Assembly: GCF_001570965.1 (NCBI RefSeq)
Contig: NZ_BCSR01000027.1
Location: 1 to 41,299 of the forward strand
Direction of reading: 5' to 3'
Origin: Janibacter corallicola NBRC 107790
GTDB lineage: Bacteria; Actinomycetota; Actinomycetes; Actinomycetales; Dermatophilaceae
DNA length: 41,299 bases
In this document: in pieces, positions 1-41,299 of the stretch
Layout of the letters: every line of letters starts with the position of its first letter
Position numbering within the stretch: position 1 is the first letter of the stretch
Position numbers and translations under genes: made by a program
Notes under the pieces: generated by a model
Database searches by the model: none
Told to the model about the DNA's origin: nothing
What the model saw: only the letters and a program-made list of their open reading frames with translations

Positions 1-43
1 CCGCCGCCCCGTCCCACCCCCCACCCCCTTCGGAGACATCGAC

Positions 44-982
44 GTGAGCAGTACCCCCGCCCCCACCGGGCAGAAGGCCGTGAAGCGGCCCGGAGACCGG
101 GTCTTCTCCGGCCTCTCGGTCGGCTCCGGGATCCTCATCCTGGTGACCCTCGCGGCCGTCGCCGGCTTCCTGCTGCTGCAGGCGAAGCCGGCCCTGGAGG
201 CGGACCCCTCCGAGGTCCGCGCAGGACAGGGCCTGATCCACTACGTCGGGCCGCTGATCTTCGGCACCCTGCTGAGCTCGATCATCGCCCTGGTCATCGC
301 CCTGCCGCTGAGCATCGGCATCGCCCTCTTCATCAGCCACTACGCACCCCGCCGCCTCGCGCAGGGCCTGGGCTACCTCATCGACCTGCTGGCCGCGGTG
401 CCCTCGATCATCTTCGGTCTGTGGGGGCTGACGATCGCCACCCGGGCCGTCCCGGTCTTCGACACCATCAACCACTACCTCGGCTGGATCCCGCTCTTCG
501 GCGGCACCCCGAGCGCGACCGGGCGCACGATGCTGCTCATCGGCATCGTGCTGGCGATCATGATCCTGCCGATCATGACGGCCGTGAACCGCGAGGTCTT
601 CCTGCAGACCCCGTCGCTGCACGAGGAGGCCAGCCTGGCCCTCGGCGCCACCCGGTGGGAGATGATCCGGCAGGCCGTGATCCCCTTCGGCCGCTCCGGC
701 GTCGTCTCCGGCGCCATGCTCGGCCTCGGTCGGGCGCTCGGCGAGACGATGGCCGTGGCCATCATCCTCTCCCCCAGCGCGCGCTACTCCTGGGAGCTGC
801 TCACCTCCGCAGCCTCCGGGACCATCGCCGGTGACATCGCACTGAACTTCCCCGAGTCCTTCGGCGTGGAGCGCAGCACGCTCTTCGTCTCCGGGCTGGC
901 GCTCTTCGCCGTCACCCTCGCCGTCAACATGTTCGCCCGGTGGATGATCTCGCGCCGGTCGGAGTTCTCCGGAGCCAACTGA
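44..982 (+). CDS. pstC: Phosphate ABC transporter permease PstC
   Basis: One of the two membrane subunits of the high-affinity PstSCAB phosphate importer. The 312-residue protein has about six hydrophobic segments (roughly residues 28-46, 68-98, 108-134, 162-182, 218-242 and 278-300). It carries the permease EAA loop near 194-215 (HEEASLALGATRW, then IP), which docks on the ATPase. The start is a GTG at 44, preceded by a CGGAGA ribosome site. Its stop overlaps the pstA ATG (TGATG), so the two are translationally coupled. The binding protein PstS is not in the window and probably lies just upstream. Length and motifs are normal for the family. Confidence 0.95.
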   Translation: MSSTPAPTGQKAVKRPGDRVFSGLSVGSGILILVTLAAVAGFLLLQAKPALEADPSEVRAGQGLIHYVGPLIFGTLLSSIIALVIALPLSIGIALFISHYAPRRLAQGLGYLIDLLAAVPSIIFGLWGLTIATRAVPVFDTINHYLGWIPLFGGTPSATGRTMLLIGIVLAIMILPIMTAVNREVFLQTPSLHEEASLALGATRWEMIRQAVIPFGRSGVVSGAMLGLGRALGETMAVAIILSPSARYSWELLTSAASGTIAGDIALNFPESFGVERSTLFVSGLALFAVTLAVNMFARWMISRRSEFSGAN

Positions 983-2088
983 TGGGCCAGACACTGACCA
1001 TGACCACCGCCGAGTCGAACGGCACCCCGACGCCACCGAGCCCGGGCCCCGCCGTGCAGCGCACCGGTGAGCTGAACCGCACGGCGCGCACCGGGATCCT
1101 CATCGGGTCCGGCGTCCTCGCCCTCGCGATCCAGCTCGCCCTCTTCTCGTGGAGCCTGCTGGGGTGGCTCGTCATCGCGGCCATCACGTACTGCCTCGCG
1201 ATCTACCTCGCCTCGCGGGTGGTCGAAGGGAGCCGCCACGCCACCGACCGCCTGGTCACCGGCGTGGTCACCACCTTCTTCCTGCTCGCCATGGTGCCGC
1301 TCGTCTCGGTGACCGTGACGATCATCGAGCGGGGCACCAGGCGCCTGGACCCGGCCTTCTTCACCTACTCGATGCAGGGCGTCGGCAGCGGTGATGTCGG
1401 GGGTGCCTACCACGCGATCCTCGGCACGATCATCGTCACGGGACTGGCCTCGATCATCTCGATCCCGATCGGCGTCTTCGCGGCCATCTACCTCGTGGAG
1501 TACGGCGGGAAGAGTCGCACCGCTCGGGCCCTGACCTTCTTCGTCGACGTCATGACCGGCATCCCCTCGATCGTCGCCGGCCTCTTCGCGATCGGGCTGT
1601 TCACGCTGTTCCTCGGCCCGGCCTACCAGTCCGGCATCGTCGGCGCGGTCGCACTCTCGGTGCTCATGATCCCCACGGTCGTGCGCTCCTCCGAGGAGAT
1701 GCTCCGGCTCGTGCCGAACGAGCTGCGCGAGGCCAGCTACGCCCTCGGCGTGCCGAAGTGGCTGACGATCGTCAAGGTCGTCATCCCCACCTCGATCGCC
1801 GGCCTCGCCACCGGCGTCACCCTGGCCATCGCCCGCGTCATGGGCGAGACGGCGCCGCTGCTCATCACCATGGGTGCCGCCCGCGGCACCAACCTCAACC
1901 CCTTCGAGGGGTCGATGGCCGCGCTGCCGCTCTTCTCCTACCAGCAGTACGCCAGCCCCGGTCTGGATCGGGCGGCCTCGCTGGACATGGCCTACACCGC
2001 CGCGCTGGTCCTGATGATCATCGTCATGCTGCTCAATCTCCTGGCGCGGCTCATCTCCAAGATCTTCTCCCCCTCCACCGGTCGCTGA
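982..2088 (+). CDS. pstA: Phosphate ABC transporter permease PstA
   Basis: Second membrane subunit of the Pst importer, 368 residues. The ATG at 982 overlaps the pstC stop codon. An in-frame ATG 42 bases upstream lies inside pstC and is rejected; the ATG at 1000 is an alternative start. A hydrophilic N-terminus of about 35 residues is followed by two or three extra hydrophobic segments (about 38-55, 60-79, 91-113) ahead of the conserved permease core from about 145. The EAA loop is at about 248-270 ([13 protein letters not shown]). The N-terminal extension makes it longer than the roughly 280-300-residue proteobacterial PstA; I believe longer forms are common in actinobacteria. Confidence 0.93.
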
Positions 2089-2117
2089 CCGGCCCCTGCA
2101 ACAGACAAGGAACCACG

Positions 2118-2897
2118 GTGTCCAAACGCATCGACGTGAAGAACCTGAACATCTACTACGGCGACTTCCTCGCCGTCGAGGGCGTGGACGTGACCATCGA
2201 GCCGCGTACCGTCACGGCCCTCATCGGTCCCTCGGGCTGCGGCAAGTCCACCTTCCTCCGAGCGCTGAACCGCATGCACGAGGTCATCCCCGGCGCCCGC
2301 GTCGAGGGTGAGGTGAGCCTCGACGGGTCGAACATGTACGCCCGGGGCGTCGACCCGGTCGGCGTGCGCCGCAAGGTCGGGATGGTCTTCCAGCGGCCGA
2401 ACCCCTTCCCGACGATGAGCGTGCGGGAGAACGTCCTGGCCGGCGTGAAGCTGAACAACAAGAAGATCAAGAAGGCCGACGCCGACGACCTCGTCGAGTC
2501 CAGCCTGCGTGGCGCGAACCTCTGGAACGAGGTGAAGGACCGCCTCGACCGGCCCGGCTCCGGGCTCTCCGGTGGTCAGCAGCAGCGGCTGTGCATCGCA
2601 CGCACGATCGCGGTCAAGCCCGAGGTCGTCCTCATGGACGAGCCGTGCTCGGCGCTGGACCCGATCTCCACGCTCGCGGTGGAGGACCTCATCGCCGAGC
2701 TGAAGGAGCAGTACACGATCGTCATCGTCACCCACAACATGCAGCAGGCGGCGCGCTGCTCGGACCGGACCGGCTTCTTCAACATCGAGGGGACCGGCAA
2801 GCCGGGCCGCCTCATCGAGTTCGACGACACCCAGAAGATCTTCAGCAGCCCCGCGCAGCAGGCGACCGAGGACTACATCTCCGGTCGCTTCGGCTGA
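2118..2897 (+). CDS. pstB: Phosphate ABC transporter ATP-binding protein PstB
   Basis: ATPase that powers the PstCA permease. The 259-residue protein has Walker [10 protein letters not shown] at about 37-45, Q-loop FQRPNPFP near 91, signature LSGGQQQRL at about 150-158, Walker B VVLMDEP at about 170-176 and an H-loop VTHN near 204-207. All are intact and length is typical. The GTG at 2118 is chosen because the preceding AAGGAA is well spaced and the protein then begins with the usual PstB N-terminus. It follows pstA by 29 bases. Unlike many pst operons, no phoU follows; a DUF47 PhoU-like protein is encoded nearby on the other strand. Confidence 0.96.
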
Positions 2898-2911
2898 GGG
2901 CCCTGCCTCAG
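2894..2911. terminator. Putative bidirectional terminator between pstB and the PiT gene
   Basis: CTGAGG (2894-2899) and CCTCAG (2906-2911) form a six-base-pair stem with a six-base loop. The stop codons of both convergent genes lie inside the two arms, and only ten bases separate the genes. No T-tract follows, as is usual for GC-rich actinobacterial terminators. The function is inferred from position. Confidence 0.45.
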
Positions 2912-3909
2912 AGACCGACGATCGGGCGGAGCACCCAGAGGAAGATCGCCGCGGCGATCCCCGCCCCGGGGAAGGTGAAGATCCACGCGCCGACGATGTT
3001 CTTCGCCACGCCCCAGCGCACCGCCTTCAGCGAGCGGGTCGAGCCGACACCCATGATCGCCGAGGTGATCGCGTGGGTCGTCGAGATCGGTGCCTTGAGG
3101 ATGGTCGCCACGTAGAGGATCGAGGCCGCGGTGACCTCGGCGGCGAAGCCCTGCGGCGGGTCGAGGTGGATGATCCCCCGACCCAGGGTCCGCATGATGC
3201 GCCAGCCACCGGAGTAGGTCCCCATCGAGATGACGACGGCGGACAGGACGAGGACCCACAGCGGGATGCCCTGGTCGCCCTCACCGTGGTAGCCGGCGAC
3301 CGTGAGCGCCAGGACGACGACACCCGCGGTCTTCGCGGCGTCCTGCATGCCGTGACCGAAGGCCATCGCGGCCGCGGAGGCCGTCTGCGCCCAGCGGAAG
3401 CCCCGCTTGGTGCGGCCCGGGTTCGCCTCCCGGAAGAGCCGGAGGATCAGGCGCATCACGAGGAAGCCGACGATGATGCCGACGATCGGCGAGAGCACCA
3501 TCGGGATGATGACCTTCTCGACGATCCCCATCCAGTGCACGGTCGCGCCGATCGCGAGCGCCGCCCCGCCGAGACCGCCGATGAGGGCGTGCGACGAGGA
3601 GGAGGGCAGTCCCAGCCACCAGGTGAGCATGTTCCAGCCGATCGCACCGAGCAGCGCCGCTGCGCACAGCAGCAGGCCGGTGTGCCCTTGGGGCGCGGCG
3701 ATGATCCCGCTGCCGACGGTCTCGGCCACCCGGGTGCCGAAGAAGGCACCGAAGAGGTTGGCCACGGCTGCCATGCCCAGGGCCACCCGCGGGGTCAGTG
3801 CCCGCGTCGAGACCGATGTGGCGATGGCGTTGGCGGCGTCGTGGAAGCCGTTCGTGTAGTTGAAGCCCATCGCCAGGGTGGTGACGAGGGCGACTGCGAG
3901 CCAGTCCAC
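2908..3909 (-). CDS. pitA: PiT-family inorganic phosphate transporter
   Basis: Low-affinity phosphate permease of the PiT/PHO4 family, 333 residues and highly hydrophobic. The family repeat motif is seen near the N-terminus (NGFHDAANAIATSV) and again in the C-terminal half (ILKAPISTTHAITSAIMG), the inverted-duplicate arrangement typical of PiT. The start is an ATG at 3909, six bases after the upstream DUF47 gene. That DUF47-pit pair is a common operon in which the DUF47 protein is thought to modulate the permease. It converges on pstB, placing high- and low-affinity phosphate uptake side by side. The exact substrate (free phosphate or a metal-phosphate complex) cannot be read from the sequence. 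Confidence 0.93.
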   Translation of the reverse strand: MDWLAVALVTTLAMGFNYTNGFHDAANAIATSVSTRALTPRVALGMAAVANLFGAFFGTRVAETVGSGIIAAPQGHTGLLLCAAALLGAIGWNMLTWWLGLPSSSSHALIGGLGGAALAIGATVHWMGIVEKVIIPMVLSPIVGIIVGFLVMRLILRLFREANPGRTKRGFRWAQTASAAAMAFGHGMQDAAKTAGVVVLALTVAGYHGEGDQGIPLWVLVLSAVVISMGTYSGGWRIMRTLGRGIIHLDPPQGFAAEVTAASILYVATILKAPISTTHAITSAIMGVGSTRSLKAVRWGVAKNIVGAWIFTFPGAGIAAAIFLWVLRPIVGL

Positions 3910-3915
3910 GGTCGG

Positions 3916-4542
3916 TCAGGACTCCTTGATCGCGATGCCCTCGATGCGGTGCGCCACACTCTCGAAGGCATCGGTGGCCTCTTCGAGCCGCTCGATGATG
4001 TCCTTGTGCTTGATCACCTCGATGGGGTCGGTGACCGCACCACCGAAGAGGTCCCGCAGCATCCCGCGGTAGATGCTGTCCCCCTCGTTCTCGAGGCGGT
4101 TGATCTCCACCCAGTACTCGCGCAGCTCCTTCATGGTCGCCAGGCGCGGCATGGCGGCGGCGGTCAGCTCCGCCATCCGGGTGATGACCTCCATCTGCGT
4201 CGTCACCTCCGGCATCAGCCCGTCCATGCGGTAGAGGACCACCGCCTGCCCGACCGAGTCGATGTAGTCGATGCAGTCGTCGAGAGCGGCAGCCAGCTCG
4301 AGGATGTCCTCGTGCTCGAAGGGGGTGACGAAGCTGGTGTTGACCTTGCGGATGATCGCGTGGGTCGCCTCGTCGCCCTCGTGCTCGACGTCGCGCAGCC
4401 GCTGGGCGATCGCGGGACGATCCTGCGGGGGCGCGGCCAGCAGCTCGGTGAGCACCTCGGCCGCGGCGACCGACTGCCGCGCGCTGTCGGCCAGCAGCGT
4501 GAAGAAGGCGTCGTCCTTGCCGGACGGTCTGAAGAAGGCCAC
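3916..4542 (-). CDS. DUF47 / PhoU-like protein, partner of the PiT permease
   Basis: A 208-residue, mostly helical and acidic soluble protein of the DUF47 family, distantly related to PhoU. Conserved features are acidic helices such as RDVEHEGDEATHAI near 67-80 and RLENEGDSIYRGML around 150-163; in PhoU-like proteins such E/D-rich motifs bind metal. It starts at a GTG at 4542 (protein MAFFRPSGKDD) and heads the operon with the PiT gene. The likely role is regulating PiT activity, by family precedent. The expected length is met and nothing is missing. Confidence 0.88.
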   Translation of the reverse strand: MAFFRPSGKDDAFFTLLADSARQSVAAAEVLTELLAAPPQDRPAIAQRLRDVEHEGDEATHAIIRKVNTSFVTPFEHEDILELAAALDDCIDYIDSVGQAVVLYRMDGLMPEVTTQMEVITRMAELTAAAMPRLATMKELREYWVEINRLENEGDSIYRGMLRDLFGGAVTDPIEVIKHKDIIERLEEATDAFESVAHRIEGIAIKES

Positions 4543-4590
4543 AGGTGTTGTCTCCGGTTCTCGGGGGAAGGTGGAGTCTTACCGGGGGCC

Positions 4591-4596
4591 AGCCTA
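4591..4596 (-). promoter_or_regulatory. Candidate -10 box for the DUF47-pit operon
   Basis: TAGGCT read on the minus strand, about 49 bases upstream of the GTG start. The same hexamer recurs upstream of other genes here. No convincing -35 box is seen. Confidence 0.35.
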
Positions 4597-4783
4597 GAAC
4601 CGAATCGTCCTCGGGGCGTCATCGGCCGTTCATCTGCCGGGGTGTGTCGTGCGCCGGGCCGGGAGCGCCTCACGGCGCGTGGCCGCTCGTAGCGGCTATT
4701 TATTGGGACCCGGGGCTGCCGCGGCCCGGCGCACCGATCAAGCGTAACCACGTGGGGCCGGAAGTTGTTCCCCGGGCCACGGG

Positions 4784-4789
4784 TAGGCT
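4784..4789 (+). promoter_or_regulatory. Candidate -10 box for the universal stress protein gene
   Basis: TAGGCT about 35 bases before the ATG at 4825. Start of transcription would be near 4796, leaving a leader that contains the AAGGGGAG ribosome site. The rest of the 4543-4824 gap shows no other feature. Confidence 0.35.
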
Positions 4790-4824
4790 GCCGGGGATCC
4801 GACACCGAGAAAGGGGAGTCCCCC

Positions 4825-5172
4825 ATGACCGTCCTCGTGGCCGGCACCGAGACCGCGGCCGGCCGGGCCGCCTACCGGTACGCCATCGAGGAGGCCCGTC
4901 GGCGGGGCGAGGACCTGACCTACTTCGCCCTCGAGGACGGCGCGCACGAGCCCTCCTCCGACCTGGGTGAGGTGTCCGAGCGGGTGGTCCGTCCGCCCGA
5001 GCACAGCGAGGACCCCGTCGGTGACCTGCTGGACCACGCGCAGGGCGAGGACATCTCGGTCATCGCCATCGGGGTGCGCAACCGCTCCGCCGTCGCCAAG
5101 CTGATCCTCGGCTCGGCGGCGCAGCAGATCATCCTCGAGGCCACCGCGCCGGTGGTCTGCGTCAAGGCCTGA
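4825..5172 (+). CDS. Universal stress protein family (single short UspA domain)
   Basis: A 115-residue single-domain UspA-fold protein, shorter than the usual 140-150 residues. The N-terminal strand VLVAGTETAAGRAAY and the C-terminal nucleotide-loop region GVRNRSAVAKLILGSAAQQI match the family's G-x-x-G/R and GS pattern before the final PVVCVKA strand. This suggests ATP binding, although the first glycine spacing is not perfect. The ATG at 4825 is chosen for its GAAAGGGGAG ribosome site. It is monocistronic and convergent with the next gene. A general stress or metabolic-sensing role is family knowledge; the specific role is unknown. Confidence 0.8.
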   Translation: MTVLVAGTETAAGRAAYRYAIEEARRRGEDLTYFALEDGAHEPSSDLGEVSERVVRPPEHSEDPVGDLLDHAQGEDISVIAIGVRNRSAVAKLILGSAAQQIILEATAPVVCVKA

Positions 5173-5185
5173 GGACCTCCTTCAG
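5169..5185. terminator. Putative bidirectional hairpin between convergent genes
   Basis: CTGAGG (5169-5174) can pair with CC-T-TCAG (5179-5185) with one bulged T. Both stop codons are within the arms. It is weak and is called mainly because the same layout recurs at other convergent ends in this window. Confidence 0.3.
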
Positions 5186-5787
5186 TCCAGCCGGCCGCTG
5201 CGCCAGAGCCGGGCGCAGGCCTCCAGGTCCTCGGCGGTGGTGACCATCGCCGAGGCCGACGGCAGGTCCCCTTCGTCCTCGTGCGCCCGCCCGGTGGCCA
5301 CGACCCGGCAGAAGGCCGCCGCCCGCTCCAGCGCCACCGCGAGGTCGCCGTCGAAGACACCCCGCAGGATCCGGTCGGCGAGCTCACGGACCTCCGCCAC
5401 GCCCGGGGGCTCGGCGATGCCGGCGATGACGTGGTCCACATGGGCGACGGACATGCCCCTCGCGTACTCGCGGGCCGCCTCGCCGGCCTGGCGCTGGGCC
5501 CACTCGCGGAGCACGTAGAGCCGCCAGAGGGCGCCGGGCAGGCTGCGTGCGGGCCGGTCGGCCCAGAGCTGGGCGAGGGTGTCCAGGCCGAGCTCGTCGA
5601 CGAGGCGCAGCAGACGCTCCCGGGTCGCCCCGTCCGCGTCCTCCCGGCCGGCGGTGACCACCGTCAGAGCGGCCTGGTGGGCCGCCGCCGCGGTCTCGGC
5701 GGGGTCCGGCTGGGAGGCGCTGTGGGACTCCATCGCGTCGGGTTCCAGGTAGAGGGGTCGCCTGGGTCTGCGGTCCTCACCGGCCAC
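5182..5787 (-). CDS. Conserved actinobacterial protein of unknown function
   Basis: A 201-residue soluble protein with no signal peptide or membrane span. It is rich in Ala, Arg and Leu and apparently all-helical. Recognisable stretches include LWRLYVLREWAQRQAGEAA, VIAGIAEPPG and ALERAAAFCRVVATGR. I have the impression of similar proteins in streptomycetes but cannot name a domain. The GTG at 5787 is preceded by AGGAGG at good spacing, which supports the start; Met19 is an alternative. It lies 45 bases beyond the end of the cobalamin-transport operon on the same strand and could be co-transcribed with it. No function is proposed. Confidence 0.7.
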   Translation of the reverse strand: MAGEDRRPRRPLYLEPDAMESHSASQPDPAETAAAAHQAALTVVTAGREDADGATRERLLRLVDELGLDTLAQLWADRPARSLPGALWRLYVLREWAQRQAGEAAREYARGMSVAHVDHVIAGIAEPPGVAEVRELADRILRGVFDGDLAVALERAAAFCRVVATGRAHEDEGDLPSASAMVTTAEDLEACARLWRSGRLD

Positions 5788-5832
5788 GTCATCACCTCCT
5801 GCGCCGCCCCGGCGGACGGCGCGGGCCCCAGC

Positions 5833-6897
5833 CTAGTGACCGGGTCGCAGGTCGTGCTCGGGCTCGATGTCGCTCGCGGGCACGAGGTGGTGCTGCTCCA
5901 GCGCGGCCCGCAGCTGCTCGGCGGCGTCGATGTTCAGCGGGCTGCTCGTCCACGCGGAGATCGGCAGGTTGATGAAGCGCTCCTGCTTCACCGCCGGAAG
6001 GTCCTTGGTCGCCGGGTTCGTCTGGAGCACCCTGATCTTCTGCCGGTAGCTCTGGCCGGGGTAGTCCACGAAGGCGAAGAAGTCCGGCTTCGAGGCCACG
6101 AGGCGCTCCCAGGAGACCTCGGTCCACGTGTCCTTCACGTCCGCGGTGGCGTTCCTGGCCCCGGCGGCCTCGATGATCGCCTGCGGGCCGCCGAAGGAGC
6201 CGGAGGTGAAGATGTCCTTGGTCCCGGAGTCGAAGAGGAAGACGGTCGGTTCCTTCTTCGGCTGCGGGGCGTCCTCGAGCGCCTTCAGCCGCTCCTTGAT
6301 GTCGTCGACGACCTCATCGGCCTTCTTCTCGTGGCCGGTGATCTGCCCGAGGTTCTCCATGTCGGTGTAGAGGGCCTCCCACGGCGGCATGGTGCCCCGC
6401 TGCCCGTCGGACTGCCGGCAGCTCTCGGAGAGGAGGTAGGAGTCGATGTCGTGCTCGGCGAGCGCGTCCGGGGTGAAGTTCTTCTCCTCGGTGAACCCGT
6501 AGTTCCAGCCCGAGAAGACGAGGTCCGGTTCGTGGGCGATCGCGTTCTCCATCGTCGGGTAGTCCTTGGACGCCACCGGCAGGGCGTCGACGACGTCGCG
6601 GCCGTACATCGTGGCGAGCGCCGCCTTGCCGTCGTCGAGGCCGGTGACCCCGGCGATCTGGTCCTGTGCGCCGAGCGCGAGGACCATCGCGAGCATGTTG
6701 CCGTCGCCGGTGATGTACATCCGCTCCGCGGGCGAAGGGAGGCTCACCTCCTGACCGCAGTTGGTCACCGTCACCTCCTCCTGCGTCGCCGAGGAGCCGG
6801 TCTGCGCGGACACGCCGCAGCCCGCGAGGAGGCCGACGATCCCGAGCCCGGCGGCGGCGCGCAGCGCCCCGCGGGAGTGAGCGTGGATGCTGGTCAT
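5833..6897 (-). CDS. ABC transporter substrate-binding lipoprotein, probably for cobalamin (BtuF-like)
   Basis: A 354-residue lipoprotein of the FepB/BtuF (cluster VIII) binding-protein family. A basic n-region and hydrophobic core lead to the lipobox LAGC with the lipidated Cys at 27. The mature part has the two-lobe layout of this family: an N-terminal lobe (about 45-150), a long linker helix around 180-220 and a C-terminal lobe. Its ATG overlaps the ATPase stop (ATGA), so it is the last gene of the operon. The family serves iron-siderophores, heme, cobalamin and, in some actinobacteria, a proposed F420-0 transporter. The upstream cobalamin riboswitch is the reason for choosing cobalamin or a related corrinoid. 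Confidence 0.85.
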   Translation of the reverse strand: MTSIHAHSRGALRAAAGLGIVGLLAGCGVSAQTGSSATQEEVTVTNCGQEVSLPSPAERMYITGDGNMLAMVLALGAQDQIAGVTGLDDGKAALATMYGRDVVDALPVASKDYPTMENAIAHEPDLVFSGWNYGFTEEKNFTPDALAEHDIDSYLLSESCRQSDGQRGTMPPWEALYTDMENLGQITGHEKKADEVVDDIKERLKALEDAPQPKKEPTVFLFDSGTKDIFTSGSFGGPQAIIEAAGARNATADVKDTWTEVSWERLVASKPDFFAFVDYPGQSYRQKIRVLQTNPATKDLPAVKQERFINLPISAWTSSPLNIDAAEQLRAALEQHHLVPASDIEPEHDLRPGH

Positions 6898-7694
6898 GAG
6901 GCGAACCTTTCTGCCGGGGCCGGCGCTCCGGCGCCGAGGACGAGATGGACCCGCCCGGTGTCGGGGTCCCTCAGGTGCGTGGCCCGCACACCGAAGGCGG
7001 TCTCCAGCACCTCGGGGGTCAGGACCTCGGCGGGCTCACCGACGGCGAACAGGCCCCCTTCGTGCAGGACCGCGACCCGGTCGAAGTGCGCCGCTGCCAG
7101 CGGCAGGTCGTGCACGGCCGCGAGGACGGTCCGGCCCAGCCCGCGGATGGTCTCCATGAGCTGGATCTGGTGGTGGACGTCGAGGTGGTTGGTCGGCTCG
7201 TCGAGGACGAGCAGCTCGGTGCCCTGGGCGATGCCGCGGGCGAGCATGACCCGGCGGCGCTCGCCCCCGGAGAGGTGCTGGCAGGGGCGGTCGACGAAGC
7301 CGGTCATGCCGACCATCTCGAGGGCCTCCATGACGACCGGTCGCTCGCGGGAGGCGTCGACGCTCCACGGCGGCCGGTGCGGGACCCGTCCCAGCGCGAC
7401 CATCTCGCCGACGAGCAGGTCCTCCGTGGGGCCCTCCTCCTGTCCGACGTGGGCGAGCAGCTTCGCGCGCTGCCGCGAGGAGATCTCGCCCAGGTCGGTG
7501 CCGCCGACGTACACGTGGCCCGCGGCCGCCGGGCGCAGCCCGACGAGCGAGCGGATGAGGGTGGACTTGCCGCTGCCGTTCGGGCCCACGAGGGCCACCA
7601 TCGAGCCGCGGGGCACGTCCAGGTCCACCTCGGAGACGATGGTGCGCCCGCTGATCTCGCAGGCGAGCCCGCGGCACTGCAGGTGTGGTGTCAT
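6894..7694 (-). CDS. ABC transporter ATPase, probable cobalamin importer (BtuD-like)
   Basis: A 266-residue ATPase of the FecE/BtuD type. Walker A GPNGSGKST lies at about 37-45, signature LSGGERRRV near 149, Walker B LLVLDEPTNHLD near 170, and the H-loop VHD follows. The ATG at 7694 overlaps the permease TGA; a much longer open frame continues upstream but is antisense-like coding inside the permease gene. ATGA overlaps at both ends show tight coupling with the permease and the binding protein. All catalytic motifs are intact. Substrate assignment rests on the riboswitch rather than on this protein. Confidence 0.92.
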   Translation of the reverse strand: MTPHLQCRGLACEISGRTIVSEVDLDVPRGSMVALVGPNGSGKSTLIRSLVGLRPAAAGHVYVGGTDLGEISSRQRAKLLAHVGQEEGPTEDLLVGEMVALGRVPHRPPWSVDASRERPVVMEALEMVGMTGFVDRPCQHLSGGERRRVMLARGIAQGTELLVLDEPTNHLDVHHQIQLMETIRGLGRTVLAAVHDLPLAAAHFDRVAVLHEGGLFAVGEPAEVLTPEVLETAFGVRATHLRDPDTGRVHLVLGAGAPAPAERFAS

Positions 7695-8749
7695 GACTGC
7701 GCTCCCGAGTAGGTGTAGTGCCGCCTGCCGAGCAGCAGGAGGAAGATGGGCGCACCGACGACCCCGGTGACGACGCTCAGCGGGATCTCCTGCGGACGCA
7801 CGAGCACCCGGGCGGCGACGTCGACCCAGACGAGGAAGAGGGAGCCGCCGAGGGCGGCCACCGGCAGCACCACCCGGTGCCGTGCGCCGACGAGGATCCG
7901 GGCCACGTGCGGGACGACGAGCCCGACGAATCCGATGCCCCCGGAGACGGCCACGAGGACCCCGACGAGGACCGACACGAGGACGAACAGCCCGGTCCGC
8001 AGGGCGCGCACGGGCACCCCCAGCCCGGCAGCGACGTCCGCCCCCGAGGCCAGGGCGTCCAGCCAGGAGTGCAGGCCCATGAGCAGCACGACCGACAGGC
8101 ACACGACGATGACCGACGGCAGGGTCTGTGCCCACACGGAGCCGGAGAGGCTGCCGAGGAGCCAGAAGAGGACCGACTGGGTCGCCTTCGGGTCGGCGCT
8201 GAAGAAGACGAGGAAGCTCGAGACCGAGGAGAAGGCCGCCGACATGACGACGCCGGTGAGGATGAGGCGAAGGGGGTCCAACCCGCCCTGGGCCATCGAG
8301 ATCCCGAAGACGAGGGCGGTCGCGAGGAGCGCGCCGCCGAGGGCCCCGAGGGAGAGGGCCCACACCCCGAGACCGCCGAGCAGACCGAGGACGATGACGG
8401 CGGTGGCCCCGACGCCCGCCCCCGCGGAGACGCCGAGGAGGTAGGGGTCGGCCAGCGGATTGCGCACGAGCGTCTGCATGCACGCACCGGCCATGGCCAG
8501 GCCCGCGCCGACGACGACGGCCATGACCACGCGGGGCGCCCGCAGCTCCCACACGATCGTGTCGTAGGTGGGGTCGGCGCGGCCCGAGCCCAGCAGGCGG
8601 GCCTGCAGCACGTCGACGACACCGGAGACGCGCAGCGGCTCCGACCCGAGCGAGAGCGAGACGACGGCGCTGACCGCGGTGGCCGCGACGAGGCCGATCA
8701 GCAGCGGGGCGGCCGGGAGGCGACGGCCGCCCGGGCGGTCATGCGACAC
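7691..8749 (-). CDS. FecCD-family ABC transporter permease, probable cobalamin importer (BtuC-like)
   Basis: A 352-residue integral membrane protein of the FecCD/BtuCD permease family with about ten membrane segments. Family landmarks are LRAPRVVMAVVVGAGLAMAG near 70, RNPLADPYLLGVSAGAGVGA near 95, and the C-terminal GFVGLVVPHVARI and LGRRHYTYSG. The GTG at 8749 lies 11 bases inside the end of the FhuF-like gene. An open frame extends further upstream but gives a low-complexity sequence and is rejected. It presumably works as a dimer with the downstream ATPase. Length is typical. Confidence 0.92.
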   Translation of the reverse strand: MSHDRPGGRRLPAAPLLIGLVAATAVSAVVSLSLGSEPLRVSGVVDVLQARLLGSGRADPTYDTIVWELRAPRVVMAVVVGAGLAMAGACMQTLVRNPLADPYLLGVSAGAGVGATAVIVLGLLGGLGVWALSLGALGGALLATALVFGISMAQGGLDPLRLILTGVVMSAAFSSVSSFLVFFSADPKATQSVLFWLLGSLSGSVWAQTLPSVIVVCLSVVLLMGLHSWLDALASGADVAAGLGVPVRALRTGLFVLVSVLVGVLVAVSGGIGFVGLVVPHVARILVGARHRVVLPVAALGGSLFLVWVDVAARVLVRPQEIPLSVVTGVVGAPIFLLLLGRRHYTYSGAQS

Positions 8750-9575
8750 GGGACACCGCCACCGGGAGGTCCTCGCCCCGCGGGGCGAAGGTGGCGTGGT
8801 GCGTGGTCCTGCGGCGCCGCTCCTCGGGGGTGATGTCGGGGCAGCTGCCGCAGGGCTGCCGCCCGTCGCCGAGGCGCATGAGGCAGCAGGTGTGCCGCTC
8901 GGTGACGAGGGCGGGGCCGGCAGGCACCCGGATCGGGCTCGTCGTGACGAGACGGCGGCCCGCGACGGACCACACCGGGGCCGCGAGCAGCTCCCGGGTG
9001 ACCCGGGCCAGCTCCTCCTGGTGGGCCTCCGGGGCCCTGCGGTGCAGCCCGGCCAGGACGGAGGCGCAGGAGGCGGCGATGCAGCCGAGCGCCAGCCGCG
9101 CGGTGATCCGACCGACCTCGCGGAAGGCCGTGACCACGTCCGCCAGGTGCTTCTCCACGAGCAGTCGGGCGACGTCGGACGCCTCCCCGACCGGCACGGT
9201 GCCGGTGACCGGCGGCGCGACGGCCGCGGTCCTCCCTTCGCCGTCCAGCCGGAGGTGCCAGGTACCGACGTGCGGGTCGGGCACGGCCCCGGTCTGGACC
9301 CACAGCCCGATCGTGGCCACCGCGACCCGGCCGGCACAACTCTGCAGGCCGCAGGCGGCTCCGGCCGCGCGGTGGCGGGTCCCGAGCGAGGCGCTGTACG
9401 CGTCGACGACGCGCGTGACGACGTCGGGGCTGGTGAGGCGCTCCATCGGGTACCACCCCGCGAGCCCGGGGCCGGCCACCACGTCGGGGTGCAGCTCGAT
9501 CGGCGCGCCCGTCGGCGGCGTGGTCAGCAGGGTGAGGGCTTCGGTGACGGCGGACCCGTCGGGTGCACGAGACAC
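8739..9575 (-). CDS. FhuF-like 2Fe-2S protein, candidate corrinoid or siderophore reductase
   Basis: A 278-residue protein whose C-terminus has the FhuF cluster motif: Cys230-Cys231, ten residues, Cys242, two residues, Cys245 (HTCCLMRLGDGRQPCGSCPD). In FhuF these cysteines hold a 2Fe-2S cluster that reduces ferric siderophore in the cytoplasm. The rest is soluble and helical with no signal peptide. The GTG at 9575 follows a GGGAG site. It is the first gene behind the cobalamin riboswitch and overlaps the permease by 11 bases. Reduction of imported cob(III)alamin is therefore an attractive inference, but a siderophore reductase wired to B12 cannot be excluded. Confidence 0.82.
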   Translation of the reverse strand: MSRAPDGSAVTEALTLLTTPPTGAPIELHPDVVAGPGLAGWYPMERLTSPDVVTRVVDAYSASLGTRHRAAGAACGLQSCAGRVAVATIGLWVQTGAVPDPHVGTWHLRLDGEGRTAAVAPPVTGTVPVGEASDVARLLVEKHLADVVTAFREVGRITARLALGCIAASCASVLAGLHRRAPEAHQEELARVTRELLAAPVWSVAGRRLVTTSPIRVPAGPALVTERHTCCLMRLGDGRQPCGSCPDITPEERRRRTTHHATFAPRGEDLPVAVSRVA

Positions 9576-9594
9576 GGGAACTCCCAGACCATCG

Positions 9595-9614
9595 GGGCCC
9601 AGACCGCGGGGCCC
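9595..9614 (-). promoter_or_regulatory. Hairpin in the expression platform of the cobalamin riboswitch
   Basis: GGGCCC at 9595-9600 and 9609-9614 flank an eight-base loop. The hairpin lies between the riboswitch aptamer and the FhuF-like ribosome site (about 9581-9586). It could act as a terminator stem or help hide the ribosome site. No T-run follows, so sequestration of translation seems more likely. Confidence 0.4.
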
Positions 9615-9628
9615 ATTCGGCGAACGAG

Positions 9629-9780
9629 CCAGCAGGTCTTCGGACTCGGGGTCGTCCCGGCGGAGTTCCTTCCCAGGTCATCCGGACCCAGTGGTCACCA
9701 CTCCGTCAGTCACCCTCACCGCTGCGCGACAGTTCCGGACTTGCACCGGATTCCCTTGCACGGGCGTGCGTCTGACTCTG
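9629..9780 (-). promoter_or_regulatory. Cobalamin (adenosylcobalamin-type) riboswitch
   Basis: Read on the minus strand, the leader contains the conserved core in order: GGGAATCCGGTGCAAGTCC (about 9739-9757), CTG plus GCGCAGCGGTGA, then ACCACTGG (about 9690), GGGAAGG (about 9668) and the closing GAGTCCGAAGACCTGCTGG (9629-9647). These match the cobalamin riboswitch consensus, including the B12 box and the closing P1-side element. It sits between the sulfotransferase stop and the FhuF-like start. It should shut down the four-gene operon when cobalamin is plentiful. This is the strongest evidence that the ABC system imports a corrinoid. Confidence 0.93.
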
Positions 9781-9786
9781 CCCGTG

Positions 9787-9792
9787 ACCTTA
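9787..9792 (-). promoter_or_regulatory. Candidate -10 box for the riboswitch-controlled operon
   Basis: TAAGGT on the minus strand, just before the aptamer; transcription would start near 9780. The promoter would lie across the 3' end of the sulfotransferase gene. A clear -35 box at standard spacing is not seen. Confidence 0.35.
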
Positions 9793-9808
9793 GCACTTGG
9801 GGATCGGG

Positions 9809-10546
9809 TCAGCCGTCCTGCCAGGCGGTGAGGTCGCGCCCCAGCAGCCCCTCCAGCCGGCCGATCCCCTCGGCGTACTCCTCGTGCAGGTGGCGTCGCA
9901 GACCGGGGTCGAGTCGAGGCAGCTCGTCCCACTCGGGAGTCAGCTTCGCGTGCTTGCGCGTCTTGTCGTTGACCCGGAAGTCGAGGTCCTCGGCCGTGAG
10001 GTCGCACTCGACGCCGAGATGGTCCATGACCTCGCCGACGAAGCCCAGCGGGTCGGCGACGAGGTCGTCGTAGAGCATCGGCTTCAGCTGCGGGTGGATG
10101 CTCCACCAGGTCTCCAGCGCCTCCGCGTACCGGCCGAGGGAGAGCACCGAGTACTCGTCGGTGAGCTGATCGATCGTGGCCGTGTACGGGAAGCGGCCCT
10201 TCATCATGTGGTGGATGTAGGCGGACTCGTAGCGCTGCACGGGGTTCCGGAAGACCGCCACCATCGCCGGCGAGCCGAGGAGTGAGCGGATGTTCTCCGC
10301 CGTGGTCGGCCGCGCCCGGAAGTAGTGCGGGGTGCTCTCGAGGTAGTAGCGGACGCCGGGGTCCTGGGCGGGGAAGTGCTCGCGCAACGCGGTCACCTTC
10401 GCGGGGGCGTCGAAGTCCGGCTGGTTGAAGAAGTTCAGCTCCTTGACCTCGGAGGCGAACACGTGCCGCGAGCGCCCGAGACCGTGGTGCAGCCAGCTCG
10501 TCCCGCTCTTCTGGGAGCCGACGACGAGGAAGTTCGGCAGCGGCAT
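9809..10546 (-). CDS. Sulfotransferase family protein (PAPS-dependent)
   Basis: A 245-residue cytosolic sulfotransferase. The 5'-phosphosulfate loop is GSQKSGTSWL at about 10-19 and the 3'-phosphate motif is VFRNPVQRYESAY in the middle of the protein. Both are needed to bind PAPS. The ATG at 10546 is chosen because the P-loop then falls at the usual N-terminal position and a GAGAGG site precedes it. A longer open frame upstream has no family similarity. It is divergent from a second, dissimilar sulfotransferase. The acceptor is unknown; the glycosyltransferase-rich context suggests a glycan. PAPS synthesis genes are not in the window. Confidence 0.85.
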   Translation of the reverse strand: MPLPNFLVVGSQKSGTSWLHHGLGRSRHVFASEVKELNFFNQPDFDAPAKVTALREHFPAQDPGVRYYLESTPHYFRARPTTAENIRSLLGSPAMVAVFRNPVQRYESAYIHHMMKGRFPYTATIDQLTDEYSVLSLGRYAEALETWWSIHPQLKPMLYDDLVADPLGFVGEVMDHLGVECDLTAEDLDFRVNDKTRKHAKLTPEWDELPRLDPGLRRHLHEEYAEGIGRLEGLLGRDLTAWQDG

Positions 10547-10692
10547 TTCCGGTCCCTCTCCTGGTCGCGTCCGGGGCAGCGGTTCCGAAGGTATCCGGGC
10601 CCGACCGGCGACCCCGCGAACGCACCCTGAACTCCGCGTGAACTCATCGCCTCCGACCTCCCGCGAGCACCGGCGGAGGGCCGCCTCGTCGT

Positions 10693-10698
10693 TAGCCT
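10693..10698 (+). promoter_or_regulatory. -10 box of a probable leaderless promoter
   Basis: TAGCCT, then six bases, then the ATG at 10705. In actinobacteria a TAnnnT box six or seven bases before the start codon marks leaderless transcripts. No ribosome site is present, which agrees. Confidence 0.5.
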
Positions 10699-10704
10699 CC
10701 CCGC

Positions 10705-11910
10705 ATGACCGAGACCACCCCCCTGACCCCGATCCCACCGCGGTCCGTGCTGTTCCACGTCGGCGCGATGAAGTCGGGCACGACCGCCGTGCAGCGGGCG
10801 GCGCACCGACGCCGCAGCGAACTGCGCGAGCACGGCGTGCGCTACCCCGGCCCGGCGGTGAACCACTTCACCCCGGTCGCGGCCTTCATGGGGCTCCGGC
10901 GCGAAGGGGAGCTGCCGGACCCGGCGACGTGGCACGAGCTCATGTCCCGGGTCCACGCCGAGCAGGACCGCCGGGTCCTGCTCAGCCACGAATGGGCCTG
11001 CGAGGCGGACGAGGAGACCGTCGGGCGCTTCGCCGAGGCCCTCGGCGAGCGCCTCCACGTCGTCATCACGTTGCGCCCCCTCTCGGGCCTGCTCGGCTCC
11101 TACTGGCAGGAGATCGTCAAGAACGGCCAGGCTGCGCCCCCCTTCGGGGAATGGCTGCGGGAGGCGCTGGCCACCCCGCCCGGGGCCCGGCAGAACACCC
11201 AGTGGGACCGGCAGAGCGACCAGGCGGGGATGGTGCGGCGCTGGGAGCGGGCGCTGGGACCGGAGCGGGTCACGGTCGTCATCGCCGACAAGGCGGACCC
11301 GGCCCGCGTCCCCAGCTCGCTGGAGCAGCTGCTCGACCTGCCGGCCGGCACGCTCACCGCAGCCGGCACCGACGGCGGCACCGCGAACCGGTCCCTCTCG
11401 CCGGCGGAGGCGGAGTTCTTCCGGCGCCAGAACCACGCCTTCCGGCGCAACCGGGTGCCCTTCCGGGAGTACGCGCTGGACTACCGTCGCCGCTCCGTCG
11501 CTCGCCTCCTGGCGACCGAGCCGGCCCCCTCCGCGGGACGGATCGTGCTGCCGCAGTGGGCCGCCGAGCAGGCCACCATCCACGGGCGCGAGATCGCCGA
11601 GCAGATCGCCACGAGTGGGGCGCGGGTCGTCGGCGACCTCGCCGCGCTGCACGCGCCGGTCACCTCCGCCGTCCCCGGCGAGCTGCCGGTCCCGGAGAGC
11701 ATCCCCATCGACGGCGCGGTGGAGGCCGTCGTGGCCTCGGTCCTCGTCGGCACCGGCCGCGAGGGCACGAAGGGGGCCACCCCGGCCCGCAGGACCCGGA
11801 CCGAGACGATCAAGGAGCGGGTCCGCGCCCTCCCCGGGGGGCGCACGGCACTGCGCGGGGCACGTGCCGCCCGCCGACGGCTGGCCGACCGCGGCGCGAA
11901 CGCCTCGTGA
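10705..11910 (+). CDS. Sulfotransferase-like P-loop protein
   Basis: A 401-residue protein with an N-terminal P-loop HVGAMKSGTTAVQ (about 18-30) of the sulfotransferase type, followed by VVITLRPLSGLLGSYWQ, which fits the 3'-phosphate-binding strand and helix. The middle is rich in charged residues. The final 40 residues are strongly basic and alanine/arginine-rich and may be disordered. It differs clearly from the neighbouring sulfotransferase at 9809-10546, resembling the longer actinobacterial forms found in glycan loci. Translation is probably leaderless from the ATG. It is followed after 124 bases by a glycosyltransferase pair. The acceptor is unknown. Confidence 0.72.
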   Translation: MTETTPLTPIPPRSVLFHVGAMKSGTTAVQRAAHRRRSELREHGVRYPGPAVNHFTPVAAFMGLRREGELPDPATWHELMSRVHAEQDRRVLLSHEWACEADEETVGRFAEALGERLHVVITLRPLSGLLGSYWQEIVKNGQAAPPFGEWLREALATPPGARQNTQWDRQSDQAGMVRRWERALGPERVTVVIADKADPARVPSSLEQLLDLPAGTLTAAGTDGGTANRSLSPAEAEFFRRQNHAFRRNRVPFREYALDYRRRSVARLLATEPAPSAGRIVLPQWAAEQATIHGREIAEQIATSGARVVGDLAALHAPVTSAVPGELPVPESIPIDGAVEAVVASVLVGTGREGTKGATPARRTRTETIKERVRALPGGRTALRGARAARRRLADRGANAS

Positions 11911-11973
11911 ACCCCCTGTGAACACCGTCCCGGCAGGGGCCGAAACGACTCCCGGGGGGCCCGGATCCATGCC

Positions 11974-11979
11974 TACGCT
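11974..11979 (+). promoter_or_regulatory. Candidate -10 box before the GT2 pair
   Basis: TACGCT about 55 bases before the ATG at 12035. Upstream, CCCCTG (11913-11918) and CAGGGG (11934-11939) could form a weak stem that ends the sulfotransferase transcript. Confidence 0.3.
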
Positions 11980-12034
11980 GAGGCCGCGTCAGACACCCAC
12001 CGCCCTCCCGACAGGCAGGAAGAACCCCACCCGA

Positions 12035-12994
12035 ATGACCCCACCCGACCTGTCCGTCGTCATCCCGATGCACAACGCCAGCGCGACCGTCGTCGGGGTG
12101 ATCGAGACCTTCCTCGGCATCGACTCCGCGACCATCGAGGTGATCGTCGTCGACGACGCCTCCAGCGATGACTCGCTCGCCCGCGTCCGGGCCGTCGACG
12201 ACCCCCGCGTGGTCCTCGTGCCGCTCCCGCACAACCACGGCGCGGGCATCGCCCGCAACCACGGCTTCGCCCGCGCCACCGGCCGTTACGTCCTCTTCTT
12301 CGACGCCGACGACCAGATCCACACCGAGACCCTCACCACCACCCTGGACGCGCTCGACGCGAGCGGGGCGAGCGTGGCGATGCTCCCCTACCGGTACCGG
12401 CGCCCGGACTCGGAGTCCGAGGAGATGAACTCCTACGACATCGCGGTGTGGACCAAGTACGCGACCTCGCCCCGGCGGCTCGCCCGGCTGGACGAGGTCC
12501 CCGGGCTGCTCGGCTTCACGAACTACCCGTGGAACAAGGTCGCCCGCACCGAGCACTACCGGCGCACCGGGCTGCGCTACGGCGCCACGCAGGTGCACAA
12601 CGACATCCTCGGGCACTGGCTGACCCTCGTCGACGCCGAGACCGTCCTGCTCATCGACCAGCCCCTCACCACCCACGTCGTGGGCGAGGGCGGGCGCAAC
12701 CTGACCAACCGCGAGAGCCGGGCCCGGCTGAGCCTCATCGACGCCCTCGACGAGACCTACACCGAGCTCGAGGCACGACCCGCCAAGCGGCGGCGCTTCG
12801 CCCGGCAGTACTGGGACCTCGTCACCCGGGTCACCGGGTGGGCCTCCGGCCGGATCACGCCGGAGGTCCGCGACGAGTTCAACCTGCGGGTGCAGGACCA
12901 CATGCTGCGCATCGACCTGGGCGACTTCCACCGGATCCGCTTCCGGCAGGACGCCGGGCTCGCCAGCCGCCTCGTCCGCCGCGCACAGGCCTGA
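12035..12994 (+). CDS. GT2-family glycosyltransferase
   Basis: A 319-residue GT-A fold glycosyltransferase. The N-terminal strand LSVVIPMHNASATV and the nucleotide-binding VIVVDDASSDDS (about 40-50) are followed by the metal-binding acidic motif FFDADDQI near 90. It has no membrane segment. The ATG at 12035 gives a protein beginning directly with the GT2 fold; the longer open frame upstream is rejected. A second GT2 gene starts 16 bases after the stop, so the two are an operon. The sugar donor cannot be deduced. The nearby UDP-galactopyranose mutase makes UDP-galactofuranose one candidate. Confidence 0.88.
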   Translation: MTPPDLSVVIPMHNASATVVGVIETFLGIDSATIEVIVVDDASSDDSLARVRAVDDPRVVLVPLPHNHGAGIARNHGFARATGRYVLFFDADDQIHTETLTTTLDALDASGASVAMLPYRYRRPDSESEEMNSYDIAVWTKYATSPRRLARLDEVPGLLGFTNYPWNKVARTEHYRRTGLRYGATQVHNDILGHWLTLVDAETVLLIDQPLTTHVVGEGGRNLTNRESRARLSLIDALDETYTELEARPAKRRRFARQYWDLVTRVTGWASGRITPEVRDEFNLRVQDHMLRIDLGDFHRIRFRQDAGLASRLVRRAQA

Positions 12995-13010
12995 GAGAAG
13001 GGAGTTCGCC

Positions 13011-14366
13011 ATGGCCGAGCTCAGCATCATCGTCACCACGTACAACATCGAGGACTACATCGAGCAGTGCCTCGCGAGCGTGGCGGCCCAGACCCTCACC
13101 GACATCGAGGTCATCGTCGTCGACGACGGCTCCTCGGACTCGACGCCGGAGCTGATCAGGCGCTTCTGCGAGGGCGACGCCCGCTTCGTCCCCGTCCTCC
13201 TCGGCGAGAACAGCCCGGGAGGCGTCGCCACGCCCGCCAACGTGGGCCTGGACCGCGCGAGCGCCCCGTGGGTGGGCTTCGTCGACGGCGACGACCACAT
13301 CGAGCCGACGATGTTCGAGCGGCTGCACGCCGCGGCCCGCACCCACGACGCCGACCTGGCGATGTGCGACTACCAGGAGGAGGTCGACGGCACCGGCGAG
13401 CGCCGCGACCCGGCGGACGCCCACCGGTGGGCGCCGCTCACCGACCCCTGCTACGAGCTCGACGTCCCGACGAGCCACACCTTCCTGCGCTTCATCGCCG
13501 TCCCGTGGCGCAAGCTCTACCGGCGGGAGCTGCTGGAGTCCCGCTCCATCCGCTTCCCCGTGGGCGACGGCTTCTTCGAGGACAACCCCTTCCACTGGTT
13601 CGCCATCGTCTCCGCGCGCTCGATCGCGCTCGTGCCCGAGGTCCTCTGCTACCACCGGGTGGCCCGCAGCGGCCAGACGATGGCCACCGCGGACGAGCGG
13701 CTCTTCCACATCTTCAGCCACCACGACACGATCCACGACTGGCTCGCCGCGCAGGGCCTGCTCGACCTCTACACGGTCCCGCTGCTGGGGTGGGTCATAT
13801 CCCAGATGGAGTGGATCTCCCGGCGCACTCCCCCGGAGCGCCACCGCCAGCTCTTCGACGTGCTCACCCCGATCCTCACCCGCTACCCCCTCGAGACGAT
13901 CCGGCGGGCGCTGGCGGAGAACAACAAGGGTGCGAGCACCCAGCGCCTCACCACCGCCGTGGCGAAGGGGGAGTTCGCCACCTTCGTGCGGACGTTGACC
14001 ACCCGACCGGGCACGGACAACCCCTTCGTGACCGCGGCCTTCCACCTGCGCCACTCCGGGGTGCGCCACACCGCGGTGCTCACCGGCCGCTACCTGCGCA
14101 ACACCGTGCAGGACAGCCGGCTGCCGGGATACCTCACCCGTGCCCGCAGCAAGGCTCCGGACTCCAGCGGCCGGGACGTCCTCTTCGGCCTGACCGTCAT
14201 CGAGCGGCGGCTGCAGCGGATGGAGGCGCGCCTCACCGAGATCGAGGGCCGACTGGACGCGGGCTCCGGGGTACCCGACGCCCGCGCCTCGCTAGGCGTC
14301 GACGAAGAAGGGCGCGATCGGCTCGGAGCGGTCGATCGCCTCGAGGATCCCGTCGGCCGCGGTTAG
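13011..14366 (+). CDS. GT2-family glycosyltransferase with C-terminal coiled coil
   Basis: A 451-residue glycosyltransferase. The GT2 core occupies about residues 1-230: LSIIVTTYNIEDYI, then VIVVDDGSSDST, then FVDGDDHIE as the metal site. A helical C-terminal region follows, ending in a probable coiled coil (IERRLQRMEARLTEIEGRL, about 398-416). A GAAGGGAG site precedes the ATG at 13011. The last 25 or so codons overlap the 3' end of the convergent glf gene by 75 bases, so the charged tail (about 426-451) is encoded antisense to the Glf C-terminus. The fold is similar to poly(glycerophosphate)- and teichoic-acid-type glycosyltransferases, but the substrate is unknown. Confidence 0.87.
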   Translation: MAELSIIVTTYNIEDYIEQCLASVAAQTLTDIEVIVVDDGSSDSTPELIRRFCEGDARFVPVLLGENSPGGVATPANVGLDRASAPWVGFVDGDDHIEPTMFERLHAAARTHDADLAMCDYQEEVDGTGERRDPADAHRWAPLTDPCYELDVPTSHTFLRFIAVPWRKLYRRELLESRSIRFPVGDGFFEDNPFHWFAIVSARSIALVPEVLCYHRVARSGQTMATADERLFHIFSHHDTIHDWLAAQGLLDLYTVPLLGWVISQMEWISRRTPPERHRQLFDVLTPILTRYPLETIRRALAENNKGASTQRLTTAVAKGEFATFVRTLTTRPGTDNPFVTAAFHLRHSGVRHTAVLTGRYLRNTVQDSRLPGYLTRARSKAPDSSGRDVLFGLTVIERRLQRMEARLTEIEGRLDAGSGVPDARASLGVDEEGRDRLGAVDRLEDPVGRG

Positions 14367-15434
14367 CGCCTCCGCGATCGTCACGTCCATGTCGAGGTAC
14401 CGGTAGGTGCCGAGGCGACCGACGAAGGTCACGTCGGGCTCCTCCCGCGCGGCGTCGAGGTACCGGGTCAGCAGCGTCTTGTCGGTGGTCATCCGGATCG
14501 GGTAGTAGGGGATGTCGCCCTCCTCCGCGAGCCGGCTGTACTCCCGGAAGCAGACGGTGCCCTCGTGCTCCTCCCAGGGAGCGAAGTGCTTGTGCTCCGC
14601 GATCCGGGTGTACGGCACGTCGATGTCGCCGAAGTTCATCACGGGGCACCCGAGGTAGTCCCCCTTCGCCCGGATCTCCTCGAAGTCCAGGGTCCGGTAG
14701 CGCAGGTGACCGAACTCGTGGCCGAACCACGCGTCCAGCTGGCCGGTCCAGATCGAGTGGTCGAACCGCGAGCGCTCCCCCAGCGGGAAGGGAGTCCCGA
14801 GCCGGACCTCGATCCCGGGGTGGTCGAGGATGCCCTCGACGATCGCGGTGTAGCCGTCCTTCGGGATCGCCTGGTACGGGTGGTTGAAGTAGGAGTCCTC
14901 GTAGCTGAAGCGCAGCGGCAGCCGCTTGAGCACCGAGGCCGGGATCTGCGTCGGGGGCAGACCCCACTGCTTGCGAGTGTAGCCGTGGAAGAAGGCGTCG
15001 TAGAGCTTGCGGCCCATGAACTTCAGCGCCTGCTCCTCGAAGTTGGCCGGCTCCTCGATCGTGTGGTCGGCCTGCTCGTCGATGAAGGCGCGCGCCTCGT
15101 CCGGCCGCAGGGCGGTCCCGAAGAGCTGGTTGATCGTCAGCAGGTTCACCGGGAGCAGATAGGTGCGCCCGCCGACGGTCGTCCGGACCCGGTGGTTGTA
15201 GGGCATCATCCGGCCGAACCGGTTGATGTAGCTCCACACCCGCTCGTTGCCGGTGTGGAAGATGTGCGGCCCGTACCGGTGGATCATCACCCCCGTCTCC
15301 GGGTCCCGCTCGGTGTGGCAGTTCCCCGCGACGTGGTCCCGGGTGTCGAAGACGTGGACCTCGTGCCCGGCCTCGGCCAGCTCACGGGCGATGACCGCCC
15401 CGGAGAAGCCGGCTCCTGCGATGCCGAACCTCAT
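14292..15434 (-). CDS. glf: UDP-galactopyranose mutase
   Basis: A flavoenzyme that converts UDP-galactopyranose to UDP-galactofuranose, the donor for galactofuranose-containing wall glycans. The 380-residue protein has the FAD-binding GxGxxG at 7-12 (GAGFSG), the hallmark YGPHIFHTG near 60, and the substrate-region motifs GYTRKQWG and YYPI. Length is typical. The ATG at 15434 has an excellent GAGGAGGT site; longer open-frame sequence upstream is rejected. It converges on, and overlaps by 75 bases, the GT2 gene at 13011-14366. Its presence is the firmest clue to a sugar in the glycan encoded here. Confidence 0.95.
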   Translation of the reverse strand: MRFGIAGAGFSGAVIARELAEAGHEVHVFDTRDHVAGNCHTERDPETGVMIHRYGPHIFHTGNERVWSYINRFGRMMPYNHRVRTTVGGRTYLLPVNLLTINQLFGTALRPDEARAFIDEQADHTIEEPANFEEQALKFMGRKLYDAFFHGYTRKQWGLPPTQIPASVLKRLPLRFSYEDSYFNHPYQAIPKDGYTAIVEGILDHPGIEVRLGTPFPLGERSRFDHSIWTGQLDAWFGHEFGHLRYRTLDFEEIRAKGDYLGCPVMNFGDIDVPYTRIAEHKHFAPWEEHEGTVCFREYSRLAEEGDIPYYPIRMTTDKTLLTRYLDAAREEPDVTFVGRLGTYRYLDMDVTIAEALTAADGILEAIDRSEPIAPFFVDA

Positions 15435-15640
15435 CGCGACACCTCCTCGGTCTGCTCGCGCCGGCCCCTGCCGACGGCGGTGGACGGGGTCATTGACAGG
15501 CTCATTCGTGTTGGCACGCGGCCACCGTAGGACGGGCCGGAGGCCCCGACCGCGCCTTCCACGAAGGGGTCCACGAACCGACATCTGATGCACGTGCCCG
15601 GTTCACCCGGAGTTGGCAATCGGCCCCGAGTGTGAGGGTC

Positions 15641-16570
15641 ATGGCCACGATCCCGACCATCGCCACGGTGGGGTCCACGGACCGACCGCGCTGGTCCGTC
15701 CTCATCCCGGTCCACGACTGCGCCGACCACCTCGCGCGGGCTCTGCCCCAGGTCGTGGCGCAGCTCGGCGACCGCGAGGACGCCGAGATCGTCGTCGTCG
15801 ACGACGCCTCGCGGGACCACCCCGAGGAGGTCGTCGCCGAGCTCGGGCGCGGACGGGTCCGCATCGAGCGCAACCCACGGAACCTCGGCGCGGTCGCGAC
15901 CTTCAACCGCTGCCTCGAGATCGCCCGGGGCGAGCTGGTGCACCTGCTGCACGGCGACGACGAGACGCTGCCCGGCTTCTACGCCTTCATGGAGCAGGCG
16001 CTCGCCGCACCGGGAGCCGTCGCGGCGGTGTGCCGGGCCCAGGACATCGACGAGGCGGGCACCCCGCTGTACACGACGCGCTCCTACCGGGAGGGCACCC
16101 AGGTCTGGACCGACGCCCTCGACGCCTTCGCGGTCTCCAACCGGGTCCGGGCCCCGGGCATCGTCGTCCGCCGCCGCGCCTACGAGGAGGTGGGCGGGTA
16201 CCGCACCGACCTGCCGCACGCCGCGGACTGGGAGATGTGGACCCGCCTCGCCGCGCACGGTCCGGTGGTCTTCGTCGACGAGGTGCTCGCCCGCTACCGC
16301 AAGCACGACGGTTCGCACACCTCGACGCTCGTGCGCTCCGGCGCCAACGTCCGCGAGCGCGTCACCGCCATCGGCGCCGTCAGCGCGCACGTCGACCCCG
16401 CCCGCCGCCCTTCGACGGTGCGCCGGGCCCTGGCCCACTCCGTCTACTTCGCCGGACGCTCTTCGTTCGGCCTGGCCCGGTCCGGCGACTGGACCGCAGC
16501 CCGACGGCAGGCGCGCGAAGCAGCCCGCTGTGCCGCACTCATCCCCACAGGTATCGAGGTGTCCCCGTGA
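15641..16570 (+). CDS. GT2-family glycosyltransferase
   Basis: A GT-A fold glycosyltransferase of 309 residues from the ATG at 15641; a GTG at 15632 would add three residues. GT2 motifs are WSVLIPVHDCADHL, VVVDDASRDHP near 47 and the acidic metal site LLHGDDET near 100. EMWTRLAAHG fits the acceptor-side ED/EM motif. The C-terminal 60 residues are helical and basic. The stop overlaps the GTG of the next glycosyltransferase (GTGA), so the two are translationally coupled. It is divergent from glf with 206 bases between. The donor sugar is not predictable, but galactofuranose is plausible by neighbourhood. Confidence 0.88.
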   Translation: MATIPTIATVGSTDRPRWSVLIPVHDCADHLARALPQVVAQLGDREDAEIVVVDDASRDHPEEVVAELGRGRVRIERNPRNLGAVATFNRCLEIARGELVHLLHGDDETLPGFYAFMEQALAAPGAVAAVCRAQDIDEAGTPLYTTRSYREGTQVWTDALDAFAVSNRVRAPGIVVRRRAYEEVGGYRTDLPHAADWEMWTRLAAHGPVVFVDEVLARYRKHDGSHTSTLVRSGANVRERVTAIGAVSAHVDPARRPSTVRRALAHSVYFAGRSSFGLARSGDWTAARRQAREAARCAALIPTGIEVSP

Positions 16571-17520
16571 GCAGCCCGACTCTGGACCGTGCCGCACCGC
16601 GCACGCGACCGCTCATCCCGTCCGTACCCGTGACCGCGACCTCGTCGCCCCCGTCCCCGGCGCCGGTGCCCCCGAAGCACCCCCGCGTGGGCGTCGTGGT
16701 CCTCACCCAGTCCGACCGCCCGGAGCTGCACGACGCGCTGGCCTCGGTGCGCTCCCAGCGCGGCGTGGACGCCCATCTCGTGCTCGTCGTCAACGGTGCG
16801 CCCGCTCCCGGGACGACCACCCCGGACCACCTGATCGAGCTGCCGGAGAACGTCGGGATCCCCGCCGGCCGCAACATCGGCGCCGCTGCTGCGCGGGCCG
16901 ATGTCGTCGTCTTCCTCGACGACGACGCCGAGCTGCTCGGGCAGGACCACCTCGCCTCGGTGCTGCGCCGCTTCGACGAGGACCCCGGCCTCGGCGCGAT
17001 GGCGATCCGCATCGTCGACGAGTCCGGGGCGACCCAGCGGCGCCACGTCCCCCGCCTCGGGCAGGGCTCAGCCGACCGCTCGGGACCGGTGACCCACTTC
17101 ATCGGGGCCGCCTGCGCGGTGCGCGCGAGTGCCTTCAACGAGATCGGGGGCTTCGACCCGCGCTTCTTCTACTCCATGGAGGAGTCGGACCTGGCCTGGC
17201 GGCTGCAGGACCGCGGCTGGGGCGTCTGGTACTCCGCCGACCTCGCCGCCTTCCACCCCCGCACCCCGGCCTCCCGGCACGCCCGGTTCACGTGGTTCCT
17301 CGCCCGCAACCGGGCCTGGATGGCCTGGCGCTCGCTCCCGCTGCCACTCCTGGTGGCGCACCTGGTGCTGTGGACGGGCGTGTGCGCGTTGCGGCGCCAC
17401 TCGCTGCGGGACGTCCTCGCCGGCTACCGCGAGGCCTGGGCCACCCGCCCCGCCCGCCGACCGATGCGGTGGCGGACCATCGCCCGGATGACCCGCCTGG
17501 GCCGCCCGCCGGTCGTCTGA
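16567..17520 (+). CDS. GT2-family glycosyltransferase (paralogue of 25945-26811)
   Basis: A 317-residue GT2 enzyme. A proline-rich, poorly ordered N-terminus of about 35 residues precedes VGVVVLTQSDRPELHDAL. ENVGIPAGRNIGAA and the metal site VFLDDDAEL follow, then GGFDPRFFYSMEESDLAWRL with the catalytic-base ED-type motif. The GTG at 16567 overlaps the preceding stop. The C-terminal tail (RRPMRWRTIARMTRLG) is almost repeated in the product of 25945-26811, so the two are clear paralogues on either side of the housekeeping block. It resembles rhamnosyl/galactofuranosyl-type GT2 enzymes, but that is inference. Confidence 0.88.
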   Translation: MSSPTLDRAAPRTRPLIPSVPVTATSSPPSPAPVPPKHPRVGVVVLTQSDRPELHDALASVRSQRGVDAHLVLVVNGAPAPGTTTPDHLIELPENVGIPAGRNIGAAAARADVVVFLDDDAELLGQDHLASVLRRFDEDPGLGAMAIRIVDESGATQRRHVPRLGQGSADRSGPVTHFIGAACAVRASAFNEIGGFDPRFFYSMEESDLAWRLQDRGWGVWYSADLAAFHPRTPASRHARFTWFLARNRAWMAWRSLPLPLLVAHLVLWTGVCALRRHSLRDVLAGYREAWATRPARRPMRWRTIARMTRLGRPPVV

Positions 17521-17524
17521 GCCG

Positions 17525-17537
17525 CGGGGCACCCCCG
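17525..17537 (+). terminator. Weak hairpin after the glycosyltransferase operon
   Basis: CGGGG (17525-17529) and CCCCG (17533-17537) with a three-base loop, five bases after the stop codon. There is no T-tract. The remaining bases to the tRNA gene (17538-17622) show nothing else. Confidence 0.3.
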
Positions 17538-17622
17538 TCGCCGGTCACGGGTCGCTGGCCCCTCCCGGTGCAATCCCAGCACGCCCAGACACCTCGACCC
17601 GTTCGGCGACGAAACTCATGGG

Positions 17623-17695
17623 TGGGCCCCGTGGGACTCGAACCCACAACCTACGGATTAAAAGTCCGCAGCTCTACCACTTGAGCTAGAGGCCC
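17623..17695 (-). tRNA. tRNA-Lys (anticodon TTT)
   Basis: On the minus strand a 73-base cloverleaf is complete. The acceptor stem GGGCCTC pairs with the 3' GGGGCCC through one T-G wobble. The D-arm region AGCTCAAGTGGTAGAGC, an anticodon loop with CTTTTAA giving TTT, and the T-arm GTTCGAGTCCCAC follow. CCA is not encoded. It stands alone and convergent to the glycosyltransferase operon. Confidence 0.96.
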
Positions 17696-17821
17696 GGCGC
17701 CAGTGCAGGTTAGCGGAGAGACCCGGTGGGTGGTCGGCCCGTGGTCGGCACGGCAGGGGCTGCGCCACCGGGGGACCCGCTTTGCCGCGGCCCTGTGAGG
17801 TGCGGCACAGTGGGAGGGAGG

Positions 17822-17838
17822 CCCCGGGGACCCCGGGG
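17822..17838. repeat. Tandem palindromic octamers upstream of the DadA-like gene
   Basis: CCCCGGGG at 17822-17829 and again at 17831-17838, separated by one A. Each unit is self-complementary, and the two can also pair with each other. They lie 21 bases before the ATG at 17860 and could be an operator or a 5' leader hairpin. Confidence 0.5.
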
Positions 17839-17859
17839 CCGCGGTTTCGAGAGGACGTC

Positions 17860-19116
17860 ATGGTCGCCACCCACCCACCCCAGAAGGTCACCGTCATCGG
17901 CGCCGGCATGGTCGGTCTGTCCACCGCCTGGTTCCTCCAGGAGCACGGCGTGCAGGTCGAGGTCGTCGACCGCGAGGGGGTCGCCGCCGGCTCCTCCTGG
18001 GGCAACGCCGGCTGGCTCACCCCCGGCCTGTCCACCCCCCTTCCGGATCCGGCCGTCCTCTCCTACGGGATCAAGGCCGTGGTCTCGCCCGCCTCCCCGG
18101 TCTACGTCCCGGTGACGACCGACCTGCGGCTGCTGCGCTTCCTCGCGACCTTCACCCGCAACTCCACGATGCGGCGGTGGAACCGCTCGATGCGCGCCCT
18201 GGCGCCGATCAACGCCCGGGCCCTGGCGGCCTTCGACGCGCTGCACGAGGGCGGCGTCGCCGAGCCGACCCACGAGGCGCACTCCTTCCTCGCCGGCTAC
18301 CGCTCGAAGGCCGAGACCGACTTCATGCTCACCGAGCTGCGCCACATCGCCGAGGCCGGCCAGGAGATGCACTTCGAGGAGCTCACCGGCGAGGAGGTCC
18401 GCGCACTCGAGCCGACCTTCTCCGAGATCGTGGGGGCCGGCATCCGCCTCTTCGACCAGCGCTACATCCACCCGCCCCGCTACGTCGCCTCCCTCGCCGA
18501 TTCGGTGCGGGCGCGCGGCGCCACGATCCGCACCGGCGTCACCGTCACCGGTCTCACCCCCGAGACGAAGGGGGTCCGCCTGGACGTCGCGGAGGGGGCG
18601 CCGGAGGTCCACGAGCAGGTCGTCGTCGCAAACGGCACCTGGATCAGCTCCCTCGTGCGGGGGCTCGGGGTGCGCACGCCGGTCCAGGCCGGTCGCGGCT
18701 ACAGCTTCAGCTCCCCGATCGACCACGAGCCGAGCGGTCCGGTGTACCTGCCGAACGAGCGGGTGGCCTGCACCCCGCTCGGCGACGGCCGCCTCCGGGT
18801 GGCCGGGATGATGGAGTTCCGCCCGCCCGAGGCCCCGCTGGACCAGCGGCGGGTCGAGGCCGTCGTCGAGGCCGCCCGCCCCTTCCTGCGCGGCGTCGAC
18901 CTGGATCACCGCGAGGACGAGTGGGTCGGCTCCCGGCCCTGCACCCCCGACGGGCTGCCGACGATCGGCGCCACGAGCTCCCCGCGGGTGCACGTCGCCG
19001 GTGGGCACGGGATGTGGGGCATCACCCTCGGGCCGGCCACCGGACAGCTCCTCGCGGAGGCCATGGTGACGGGCCGGCCGGTCCCCGAGCTGACCCCCTT
19101 CGACCCACTGCGCTGA
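17860..19116 (+). CDS. FAD-dependent oxidoreductase, D-amino-acid dehydrogenase (DadA)-like
   Basis: A 418-residue flavoprotein of the DAO/glycine-oxidase superfamily. The dinucleotide fold is at the N-terminus (VIGAGMVGLSTAWFLQ, GxGxxG at 14-19), and SSWGNAGWLTPG near 45 is the DadA-like flavin contact. The C-terminal GGHGMWGITLGPATGQLLAE is the family's conserved FAD-binding end. The expected reaction is oxidation of a D-amino acid or related secondary amine with electrons passed to an acceptor. The ATG at 17860 has a GAGAGGA site; an upstream in-frame extension has no similarity. Two tandem palindromes lie in its leader. The substrate is uncertain. Confidence 0.85.
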   Translation: MVATHPPQKVTVIGAGMVGLSTAWFLQEHGVQVEVVDREGVAAGSSWGNAGWLTPGLSTPLPDPAVLSYGIKAVVSPASPVYVPVTTDLRLLRFLATFTRNSTMRRWNRSMRALAPINARALAAFDALHEGGVAEPTHEAHSFLAGYRSKAETDFMLTELRHIAEAGQEMHFEELTGEEVRALEPTFSEIVGAGIRLFDQRYIHPPRYVASLADSVRARGATIRTGVTVTGLTPETKGVRLDVAEGAPEVHEQVVVANGTWISSLVRGLGVRTPVQAGRGYSFSSPIDHEPSGPVYLPNERVACTPLGDGRLRVAGMMEFRPPEAPLDQRRVEAVVEAARPFLRGVDLDHREDEWVGSRPCTPDGLPTIGATSSPRVHVAGGHGMWGITLGPATGQLLAEAMVTGRPVPELTPFDPLR

Positions 19117-19141
19117 CGGGCCGTTACCTTTCCGTTATCCT
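19113..19141 (+). promoter_or_regulatory. Probable promoter of the acyltransferase gene
   Basis: CTGACG (19113-19118) as -35 and TATCCT (19136-19141) as -10 are 17 bases apart. The -35 box covers the upstream stop codon. Transcription would begin within a few bases of the ATG at 19151, so the mRNA may be nearly leaderless although CGGAGGGG precedes the ATG. Confidence 0.45.
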
Positions 19142-19150
19142 CGGAGGGGT

Positions 19151-20254
19151 ATGCGACTCCCCTCGATCGGCTCCGCGTTGTCCAGCCGGGACAACTCACT
19201 CAATGCTGTCCGGCTCATCCTGGCAGCGATGGTCATCGCCTCCCACTCCCCGCTCGGGGGGTATGAGCACGAGGCGTGGGAGCGGATCGGCCCGCTCGCG
19301 GTCAACGGGTTCTTCGCCCTCTCCGGCTTCCTCATCGCCGGCTCGCGGCTGCGCAACGGCTTCGGCCGCTACCTGGACCGTCGGGCGCGGCGCATCCTGC
19401 CCGGATTCTGGGTGTGCCTCGGAGTCGTCGCCTTCCTCTTCGCGCCGCTCGGTGCACTCTTCGGCGAGGGGCGCTGGCACCCGGCCGGGGCGGTCTCCTT
19501 CGTCGTCGACAACGTCCTGCTCTACGTCTTCAGCCCGACGGTGGCCTCGACCCTGCAGGGCGCCCCGGCACCGTCGGAGTGGAACGGCTCGCTGTGGTCG
19601 CTGCCCTACGAGTTCCTCGCCTACCTCGTCTTCGGCCTCGTCATCGGGCTGCCGTGGGTGCGCCGCCACCTCTCGCGCACGATGCTGGTCGCGGTGCTCG
19701 TGCTGCCGCTGCTCTACTGCTGGTTCGGTGACCTCACCGGCCTCGCGAACAAGGTGGAGCAGATCGTGCGCCTCTTCGCCTTCTTCGCCGCCGGCGCGAT
19801 GGCCTACTCGCTGAAGGACCGGCTGCCGGTCTCGCACCCGCTCGGGCTGCTCGCCGGGGTGTGGGTCGTCGCCGGCTGCCTCGTCGGCGGCGAGGAGGCC
19901 ATGCACCAGCTGACGGTCATCCCGCTGACGTACCTGCTGCTCTACGTCGGGTCCACGTGGCGCACCCGGTTCGCCGCCACGGAGGACATCTCCTACGGGA
20001 TGTACATCTACGGCTGGCCGGTCCAGCAGCTGCTCGCCCTCGCCGGTGTCGGCGCGTTCGTCCCGCAGGCCGCCTTCGTCGTGCTGTCGATCGCCTGCAC
20101 CGCCCCGCTGGCGCTGCTCTCCTGGCGGCTCGTGGAGAAGCCGGCCATGCGCCTGGGCACCCGCCCCCGGCCGACGGGCGACCTGCACCCGGCCGAGGCC
20201 ACGGCGAGCGCGCCGGAGTCACCGCGCCGCCCCGTGCTGCTCGGCAGCCGCTGA
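19151..20254 (+). CDS. Acyltransferase-3 family membrane protein (OafA/YrhL-like)
   Basis: A 367-residue polytopic membrane protein of the acyltransferase-3 family, which moves acyl groups (often acetyl) onto extracytoplasmic sugars. It has about ten hydrophobic segments. The family motif is near the N-terminus (NAVRLILAAMVIASHSPL, containing the conserved R and H). FFALSGFLIAGSRLR follows at about 55, then RRARRILPGFW. The C-terminal 35 residues are hydrophilic and proline-rich. It lies beside, not inside, the two glycan blocks, so O-acetylation of the surface polymer is possible but unproven. The ATG at 19151 is the start. Confidence 0.88.
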   Translation: MRLPSIGSALSSRDNSLNAVRLILAAMVIASHSPLGGYEHEAWERIGPLAVNGFFALSGFLIAGSRLRNGFGRYLDRRARRILPGFWVCLGVVAFLFAPLGALFGEGRWHPAGAVSFVVDNVLLYVFSPTVASTLQGAPAPSEWNGSLWSLPYEFLAYLVFGLVIGLPWVRRHLSRTMLVAVLVLPLLYCWFGDLTGLANKVEQIVRLFAFFAAGAMAYSLKDRLPVSHPLGLLAGVWVVAGCLVGGEEAMHQLTVIPLTYLLLYVGSTWRTRFAATEDISYGMYIYGWPVQQLLALAGVGAFVPQAAFVVLSIACTAPLALLSWRLVEKPAMRLGTRPRPTGDLHPAEATASAPESPRRPVLLGSR

Positions 20255-20281
20255 CCGGGCCGTCGGGCGGGCACGGCGCCA

Positions 20282-20285
<4 letters not shown>
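20251..20285. terminator. Weak bidirectional hairpin between acyltransferase and DUF445 genes
   Basis: An outer CTGA/TCAG pairing (20251-20254 with 20282-20285) contains both stop codons. It encloses an inner GCCGT/ACGGC stem (20259-20263 with 20273-20277). The structure is marginal. Confidence 0.3.
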
Positions 20286-23016
<2,731 letters not shown>

Positions 23017-23020
23017 CGCG

Positions 23021-24070
23021 ATGAGGTCCCTGCAGCCGCTGGAGGCACCGGTCGACCCGGTCGACGCGCTGCGGCGCGTGGGCTTCCTCCTGGAGCGCAC
23101 CCGCCAGCACAGCCGTCGTGTGGAGGCCTTCCGCGGCGCCGTCGACGTCGTCCGCGGGTTGGCCGAAGGCGAGCTGGCGACCCACGTCGAAGGGGGCACC
23201 CTCACCGACCTGCCGGGCATCGGCCCCTCCACCGCCGGCGTCATCGCCCAGGCAGCGGCAGGCGAGCTGCCCGACTACCTCGCGGCCAAGCAGGAGGAGC
23301 ACGGCGGGCCGCTCGTCACCGGCGGCGAGACCCTCACCGAGGCGATCATCGGCGACTGCCACCTGCACTCGGACTGGTCCGACGGCGGTGGCCCGATCGA
23401 GGAGATGGTCCTCACCGCGGTCGAGCTCGGCCACGAGTGGATGGTGCTCACGGACCACTCCCCCCGCCTGCGGATCGCGAACGGCCTGAGCGCCGCCCGC
23501 CTCGCCCGGCAGATCGACCTGCTGCGGCGCATCGACCACTCGCTCGGGGAGAGCATCACCGTCCTCGCGGGCATCGAGGTCGACATCCTCGACGACGGCT
23601 CGCTGGACCAGTCCGAGGAGATGCTCGACCGGCTCGACCTCGTCACCGCCTCGGTGCACTCCAAGCTGCGGATGCCCAGGGAGCCGATGACCCGCCGCAT
23701 GCTCACCGCGGTGGCGAACCCGCACGTGAACGTCCTGGGGCACTGCACGGGACGGCTCGTCACCGGCTCGCGGGGCACCCGGCCGCAGAGCGAGTTCGAC
23801 GCCCGCGCCGTCTTCGAGGCCTGCGCCGAGCACGACGTGGCCGTGGAGATCAACTCCCGCCCCGAGCGGTGCGACCCACCCGACGACCTCGTCGAGCTGG
23901 CCCTGGAGGCCGGCTGCCTCTTCGCGATCGACTCCGACGCCCACGCCCCCGGGCAGCTGGAGATGAAGGCCTACGGCGCCGAGCGCGCCGAACGGCTCGG
24001 GGTCCCGCAGGAGCGGATCGTCACGACGTGGGAGGTCGACCGGCTCCGGGCCTGGGCGAGGGGCTCCTGA
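23021..24070 (+). CDS. PHP-domain metal-dependent phosphoesterase with N-terminal HhH region
   Basis: A 349-residue protein. An N-terminal helical region ends in a helix-hairpin-helix (LTDLPGIGPSTAGVIAQAAA, about 61-80) as in PolX-type proteins. A PHP domain follows with metal ligands in GDCHLHSDWSDG (111-122), LTDHSPR near 143, a central Glu/His pair, GHCTGR, and DSDAHAP near the end. This resembles the C-terminal half of bacterial PolX without the polymerase domain. Phosphodiesterase or DNA 3'-end processing activity is plausible. It starts four bases after the guaB1 stop, without a clear ribosome site, so it is translated by coupling. The substrate is unknown. Confidence 0.85.
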   Translation: MRSLQPLEAPVDPVDALRRVGFLLERTRQHSRRVEAFRGAVDVVRGLAEGELATHVEGGTLTDLPGIGPSTAGVIAQAAAGELPDYLAAKQEEHGGPLVTGGETLTEAIIGDCHLHSDWSDGGGPIEEMVLTAVELGHEWMVLTDHSPRLRIANGLSAARLARQIDLLRRIDHSLGESITVLAGIEVDILDDGSLDQSEEMLDRLDLVTASVHSKLRMPREPMTRRMLTAVANPHVNVLGHCTGRLVTGSRGTRPQSEFDARAVFEACAEHDVAVEINSRPERCDPPDDLVELALEAGCLFAIDSDAHAPGQLEMKAYGAERAERLGVPQERIVTTWEVDRLRAWARGS

Positions 24071-24131
24071 CCCGTCCCCCTCGGTCCAGGAAGGACACTC
24101 GCGGGCATCCGGGGTGGGCCAACGCGCCGTT

Positions 24132-24160
24132 TTGGCGTTCCGGCGCCGGTCTCGTATGCT
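24132..24160 (+). promoter_or_regulatory. Promoter of the tRNA-Glu/Asp/Phe operon
   Basis: TTGGCG (24132-24137), a 17-base spacer and TATGCT (24155-24160) form the best sigma-70-type promoter in the window. It lies 60 bases before tRNA-Glu. The rest of 24071-24219 holds no gene. Confidence 0.65.
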
Positions 24161-24219
24161 TTCGAAAGTCCTCGACGGATTCGGGCCCTGCCTGCTGTGT
24201 GGCGAGGGTCCGTCATCGG

Positions 24220-24292
24220 GTCCCCATCGTCTAGCGGCCTAGGACCCCGCCCTTTCACGGCGGTAGCACGGGTTCGAATCCCGTTGGGGATA
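24220..24292 (+). tRNA. tRNA-Glu (anticodon TTC)
   Basis: A complete 73-base cloverleaf. The acceptor stem GTCCCCA pairs with TGGGGAT (first pair G-T). The anticodon stem CCGCC/GGCGG carries CTTTCAC, giving TTC, and the T-arm contains GGTTCGAATCC. It is the first tRNA of a three-tRNA cluster. Confidence 0.96.
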
Positions 24293-24315
24293 CGCAAGCA
24301 CGCCTTGCACTGCAA

Positions 24316-24389
24316 GGCCCTGTAGCGCAGTTGGTTAGCGCGCCGCCCTGTCACGGCGGAGGTCGCGGGTTCGAGTCCCGTCAGGGTCG
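24316..24389 (+). tRNA. tRNA-Asp (anticodon GTC)
   Basis: A 74-base cloverleaf. The acceptor stem GGCCCTG pairs with CAGGGTC, the anticodon stem CCGCC/GGCGG presents CTGTCAC giving GTC, the T-arm has GGTTCGAGTCC, and the discriminator base is G. It lies 23 bases after tRNA-Glu and is probably co-transcribed. Confidence 0.96.
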
Positions 24390-24415
24390 CTCGCTGGTCC
24401 GTCACGGACCAGCTC

Positions 24416-24489
24416 GGCCAGGTAGCTCAGTTGGTACGAGCGTCCGACTGAAAATCGGAAGGTCGGCGGTTCGACCCCGCCCCTGGCCA
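24416..24489 (+). tRNA. tRNA-Phe (anticodon GAA)
   Basis: A 74-base cloverleaf. The acceptor stem GGCCAGG pairs perfectly with CCTGGCC, the anticodon loop CTGAAAA gives GAA, the T-arm has GGTTCGACCCC, and the discriminator base is A. It is the last gene of the tRNA cluster and converges on the methyltransferase gene; 24490-24540 contains nothing recognisable. Confidence 0.96.
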
Positions 24490-24540
24490 CCCGGTGGTTC
24501 CTCGCAGTTCCCCCCGTCGCCCGCGACCTCGCCCCAGTGC

Positions 24541-25248
24541 TCAGGACTCCCGCAGGCGCACCGCGAGGTTCATGTGCCCGATGGCGACGGCCTCGAAGTC
24601 CAGGTCCGGCCGGCCCTCCAGGAACTCGGTGAAGGCGCGGTGCTCGTGGCGGTGCCACCCGTGGTACCCGAAGTACTCGTCGAAGACCACGACGGTGCCG
24701 GGGAGGAACCGGTCGCCCAGCTCGTCGAAGACGGTCCTCGTCGAGCCGTAAAGGTCGGCGTCGAGGTGGACGAAGCGGAACGCCTCGTTCGTCGCGGCCG
24801 CGAAGACCGGAACGGTCTCGTCGAACCAGCCGACGTGGAACTCGATGTTCGTCTGGGGCAGCTCGGGCGGCCGGCCGCCGATGTCGAAGGCACCGGCGTC
24901 CTTCCCGCTCCCGTTCCAGGCCTCCGGCAGGCCCTCGAACGAGTCGAAGCCGTGGACGGTCTGGTCGCAGAAGTGGTCGGCGATCCGGGAGAGGCTCTGG
25001 CCCCTGTGCACCCCGAACTCGGCGACGAGTCCGGACGCCGCGGGCGCCTCGGCGAGCGCGCGACCCAGGGCCTGCGGGTTGTGCTGGTGCACCTGCGCGT
25101 CGGCGAACCGCTCGTCGCCGCGGATGTGGTCGACCGCGTCCTGGACGGCAGCACGTCGCAGGCCCAACGCGGTCGAGGGGATCTCCCGTGTCGTGCGCAG
25201 CTGCTTGACGATCTGCTGCAGGAGCTCGTCGGTGGGGCTCTTGGGCAT
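24541..25248 (-). CDS. TylF-like (macrocin-O-methyltransferase family) SAM-dependent methyltransferase
   Basis: A 235-residue class I methyltransferase. The SAM-binding loop is VAEFGVHRGQSL near 73, GFDSFEGLPEAW follows near 100, and the metal-site segment FVHLDADLYGSTRTVFDEL is characteristic of the TylF/MycF family, which methylates sugar hydroxyls using a divalent metal. The ATG at 25248 has a GGAAAGG site. A -10 box (TACCTT, 25296 back to 25291) suggests its own promoter downstream of tagD. In this neighbourhood O-methylation of a surface sugar is a reasonable inference. Confidence 0.85.
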   Translation of the reverse strand: MPKSPTDELLQQIVKQLRTTREIPSTALGLRRAAVQDAVDHIRGDERFADAQVHQHNPQALGRALAEAPAASGLVAEFGVHRGQSLSRIADHFCDQTVHGFDSFEGLPEAWNGSGKDAGAFDIGGRPPELPQTNIEFHVGWFDETVPVFAAATNEAFRFVHLDADLYGSTRTVFDELGDRFLPGTVVVFDEYFGYHGWHRHEHRAFTEFLEGRPDLDFEAVAIGHMNLAVRLRES

Positions 25249-25313
25249 CGGCCCGACCTTTCCTTTGCCGTGGTGGCGCGTACGGCGGCGAAGGTAGTCG
25301 GCCGGGGTTGAGT

Positions 25314-25351
25314 CCGGGTGGACACCCGGTGAACGCGGAGTCGTCCTCCGC
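25314..25351 (-). terminator. Tandem hairpins after tagD
   Basis: Two stems lie in the 112-base gap after the tagD stop: GCGGAG/CTCCGC (25335-25340 with 25346-25351) and CCGGGTG/CACCCGG (25314-25320 with 25323-25329, with inner bases opening to form a loop). They could terminate tagD mRNA before the methyltransferase promoter. Confidence 0.45.
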
Positions 25352-25360
25352 GCCGTCAGC

Positions 25361-25822
25361 TCAGCTGAGCTCCTTGACGATCTGCCCGATGTTGTCGATC
25401 GTGCGCTTCAGCTCCTCGACGTGCCGGGTGTCGAAGGCGCTGAGCACCCGCTTCATCTCGGTCGTGGAGATGCCGTCGGTACGGGGCAGGTAGACCAGCT
25501 CGACCTTGTCGGCGAGGTCGTCGAACTTGCCCTCCCAGTCCGCGCCCATGCCGAGGATGTCCACATCGTAGGTCTCGATGTCCTCGCGCTTCTGGCTCCA
25601 CCGGTCCTCGGGGATGGCCAGGTCGACGTACTTGATGCTGTCGACGATCTCCAGGCGCTGCTCGAAGGGCACGATCGGCTTCTTGCCCTTGATCGCGTTG
25701 AACTCGTCGGTGGAGACCGCGACGATCAGCCGGTCGCCGAGCGCGCTGAGCCGCTTGATGATGTTCAGGTGTCCGATGTGGAAGAGATCGAACGTGCCGT
25801 ACGTGATGACGGTCTTGCCCAT
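25361..25822 (-). CDS. tagD: Glycerol-3-phosphate cytidylyltransferase-like protein (TagD-like)
   Basis: A 153-residue cytidylyltransferase. The CTP-binding motif GTFDLFHIGHLNIIKR lies near 9-24 (HxGH-type signature). RTDGISTTEMKR near 118 contains the ISTT motif shared by TagD and related enzymes. The expected reaction is CTP plus sn-glycerol-3-phosphate giving CDP-glycerol, the donor for glycerol-phosphate polymers. About 20 extra C-terminal residues make it slightly longer than the 129-132-residue Bacillus TagD. The ATG at 25822 follows GAGGTG. It is divergent from a GT2 gene. Another polyol phosphate as substrate is possible. Confidence 0.88.
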   Translation of the reverse strand: MGKTVITYGTFDLFHIGHLNIIKRLSALGDRLIVAVSTDEFNAIKGKKPIVPFEQRLEIVDSIKYVDLAIPEDRWSQKREDIETYDVDILGMGADWEGKFDDLADKVELVYLPRTDGISTTEMKRVLSAFDTRHVEELKRTIDNIGQIVKELS

Positions 25823-25868
25823 GACAGGTGCACCTCGTTGGAGCGGAGCTCGGAGCGATAACCGCTCG

Positions 25869-25915
25869 AGTCTATGGGGCATCGTCCCGGCAGTCGGCCT
25901 GCGACACAGTAGGCT
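25869..25915. promoter_or_regulatory. Divergent promoter region of tagD and the GT2 gene
   Basis: On the minus strand TAGACT (25874 back to 25869) lies 46 bases from the tagD start. On the plus strand TAGGCT (25910-25915) lies 29 bases from the GT2 ATG. Both fit the TAGnnT pattern. The boxes face away from each other across 35 bases, so coordinated control is likely. Confidence 0.4.
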
Positions 25916-25944
25916 GGCCGGTCGACCCACCGAGAGGACCCCCT

Positions 25945-26811
25945 ATGGCCCAGCCGTCCGTCGACGTGGTCGTCCTCAGCCAGGGCGACCGCCACGAGGA
26001 GACCCTGCACGCCCTGGAGTCCGTCCGTTCCCAGCGCGGCGTGGAGGTCCACCTCTACCTCGTCGGCAACGGGTGGGAGCCCGCCGGCTTCCCCGACGAC
26101 GTGCGCACCATCCACCTCCCCGAGAACGTCGGCCCGGCGGAGGGTCGCAACATCGGCTTCGCGAAGGGGGACTCGGAGTTCGTCTTCTTCCTCGACAACG
26201 ACGCGTGGTTGCGGGACGGCGGCGCGCTGGCGCACGCCGTGGCGAGGCTGCACTCGGACCCCCACCTCGCGCTCGTCCACGCCCGGGTCACCGACACCGA
26301 CGGTGTCACGCTGCGCCGGTGGGTGCCGCGGGCGCGCGTGGGCGACCCCGGTGTCGGCGGTCCGGCCTTCGCCGTGTGCGAGGGCGTCGTCGTCATCCGG
26401 CGCGCGGCCTACGAGGAGGTCGGGGGCTTCCCCGGATCCTTCTTCTTCGGCCACGAGGGACTCGAGCTGGCCTGGCGACTGCGCGACCACGGCTGGGAGC
26501 TGGTCTACGACCCGTCCGTGGTCATCCACCACCCCGCCACCGAGGCCACCCGGCACGCCATCTTCTGGCGGCTCAACGCCCGGAACCGGGTGTGGGTGGC
26601 CCGGCGCAACCTGCCCTGGCCGTTCGCGGTGGTCTACGTCCTCGCGTGGACCCTCATCACGGTCGCCCGCACCTGGCGCCAGCCGGGGAACCTGCGCGCG
26701 TGGTTCCGCGGCTTCCGCGAGGGCCTCGCGGCCGACCCGGGCGGGCGTCGCCCGATGCGGTGGCGGACCGTCCTGCGGCTCACCCGGATGGGTCACCCGC
26801 CGGTGCTCTGA
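25945..26811 (+). CDS. GT2-family glycosyltransferase (paralogue of 16567-17520)
   Basis: A 288-residue GT2 enzyme: VDVVVLSQGDRHEETLHAL, ESVRSQRGV, ENVGPAEGRNIGFA, metal site FFLDNDAWL and the acceptor-side motif FGHEGLELAWRLRDHGWE. It shares these blocks in order and an almost identical C-terminal tail (RRPMRWRTVLRLTRMG) with the product of 16567-17520, but lacks that protein's proline-rich N-terminus. The ATG at 25945 has a GAGAGGA site. It is divergent from tagD, and the Stealth pair follows after 95 bases. The donor is unknown. Confidence 0.88.
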   Translation: MAQPSVDVVVLSQGDRHEETLHALESVRSQRGVEVHLYLVGNGWEPAGFPDDVRTIHLPENVGPAEGRNIGFAKGDSEFVFFLDNDAWLRDGGALAHAVARLHSDPHLALVHARVTDTDGVTLRRWVPRARVGDPGVGGPAFAVCEGVVVIRRAAYEEVGGFPGSFFFGHEGLELAWRLRDHGWELVYDPSVVIHHPATEATRHAIFWRLNARNRVWVARRNLPWPFAVVYVLAWTLITVARTWRQPGNLRAWFRGFREGLAADPGGRRPMRWRTVLRLTRMGHPPVL

Positions 26812-26858
26812 GCGGGGTCGGCCCCCGTGTCGCGGCCCAACGGCGAGGCGTCGGCACC

Positions 26859-26864
26859 TAGAGT
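26859..26864 (+). promoter_or_regulatory. Candidate -10 box for the Stealth pair
   Basis: TAGAGT about 42 bases before the TTG start at 26907. It could drive the two coupled Stealth genes independently of the preceding GT2 gene. Confidence 0.3.
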
Positions 26865-26906
26865 GACGGTGCCACACCCTTTGCGAAGACGTTCAAGGAC
26901 CGCACG

Positions 26907-28529
26907 TTGCTCGAGCACCTGACCTCCGACGTCCGGCTCCTCGCGCGGTCCGTCCGTGACGGCACCCGCCCCGTCCCCGTCGCCGGGCTGACGCCCGGAG
27001 AGGCCGTGCGGGTGCGTCGCGGCCGGTCCGTCCTCGAGGCCCGGATCGTCGACCGTTTCGACGCGTGGGCGCTGCGGGACCAGTGCCGCGACCGCGTGAC
27101 CGAGGCGCTGCGGGACGCGGGGATCGCCCACGTGCAGCTGGATGCCGTGCGGGAGGAGCCCCACCGGGTGGTGGTCGCCTCGAGCGACATCGAGGCCCTG
27201 CGCGCGACCCTCTCCGTGCTCGGCACCGAGCGCCGTCTCCACCTCGCCCGGATCACCTCCCGCGGGGCCGGCCCCGCCCGCGCCCTGCCCCGGCTGCCGG
27301 GCATCCGCTCCGGAGACGTGCTGCGCGTCTTCTCTCCGCAGGTGTCCGTGACCGGCCGGCTGCTGCCGACGATGGCCCTGGGCGTCGACATCGAGATCTG
27401 GGAGCGGATCCGCACCTCCCGGGCCTCCCCGGACGGCCGGATGCTGCCCGCGGGGTCGCTGGTCGCGCCCCGGACCAACCCCCGGACCCGCACCCTCACC
27501 CCGCAGGAGCTCGCGGCCGCGCAGGCCGACCGGCGCGGACAGTCGCCGCCGCTGGAGCAGGTCACCTTCCCCGTCGACGTCGTCTACACGTGGGTCGACT
27601 CCAGCGACCCGGCATGGCGGGCGGACTTCGACGCCCGGCGCGCCGGGGACTCCCTGGCCGGATCGCACGCCAGCGCCTGGTCCCCCGCCCGCTTCACCAG
27701 CCGTGAGGAGCTGCGCTACTCCCTTCGCTCGCTGGTCGCCCACGCCAACTGGGTGCGGCGCATCCACGTCGTCACCAGTGGTCAGGTGCCGCACTGGCTC
27801 GACACCAGCCACCCGCAGATCAACGTCGTGCGCCACGACGAGATCTTCCCCGACCCGGATGACTTGCCGACCTTCAACTCCCACGCCATCGAGGCCTGCC
27901 TGCACCGCATCCCCGGCCTGAGCGAGCACTACGTCTACTTCAACGACGACGTCTTCCTCGCGCGGCCGCTGCGGCCCGAGGACTTCTTCGGCGCCGGTGG
28001 GGACATCCGCTACTTCCCCTCCCGGATCCCGGTCGACGACGAGCTCCCCTCGGACGTCGACCTGCCGGTCGTGTCCGCCTTCAAGAACGGCCGGAGGGTC
28101 ATCGAGCGCCACTTCGCGCGCCGCCCGATGACGCGCCCGCGCCACACGCCGCACCCCCAGCACCGGGGAGTGATCGAGGAGATCGAGCGGGCCGAGCCCG
28201 AGCTGGTCGCCCGCACCCGCCGGGCGCGCTTCCGCTCTGCCACGGACATCTCGCTCGCGGCGCAGCTGCAGTCCTCCTGGGCGGCCGCGACCGGGCGCGG
28301 GGTGGCGACGGACACCAGCTACGAGTTCATCGACATCTGGAGCCCGGACGTCGACGCGCGCATCAACCGACTGCTGCTGCGCGACGATGTGGACTTCTAC
28401 TGCCTCAACGAGACCTGGATCGACCCCGAGCAGTGCGAGACCGCGGACGCCCGGGTCGCCCGGGTCCTGACGATGCTGCTGCCCTTCGCCTCCCCCTTCG
28501 AGACGGACGTCCGGAGCGAGCCGCGATGA
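26907..28529 (+). CDS. Stealth-family sugar-phosphate transferase (first of three)
   Basis: A 540-residue Stealth protein. Members transfer sugar-1-phosphate from a nucleotide sugar to a growing polymer, making phosphodiester-linked glycans. An N-terminal domain of about 215 residues of unclear role precedes CR1 (DVVYTWVDSSDPAW, 224-237), CR2 (REELRYSLRSL near 266 and PTFNSHAIEA near 321 up to FNDDVFLARPL at 345), CR3 (RRPMTRPRHTPHPQHR) and CR4 (YCLNET). The start is a TTG at 26907 with AAGGAC upstream; no ATG or GTG fits better. Its stop overlaps the next Stealth gene (ATGA). Linkage and sugar are unknown. Confidence 0.9.
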   Translation: MLEHLTSDVRLLARSVRDGTRPVPVAGLTPGEAVRVRRGRSVLEARIVDRFDAWALRDQCRDRVTEALRDAGIAHVQLDAVREEPHRVVVASSDIEALRATLSVLGTERRLHLARITSRGAGPARALPRLPGIRSGDVLRVFSPQVSVTGRLLPTMALGVDIEIWERIRTSRASPDGRMLPAGSLVAPRTNPRTRTLTPQELAAAQADRRGQSPPLEQVTFPVDVVYTWVDSSDPAWRADFDARRAGDSLAGSHASAWSPARFTSREELRYSLRSLVAHANWVRRIHVVTSGQVPHWLDTSHPQINVVRHDEIFPDPDDLPTFNSHAIEACLHRIPGLSEHYVYFNDDVFLARPLRPEDFFGAGGDIRYFPSRIPVDDELPSDVDLPVVSAFKNGRRVIERHFARRPMTRPRHTPHPQHRGVIEEIERAEPELVARTRRARFRSATDISLAAQLQSSWAAATGRGVATDTSYEFIDIWSPDVDARINRLLLRDDVDFYCLNETWIDPEQCETADARVARVLTMLLPFASPFETDVRSEPR

Positions 28530-30262
28530 CCGACCCGGCCGACCCGTCAGCCAGTAGCGTGGGTCCGATGCCCAGCCCCTCGCCCGAGGAGGGCCCTGCC
28601 CTCCCGGCCGCACCGCGCCCCTCGATCGCCCACCGCCTGAGCGGGCACCGCCGGGCCCGCTACCTGTACAAGGTGGCCAACCGGCTGGAGCGCAAGCGTT
28701 TCCTGGACTCCCTCCCCGGGTCGACGCTGGCGCCAGGCACCTTCGTCAGCCGTCGGGACGGGCGCCTCGTGCTCTACCGCACCCGGCCCGGCATGACGGC
28801 CGACGTGGCGCGGAGCGAGAACCTGCGCCTCGTCGCGGAGCTGTTGGACCGGCACGACGTCGACTACTTCGCCGCCCCCGAGTCCGGCTCCGGGTCGGTC
28901 AACATCGGGATGGCGCCGCAGGAGTGGACCCGGTTCCTCGAGGTGCTGGGCGCCGGGCCGGAGGGCACGGAGCAGCTCTACGTCGCCCTCCTGGCCCGGG
29001 ACCGCCGCGACGACGTCCGGTGGTGGTCGGCGCCCCTGCAGGACCCGCGGGTGCGGCCGGCCCTCGCGACCCAGACCCACATCATCCTCTTCGAGGTGCG
29101 GGCCGCCCACGAGCACGGCGAGATCTACGGACGGGGCCAGGGCATCCACCTCCAACGGTGGGAGCGGGACGAGGACGGCGCCCTCGAGTCACCGACACGC
29201 AACACCCGCACCCGGCACATCTCCGCCACGCTGCAGCAGAGCACGCAGCTGACTGTGGCGGGGACCTCGCTGCGCACCTTCGCCCCCCTGGCCACCAGGC
29301 ACGTCTTCGACTTCGACCTCGATGTCGACCTGGTCTACCTGTGGGTCGACGACAGCGATCCGCAGTGGCGCTCTCGGCGGGCCGAGGCACTGCGCCGCGC
29401 GGGCCGACCGGTGGACGAGGCCCCGGTCGAATCGGGTGTCTCGGCGGAACGCTTCCGGGACTACGGCGAGTTGCGCTACGCCCTTCGCTCGGCCCACCGC
29501 TACGCCCCGTGGGCGCGCAACATCTTCCTCGTCACCGACCGGCAGGTCCCCGGGTGGCTGGACACCGACCACCCGGGCGTCACCGTCGTGGACCATCGGG
29601 AGATCTTCGAGCACCCCGACCAGCTGCCGACCTTCAACTCCCACTCCATCGGCAGCCGGCTGCACCACATCGAGGGGCTCTCCGAGCACTACCTCTACAT
29701 CAACGACGACGTCTTCTTCGGCCGGCCCGTCTCCCCGCAGCAGTTCTTCCACCCCAACGGCGTCGCGAAGTTCTTCATGTCACGCTCCACCCTGCCGCTG
29801 GCGCCCCCCGGCGAGGGGCCGCCTCACGAGAACGCCCGGCGCAACGTCGCGCGGCTGCTCGAGGAGCACTTCGGCCGCACCGCGACCCGCAACTTCTTCC
29901 ACACGCCGGTGCCGCAACGGCGGGAGATCTTCGCAGACCTCGAGGCCACCTTCCCCGAGGTCTTCGAGCAGAACGTGACCAGCCGCTTCCGCTCCAGGCA
30001 GGACTACGAGCCGAATCAGTGGCTGCACCACTACTACGGATACCTCAAGGGGATGGCGGCCCCCGGGTCCATCCGCTACGACTACTTCGATCTCAGCGAC
30101 CCGAGCATCCCCGAACGGATGTCGCGGCTGATGGACCGACGCAACCGGGACTGCTTCTGCATCAACGACAACGCCGAGGCCCTCCCGGAGAACCAGGACT
30201 TCATCGTCGACTGGATGGCGGAGTACTTCCCCGAGCCGGCCCCCTTCGAGAACGGCCCCTGA
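28526..30262 (+). CDS. Stealth-family sugar-phosphate transferase (second of three)
   Basis: A 578-residue Stealth protein. CR1 DVDLVYLWVDDSDPQW is at 266-281, CR2 includes YGELRYALRSAHRYAPWA and PTFNSHSIG to INDDVFFGRP, then an FFHTPVPQRREI block and CFCINDNAE as CR4. The N-terminal 260 residues hold a long accessory region containing SENLRLVAELLDRH, which recurs in the third Stealth protein. The ATG at 28526 overlaps the previous stop. A second possibility is the ATG at 28568, which has TAGCGT seven bases upstream and could give a leaderless transcript. It converges on the third Stealth gene with six bases between. Confidence 0.9.
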   Translation: MTDPADPSASSVGPMPSPSPEEGPALPAAPRPSIAHRLSGHRRARYLYKVANRLERKRFLDSLPGSTLAPGTFVSRRDGRLVLYRTRPGMTADVARSENLRLVAELLDRHDVDYFAAPESGSGSVNIGMAPQEWTRFLEVLGAGPEGTEQLYVALLARDRRDDVRWWSAPLQDPRVRPALATQTHIILFEVRAAHEHGEIYGRGQGIHLQRWERDEDGALESPTRNTRTRHISATLQQSTQLTVAGTSLRTFAPLATRHVFDFDLDVDLVYLWVDDSDPQWRSRRAEALRRAGRPVDEAPVESGVSAERFRDYGELRYALRSAHRYAPWARNIFLVTDRQVPGWLDTDHPGVTVVDHREIFEHPDQLPTFNSHSIGSRLHHIEGLSEHYLYINDDVFFGRPVSPQQFFHPNGVAKFFMSRSTLPLAPPGEGPPHENARRNVARLLEEHFGRTATRNFFHTPVPQRREIFADLEATFPEVFEQNVTSRFRSRQDYEPNQWLHHYYGYLKGMAAPGSIRYDYFDLSDPSIPERMSRLMDRRNRDCFCINDNAEALPENQDFIVDWMAEYFPEPAPFENGP

Positions 30263-30272
30263 GGCCGCTCAG
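30259..30272. terminator. Putative bidirectional terminator between convergent Stealth genes
   Basis: CTGAG (30259-30263) and CTCAG (30268-30272) with a four-base loop GCCG. Both stop codons lie in the arms. Confidence 0.4.
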
Positions 30273-31948
30273 CGCTCGTAGCAGCTCGGTACCGGGTAGG
30301 CCTGCTCCAGGTACGCCCGCAGGGCCCGGTGGCCCTCCGCGGTGCCGGCCTCGTCCCGGGCGTGGTCGTTCAGGCACAGCGCGTCGACGTCCCGCCGCTC
30401 CCGCAACGAGCGCAGCCGGCGCGGCGCGGCCGGGTGGTTGATGTCGGTGTAGAAGTACCGGATGGCGCCGGGCTGGGCCCTGCCGGTCACGTAGGCGTAC
30501 CAGTGGTGGAGCGAGGAGACCATCGCGTGGTCCTGCGGGCTGCGGAAGCGCTGGGCAGCCGTCCGCTCGTATGCCTGCGGGAAGGCCGCCGCCATCTCCT
30601 GCAGGATGCTGCGGCGCAGCGCGTGCGGGACGTGCTTCATCTTCGCGGTGAAGGTCCGGCCGAACCGGCTCCGGAGCAGGTCGCGGTTGTTCTTCGCGGC
30701 GGTCATGACCGGCGCCTCGTCCTCCTCGGCGGGGCCGAGTCCGAGCTTCGCCGTCGACGGGAAGAAGCGCGTCTGCCCGGTCGGGGTGAAGAAGAGCTCC
30801 GGAGGGACCGGCCGCCCGAGGAGGACGTCGTCGTTGAGGTAGAGGAACTGCTCCGAGAGCCCCTCGATGTTCTGCAGCTGCGCCTCGATCGCGTGCGAGT
30901 TGAAGGTCGGCAGGTCGTCGGTGTCGGTGAAGATCTCCCGATGGTCCACGACCGTGATGCCGGGGTGGTCCCGGTCCAGCCAGGACGGCACCTGCGCGTC
31001 CGTGACGAGGTAGACGTGGCGCACCCACGAGGCGTACATCTGGAGCGAGCGCAGCGAGTAGCGCAGCTCGTCGTGGTCCTCGTAGCGCGACTCGTTCGCG
31101 GCGGTCGCGTGGCGGGCCCCGTCGACCTCGCCGCCCCGGGCCGCCGCCTTGCGCGCCAGCCACTCCGGGTCCTCGCCATCCACCCACGTGTAGACGACGT
31201 CGATCGGGAAGGTGACGTCCTCCACGTGGGACCCGTCGGTGCCGGGCAGCCGGGGGTGGCCATCGTTCCCCCGTCTCGCCTCCGCCCACTCGCGCGGGCG
31301 GACGTGGTCGACCCACCGGTTCCTCACCGGCGCCACCAGGGTGCCCTCGGGGAGCAGGTCGCCACCGGAGTCCCGCTGACCGGCCGCGGTGGCTCCCCAG
31401 AACTGCACCTCGCAGCCGAGGACCCCCGCGTCGAGGACGCGCCTGCCGTGGGCGAGGAGGCGGAAGAGGACCACGGCGTGGCCCTCGGCGTCCGCCCCGG
31501 CCGCTGCCGATCGGATGCGGTCCCCGCCCGGGTCGGCGACGTGCAGCGACGGATCGGCCCCGCAGTGCCGCAGTGCCTCCCGGAAGCGCACCCGGGAGGC
31601 CGCGGGCACGACGACGACGCTGCGTCCGGCCGGCGGGTCGTCGAGGAGCACCCACTCGATGCCCGCCCGCTCGAGCAGCTCCGCGGTCAGGGCGAGGTTC
31701 TCCCGGCGCACCGTCTCCCCGGCGAAGGAGTCGACCTCCCGCGCCACGACGAGGTGGCCGTCGTGCTCGACCGAGACCAGGCCGGGGCCGGATGCGTGCC
31801 GCTGCTCGTGCCGGCGGCGCCGGGCCTCCCGCAGGGCCTCCTGGGCCGGTGTCTCTCCGTCGAGGACCGCGCGGATCCTCGGCCACGCCCCCTTCGGCAG
31901 CACACCGAGGACGCGCCGGCGCACCCCGAGGGGGATCCGGTCACGCAC
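30269..31948 (-). CDS. Stealth-family sugar-phosphate transferase (third of three)
   Basis: A 559-residue Stealth protein. CR1 PIDVVYTWVDGEDPEW is at about 248-263. CR2 contains HDELRYSLRSLQMYASWV and PTFNSHAIEAQLQNIEGL to LNDDVLLGRP, followed by a KMKHVPHALRRSILQEM block and LCLNDHA near the end. An accessory N-terminal domain (about 55-245) includes RENLALTAELLERAG, related to the second Stealth protein. The GTG at 31948 lies eight bases inside the end of the upstream sulfotransferase gene, so the two proteins are produced together. This suggests a sulfated or sulfate-bearing acceptor, though that is inference. Confidence 0.9.
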   Translation of the reverse strand: MRDRIPLGVRRRVLGVLPKGAWPRIRAVLDGETPAQEALREARRRRHEQRHASGPGLVSVEHDGHLVVAREVDSFAGETVRRENLALTAELLERAGIEWVLLDDPPAGRSVVVVPAASRVRFREALRHCGADPSLHVADPGGDRIRSAAAGADAEGHAVVLFRLLAHGRRVLDAGVLGCEVQFWGATAAGQRDSGGDLLPEGTLVAPVRNRWVDHVRPREWAEARRGNDGHPRLPGTDGSHVEDVTFPIDVVYTWVDGEDPEWLARKAAARGGEVDGARHATAANESRYEDHDELRYSLRSLQMYASWVRHVYLVTDAQVPSWLDRDHPGITVVDHREIFTDTDDLPTFNSHAIEAQLQNIEGLSEQFLYLNDDVLLGRPVPPELFFTPTGQTRFFPSTAKLGLGPAEEDEAPVMTAAKNNRDLLRSRFGRTFTAKMKHVPHALRRSILQEMAAAFPQAYERTAAQRFRSPQDHAMVSSLHHWYAYVTGRAQPGAIRYFYTDINHPAAPRRLRSLRERRDVDALCLNDHARDEAGTAEGHRALRAYLEQAYPVPSCYER

Positions 31949-32999
31949 GCGGTGGGGGCGTGTCGGCCAGCTCGCGCTCCAGGCGTGCCCGGACGTCGGT
32001 GGCGGCCTGTACGCCCTGCATCTCGGCCTCCCGTGCCCAGTGCAGCGCGGAGCGCGGCCACCGCATCATGCCGGCCTCCGGCTGGTCCAGCGCCTGCGCG
32101 AGCTGCAGCGCGTCGTTCGCGCCACCGTCGGTGGCCCGGGAGTGGAGGGTCGCGAGCGTCGCCGCCGAGTGCCCCGTGTCGGGCTGCCGTCCCGCCGCGA
32201 GCTCCGTGCGCCGCTTGGCGATCGCGTCCGCGACGTAGCGGGAGGAGGTCGCCGGGTCGATCGACGGCTCGGGGTTCAGCTCCCAGTCGTCCTCGTAGCC
32301 CATGGCGTCCATGGCCTCCTTGAGGAGGGGCCGGTAGAACTCCACGTCCTCGGGGGTCATCCAGTCCCGCCACGCGCCGTGCCCCTTGGAGCGGGAGATG
32401 TGGGAGAGCCAGGCCGGGGTGGCGGACTGCTGCGCGTTCAGCGGCAGCCCGAGGTACTGGGCGAGGGTGTCCACGCGGTCGTCGACGAAGTCCTCGTAGT
32501 ACACGAGGAAGAACTCGTTGGCCCTGGCGAAGTCGGTCATCTCGAGCAGCTCCTCGGTGCCCGGGCGCCACTTCTTGTACCCGACCTGGTTGCCCAGCCT
32601 CATGAGCCGCTTGACGCTGATGCTGCCCGGGTCGCGCTCCTTGCGCCGCAACGCCTTGAGGAAGCGCTCGTGCTCGGACATCTCGACCGTGGAGACCACG
32701 CTCTTGATGAGCGGCTTGAAGAGCAGCGTGCTGATGAGGGCGTCCCGCGGGTCACGCACGGTCATCACCCGCCGGTCGAAGGCGGCGACCGGGAAGTTGG
32801 CCATGTTCTTGTACATGATCTTCGTCATGACGCTCAGCTGCGGCGAGGTCCGCAGGGCCTGCTCCAGCGGGTCGAACCGGTTCGGCTCGAAGGAGAAGAG
32901 GTACTCCTGCGCCATCGGTGCCAGGGCCGACTTGATCAGGCTGTACACGCCGGTGGTGCCGGTCTTCTGGCGGCCGACGACGATGATGTTGTGGCTCAC
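31941..32999 (-). CDS. Sulfotransferase family protein coupled to a Stealth gene
   Basis: A 352-residue P-loop protein. The 5'-phosphosulfate loop VVGRQKTGTTGVYSL is at about 7-21 and the 3'-phosphate segment is VMTVRDPRDALISTLLF near 78-94; the R and S expected for PAPS binding are present. The C-terminal 100 residues are helical, contain several Ala-rich pairs of helices that may be repeat-like, and are not part of the minimal fold. The GTG at 32999 has GGAGGGG upstream. It is the first gene of a two-gene unit with the third Stealth gene. The acceptor is unknown but a glycan is likely. Confidence 0.83.
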   Translation of the reverse strand: MSHNIIVVGRQKTGTTGVYSLIKSALAPMAQEYLFSFEPNRFDPLEQALRTSPQLSVMTKIMYKNMANFPVAAFDRRVMTVRDPRDALISTLLFKPLIKSVVSTVEMSEHERFLKALRRKERDPGSISVKRLMRLGNQVGYKKWRPGTEELLEMTDFARANEFFLVYYEDFVDDRVDTLAQYLGLPLNAQQSATPAWLSHISRSKGHGAWRDWMTPEDVEFYRPLLKEAMDAMGYEDDWELNPEPSIDPATSSRYVADAIAKRRTELAAGRQPDTGHSAATLATLHSRATDGGANDALQLAQALDQPEAGMMRWPRSALHWAREAEMQGVQAATDVRARLERELADTPPPRA

Positions 33000-33074
33000 T
33001 GAACCCCTCCGAGGTCACTGTTCACCCGCGAGATGGGGGAAGGCGCGCCCAGGCCCCGCTCGACGAACATCGTC

Positions 33075-33080
33075 AGGCTA
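33075..33080 (-). promoter_or_regulatory. Candidate -10 box for the sulfotransferase-Stealth unit
   Basis: TAGCCT on the minus strand, about 75 bases before the GTG at 32999, within the 125-base gap after the CDP-alcohol transferase gene. Confidence 0.35.
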
Positions 33081-33124
33081 GCAGCGCACCGGTGGCCCCG
33101 ACCGGGGCCGAGGCGGGTGTGTCC

Positions 33125-33943
33125 TCAGGCGTCGAAGCGGTTCGAGGTGACGATCATCAGCAGGAATCCGCCCGCGGTCGCGAGGGCCAGCGGCAGCGAC
33201 ACCAGCAGCCACCCCGCGAGGACGGTGCCCTCCTCGACCACGCCGAGCGCGGCGAGGACGAGCCCCAGCGTGGCCGCGGCCAGGGTGATGAGCGAGAACT
33301 CGATGGCGACGAAGGCACGGAAGAAGGGGAAGAAGCGCAACAGGCTGCGGGCGGAGCGGAGCCCGGCCGAGCGGGAGGCCGCCGTCTCGGCGCTCTCGTC
33401 CGCCTTGGGCAGGCCGAAGTAGAGCCGGGAGACGAGGACGAGGTCGCCGAAGGACTTCTTCAGCAGCACGAGGCAGCCGACGAGCGCGCCGATCGTCGTC
33501 CAGCCACCGATCGAGGTGGGACCGCCGTCGACGTGGACGCCGAGTGCGATGGGCAGCGCGGCCTCGGTGACGTAGTGGGCGACCCGATCGAGGTAGACGC
33601 CCATCGGCGAGGAGGTCCCCCGCCACCGCGCGACCTCGCCGTCCGAGCAGTCGATGAGGATCTGGAACTGCATGATGAGCGCGCAGGCGAGCACCGCCCA
33701 CCAGGACGGGATCATCAGCACGGCGGCACCGATGATCCCGACGAGGACCATCAACCAGGTCACGCCGTTGGCGGAGATGCCGGTCGGGATGACGGCCCGG
33801 GTGAAGTGCAGGGACAGCGCCCGCAGGTACAACGTCCCGGCCCAGTGCTCGGAGTTGCGTCGCCCCACGACCGAAGGGGGCTGCACGACCGCGCGCAGCT
33901 CCTCCAGCGAGGGTCGGGCGGGACGCGGGCTCTGCTCGCTCAC
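33125..33943 (-). CDS. CDP-alcohol phosphatidyltransferase family membrane protein with altered motif
   Basis: A 272-residue integral membrane protein with about six membrane segments. The family signature is Asp98-x2-Asp101-Gly102-x2-Ala105-Arg106-x8-Gly115-x3-Asp119-x3, but the final position is His123 where the classical family has the catalytic fourth Asp (sequence DGEVARWRGTSSPMGVYLDR, then VAH). Enzymes of this family attach an alcohol phosphate from a CDP-activated donor to an acceptor. The GTG at 33943 overlaps the stop of the upstream TagF-like gene (GTGA), so they are coupled. With CDP-glycerol probably made by the TagD homologue, it might prime or link the polymer. Confidence 0.83.
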   Translation of the reverse strand: MSEQSPRPARPSLEELRAVVQPPSVVGRRNSEHWAGTLYLRALSLHFTRAVIPTGISANGVTWLMVLVGIIGAAVLMIPSWWAVLACALIMQFQILIDCSDGEVARWRGTSSPMGVYLDRVAHYVTEAALPIALGVHVDGGPTSIGGWTTIGALVGCLVLLKKSFGDLVLVSRLYFGLPKADESAETAASRSAGLRSARSLLRFFPFFRAFVAIEFSLITLAAATLGLVLAALGVVEEGTVLAGWLLVSLPLALATAGGFLLMIVTSNRFDA

Positions 33944-36477
33944 GTGTCTCCTGGGGGTCGCGGTCCGGACGGTCTCCGGGGCCCGGCACCGAGGTCGATC
34001 GCAGCGGCGAACTCCTCGAGTGCGGCGGCGTTCCAGCCATCGACGTCGAAGGTGGCGAACTCGGGCCGCTCGGAGACGAGCTCCATCATCGCACGGGCGA
34101 CCGCGTCGTCGTCACGGGGAACGACGACCCCGCAGCCCGGGGGCACCACCCCCTCGACGGAGGAGAAGGCGGTGGTCAGCACGGGGGTGGCCAGCGCGAG
34201 GGCCTCGAGGATCACCATCGGCAGCCCCTCGTGCTCACTCGTCAGCGCGAAGTAGTCCGCCGCGGCCACCACGGGGAAGGGGTTGGCCACGTGCCCGGTG
34301 AGGTGGACCGAGCCCTCCAGCCCGAGCTCGGCCACGAGCCCGCGCAGCTCCCCCTCGAGCGGCCCGTCACCCATGACGACCACGGCGACGTCGTGGCCGG
34401 CCTCCCGGACCGCGGCGGCGGCCCGAACGAGCCGTGCCTGGTTCTTCTCGTGGGTGAGCCGCCCGGCGGTGACGACGGTGACCGTGCCCTCGTCCCGCAG
34501 CGCGGCGACCGCGCCCTCGGGCAGGCCGAGGTCGACGAGGTCGGCGTCGGCCAGCGTGCGCACCCGGCCCGCGTCGACGACGTTGCGCACGCTGACGAAG
34601 CGCGCGTCGCCGGCGAACCGACCCAGGGAGCGCTCGTTCACCCGGGAGAGGGACTCCGAGACGGAGACGAGCCGGTCGTAGCGGTCGTAGAGACCGAAGA
34701 CCTGCTCGAGGTGGTGGGCCCGGGTCCGTCCGTGCTCGTTGGTGCTGCTCACCTCGGCGGCGAGGTCGTTGTGCAGCCAGATCGAGTGGGTACGCACCGG
34801 CCCGGGGGCGACCCCGCGCGAGAAGAGCAGCGCCCAGTAGGGCGAGTACCCGCCGAAGTCGATGACGTGGTCGAACTGCGCCGTCCCGAAGCAGCGCACC
34901 CACTCCTCCTGCAGGAGGCGCACGAGTGCACCCACCGGCACGACCGGGTGTTCGGCCCCGAACCGCTGGAGCAGCCGTCGGGACCACACGACGCGCTTGG
35001 GCCCGTTCATCCCGCCCACCCGGGGCAGCAGCCGCACGCGTGGGTCGATCGCCTCGGCGAAGGCGCGGGGAGCGGCCTTGCGTGCGGGCCCCCAGGCGAT
35101 GGAGACGTCGACCGCGTCGAGGTCGAGGCGCCCGAGCAGCGCGATGAGCGAGGACGTCACGCCGTTGCGCTGCAGCGACCCGCCGTGGATGAGCAGCCGC
35201 GGGACCCGTCCCTGGCGACTCCGCCCGGCCAGCGGGACCTCACGTCCGGTGGTCGGCGGCCGGCCCCGCCACACACGGTCCACCACCCGCTCGGTGGCAC
35301 CACCGTCGTCGAAGGGGGCGTACCGCGCCGCCCACTCCCGACGGGCCTCGGGGCGGGAACCCCCTTCGGCCACCTCGGCGGCGACCTCCTGCGGCGTCGT
35401 GCAGACCCGTCCCGGCAGTTCCTCGGCCGGCAGGTAGAGCGGGCGCAGCGCCTCGTAGGCCTCCCGGTCCGGCACGTGGAAGGTGATCGGGACGCGGGGG
35501 TCGGCGAGCGCGTCGAAGAGGATGCTCGAGTAGTCGGTCACCAGGTGGTCGGTGACGGCCAGGACCTCGTTGGCCGGCACGTCGGGCGGCACGAGCGCCC
35601 CCTCGAGCGAAGGGAGCGCCTCCGCCTGCTCGTGGACCACCGGGTGTGCCTTCACGAGGACCTGCCGGTCCTCGCCGATGGAGGCCCGCAGCTCACGGAC
35701 GAGGTCCTCCAGCGCGCCCGCGTCCAGGCTCGGGTCGGCGAAGGCCTCGCCCCGCCAGGTCGGCGCCACGAGCACGACCCGCTGGCCCGCCCCGATCGCG
35801 ACCCCCTCGGCCCGGAGGCGAGCGCGGATCCGTGCTCGCTCCCCCTCACCGGCCGTGACCTGGACGTCGGTGCGCGGCTGGCCCACCTCGAGCACGCTGC
35901 CCGGCGCGAGCCCCTCCAGCCGGTAGGCCCCCCGGTACATCGTGTCCGTCATGTAGGGGCCGGAGGAGACCAGGTGGTCGGCCGCGAGGAAGTTGCGGAT
36001 GACGTTGGCCGCGCCGAGCGCCCCGTCGGGTGTGTCGTAGCCCATCGACTTCAGCGGGGTCCCGTGCCAGGTGTTGACGTAGGTCTGGCCGGGACGCTTG
36101 CCGAGCTCCGCGGGGAAGGTCGAGTTGGTCACGAGGTACCCGGCCGTCGCGAGGTGGCGGAAGTACCCGGGGGTGCGGCGTCCGACGATGCGCACGCTCC
36201 CTTCGGCCAGGCCCAGGGACCGCACGTGCTCGCGGGCACGCCGGCGTCGCTCGGGATCCGCGACCACCCAGACGTGCCTCAGGTGGCCCATGTCGGGGGC
36301 TGCTACCAAGTGCCGGAAGATCGCGTAGGGGCTGTCCACGAGACCCGCGCCGAAGGTCGACTCGTAGAGCACGGTGTCGGCCTCGACCGGCCGGCCGCGC
36401 CAGTGGGCCACCCACTGCGCCCGCGGGATCCGTCGGGCCCGCCGCAGCACCGAGAGCACCCGTCTCGTCCCACTCAT
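33940..36477 (-). CDS. TagF-like CDP-glycerol glycerophosphotransferase fused to a GT4 glycosyltransferase
   Basis: A bifunctional 845-residue protein. Residues about 30-390 form a CDP-glycerol:glycerophosphotransferase domain with the hallmarks NTWHGTPLKSMGYD (135-148), LVKAHPVVHE near 274 and TDYSSILFDAL (314-324). From about 415 a GT4 (GT-B fold) glycosyltransferase follows: LLIHGGSLQRNGVTSSL, EKNQARLVRAA and the E-x7-E-type SEHEGLPMVILEAL near the end. The ATG at 36477 is nine bases after GGAGG; an ATG two codons earlier is possible. Addition of glycerol phosphate and a sugar to the same polymer is inferred. It is divergent from the exporter and coupled to the CDP-alcohol transferase. Confidence 0.9.
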   Translation of the reverse strand: MSGTRRVLSVLRRARRIPRAQWVAHWRGRPVEADTVLYESTFGAGLVDSPYAIFRHLVAAPDMGHLRHVWVVADPERRRRAREHVRSLGLAEGSVRIVGRRTPGYFRHLATAGYLVTNSTFPAELGKRPGQTYVNTWHGTPLKSMGYDTPDGALGAANVIRNFLAADHLVSSGPYMTDTMYRGAYRLEGLAPGSVLEVGQPRTDVQVTAGEGERARIRARLRAEGVAIGAGQRVVLVAPTWRGEAFADPSLDAGALEDLVRELRASIGEDRQVLVKAHPVVHEQAEALPSLEGALVPPDVPANEVLAVTDHLVTDYSSILFDALADPRVPITFHVPDREAYEALRPLYLPAEELPGRVCTTPQEVAAEVAEGGSRPEARREWAARYAPFDDGGATERVVDRVWRGRPPTTGREVPLAGRSRQGRVPRLLIHGGSLQRNGVTSSLIALLGRLDLDAVDVSIAWGPARKAAPRAFAEAIDPRVRLLPRVGGMNGPKRVVWSRRLLQRFGAEHPVVPVGALVRLLQEEWVRCFGTAQFDHVIDFGGYSPYWALLFSRGVAPGPVRTHSIWLHNDLAAEVSSTNEHGRTRAHHLEQVFGLYDRYDRLVSVSESLSRVNERSLGRFAGDARFVSVRNVVDAGRVRTLADADLVDLGLPEGAVAALRDEGTVTVVTAGRLTHEKNQARLVRAAAAVREAGHDVAVVVMGDGPLEGELRGLVAELGLEGSVHLTGHVANPFPVVAAADYFALTSEHEGLPMVILEALALATPVLTTAFSSVEGVVPPGCGVVVPRDDDAVARAMMELVSERPEFATFDVDGWNAAALEEFAAAIDLGAGPRRPSGPRPPGDT

Positions 36478-36509
36478 GCGCATCTGCCTCCCGGATCGAC
36501 CTGCACGGC

Positions 36510-36533
36510 AGTCTATGAACTGGTCGGTATGAT
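36510..36533. promoter_or_regulatory. Divergent promoters between the TagF-like gene and the exporter operon
   Basis: On the plus strand TATGAT (36528-36533) ends seven bases before the exporter ATG, giving a leaderless mRNA. On the minus strand TAGACT (36515 back to 36510) gives a leader of about 26 bases for the TagF-like gene. The two -10 boxes lie 12 bases apart. Confidence 0.5.
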
Positions 36534-36540
36534 CAGCCGC

Positions 36541-37410
36541 ATGCCTGCGCTGAGTACCCGGGAGGCCCGTGAGCTGGCCACCGGCCACGGCCTACGAGCG
36601 CTCAGCGAACGGCCCCCGCTGCGCCGGTACCTGCGCGACATCTGGGACCGCCGCTCCTTCCTGTGGACCCTCTCCTCCGCGGAGTCCCACGCGAAGAACG
36701 AGGACAACCACCTCGGGCAGGTCTGGGCGGTGCTCAACCCGGCGCTGCTCATCGCGAGCTACTACATGATCTTCGGGCTGCTGCTCGGCACTCGCGGGGG
36801 GATCGAGAACTTCGTCGGCTTCCTCGGCATCGGCGTGGTGATGTTCGCCTTCACCTCGGCGACGGTGACGAGGGGCGCGAAGGCCATCACGGGACGGCTC
36901 GGCCTCGTGCGCACGCTGCACTTCCCCCGCGCGATCCTGCCGATGTCGGTGACGCTCACCGAGTTCCTCGCCTCGATCCCCGCATTCGGGCTGCTCTTCG
37001 TGCTGATGTTCATCACCGGCGAGCGGCCGAACTGGGAGTGGCTGCTCTTCCCCGTCGCCGTGATCATGCAGGGGGTGGCGCTCGTCGGCTTCGCCTTCAT
37101 CGCCGCCCGGCTGGTCAACGCCTCGCAGGACATGGCCAACCTCATCCCCGTCGTCGTGCGGCTGCTGCGCTACGTCTCGGGCGTCTTCTTCCCCGTCGTG
37201 CACTACGCGCAGGCCATGCCCCCGGTGGTCCAGGAAGTCCTGACGATGCAGCCCTTCGCCCTGATGCTCACCACAGGGCGGCAGTCCCTCATGGGCAGCG
37301 AGAGCGTGGTCCTCACCGACTGGCTGGCCATGGCCGTCTGGGCGATCGTCGTCGCAGCCGTGGGACTGGTCATCTTCTGGCGCGCAGAGACCAGGTACGG
37401 CCGTGGCTGA
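36541..37410 (+). CDS. ABC-2 type polysaccharide/teichoic-acid exporter permease (TagG/Wzm-like)
   Basis: A 289-residue membrane protein of the ABC-2 family that forms the channel for export of undecaprenyl-linked polymers. A cytoplasmic N-terminus of about 55 residues (with LRDIWDRRSFLWTLS and HLGQVWAVLNPAL) precedes about six membrane segments. The segment RYVSGVFFPVVHYAQAMPP near 218 is typical of TagG/Wzm. The ATG at 36541 has no ribosome site but follows TATGAT by seven bases. An ATG at 36529 is an alternative but lies in the -10 box. The ATPase gene starts inside its last eight bases. Substrate is inferred from the TagD/TagF homologues nearby. Confidence 0.9.
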   Translation: MPALSTREARELATGHGLRALSERPPLRRYLRDIWDRRSFLWTLSSAESHAKNEDNHLGQVWAVLNPALLIASYYMIFGLLLGTRGGIENFVGFLGIGVVMFAFTSATVTRGAKAITGRLGLVRTLHFPRAILPMSVTLTEFLASIPAFGLLFVLMFITGERPNWEWLLFPVAVIMQGVALVGFAFIAARLVNASQDMANLIPVVVRLLRYVSGVFFPVVHYAQAMPPVVQEVLTMQPFALMLTTGRQSLMGSESVVLTDWLAMAVWAIVVAAVGLVIFWRAETRYGRG

Positions 37411-39136
37411 GCCCGAGCAGGACGCCGCCCCGACCGTCGTCGTCAGCCACCTGAGCGTCACCTACCAGGTGCTCGGCGGCGAGCGGCGCGGCGCCCCGAG
37501 CAGCCAGGGCGAGCGCCGCCCCCTCCGCCAGCTGCTGCGCCCGGACCCCGGTGAGCGCACCCGCGAGATCAAGGCGGTCAAGGACGTCAGCTTCGTCGCC
37601 AGGCACGGGGAGTCCATCGGCATCATCGGCCACAACGGCTCGGGCAAGTCCACGCTGCTGCGCGCCGTCAGCGGTCTCATCCCGCCGACCCACGGGAAGG
37701 TGTGGGTCGCCGGCGAGCCCTCGCTGCTCGGCGTCAACGCCGTCCTCATCAACAAGCTGAGCGGCGCCCGCAACGTCTACGTCGGTGGCCAGGCCCTCGG
37801 CCTGACCACGGCCGAGATCGACGAGAAGTTCGACGACATCGTCGAGTTCTCCGGCATCGGGGAGGCCATCCACCTGCCGATGAGCACCTACTCCTCGGGG
37901 ATGGGCGCCCGGCTGCGGTTCGCGATCTCCACGGCCGCCGCGCCCGACGTGCTGATGATCGACGAGGCCCTCGCGACCGGGGACGCCGCCTTCCGCGAGA
38001 AGAGCACCGCGCGCATCGCGCAGATCCGCGAGGAGGCGGGCACGGTCTTCCTCGTCTCCCACTCCAACTCCAGCATCCGCCAGATCTGCGACCGGGTGCT
38101 GTGGATGGATCACGGCCAGCTCATCATGGACGGCCCCACCGAGCAGGTCCTCTCCGCCTACGAGGCCACCCTGCCGCATGGCACCAAGGAGGAGCAGCAG
38201 CCGGAGGAGGACCCCGAGGTGCCCGGCACGGTGCGCTGGTCAGGCAAGACGAGCTTCCAGGTCGTCCGGGAGATCAGTCGGGCGACCTGGCCCGCGGGCG
38301 TCCCGGGATGCTTCGTGGTGAGCGTGAAGTCCCAGGCGGTCGGCCGGATGGTCGCCCCGATCGCGGCCCGGCTCGGCTGGCCGCTGCTGTGGGTGCGCCC
38401 CGGCGGCCTTCCCGGCGCGACCAGTGACGAGCTGGCCCGTCTCGCCCCCGAGCGCGTCGTCGTCGTCGGTGGCGAGGGTTCGGTCTCCTCCGACACCTTC
38501 GCCCGCATCGAGCGGGTCGTGCCGGGGACGATGGAGCGCCTCGGTGACGACGACACCGGCCGCACCGCCGGCGAGCTGCTGCGGGCCTTCCCCCCGGAGG
38601 ACACCTCGAGGGTCTACCTCACCCGCAGCGACAACCCGGCACGCACCACCATGATCTCGCTCGTGGCGGCGGTGACCGGCCGCGCGGTCACGGCCGGCAA
38701 CCCGAACCGGCTGCGGGAGAAGCACCTCTCCGCCCTCGCCGACCTCCGGCCGGACCGGCTCGTGCTCATCGGGTACGAGGAGGAGTGGCCCGAGGCCACC
38801 GTCGACCGGCTGCGCGAGGCCACGGGGGCCGAGATCGCCTTCTCCACCGACCACGGCCCGATGGCCATGGCCGCGAGCCTGTGGGAGGGCACGGAGGCCG
38901 GGGGTCGGGTGATCCTCGCCGGTCCAGCCACCGTCGAGCTGCTCTCGGCCGTCGTCGTCTCGGGGCACACCGGAACGCCGCTGCTGCTCGCGAACTCCGG
39001 CCGCCTCTCCGACGTCCCCCGGGCGGCCCTGGAGCGGCTCTCCCCCGGGGAGGTCGCCCTGTGCGGAACCCTCGAGACGCTGCCGCCCAAGCTGCGCGGT
39101 TCGCTCGGTGAGGAGCTCGGGGCCGTCCACGCCTGA
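37403..39136 (+). CDS. Polymer exporter ATPase (TagH/Wzt-like) with C-terminal triple CWB2-like region
   Basis: A 577-residue protein. Residues 1-260 are an ABC ATPase of the Wzt/TagH type: Walker A GHNGSGKST (76-84), signature YSSGMGARLRF (163-173), Walker B DVLMIDEALATGD (182-194) and H-loop SHSN. After a Glu/Pro-rich linker (262-275), residues about 295-572 form three similar units: 302-390, 402-480 and 502-572. They carry blocks like PLLWVRPGGL, APERVVVVGGEGSVSSDTF and TPLLLANSGRL. These resemble cell-wall-binding repeat 2. There is no membrane segment, so the region should be cytoplasmic and may recognise the polymer, as C-terminal domains of Wzt do. The CWB2 call is by eye and needs profile confirmation. 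Confidence 0.88.
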   Translation: MAEPEQDAAPTVVVSHLSVTYQVLGGERRGAPSSQGERRPLRQLLRPDPGERTREIKAVKDVSFVARHGESIGIIGHNGSGKSTLLRAVSGLIPPTHGKVWVAGEPSLLGVNAVLINKLSGARNVYVGGQALGLTTAEIDEKFDDIVEFSGIGEAIHLPMSTYSSGMGARLRFAISTAAAPDVLMIDEALATGDAAFREKSTARIAQIREEAGTVFLVSHSNSSIRQICDRVLWMDHGQLIMDGPTEQVLSAYEATLPHGTKEEQQPEEDPEVPGTVRWSGKTSFQVVREISRATWPAGVPGCFVVSVKSQAVGRMVAPIAARLGWPLLWVRPGGLPGATSDELARLAPERVVVVGGEGSVSSDTFARIERVVPGTMERLGDDDTGRTAGELLRAFPPEDTSRVYLTRSDNPARTTMISLVAAVTGRAVTAGNPNRLREKHLSALADLRPDRLVLIGYEEEWPEATVDRLREATGAEIAFSTDHGPMAMAASLWEGTEAGGRVILAGPATVELLSAVVVSGHTGTPLLLANSGRLSDVPRAALERLSPGEVALCGTLETLPPKLRGSLGEELGAVHA

Positions 39137-39207
39137 GACCCGGATGGGGCGGAACAACCGCAGACCATGTACGGTTGGAACCACGAGAAACCACACAGAT
39201 CCGGGTC
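39137..39207. repeat. Nine-base inverted repeat after the exporter ATPase gene
   Basis: GACCCGGAT (39137-39145) and ATCCGGGTC (39199-39207) are perfectly complementary and separated by 53 bases, beginning directly after the stop codon. It could be a long-loop terminator or protein-binding arms upstream of the DUF3073 gene. The rest of the gap to 39289 shows only a possible -10 box (TAGCGT, 39267-39272). Confidence 0.4.
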
Positions 39208-39289
39208 CGCACAAGTCGTCCACGTCCTCCATCGGGGGTCGTGGGAGAGTTGATGCCGACCCGCACTAGCGTAATGAGGGGGTCACGCC

Positions 39290-39481
39290 ATGGGGCGCGG
39301 CCGAGCAAAGGCGAAGCAGACGAAGGTTGCCCGCGAGCTGAAGTACTACTCGCCGGAGACCGACCTTGCGGCGCTGGAGGCGGAACTTCACGGGAAGACT
39401 CGCGCGCGTCGCGACGAGCACGACGACGCGGGCGAGGACGACTACGACGAGTGGGCTTCCCCGGAGGACACCACGCGCTGA
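39290..39481 (+). CDS. DUF3073 family small protein
   Basis: A 63-residue actinobacterial protein of the DUF3073 family, recognised by its strongly conserved basic N-terminus MGRGRAKAKQTKVARELKYY followed by SPETDLAALEAEL. The C-terminal third is very acidic (Asp/Glu-rich, about 40-60). Such a split charge suggests nucleic-acid or ribosome association, but no function has been established that I know of. The ATG at 39290 follows GAGGGGG. In many actinobacteria it lies near purine genes, as here. Length is typical. Confidence 0.88.
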   Translation: MGRGRAKAKQTKVARELKYYSPETDLAALEAELHGKTRARRDEHDDAGEDDYDEWASPEDTTR

Positions 39482-39498
39482 CCTGGTCTCCTCGACTC

Positions 39499-40092
39499 TC
39501 AGATCAGTCCCCTGCGGCGGGCCTCCGCCGCCGCCGCGCCACGATGGTTGACCCCTAGTCGGCCATACGTGTGCGCCAGGTGGGATTTCACGCTGGAGCG
39601 GCTCAGGTAGAGCCGTTCGGCGATCTGCCGGTTGCCCAACCCGGCGGCCACGAGCCGGAGCACGTCGACCTCGCGGTCGGTCAGCTCCGAGACCTCGTGC
39701 CGGACCCGTTGCACGAGCGGTCCGGTGACCTGGCCGCCCGAGGCATCGGCCCGCTCCCCGGCTGCTGCCGCCTGCAGGGCGGCGACGATCTGCAGCGGAG
39801 TGCTGGAGACGACGAGGCACCCCTGTGCCCCGGCGTTCAGCAGGTCCGTGGTGTCCGTGCCCTCGGCGATCATGGCCACGCGTGCCGGGCCGTCGGGGCA
39901 CCGGGAGAGCGCGCTCGGGACGTCCGGCGCGTCCAGGCACCCGACAAGCAGCACGACGTCGACACCCGGTGTGGCAACCACCTCGGCGCAGGTCGCGGCG
40001 GGCGGCGTCAGCTCCAGGCCGGGCTCGGTCCGGAGCACCCCGAGGAGGCCCTGCCGGTGGTCCTCGTCGGCGTCGGCGACCAGGACCCGCAC
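39499..40092 (-). CDS. LuxR-family regulator with degenerate receiver domain
   Basis: A 197-residue protein from the GTG at 40092. Residues 1-110 have the response-regulator fold (RVLVADADEDHRQGLLGVL), but the phosphoacceptor Asp after VDVVLL is Val50, the conserved Thr/Ser position is Ala (VAMIAEG), and the conserved Lys is Val (GCLVV). It is therefore unlikely to be phosphorylated. Residues 134-197 are an intact LuxR helix-turn-helix (LTDREVDVLRLVAAGLGNRQIAERL, SVKSHLAHTYGRLGV). It starts nine bases after the purM stop on the same strand, so it is probably co-transcribed. A longer open frame inside purM is rejected. The start is uncertain. Confidence 0.78.
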   Translation of the reverse strand: MRVLVADADEDHRQGLLGVLRTEPGLELTPPAATCAEVVATPGVDVVLLVGCLDAPDVPSALSRCPDGPARVAMIAEGTDTTDLLNAGAQGCLVVSSTPLQIVAALQAAAAGERADASGGQVTGPLVQRVRHEVSELTDREVDVLRLVAAGLGNRQIAERLYLSRSSVKSHLAHTYGRLGVNHRGAAAAEARRRGLI

Positions 40093-40100
40093 CGGGGCGC

Positions 40101-41210
40101 TCAGGGGTGCTCCCCGAACACCCGGACGGCGCCGCCGTCGACCCCCTTCGCCCCCTGGACCACGTCGGAGCCCGCGTCGGCGCTCTCCGCGGCGTCGGTG
40201 ACGTCGCCGAGCACCCAGGCCTCGATCCCGGCGGCGCGGGAGCGGGCGATCGCCGCGTCGGCGTGCTCCTGCGGGATCGCGGCGACGAAGCCGACGCCCA
40301 TGTTCAGGGTGCGCTCGATGTCCTCGCGCGGCACGCTGCCGAGCCGGCCGATGAGGGAGAAGACCGGCGGCGGGGTCCAGGTGGACCGATCCACCCGTGC
40401 CAGGGTGCCGGCGGGCAGCACCCGGGCGAGGTTCGCGGCGAGCCCGCCGCCCGTGACGTGGCTGAGGGCGTGCACGTCGACGTCCTCGCTGCGGACGAGG
40501 TCCAGCAGGGGCCTCGTGTAGATCCGGGTGGGCTCGAGCAGCTCCTCGCCGAGCGTGCGGCCCAGCTCCGGCACGTCCCGGTCCAGCTCCCACCCGGCGG
40601 CGGCGATGACCCGGCGCACGAGCGAGTAGCCGTTGGAGTGCAGCCCGGAGGAGGCGAGCGCGAGGACGACGTCACCCGCGCGGACCCGGTCGGGGCCGAT
40701 GACGGCGTCGCGCTCGACGACGCCGGTCGCGGCCCCGGCGACGTCGTACTCGTCCGGGTCGAGCAGGCCGGGGTGCTCGGCGGTCTCGCCGCCGATCAGC
40801 GCGACGCCGGCGAGCTCGCAGCCCCGCGCGATGCCGGAGACGATCGCGGCGATGCGCTCGGGCACGACCCGACCGGTCGCGATGTAGTCGGTCATGAAGA
40901 GCGGCTCGGCCCCGCACACGACGATGTCGTCGACGACCATGCCCACGAGGTCCTGCCCGATCGTGTCGTGGCGGTCCATCGCCTGGGCAATGGCCACCTT
41001 CGTCCCGACCCCGTCGGTGGAGGTCGCGAGCACCGGGCGGTCCATGTCCTTCAGGGCGGTGGCGTCGAACATCCCGGCGAAACCGCCGAGACCGCCGAGC
41101 GCCTCGGCGCGGGTCGCGCGGGCCACGGAGGCCTTCATCAGCTCGACGGCCCGGTCACCGGCCTCGACGTCGACGCCGGCGCCGGCGTAGGTGATGGGGG
41201 TCTCGCTCAT
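40101..41210 (-). CDS. purM: Phosphoribosylformylglycinamidine cyclo-ligase
   Basis: AIR synthetase, the fifth step of de novo purine synthesis: it closes the imidazole ring of FGAM using ATP. The 369-residue protein begins with ITYAGAGVDVEAGDRAVELM, the conserved PurM N-terminus. LATSTDGVGTKVAIAQAMDRH and GEPLFMTDYI-type segments follow, then GGETAEHPGLL and the C-terminal HVTGGGLAANLARVLP. The last 20 residues are less conserved. The ATG at 41210 overlaps the upstream stop (ATGA). The LuxR gene follows after nine bases. Confidence 0.95.
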   Translation of the reverse strand: MSETPITYAGAGVDVEAGDRAVELMKASVARATRAEALGGLGGFAGMFDATALKDMDRPVLATSTDGVGTKVAIAQAMDRHDTIGQDLVGMVVDDIVVCGAEPLFMTDYIATGRVVPERIAAIVSGIARGCELAGVALIGGETAEHPGLLDPDEYDVAGAATGVVERDAVIGPDRVRAGDVVLALASSGLHSNGYSLVRRVIAAAGWELDRDVPELGRTLGEELLEPTRIYTRPLLDLVRSEDVDVHALSHVTGGGLAANLARVLPAGTLARVDRSTWTPPPVFSLIGRLGSVPREDIERTLNMGVGFVAAIPQEHADAAIARSRAAGIEAWVLGDVTDAAESADAGSDVVQGAKGVDGGAVRVFGEHP

Positions 41211-41299
41211 GGGCGCACGGCCTCCTCGGCGCTGGCGGGATCCTCGGTCGGGGCGAAGTCGAGCTCGAGCAGCTGCTTGCCCAGCCGGTCGCGGCTCGG
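41207..41299 (-). CDS. 3' end of the gene upstream of purM, probably purF
   Basis: A partial reading frame cut by the window edge encodes the final 30 residues, beginning PSRDRLGKQLLELDFAPTED in translation, with its TGA overlapping the purM ATG. The coupled overlap and the usual purF-purM order in actinobacteria suggest amidophosphoribosyltransferase. The visible tail is too short and variable to identify the product on its own. Confidence 0.45.
   Translation of the reverse strand, partial: PSRDRLGKQLLELDFAPTEDPASAEEAVRP

Follow-up and report, generated by a model that had tools for sequence, protein, structure and literature searches.

A two-module locus of Janibacter corallicola predicted to build a teichoic-type wall glycopolymer with possible strain-specific sulfation

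Results

The window, i.e. the whole stretch of 41,299 nucleotides analysed here (J. corallicola NBRC 107790, contig NZ_BCSR01000027.1), carries two modules that are separated by tRNAs and unrelated genes. Module A (9809-17520) comprises Glf, four GT2 enzymes and two sulfotransferases; module B (24541-39136) comprises TagD, a TagF-like/GT-B fusion (TagF-GT-B), a CDP-alcohol transferase, three Stealth proteins, one sulfotransferase and a TagGH exporter. Since DAO, acyltransferase, DUF445, IMPDH and PHP protein genes and four tRNAs lie between the modules, the genes do not form one block. The next contig, a continuation of the window, adds one more TagF-like/GT-B gene (the second) and one more sulfotransferase (the fourth). 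Gene identities, motifs and synteny, as well as the variable slot and the PAPS genes described below, were read from the sequence itself. The features are as follows:

9809..10546, minus: ST1, sulfotransferase (PF00685/PF13469); PF00685 2.7e-12, 47.1 bits, on the longer frame 9809-10738
10705..11910, plus: ST3, divergent sulfotransferase-like protein; GAMKSGTT loop, R-x7-S, family profile similarity
12035..12994, plus: GT2a glycosyltransferase; PF00535 6e-29
13011..14366, plus: GT2b glycosyltransferase; PF00535 5e-28
14292..15434, minus: Glf, UDP-galactopyranose mutase; PF03275 7e-71, TIGR00031 311.4 bits (cut-off 303.75)
15641..16570, plus: GT2c glycosyltransferase; PF00535 1.6e-20 (frame from 15632)
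16630..17520, plus: GT2d glycosyltransferase; PF00535 2.4e-12
24541..25248, minus: TylF/Methyltransf_24 sugar-type methyltransferase; PF05711 7e-11
25361..25822, minus: TagD, glycerol-3-phosphate cytidylyltransferase; TIGR01518 1.3e-45, PDB 2b7l 3e-46
25945..26811, plus: GT2e glycosyltransferase; PF00535 8e-11 (frame from 25828)
26907..28529, plus: Stealth 1; PF11380 5e-44
28526..30262, plus: Stealth 2; PF11380 6e-45, CR1-CR4 above cut-off (frame from 28433)
30269..31948, minus: Stealth 3; PF11380 3e-45, PDB 8j2n (CpsY) 2e-75
31941..32999, minus: ST2, sulfotransferase; PF00685 4e-8, 33.4 bits
33125..33943, minus: CDP-alcohol phosphotransferase; PF01066 2e-9, overlaps TagF-GT-B by 4 bases
33940..36483, minus: TagF-like/GT-B bifunctional polymerase; PF04464 1.5e-66 and group-1 GT (frame to 36588)
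36529..37410, plus: TagG/Wzm-type exporter permease; PF01061 8e-7
37403..39136, plus: TagH-type exporter ATPase with C-terminal CWB2 domain; TagH 7dd0 4e-53, CW_binding_2 4.5e-7

Profile and motif searches thus bear out the gene list of the initial annotation: three sulfotransferases, three Stealth proteins, Glf, five GT2 enzymes, TagD, TagF and the CDP-alcohol transferase. The methyltransferase (TylF-type), the acyltransferase (Acyl_transf_3) and the TagGH pair (PF01061 permease and TagH-type ATPase) were found as well. The acyltransferase, which had been counted among the polymer genes, need not belong there, as it groups with DAO and DUF445 in three relatives (G117, G038 and G128).

The core of module B resembles teichoic acid synthesis and export. 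TagD scores 154.5 bits with TIGR01518, below the cut-off of 165.4, and the HIGH and RTDGIST motifs are present in the window copy and in the full copies of eight relatives. TagF-GT-B aligns with Cps3D (8qoy, 5e-89) over residues 31-805, covering both catalytic domains, and with TagF (3l7i) at 3e-29; the motifs WHGTP, KAHP, GRLTHEK and EHEGLPMVILE are kept. In the CDP-alcohol phosphotransferase, found at 81-87% in relatives, the last motif Asp is replaced by His in all 12 rows from nine genomes. The top NCBIfam matches of TagH are teichoic acid export ATPases with scores below the cut-offs, and the predicted model of TagH with its CWB2 tail, reliable only for about residues 282-572, matches Cwp6 (4e-12) and Cwp8 (1e-11). 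The combination that marks wall teichoic acid, a CDP-glycerol synthase with TagGH, is therefore present by relatedness, with TagD, TagG and TagH below the NCBIfam equivalog cut-offs. No TagO, TagA or TagB linkage-unit genes were recognised within the window. All three Stealth proteins possess CR1-CR4, CR4 of Stealth 1 falling just short of its cut-off (26.5 versus 27.4 bits). Stealth 1 is the Stealth gene common to relatives (59-75% in G117, as a 322-aa call, G038, G075, G074 and G100).

The frames of ST1-ST3 are all open, and each contains a PAPS loop of the GxxKSGT type, which we take to be the 5'-phosphosulfate loop, and an R-x7-S motif that presumably binds the 3'-phosphate, with a spacing as in known enzymes. 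ST1 and ST2 pass the Pfam sulfotransferase cut-off of 22 bits. ST1 (GSQKSGTS; RNPVQRYES, i.e. R-x7-S) matches the structures 3rnl (4e-13), heparan sulfate 3-O-sulfotransferase 1t8t (7e-9) and an aryl sulfotransferase (7e-6), and its orthologues (71-79% identity) adjoin GT2a in G100, G122 and G128. ST2 (GRQKTGTT; RDPRDALIS) overlaps Stealth 3 by 8 bases and is separated by 125 bases from the core gene upstream. It matched no sulfotransferase in PDB by sequence, and its predicted model (pLDDT 40) is unusable for fold. ST3 matched no Pfam or NCBIfam model and its family profiles no sulfotransferase structure in PDB; against nine sulfotransferases, however, the family reached 95% probability (hhalign, E 2.4e-8, 98 columns). 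At E <= 0.1, five of its 19 members weakly reach Sulfotransfer_4 and two Sulfotransfer_1, and every row of the 19-row alignment has the Arg of R-x7-S, almost every row the Ser. ST3 relatives have as neighbours CysC/CysD, Glf/GlfT2, or TagGH with NeuA/NeuB-type genes. Several enzymes of the locus probably add sulfate to surface sugars.

The cysDNC-type PAPS synthesis that the initial annotation had proposed to look for is encoded in the genome: APS kinase (3.9e-54), CysD (by PF01507) and CysN (recognised by eye) are located on contigs C73 and C31, whose ends overlap exactly over 44 bases. CysH carries the motifs CC..RK..PL and GCAPC, which we take to be of the APS-reductase type; it thus looks like an APS reductase, and PAPS is consequently probably for sulfation. 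A sulfite-reductase-like gene was also seen by eye. C73/C31 harbors a second sulfotransferase locus, with ST4, ST6, ST7 and ST8 near CysC/CysD/CysN (three downstream of CysN, one near CysC) and Wzy- and Wzx-like genes by eye; ST7 matches the Stf0 model above cut-off (8.8e-7). Given this proximity, PAPS may serve the polymer of that locus. In total, Sulfotransfer_1 matches 10 times in the genome, two of these matches being under cut-off, and 0-1 times in each of 15 genus relatives.

Comparison with relatives separates a conserved core from a variable slot. TagG, TagH with its tail, TagF-GT-B, the CDP-alcohol transferase, GT2e and TagD are kept in all eight mapped relatives, while the interval between the CDP-alcohol transferase and TagD varies among strains in Stealth, sulfotransferase, acyltransferase and second-polymerase genes. 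Three of the eight (G038, G075 and G074) retain TagD, TagF-GT-B, the CDP-alcohol transferase and one Stealth gene, and searches of their fetched stretches of 57-60 kb with 11 sulfotransferase queries found nothing. This is the very pattern, TagDF and Stealth genes kept without the sulfotransferases, that the initial annotation had named as one that would refute its reading. Nine genomes have a close TagF-GT-B orthologue, and four of them lack the Galf module, as tested via GT2b; a search of 24 other genomes found GT2b orthologues (E <= 1e-60) in four. Hence the listed genes do not all travel together: GT2b is missing in four of nine genomes, and in three of eight the core and Stealth 1 have no sulfotransferase match in the fetched stretches.

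Across the genus, 4 of 16 genomes have a Sulfotransfer_1 or ST3 homologue by genome-wide search, and all four possess APS kinase and TagF-GT-B. APS kinase was found in six of the 16. G119 is a fifth sulfotransferase-bearing genome, via ST5 in its fetched stretch. If ST5 is counted, which was searched only in fetched stretches of genus genomes with TagF-GT-B (nine of the 16 lack it), APS kinase is present in 5/5 sulfotransferase-bearing genomes vs 1/11 others. As these five form one clade, the co-occurrence is close to one event. G038 has APS kinase and no Sulfotransfer_1 or ST3 homologue genome-wide.

Discussion

On balance, we favour the reading that this locus makes a main wall glycopolymer, which is decorated by strain-specific modifications including sulfate. 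The enzyme activities, the placement of sulfate on the TagF-GT-B polymer, and the sugars with their linkages are what we infer in the following scheme. TagD would provide CDP-glycerol, and the fusion would alternate glycerol-phosphate and one sugar, yielding a poly(glycosylglycerol phosphate) like those of type II teichoic acids, with an alpha-linked sugar if the fusion behaves like Cps3D. The CDP-alcohol transferase, whose gene overlaps that of the polymerase, probably contributes a primer or linkage. Side sugars and sugar-1-phosphates would be attached by GT2 and Stealth enzymes, and in genomes with module A Glf would supply galactofuranose. Cytosolic sulfotransferases would transfer sulfate from PAPS, formed by CysDNC, to sugar hydroxyls prior to export by TagGH, and cysteine synthesis probably uses APS directly. 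The CWB2 tail of TagH may serve to recognise the anionic chain once it is complete. Strains would exchange Stealth, sulfotransferase, acyltransferase and second-polymerase genes at the slot between the CDP-alcohol transferase and TagD, which would act as a swap site. Because the core occurs in three of eight relatives whose fetched stretches gave no sulfotransferase, and because four of nine genomes lack module A, sulfation is probably a swappable, strain-specific surface decoration. Against the favoured reading weigh these three relatives, G038 with its APS kinase, G100 with ST1 and ST5 and no APS kinase match, the single clade behind the genus co-occurrence, the second locus beside the PAPS genes and the 125-base gap next to ST2.

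The initial annotation had gone further and proposed one surface polymer bearing both phosphate and sulfate. A glycerol-phosphate-type polymer with its own exporter, accompanied by Stealth, Glf and sulfotransferase genes in a PAPS-forming genome, stands; a single polymer is not supported as stated, since GT2b is missing in four of nine TagF-GT-B genomes. In its fullest form, i.e. one poly(glycosylglycerol phosphate) carrying sulfate and galactofuranose side chains (a 'sulfo-teichoic acid'), built by TagF-GT-B, sulfated by several sulfotransferases including the Pfam-less family of ST3 and checked by CWB2 before export, we consider the idea doubtful.

Much the same holds for the strongest alternative, which is possible but not probable: that the window sulfotransferases act on another polymer, such as the Wzx/Wzy-type exopolysaccharide of C73/C31, or only on the product of the Galf module, the co-location with TagD/TagF arising as a side effect of a hotspot for surface genes. 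It would account for the four sulfotransferases beside the PAPS genes and the Wzy-/Wzx-like genes, for ST1 and ST3 sitting in the Glf module, whose GT2b four of the nine genomes lack, and for the ST3 relative of G137 (L162), which has Glf and a GlfT2-type gene in its vicinity and no TagF match in the 20-kb stretch. However, ST2 sits between a Stealth gene and core genes, and ST5, the fourth window-linked sulfotransferase, converges on the second TagF-GT-B gene in the genome's own C72 and in G119, G122, G128 and G100. Moreover, some ST3 relatives are found in TagGH loci, and in G155 (L163) one has both Glf and a weak TagF-domain match (2e-7) nearby.

Small molecules or glycolipids, rather than a polymer, are unlikely substrates. 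Mycobacterial Stf enzymes modify such compounds, the families are broad, Pfam is blind to substrate and ST7 exceeds the Stf0 cut-off; yet among the solved structures related to ST1 are heparan sulfate 3-O-sulfotransferases besides the aryl sulfotransferase, and in the window as well as in relatives the neighbouring genes encode, among others, glycosyltransferases, Glf, Stealth or polymer exporters. Least probable of all, the genes might be recent unused passengers, or donor-less in some hosts, as the rarity of ST2 (1/119 family genomes; at E <= 1e-8, 3/394 class genomes including its own) and G100, with ST1 and ST5 and no APS kinase match, could suggest, but three open frames with PAPS motifs, the retention of ST1 and ST3 in some relatives (identity about 69-79%), and the genome's own APS kinase argue against this.

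If sulfate does reside on the wall polymer favoured here, a second anionic group would be added to teichoic-type polymers. The swap slot provides naturally occurring pairs of strains, one having sulfotransferases and the other lacking them, and strain-specific sulfation is directly testable. Among the matches listed by searches of the open-access literature, with most subscription journals outside their scope, there was no sulfated teichoic-type polymer for Gram-positive walls.

The nearest precedents each share part of the picture. Pontimonas salivibrio is likewise an actinobacterium with a pathway for sulfate activation, and a role in wall modification has been proposed for its PAPS-dependent sulfotransferases; in the available part of that report, however, a polyrhamnose core is inferred by the authors, TagB and TagD are reported missing and PAPS reductase and sulfite reductase are lacking (PMC6106888), whereas the genome studied here has CysH and the sulfite-reductase-like gene seen by eye. 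In another actinobacterium, Actinoplanes missouriensis, the polysaccharide locus wps-1 includes two genes predicted to encode sulfotransferases; nearby lies AMIS_7390 (sulfate adenylyltransferase/APS kinase), loss of which impairs sporangium formation (PMC13390465). The wps-1 exopolysaccharide is predicted to be sulfated, which awaits proof according to the authors; in contrast to the window, wps-1 follows a Wzx/Wzy pathway, CDP-glycerol goes unmentioned in the available portion of the text, and it is nearer to C73/C31 (PMC13390465). Stealth 3 resembles CpsY (8j2n), a sugar-phosphate transferase of the Stealth family, but the window differs in having three Stealth genes, of which one overlaps that of a sulfotransferase.

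The TagF-like plus GT-B architecture makes poly(glycosylpolyol phosphate) (Litschko et al., 2018; PMC5974469). Cps3D and Cps7D of Actinobacillus pleuropneumoniae, as far as the available portions of both reports describe them, share with the window polymerase a TagF-like domain followed by a GT-B domain, the catalytic His and E-x7-E motifs, and an accompanying glycerol-phosphate cytidylyltransferase (PMC5974469, PMC8262930). Unlike Cps3D, the window polymerase has a Gram-positive host and a predicted product, and lacks about 380 N-terminal residues, a region in which TPR domains are predicted in most members (PMC5974469). The locus thereby bears on a question raised by those authors, whether homologues of TagF-like polymerases help to make type II wall teichoic acids (PMC5974469).

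Gene Content and Layout

The 3.1-Mb genome of Janibacter corallicola NBRC 107790 (G000) consists of 92 contigs, of which the window is one in its entirety (C27). The gene list of the initial annotation, i.e., sulfotransferases, Stealth phosphotransferases, Glf, GT2 enzymes, TagD- and TagF-like proteins and an exporter, holds, with two of the three sulfotransferases passing the Pfam cut-off. These genes fall into two modules:

9809-17520, module A: sulfotransferases ST1 (9809-10546) and ST3 (10705-11910), the GT2 enzymes GT2a to GT2d (GT2b at 13011-14366) and Glf
24541-39136, module B: methyltransferase, TagD, GT2e, Stealth 1 to 3, sulfotransferase ST2 (31941-32999), CDP-alcohol transferase (33125-33943), TagF-GT-B polymerase, TagG and TagH-type ATPase (37403-39136)

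Between them lie genes for DAO, an acyltransferase, DUF445, IMPDH and a PHP protein as well as four tRNAs. Left of both modules, phosphate-related genes were found at 44-4542 (Pst-, Pit- and DUF47-like, by eye except for two permease domains), several of which have orthologues in the stretches fetched from the related genomes G038, G122, and G128. Genes of relatives were called by a simple caller trained on the window, which leaves start codons uncertain; it misses lower-GC genes (stretches L077 and L166) and also skipped the overlapping window gene 13011-14366.

Conserved Core and Variable Slot

Of the 24 other genomes searched, 8 have a close polymerase orthologue (68-78%), namely G117, G119, G122, G128, G075, and G038 from the same genus and G074 and G100 from another genus. 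The neighborhoods were mapped in all eight carriers. All eight have TagG, TagH with its tail, the polymerase, the CDP-alcohol transferase, GT2e, and TagD (on two contigs in G075), and the variable content lies in a slot between the CDP-alcohol transferase and TagD. In the window this slot holds ST2, Stealth 3, and Stealth 2 in addition to Stealth 1. G038, G075, G074, G100, and G117 possess Stealth 1 (called as 322 aa in G117) together with a TagF-type protein of 1,119-1,152 aa. Stealth, too, is dispensable, as the mapped slots of G119, G122, and G128 have no called Stealth gene. The slot protein of G038 (1,132 aa; stretch L051, 10399-13797) comprises two stretches matching the TagF-type domain model and a TarS C-terminal domain and is possibly another multi-domain polymerase.

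The initial annotation had proposed that these genes together build one surface polymer, possibly sulfated and containing galactofuranose and glycerol-phosphate. However, 11 sulfotransferase queries from G000 gave no match at 1e-4 in the stretches of G038, G075, and G074 (57-60 kb each), a search that other sulfotransferase types could escape. Thus TagD, TagF, and Stealth 1 occur without these sulfotransferases, which the initial annotation itself had named as one way to refute its proposal.

GT2b of module A (E <= 1e-60) was found in 5 of 25 genomes. Since each of these has a close polymerase orthologue, while four of the nine genomes with such an orthologue lack GT2b (G038, G075, G117, and G119), module A is nested within the genomes carrying module B and is not obligatory for it. 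Orthologues of ST1 (71-79%) adjoin GT2a in G122, G128, and G100; G074 has module A and gave no ST1 match. ST3 orthologues (70%) are present in G122 and G128, and G117 has two ST3-like genes (48% and 30%).

Read as its reverse complement, contig C72 begins with the 20 bases that end the window, and PurF reads from C72 into the window (right end, 41210-41299). This join agrees with the relatives, in which PurF adjoins PurM. C72 carries:

C72 2697-5249, second TagF-GT-B gene
C72 5237-5866, sulfotransferase ST5 (PF03567, 7.6e-12)

Should this join hold, the window would be followed, about 1.5-4.7 kb past its right end, by a fourth sulfotransferase and a second polymerase. The second TagF-GT-B gene also occurs in G117, G119, G122, G128, and G100; ST5 (Sulfotransfer_2) adjoins it in the latter four and adjoins PurF in G117.

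Polymerase and Exporter

The TagF protein is a fusion. Its alignment with Cps3D, a TagF-like capsule polymerase of solved structure, covers residues 31-805 (5e-89); its first half also aligns with staphylococcal TagF, and the motifs WHGTP, KAHP, GRLTHEK, and EHEGLPMVILE are present in the protein. According to published work on this family, the order TagF-like/GT-B yields poly(glycosylglycerol phosphate) with an alpha-linked sugar from CDP-glycerol and UDP-galactose; whether homologues help to make type II wall teichoic acids is a question that its authors leave to further study (PMC5974469, PMC8262930). CDP-glycerol would be supplied by TagD of module B. The gene of the CDP-alcohol transferase overlaps that of the polymerase by four bases. 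Asp is usual at the last position of the motif of such transferases, whereas His was found in 12 of 12 rows from nine genomes. One might guess that this enzyme primes the chain.

The exporter belongs to the TagGH/Wzm-Wzt type, and its TagH-type ATPase bears a C-terminal CWB2 domain (Pfam match). A model of the protein is good only for about residues 282-572, where it displays repeated alpha/beta units. In agreement with the Pfam match, the modeled tail best matched Cwp6 (4e-12) and Cwp8 (1e-11), proteins with CWB2 repeats whose wall-anchoring domains it resembles. The tail is kept in the three relatives compared. Exporter ATPases are normally cytosolic, and a CWB2 domain on such a protein would face the polymer before export. 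In Clostridioides difficile, CWB2 motifs are reported, in the title of one publication, to recognize the anionic polymer PSII (PMC4973711). No fusion of CWB2 and an exporter ATPase was named among the titles listed in our literature searches. By analogy to Wzt tails, the CWB2 tail may select finished chains.

PAPS Supply and Its Consumers

The initial annotation had suggested looking for PAPS synthesis, and G000 indeed possesses one APS kinase match (C73, 3.9e-54) along with CysD and CysN (by eye). The end of C73 and the start of contig C31 both lie inside CysD and share an exact overlap of 44 bases, with CysN (by eye) coming next. The pattern CC..RK..PL plus GCAPC in CysH marks APS reductases. 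It was read in CysH of G000 and G038; thus, cysteine synthesis probably does without PAPS. The lack of an APS kinase match in 9 of the 15 genus genomes with a CysH match fits such a cysteine route without PAPS.

APS kinase (E < 1e-50) is present in 6 of 16 genus genomes, each with a polymerase orthologue. Genome-wide search revealed Sulfotransfer_1 or ST3 homologues in G000, G117, G122, and G128, all four with APS kinase, and G119, with ST5 only (in its fetched stretch), has the kinase as well. One-sided Fisher tests of this co-occurrence gave 0.008 for the genome-wide searched sulfotransferases only and 0.0014 with ST5, which was looked for in fetched stretches and not genome-wide, leaving out the nine genus genomes without polymerase. 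However, because the five carriers form one clade (100/99) in a Sir+CysH tree of 15 of the 16 genus genomes (G129 gave no PF01507 match), the co-occurrence is close to one event and the Fisher values are not independent evidence. G038, outside this clade, also has APS kinase. G100 keeps ST1 and ST5, yet its genome gave no APS kinase match; both enzymes are either unused or supplied another way.

The main rival consumer of PAPS is encoded near the sulfate genes themselves. The C73/C31 locus (stretches L044 and L077) comprises CysC, CysD, CysN, four sulfotransferases, and Wzy/Wzx-like and nucleotide-sugar genes (by eye). One sulfotransferase lies on C73, with a priming-type transferase (by eye) between it and the sulfate genes, and three follow on C31, several kilobases past CysN and after the Wzy- and Wzx-like genes (by eye). 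This is a second exopolysaccharide locus, probably a sulfated one. GC is lower (0.59-0.66) at L077 1500-11300. With 10 PF00685 matches (two under the cut-off), G000 ranks highest among 119 family genomes (next 7); the other 15 genus genomes have none in 13 cases and one in two.

For ST2, a single-sequence model reached a mean pLDDT of 40.1 with no fold readable, and neither ST2 alone nor five-row or 19-row ST3 profiles matched a solved sulfotransferase. A common operon of ST2 and TagF is weakened by the 125-base gap before ST2, which looks like a cassette of its own with Stealth 3. A regular pairing of ST2 with Stealth found no support: the only other ST2 matches (E <= 1e-8, 394 class genomes) fall in two genomes, within exopolysaccharide-like stretches without a Stealth match.

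ST3 matched no Pfam or NCBIfam model. Nevertheless, it carries a PAPS loop (GAMKSGTT) and R-x7-S, and a 19-row alignment of its family matched nine sulfotransferases (seven from G000, two from relatives) with 95% probability (E 2.4e-8) over 98 columns, which include R-x7-S and exclude the loop. Five of the 19 family members reach Sulfotransfer_4 (best 2.8e-4) and two reach Sulfotransfer_1 (best 0.0067). From its sequence, ST3 is a probable sulfotransferase. Of 297 genomes sampled from the order, 23 have the family (E <= 1e-6); some copies sit within open frames of 585-708 aa. Among wider neighborhoods, one hand-chosen stretch each from six of the 23 genomes, two contain Glf (G137, with a Pfam-checked GlfT2-type transferase, and G155, with a weak TagF-domain match, 2e-7) and two contain TagG and TagH besides NeuA- and NeuB-type genes (G265, Pfam-checked, and G291, by eye); those of G354 and G391 revealed no Glf, TagG/TagH, or NeuA/NeuB-type genes. 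Another ST3 copy in G354 (L131) is flanked by APS kinase (51%, 176 aa) and CysD (68%, 157 aa), and a relative in G156 (L138) lies one gene after a TagH-like gene. Such neighborhoods, between APS kinase and CysD or near TagH-like, TagGH, and Glf genes, speak most strongly for ST3 using PAPS and acting on surface polymers.

Conclusions

Taken together, sulfation is plausible, while a single sulfated polymer with galactofuranose and glycerol-phosphate is not supported, and the differing gene sets of the relatives contradict a polymer of fixed composition. We rather infer that the backbone is conserved and type-II-teichoic-like, that it comes with a swap slot, and that one clade gained a PAPS-dependent decoration. 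Among the literature matches listed, no Gram-positive case of a sulfated teichoic-type polymer was seen, a weak negative as few subscription journals were covered. In some Microbacteriaceae, wall glycans with sulfate may already be on record. Sulfated actinobacterial polysaccharides as such have been predicted before (PMC13390465, PMC6106888).
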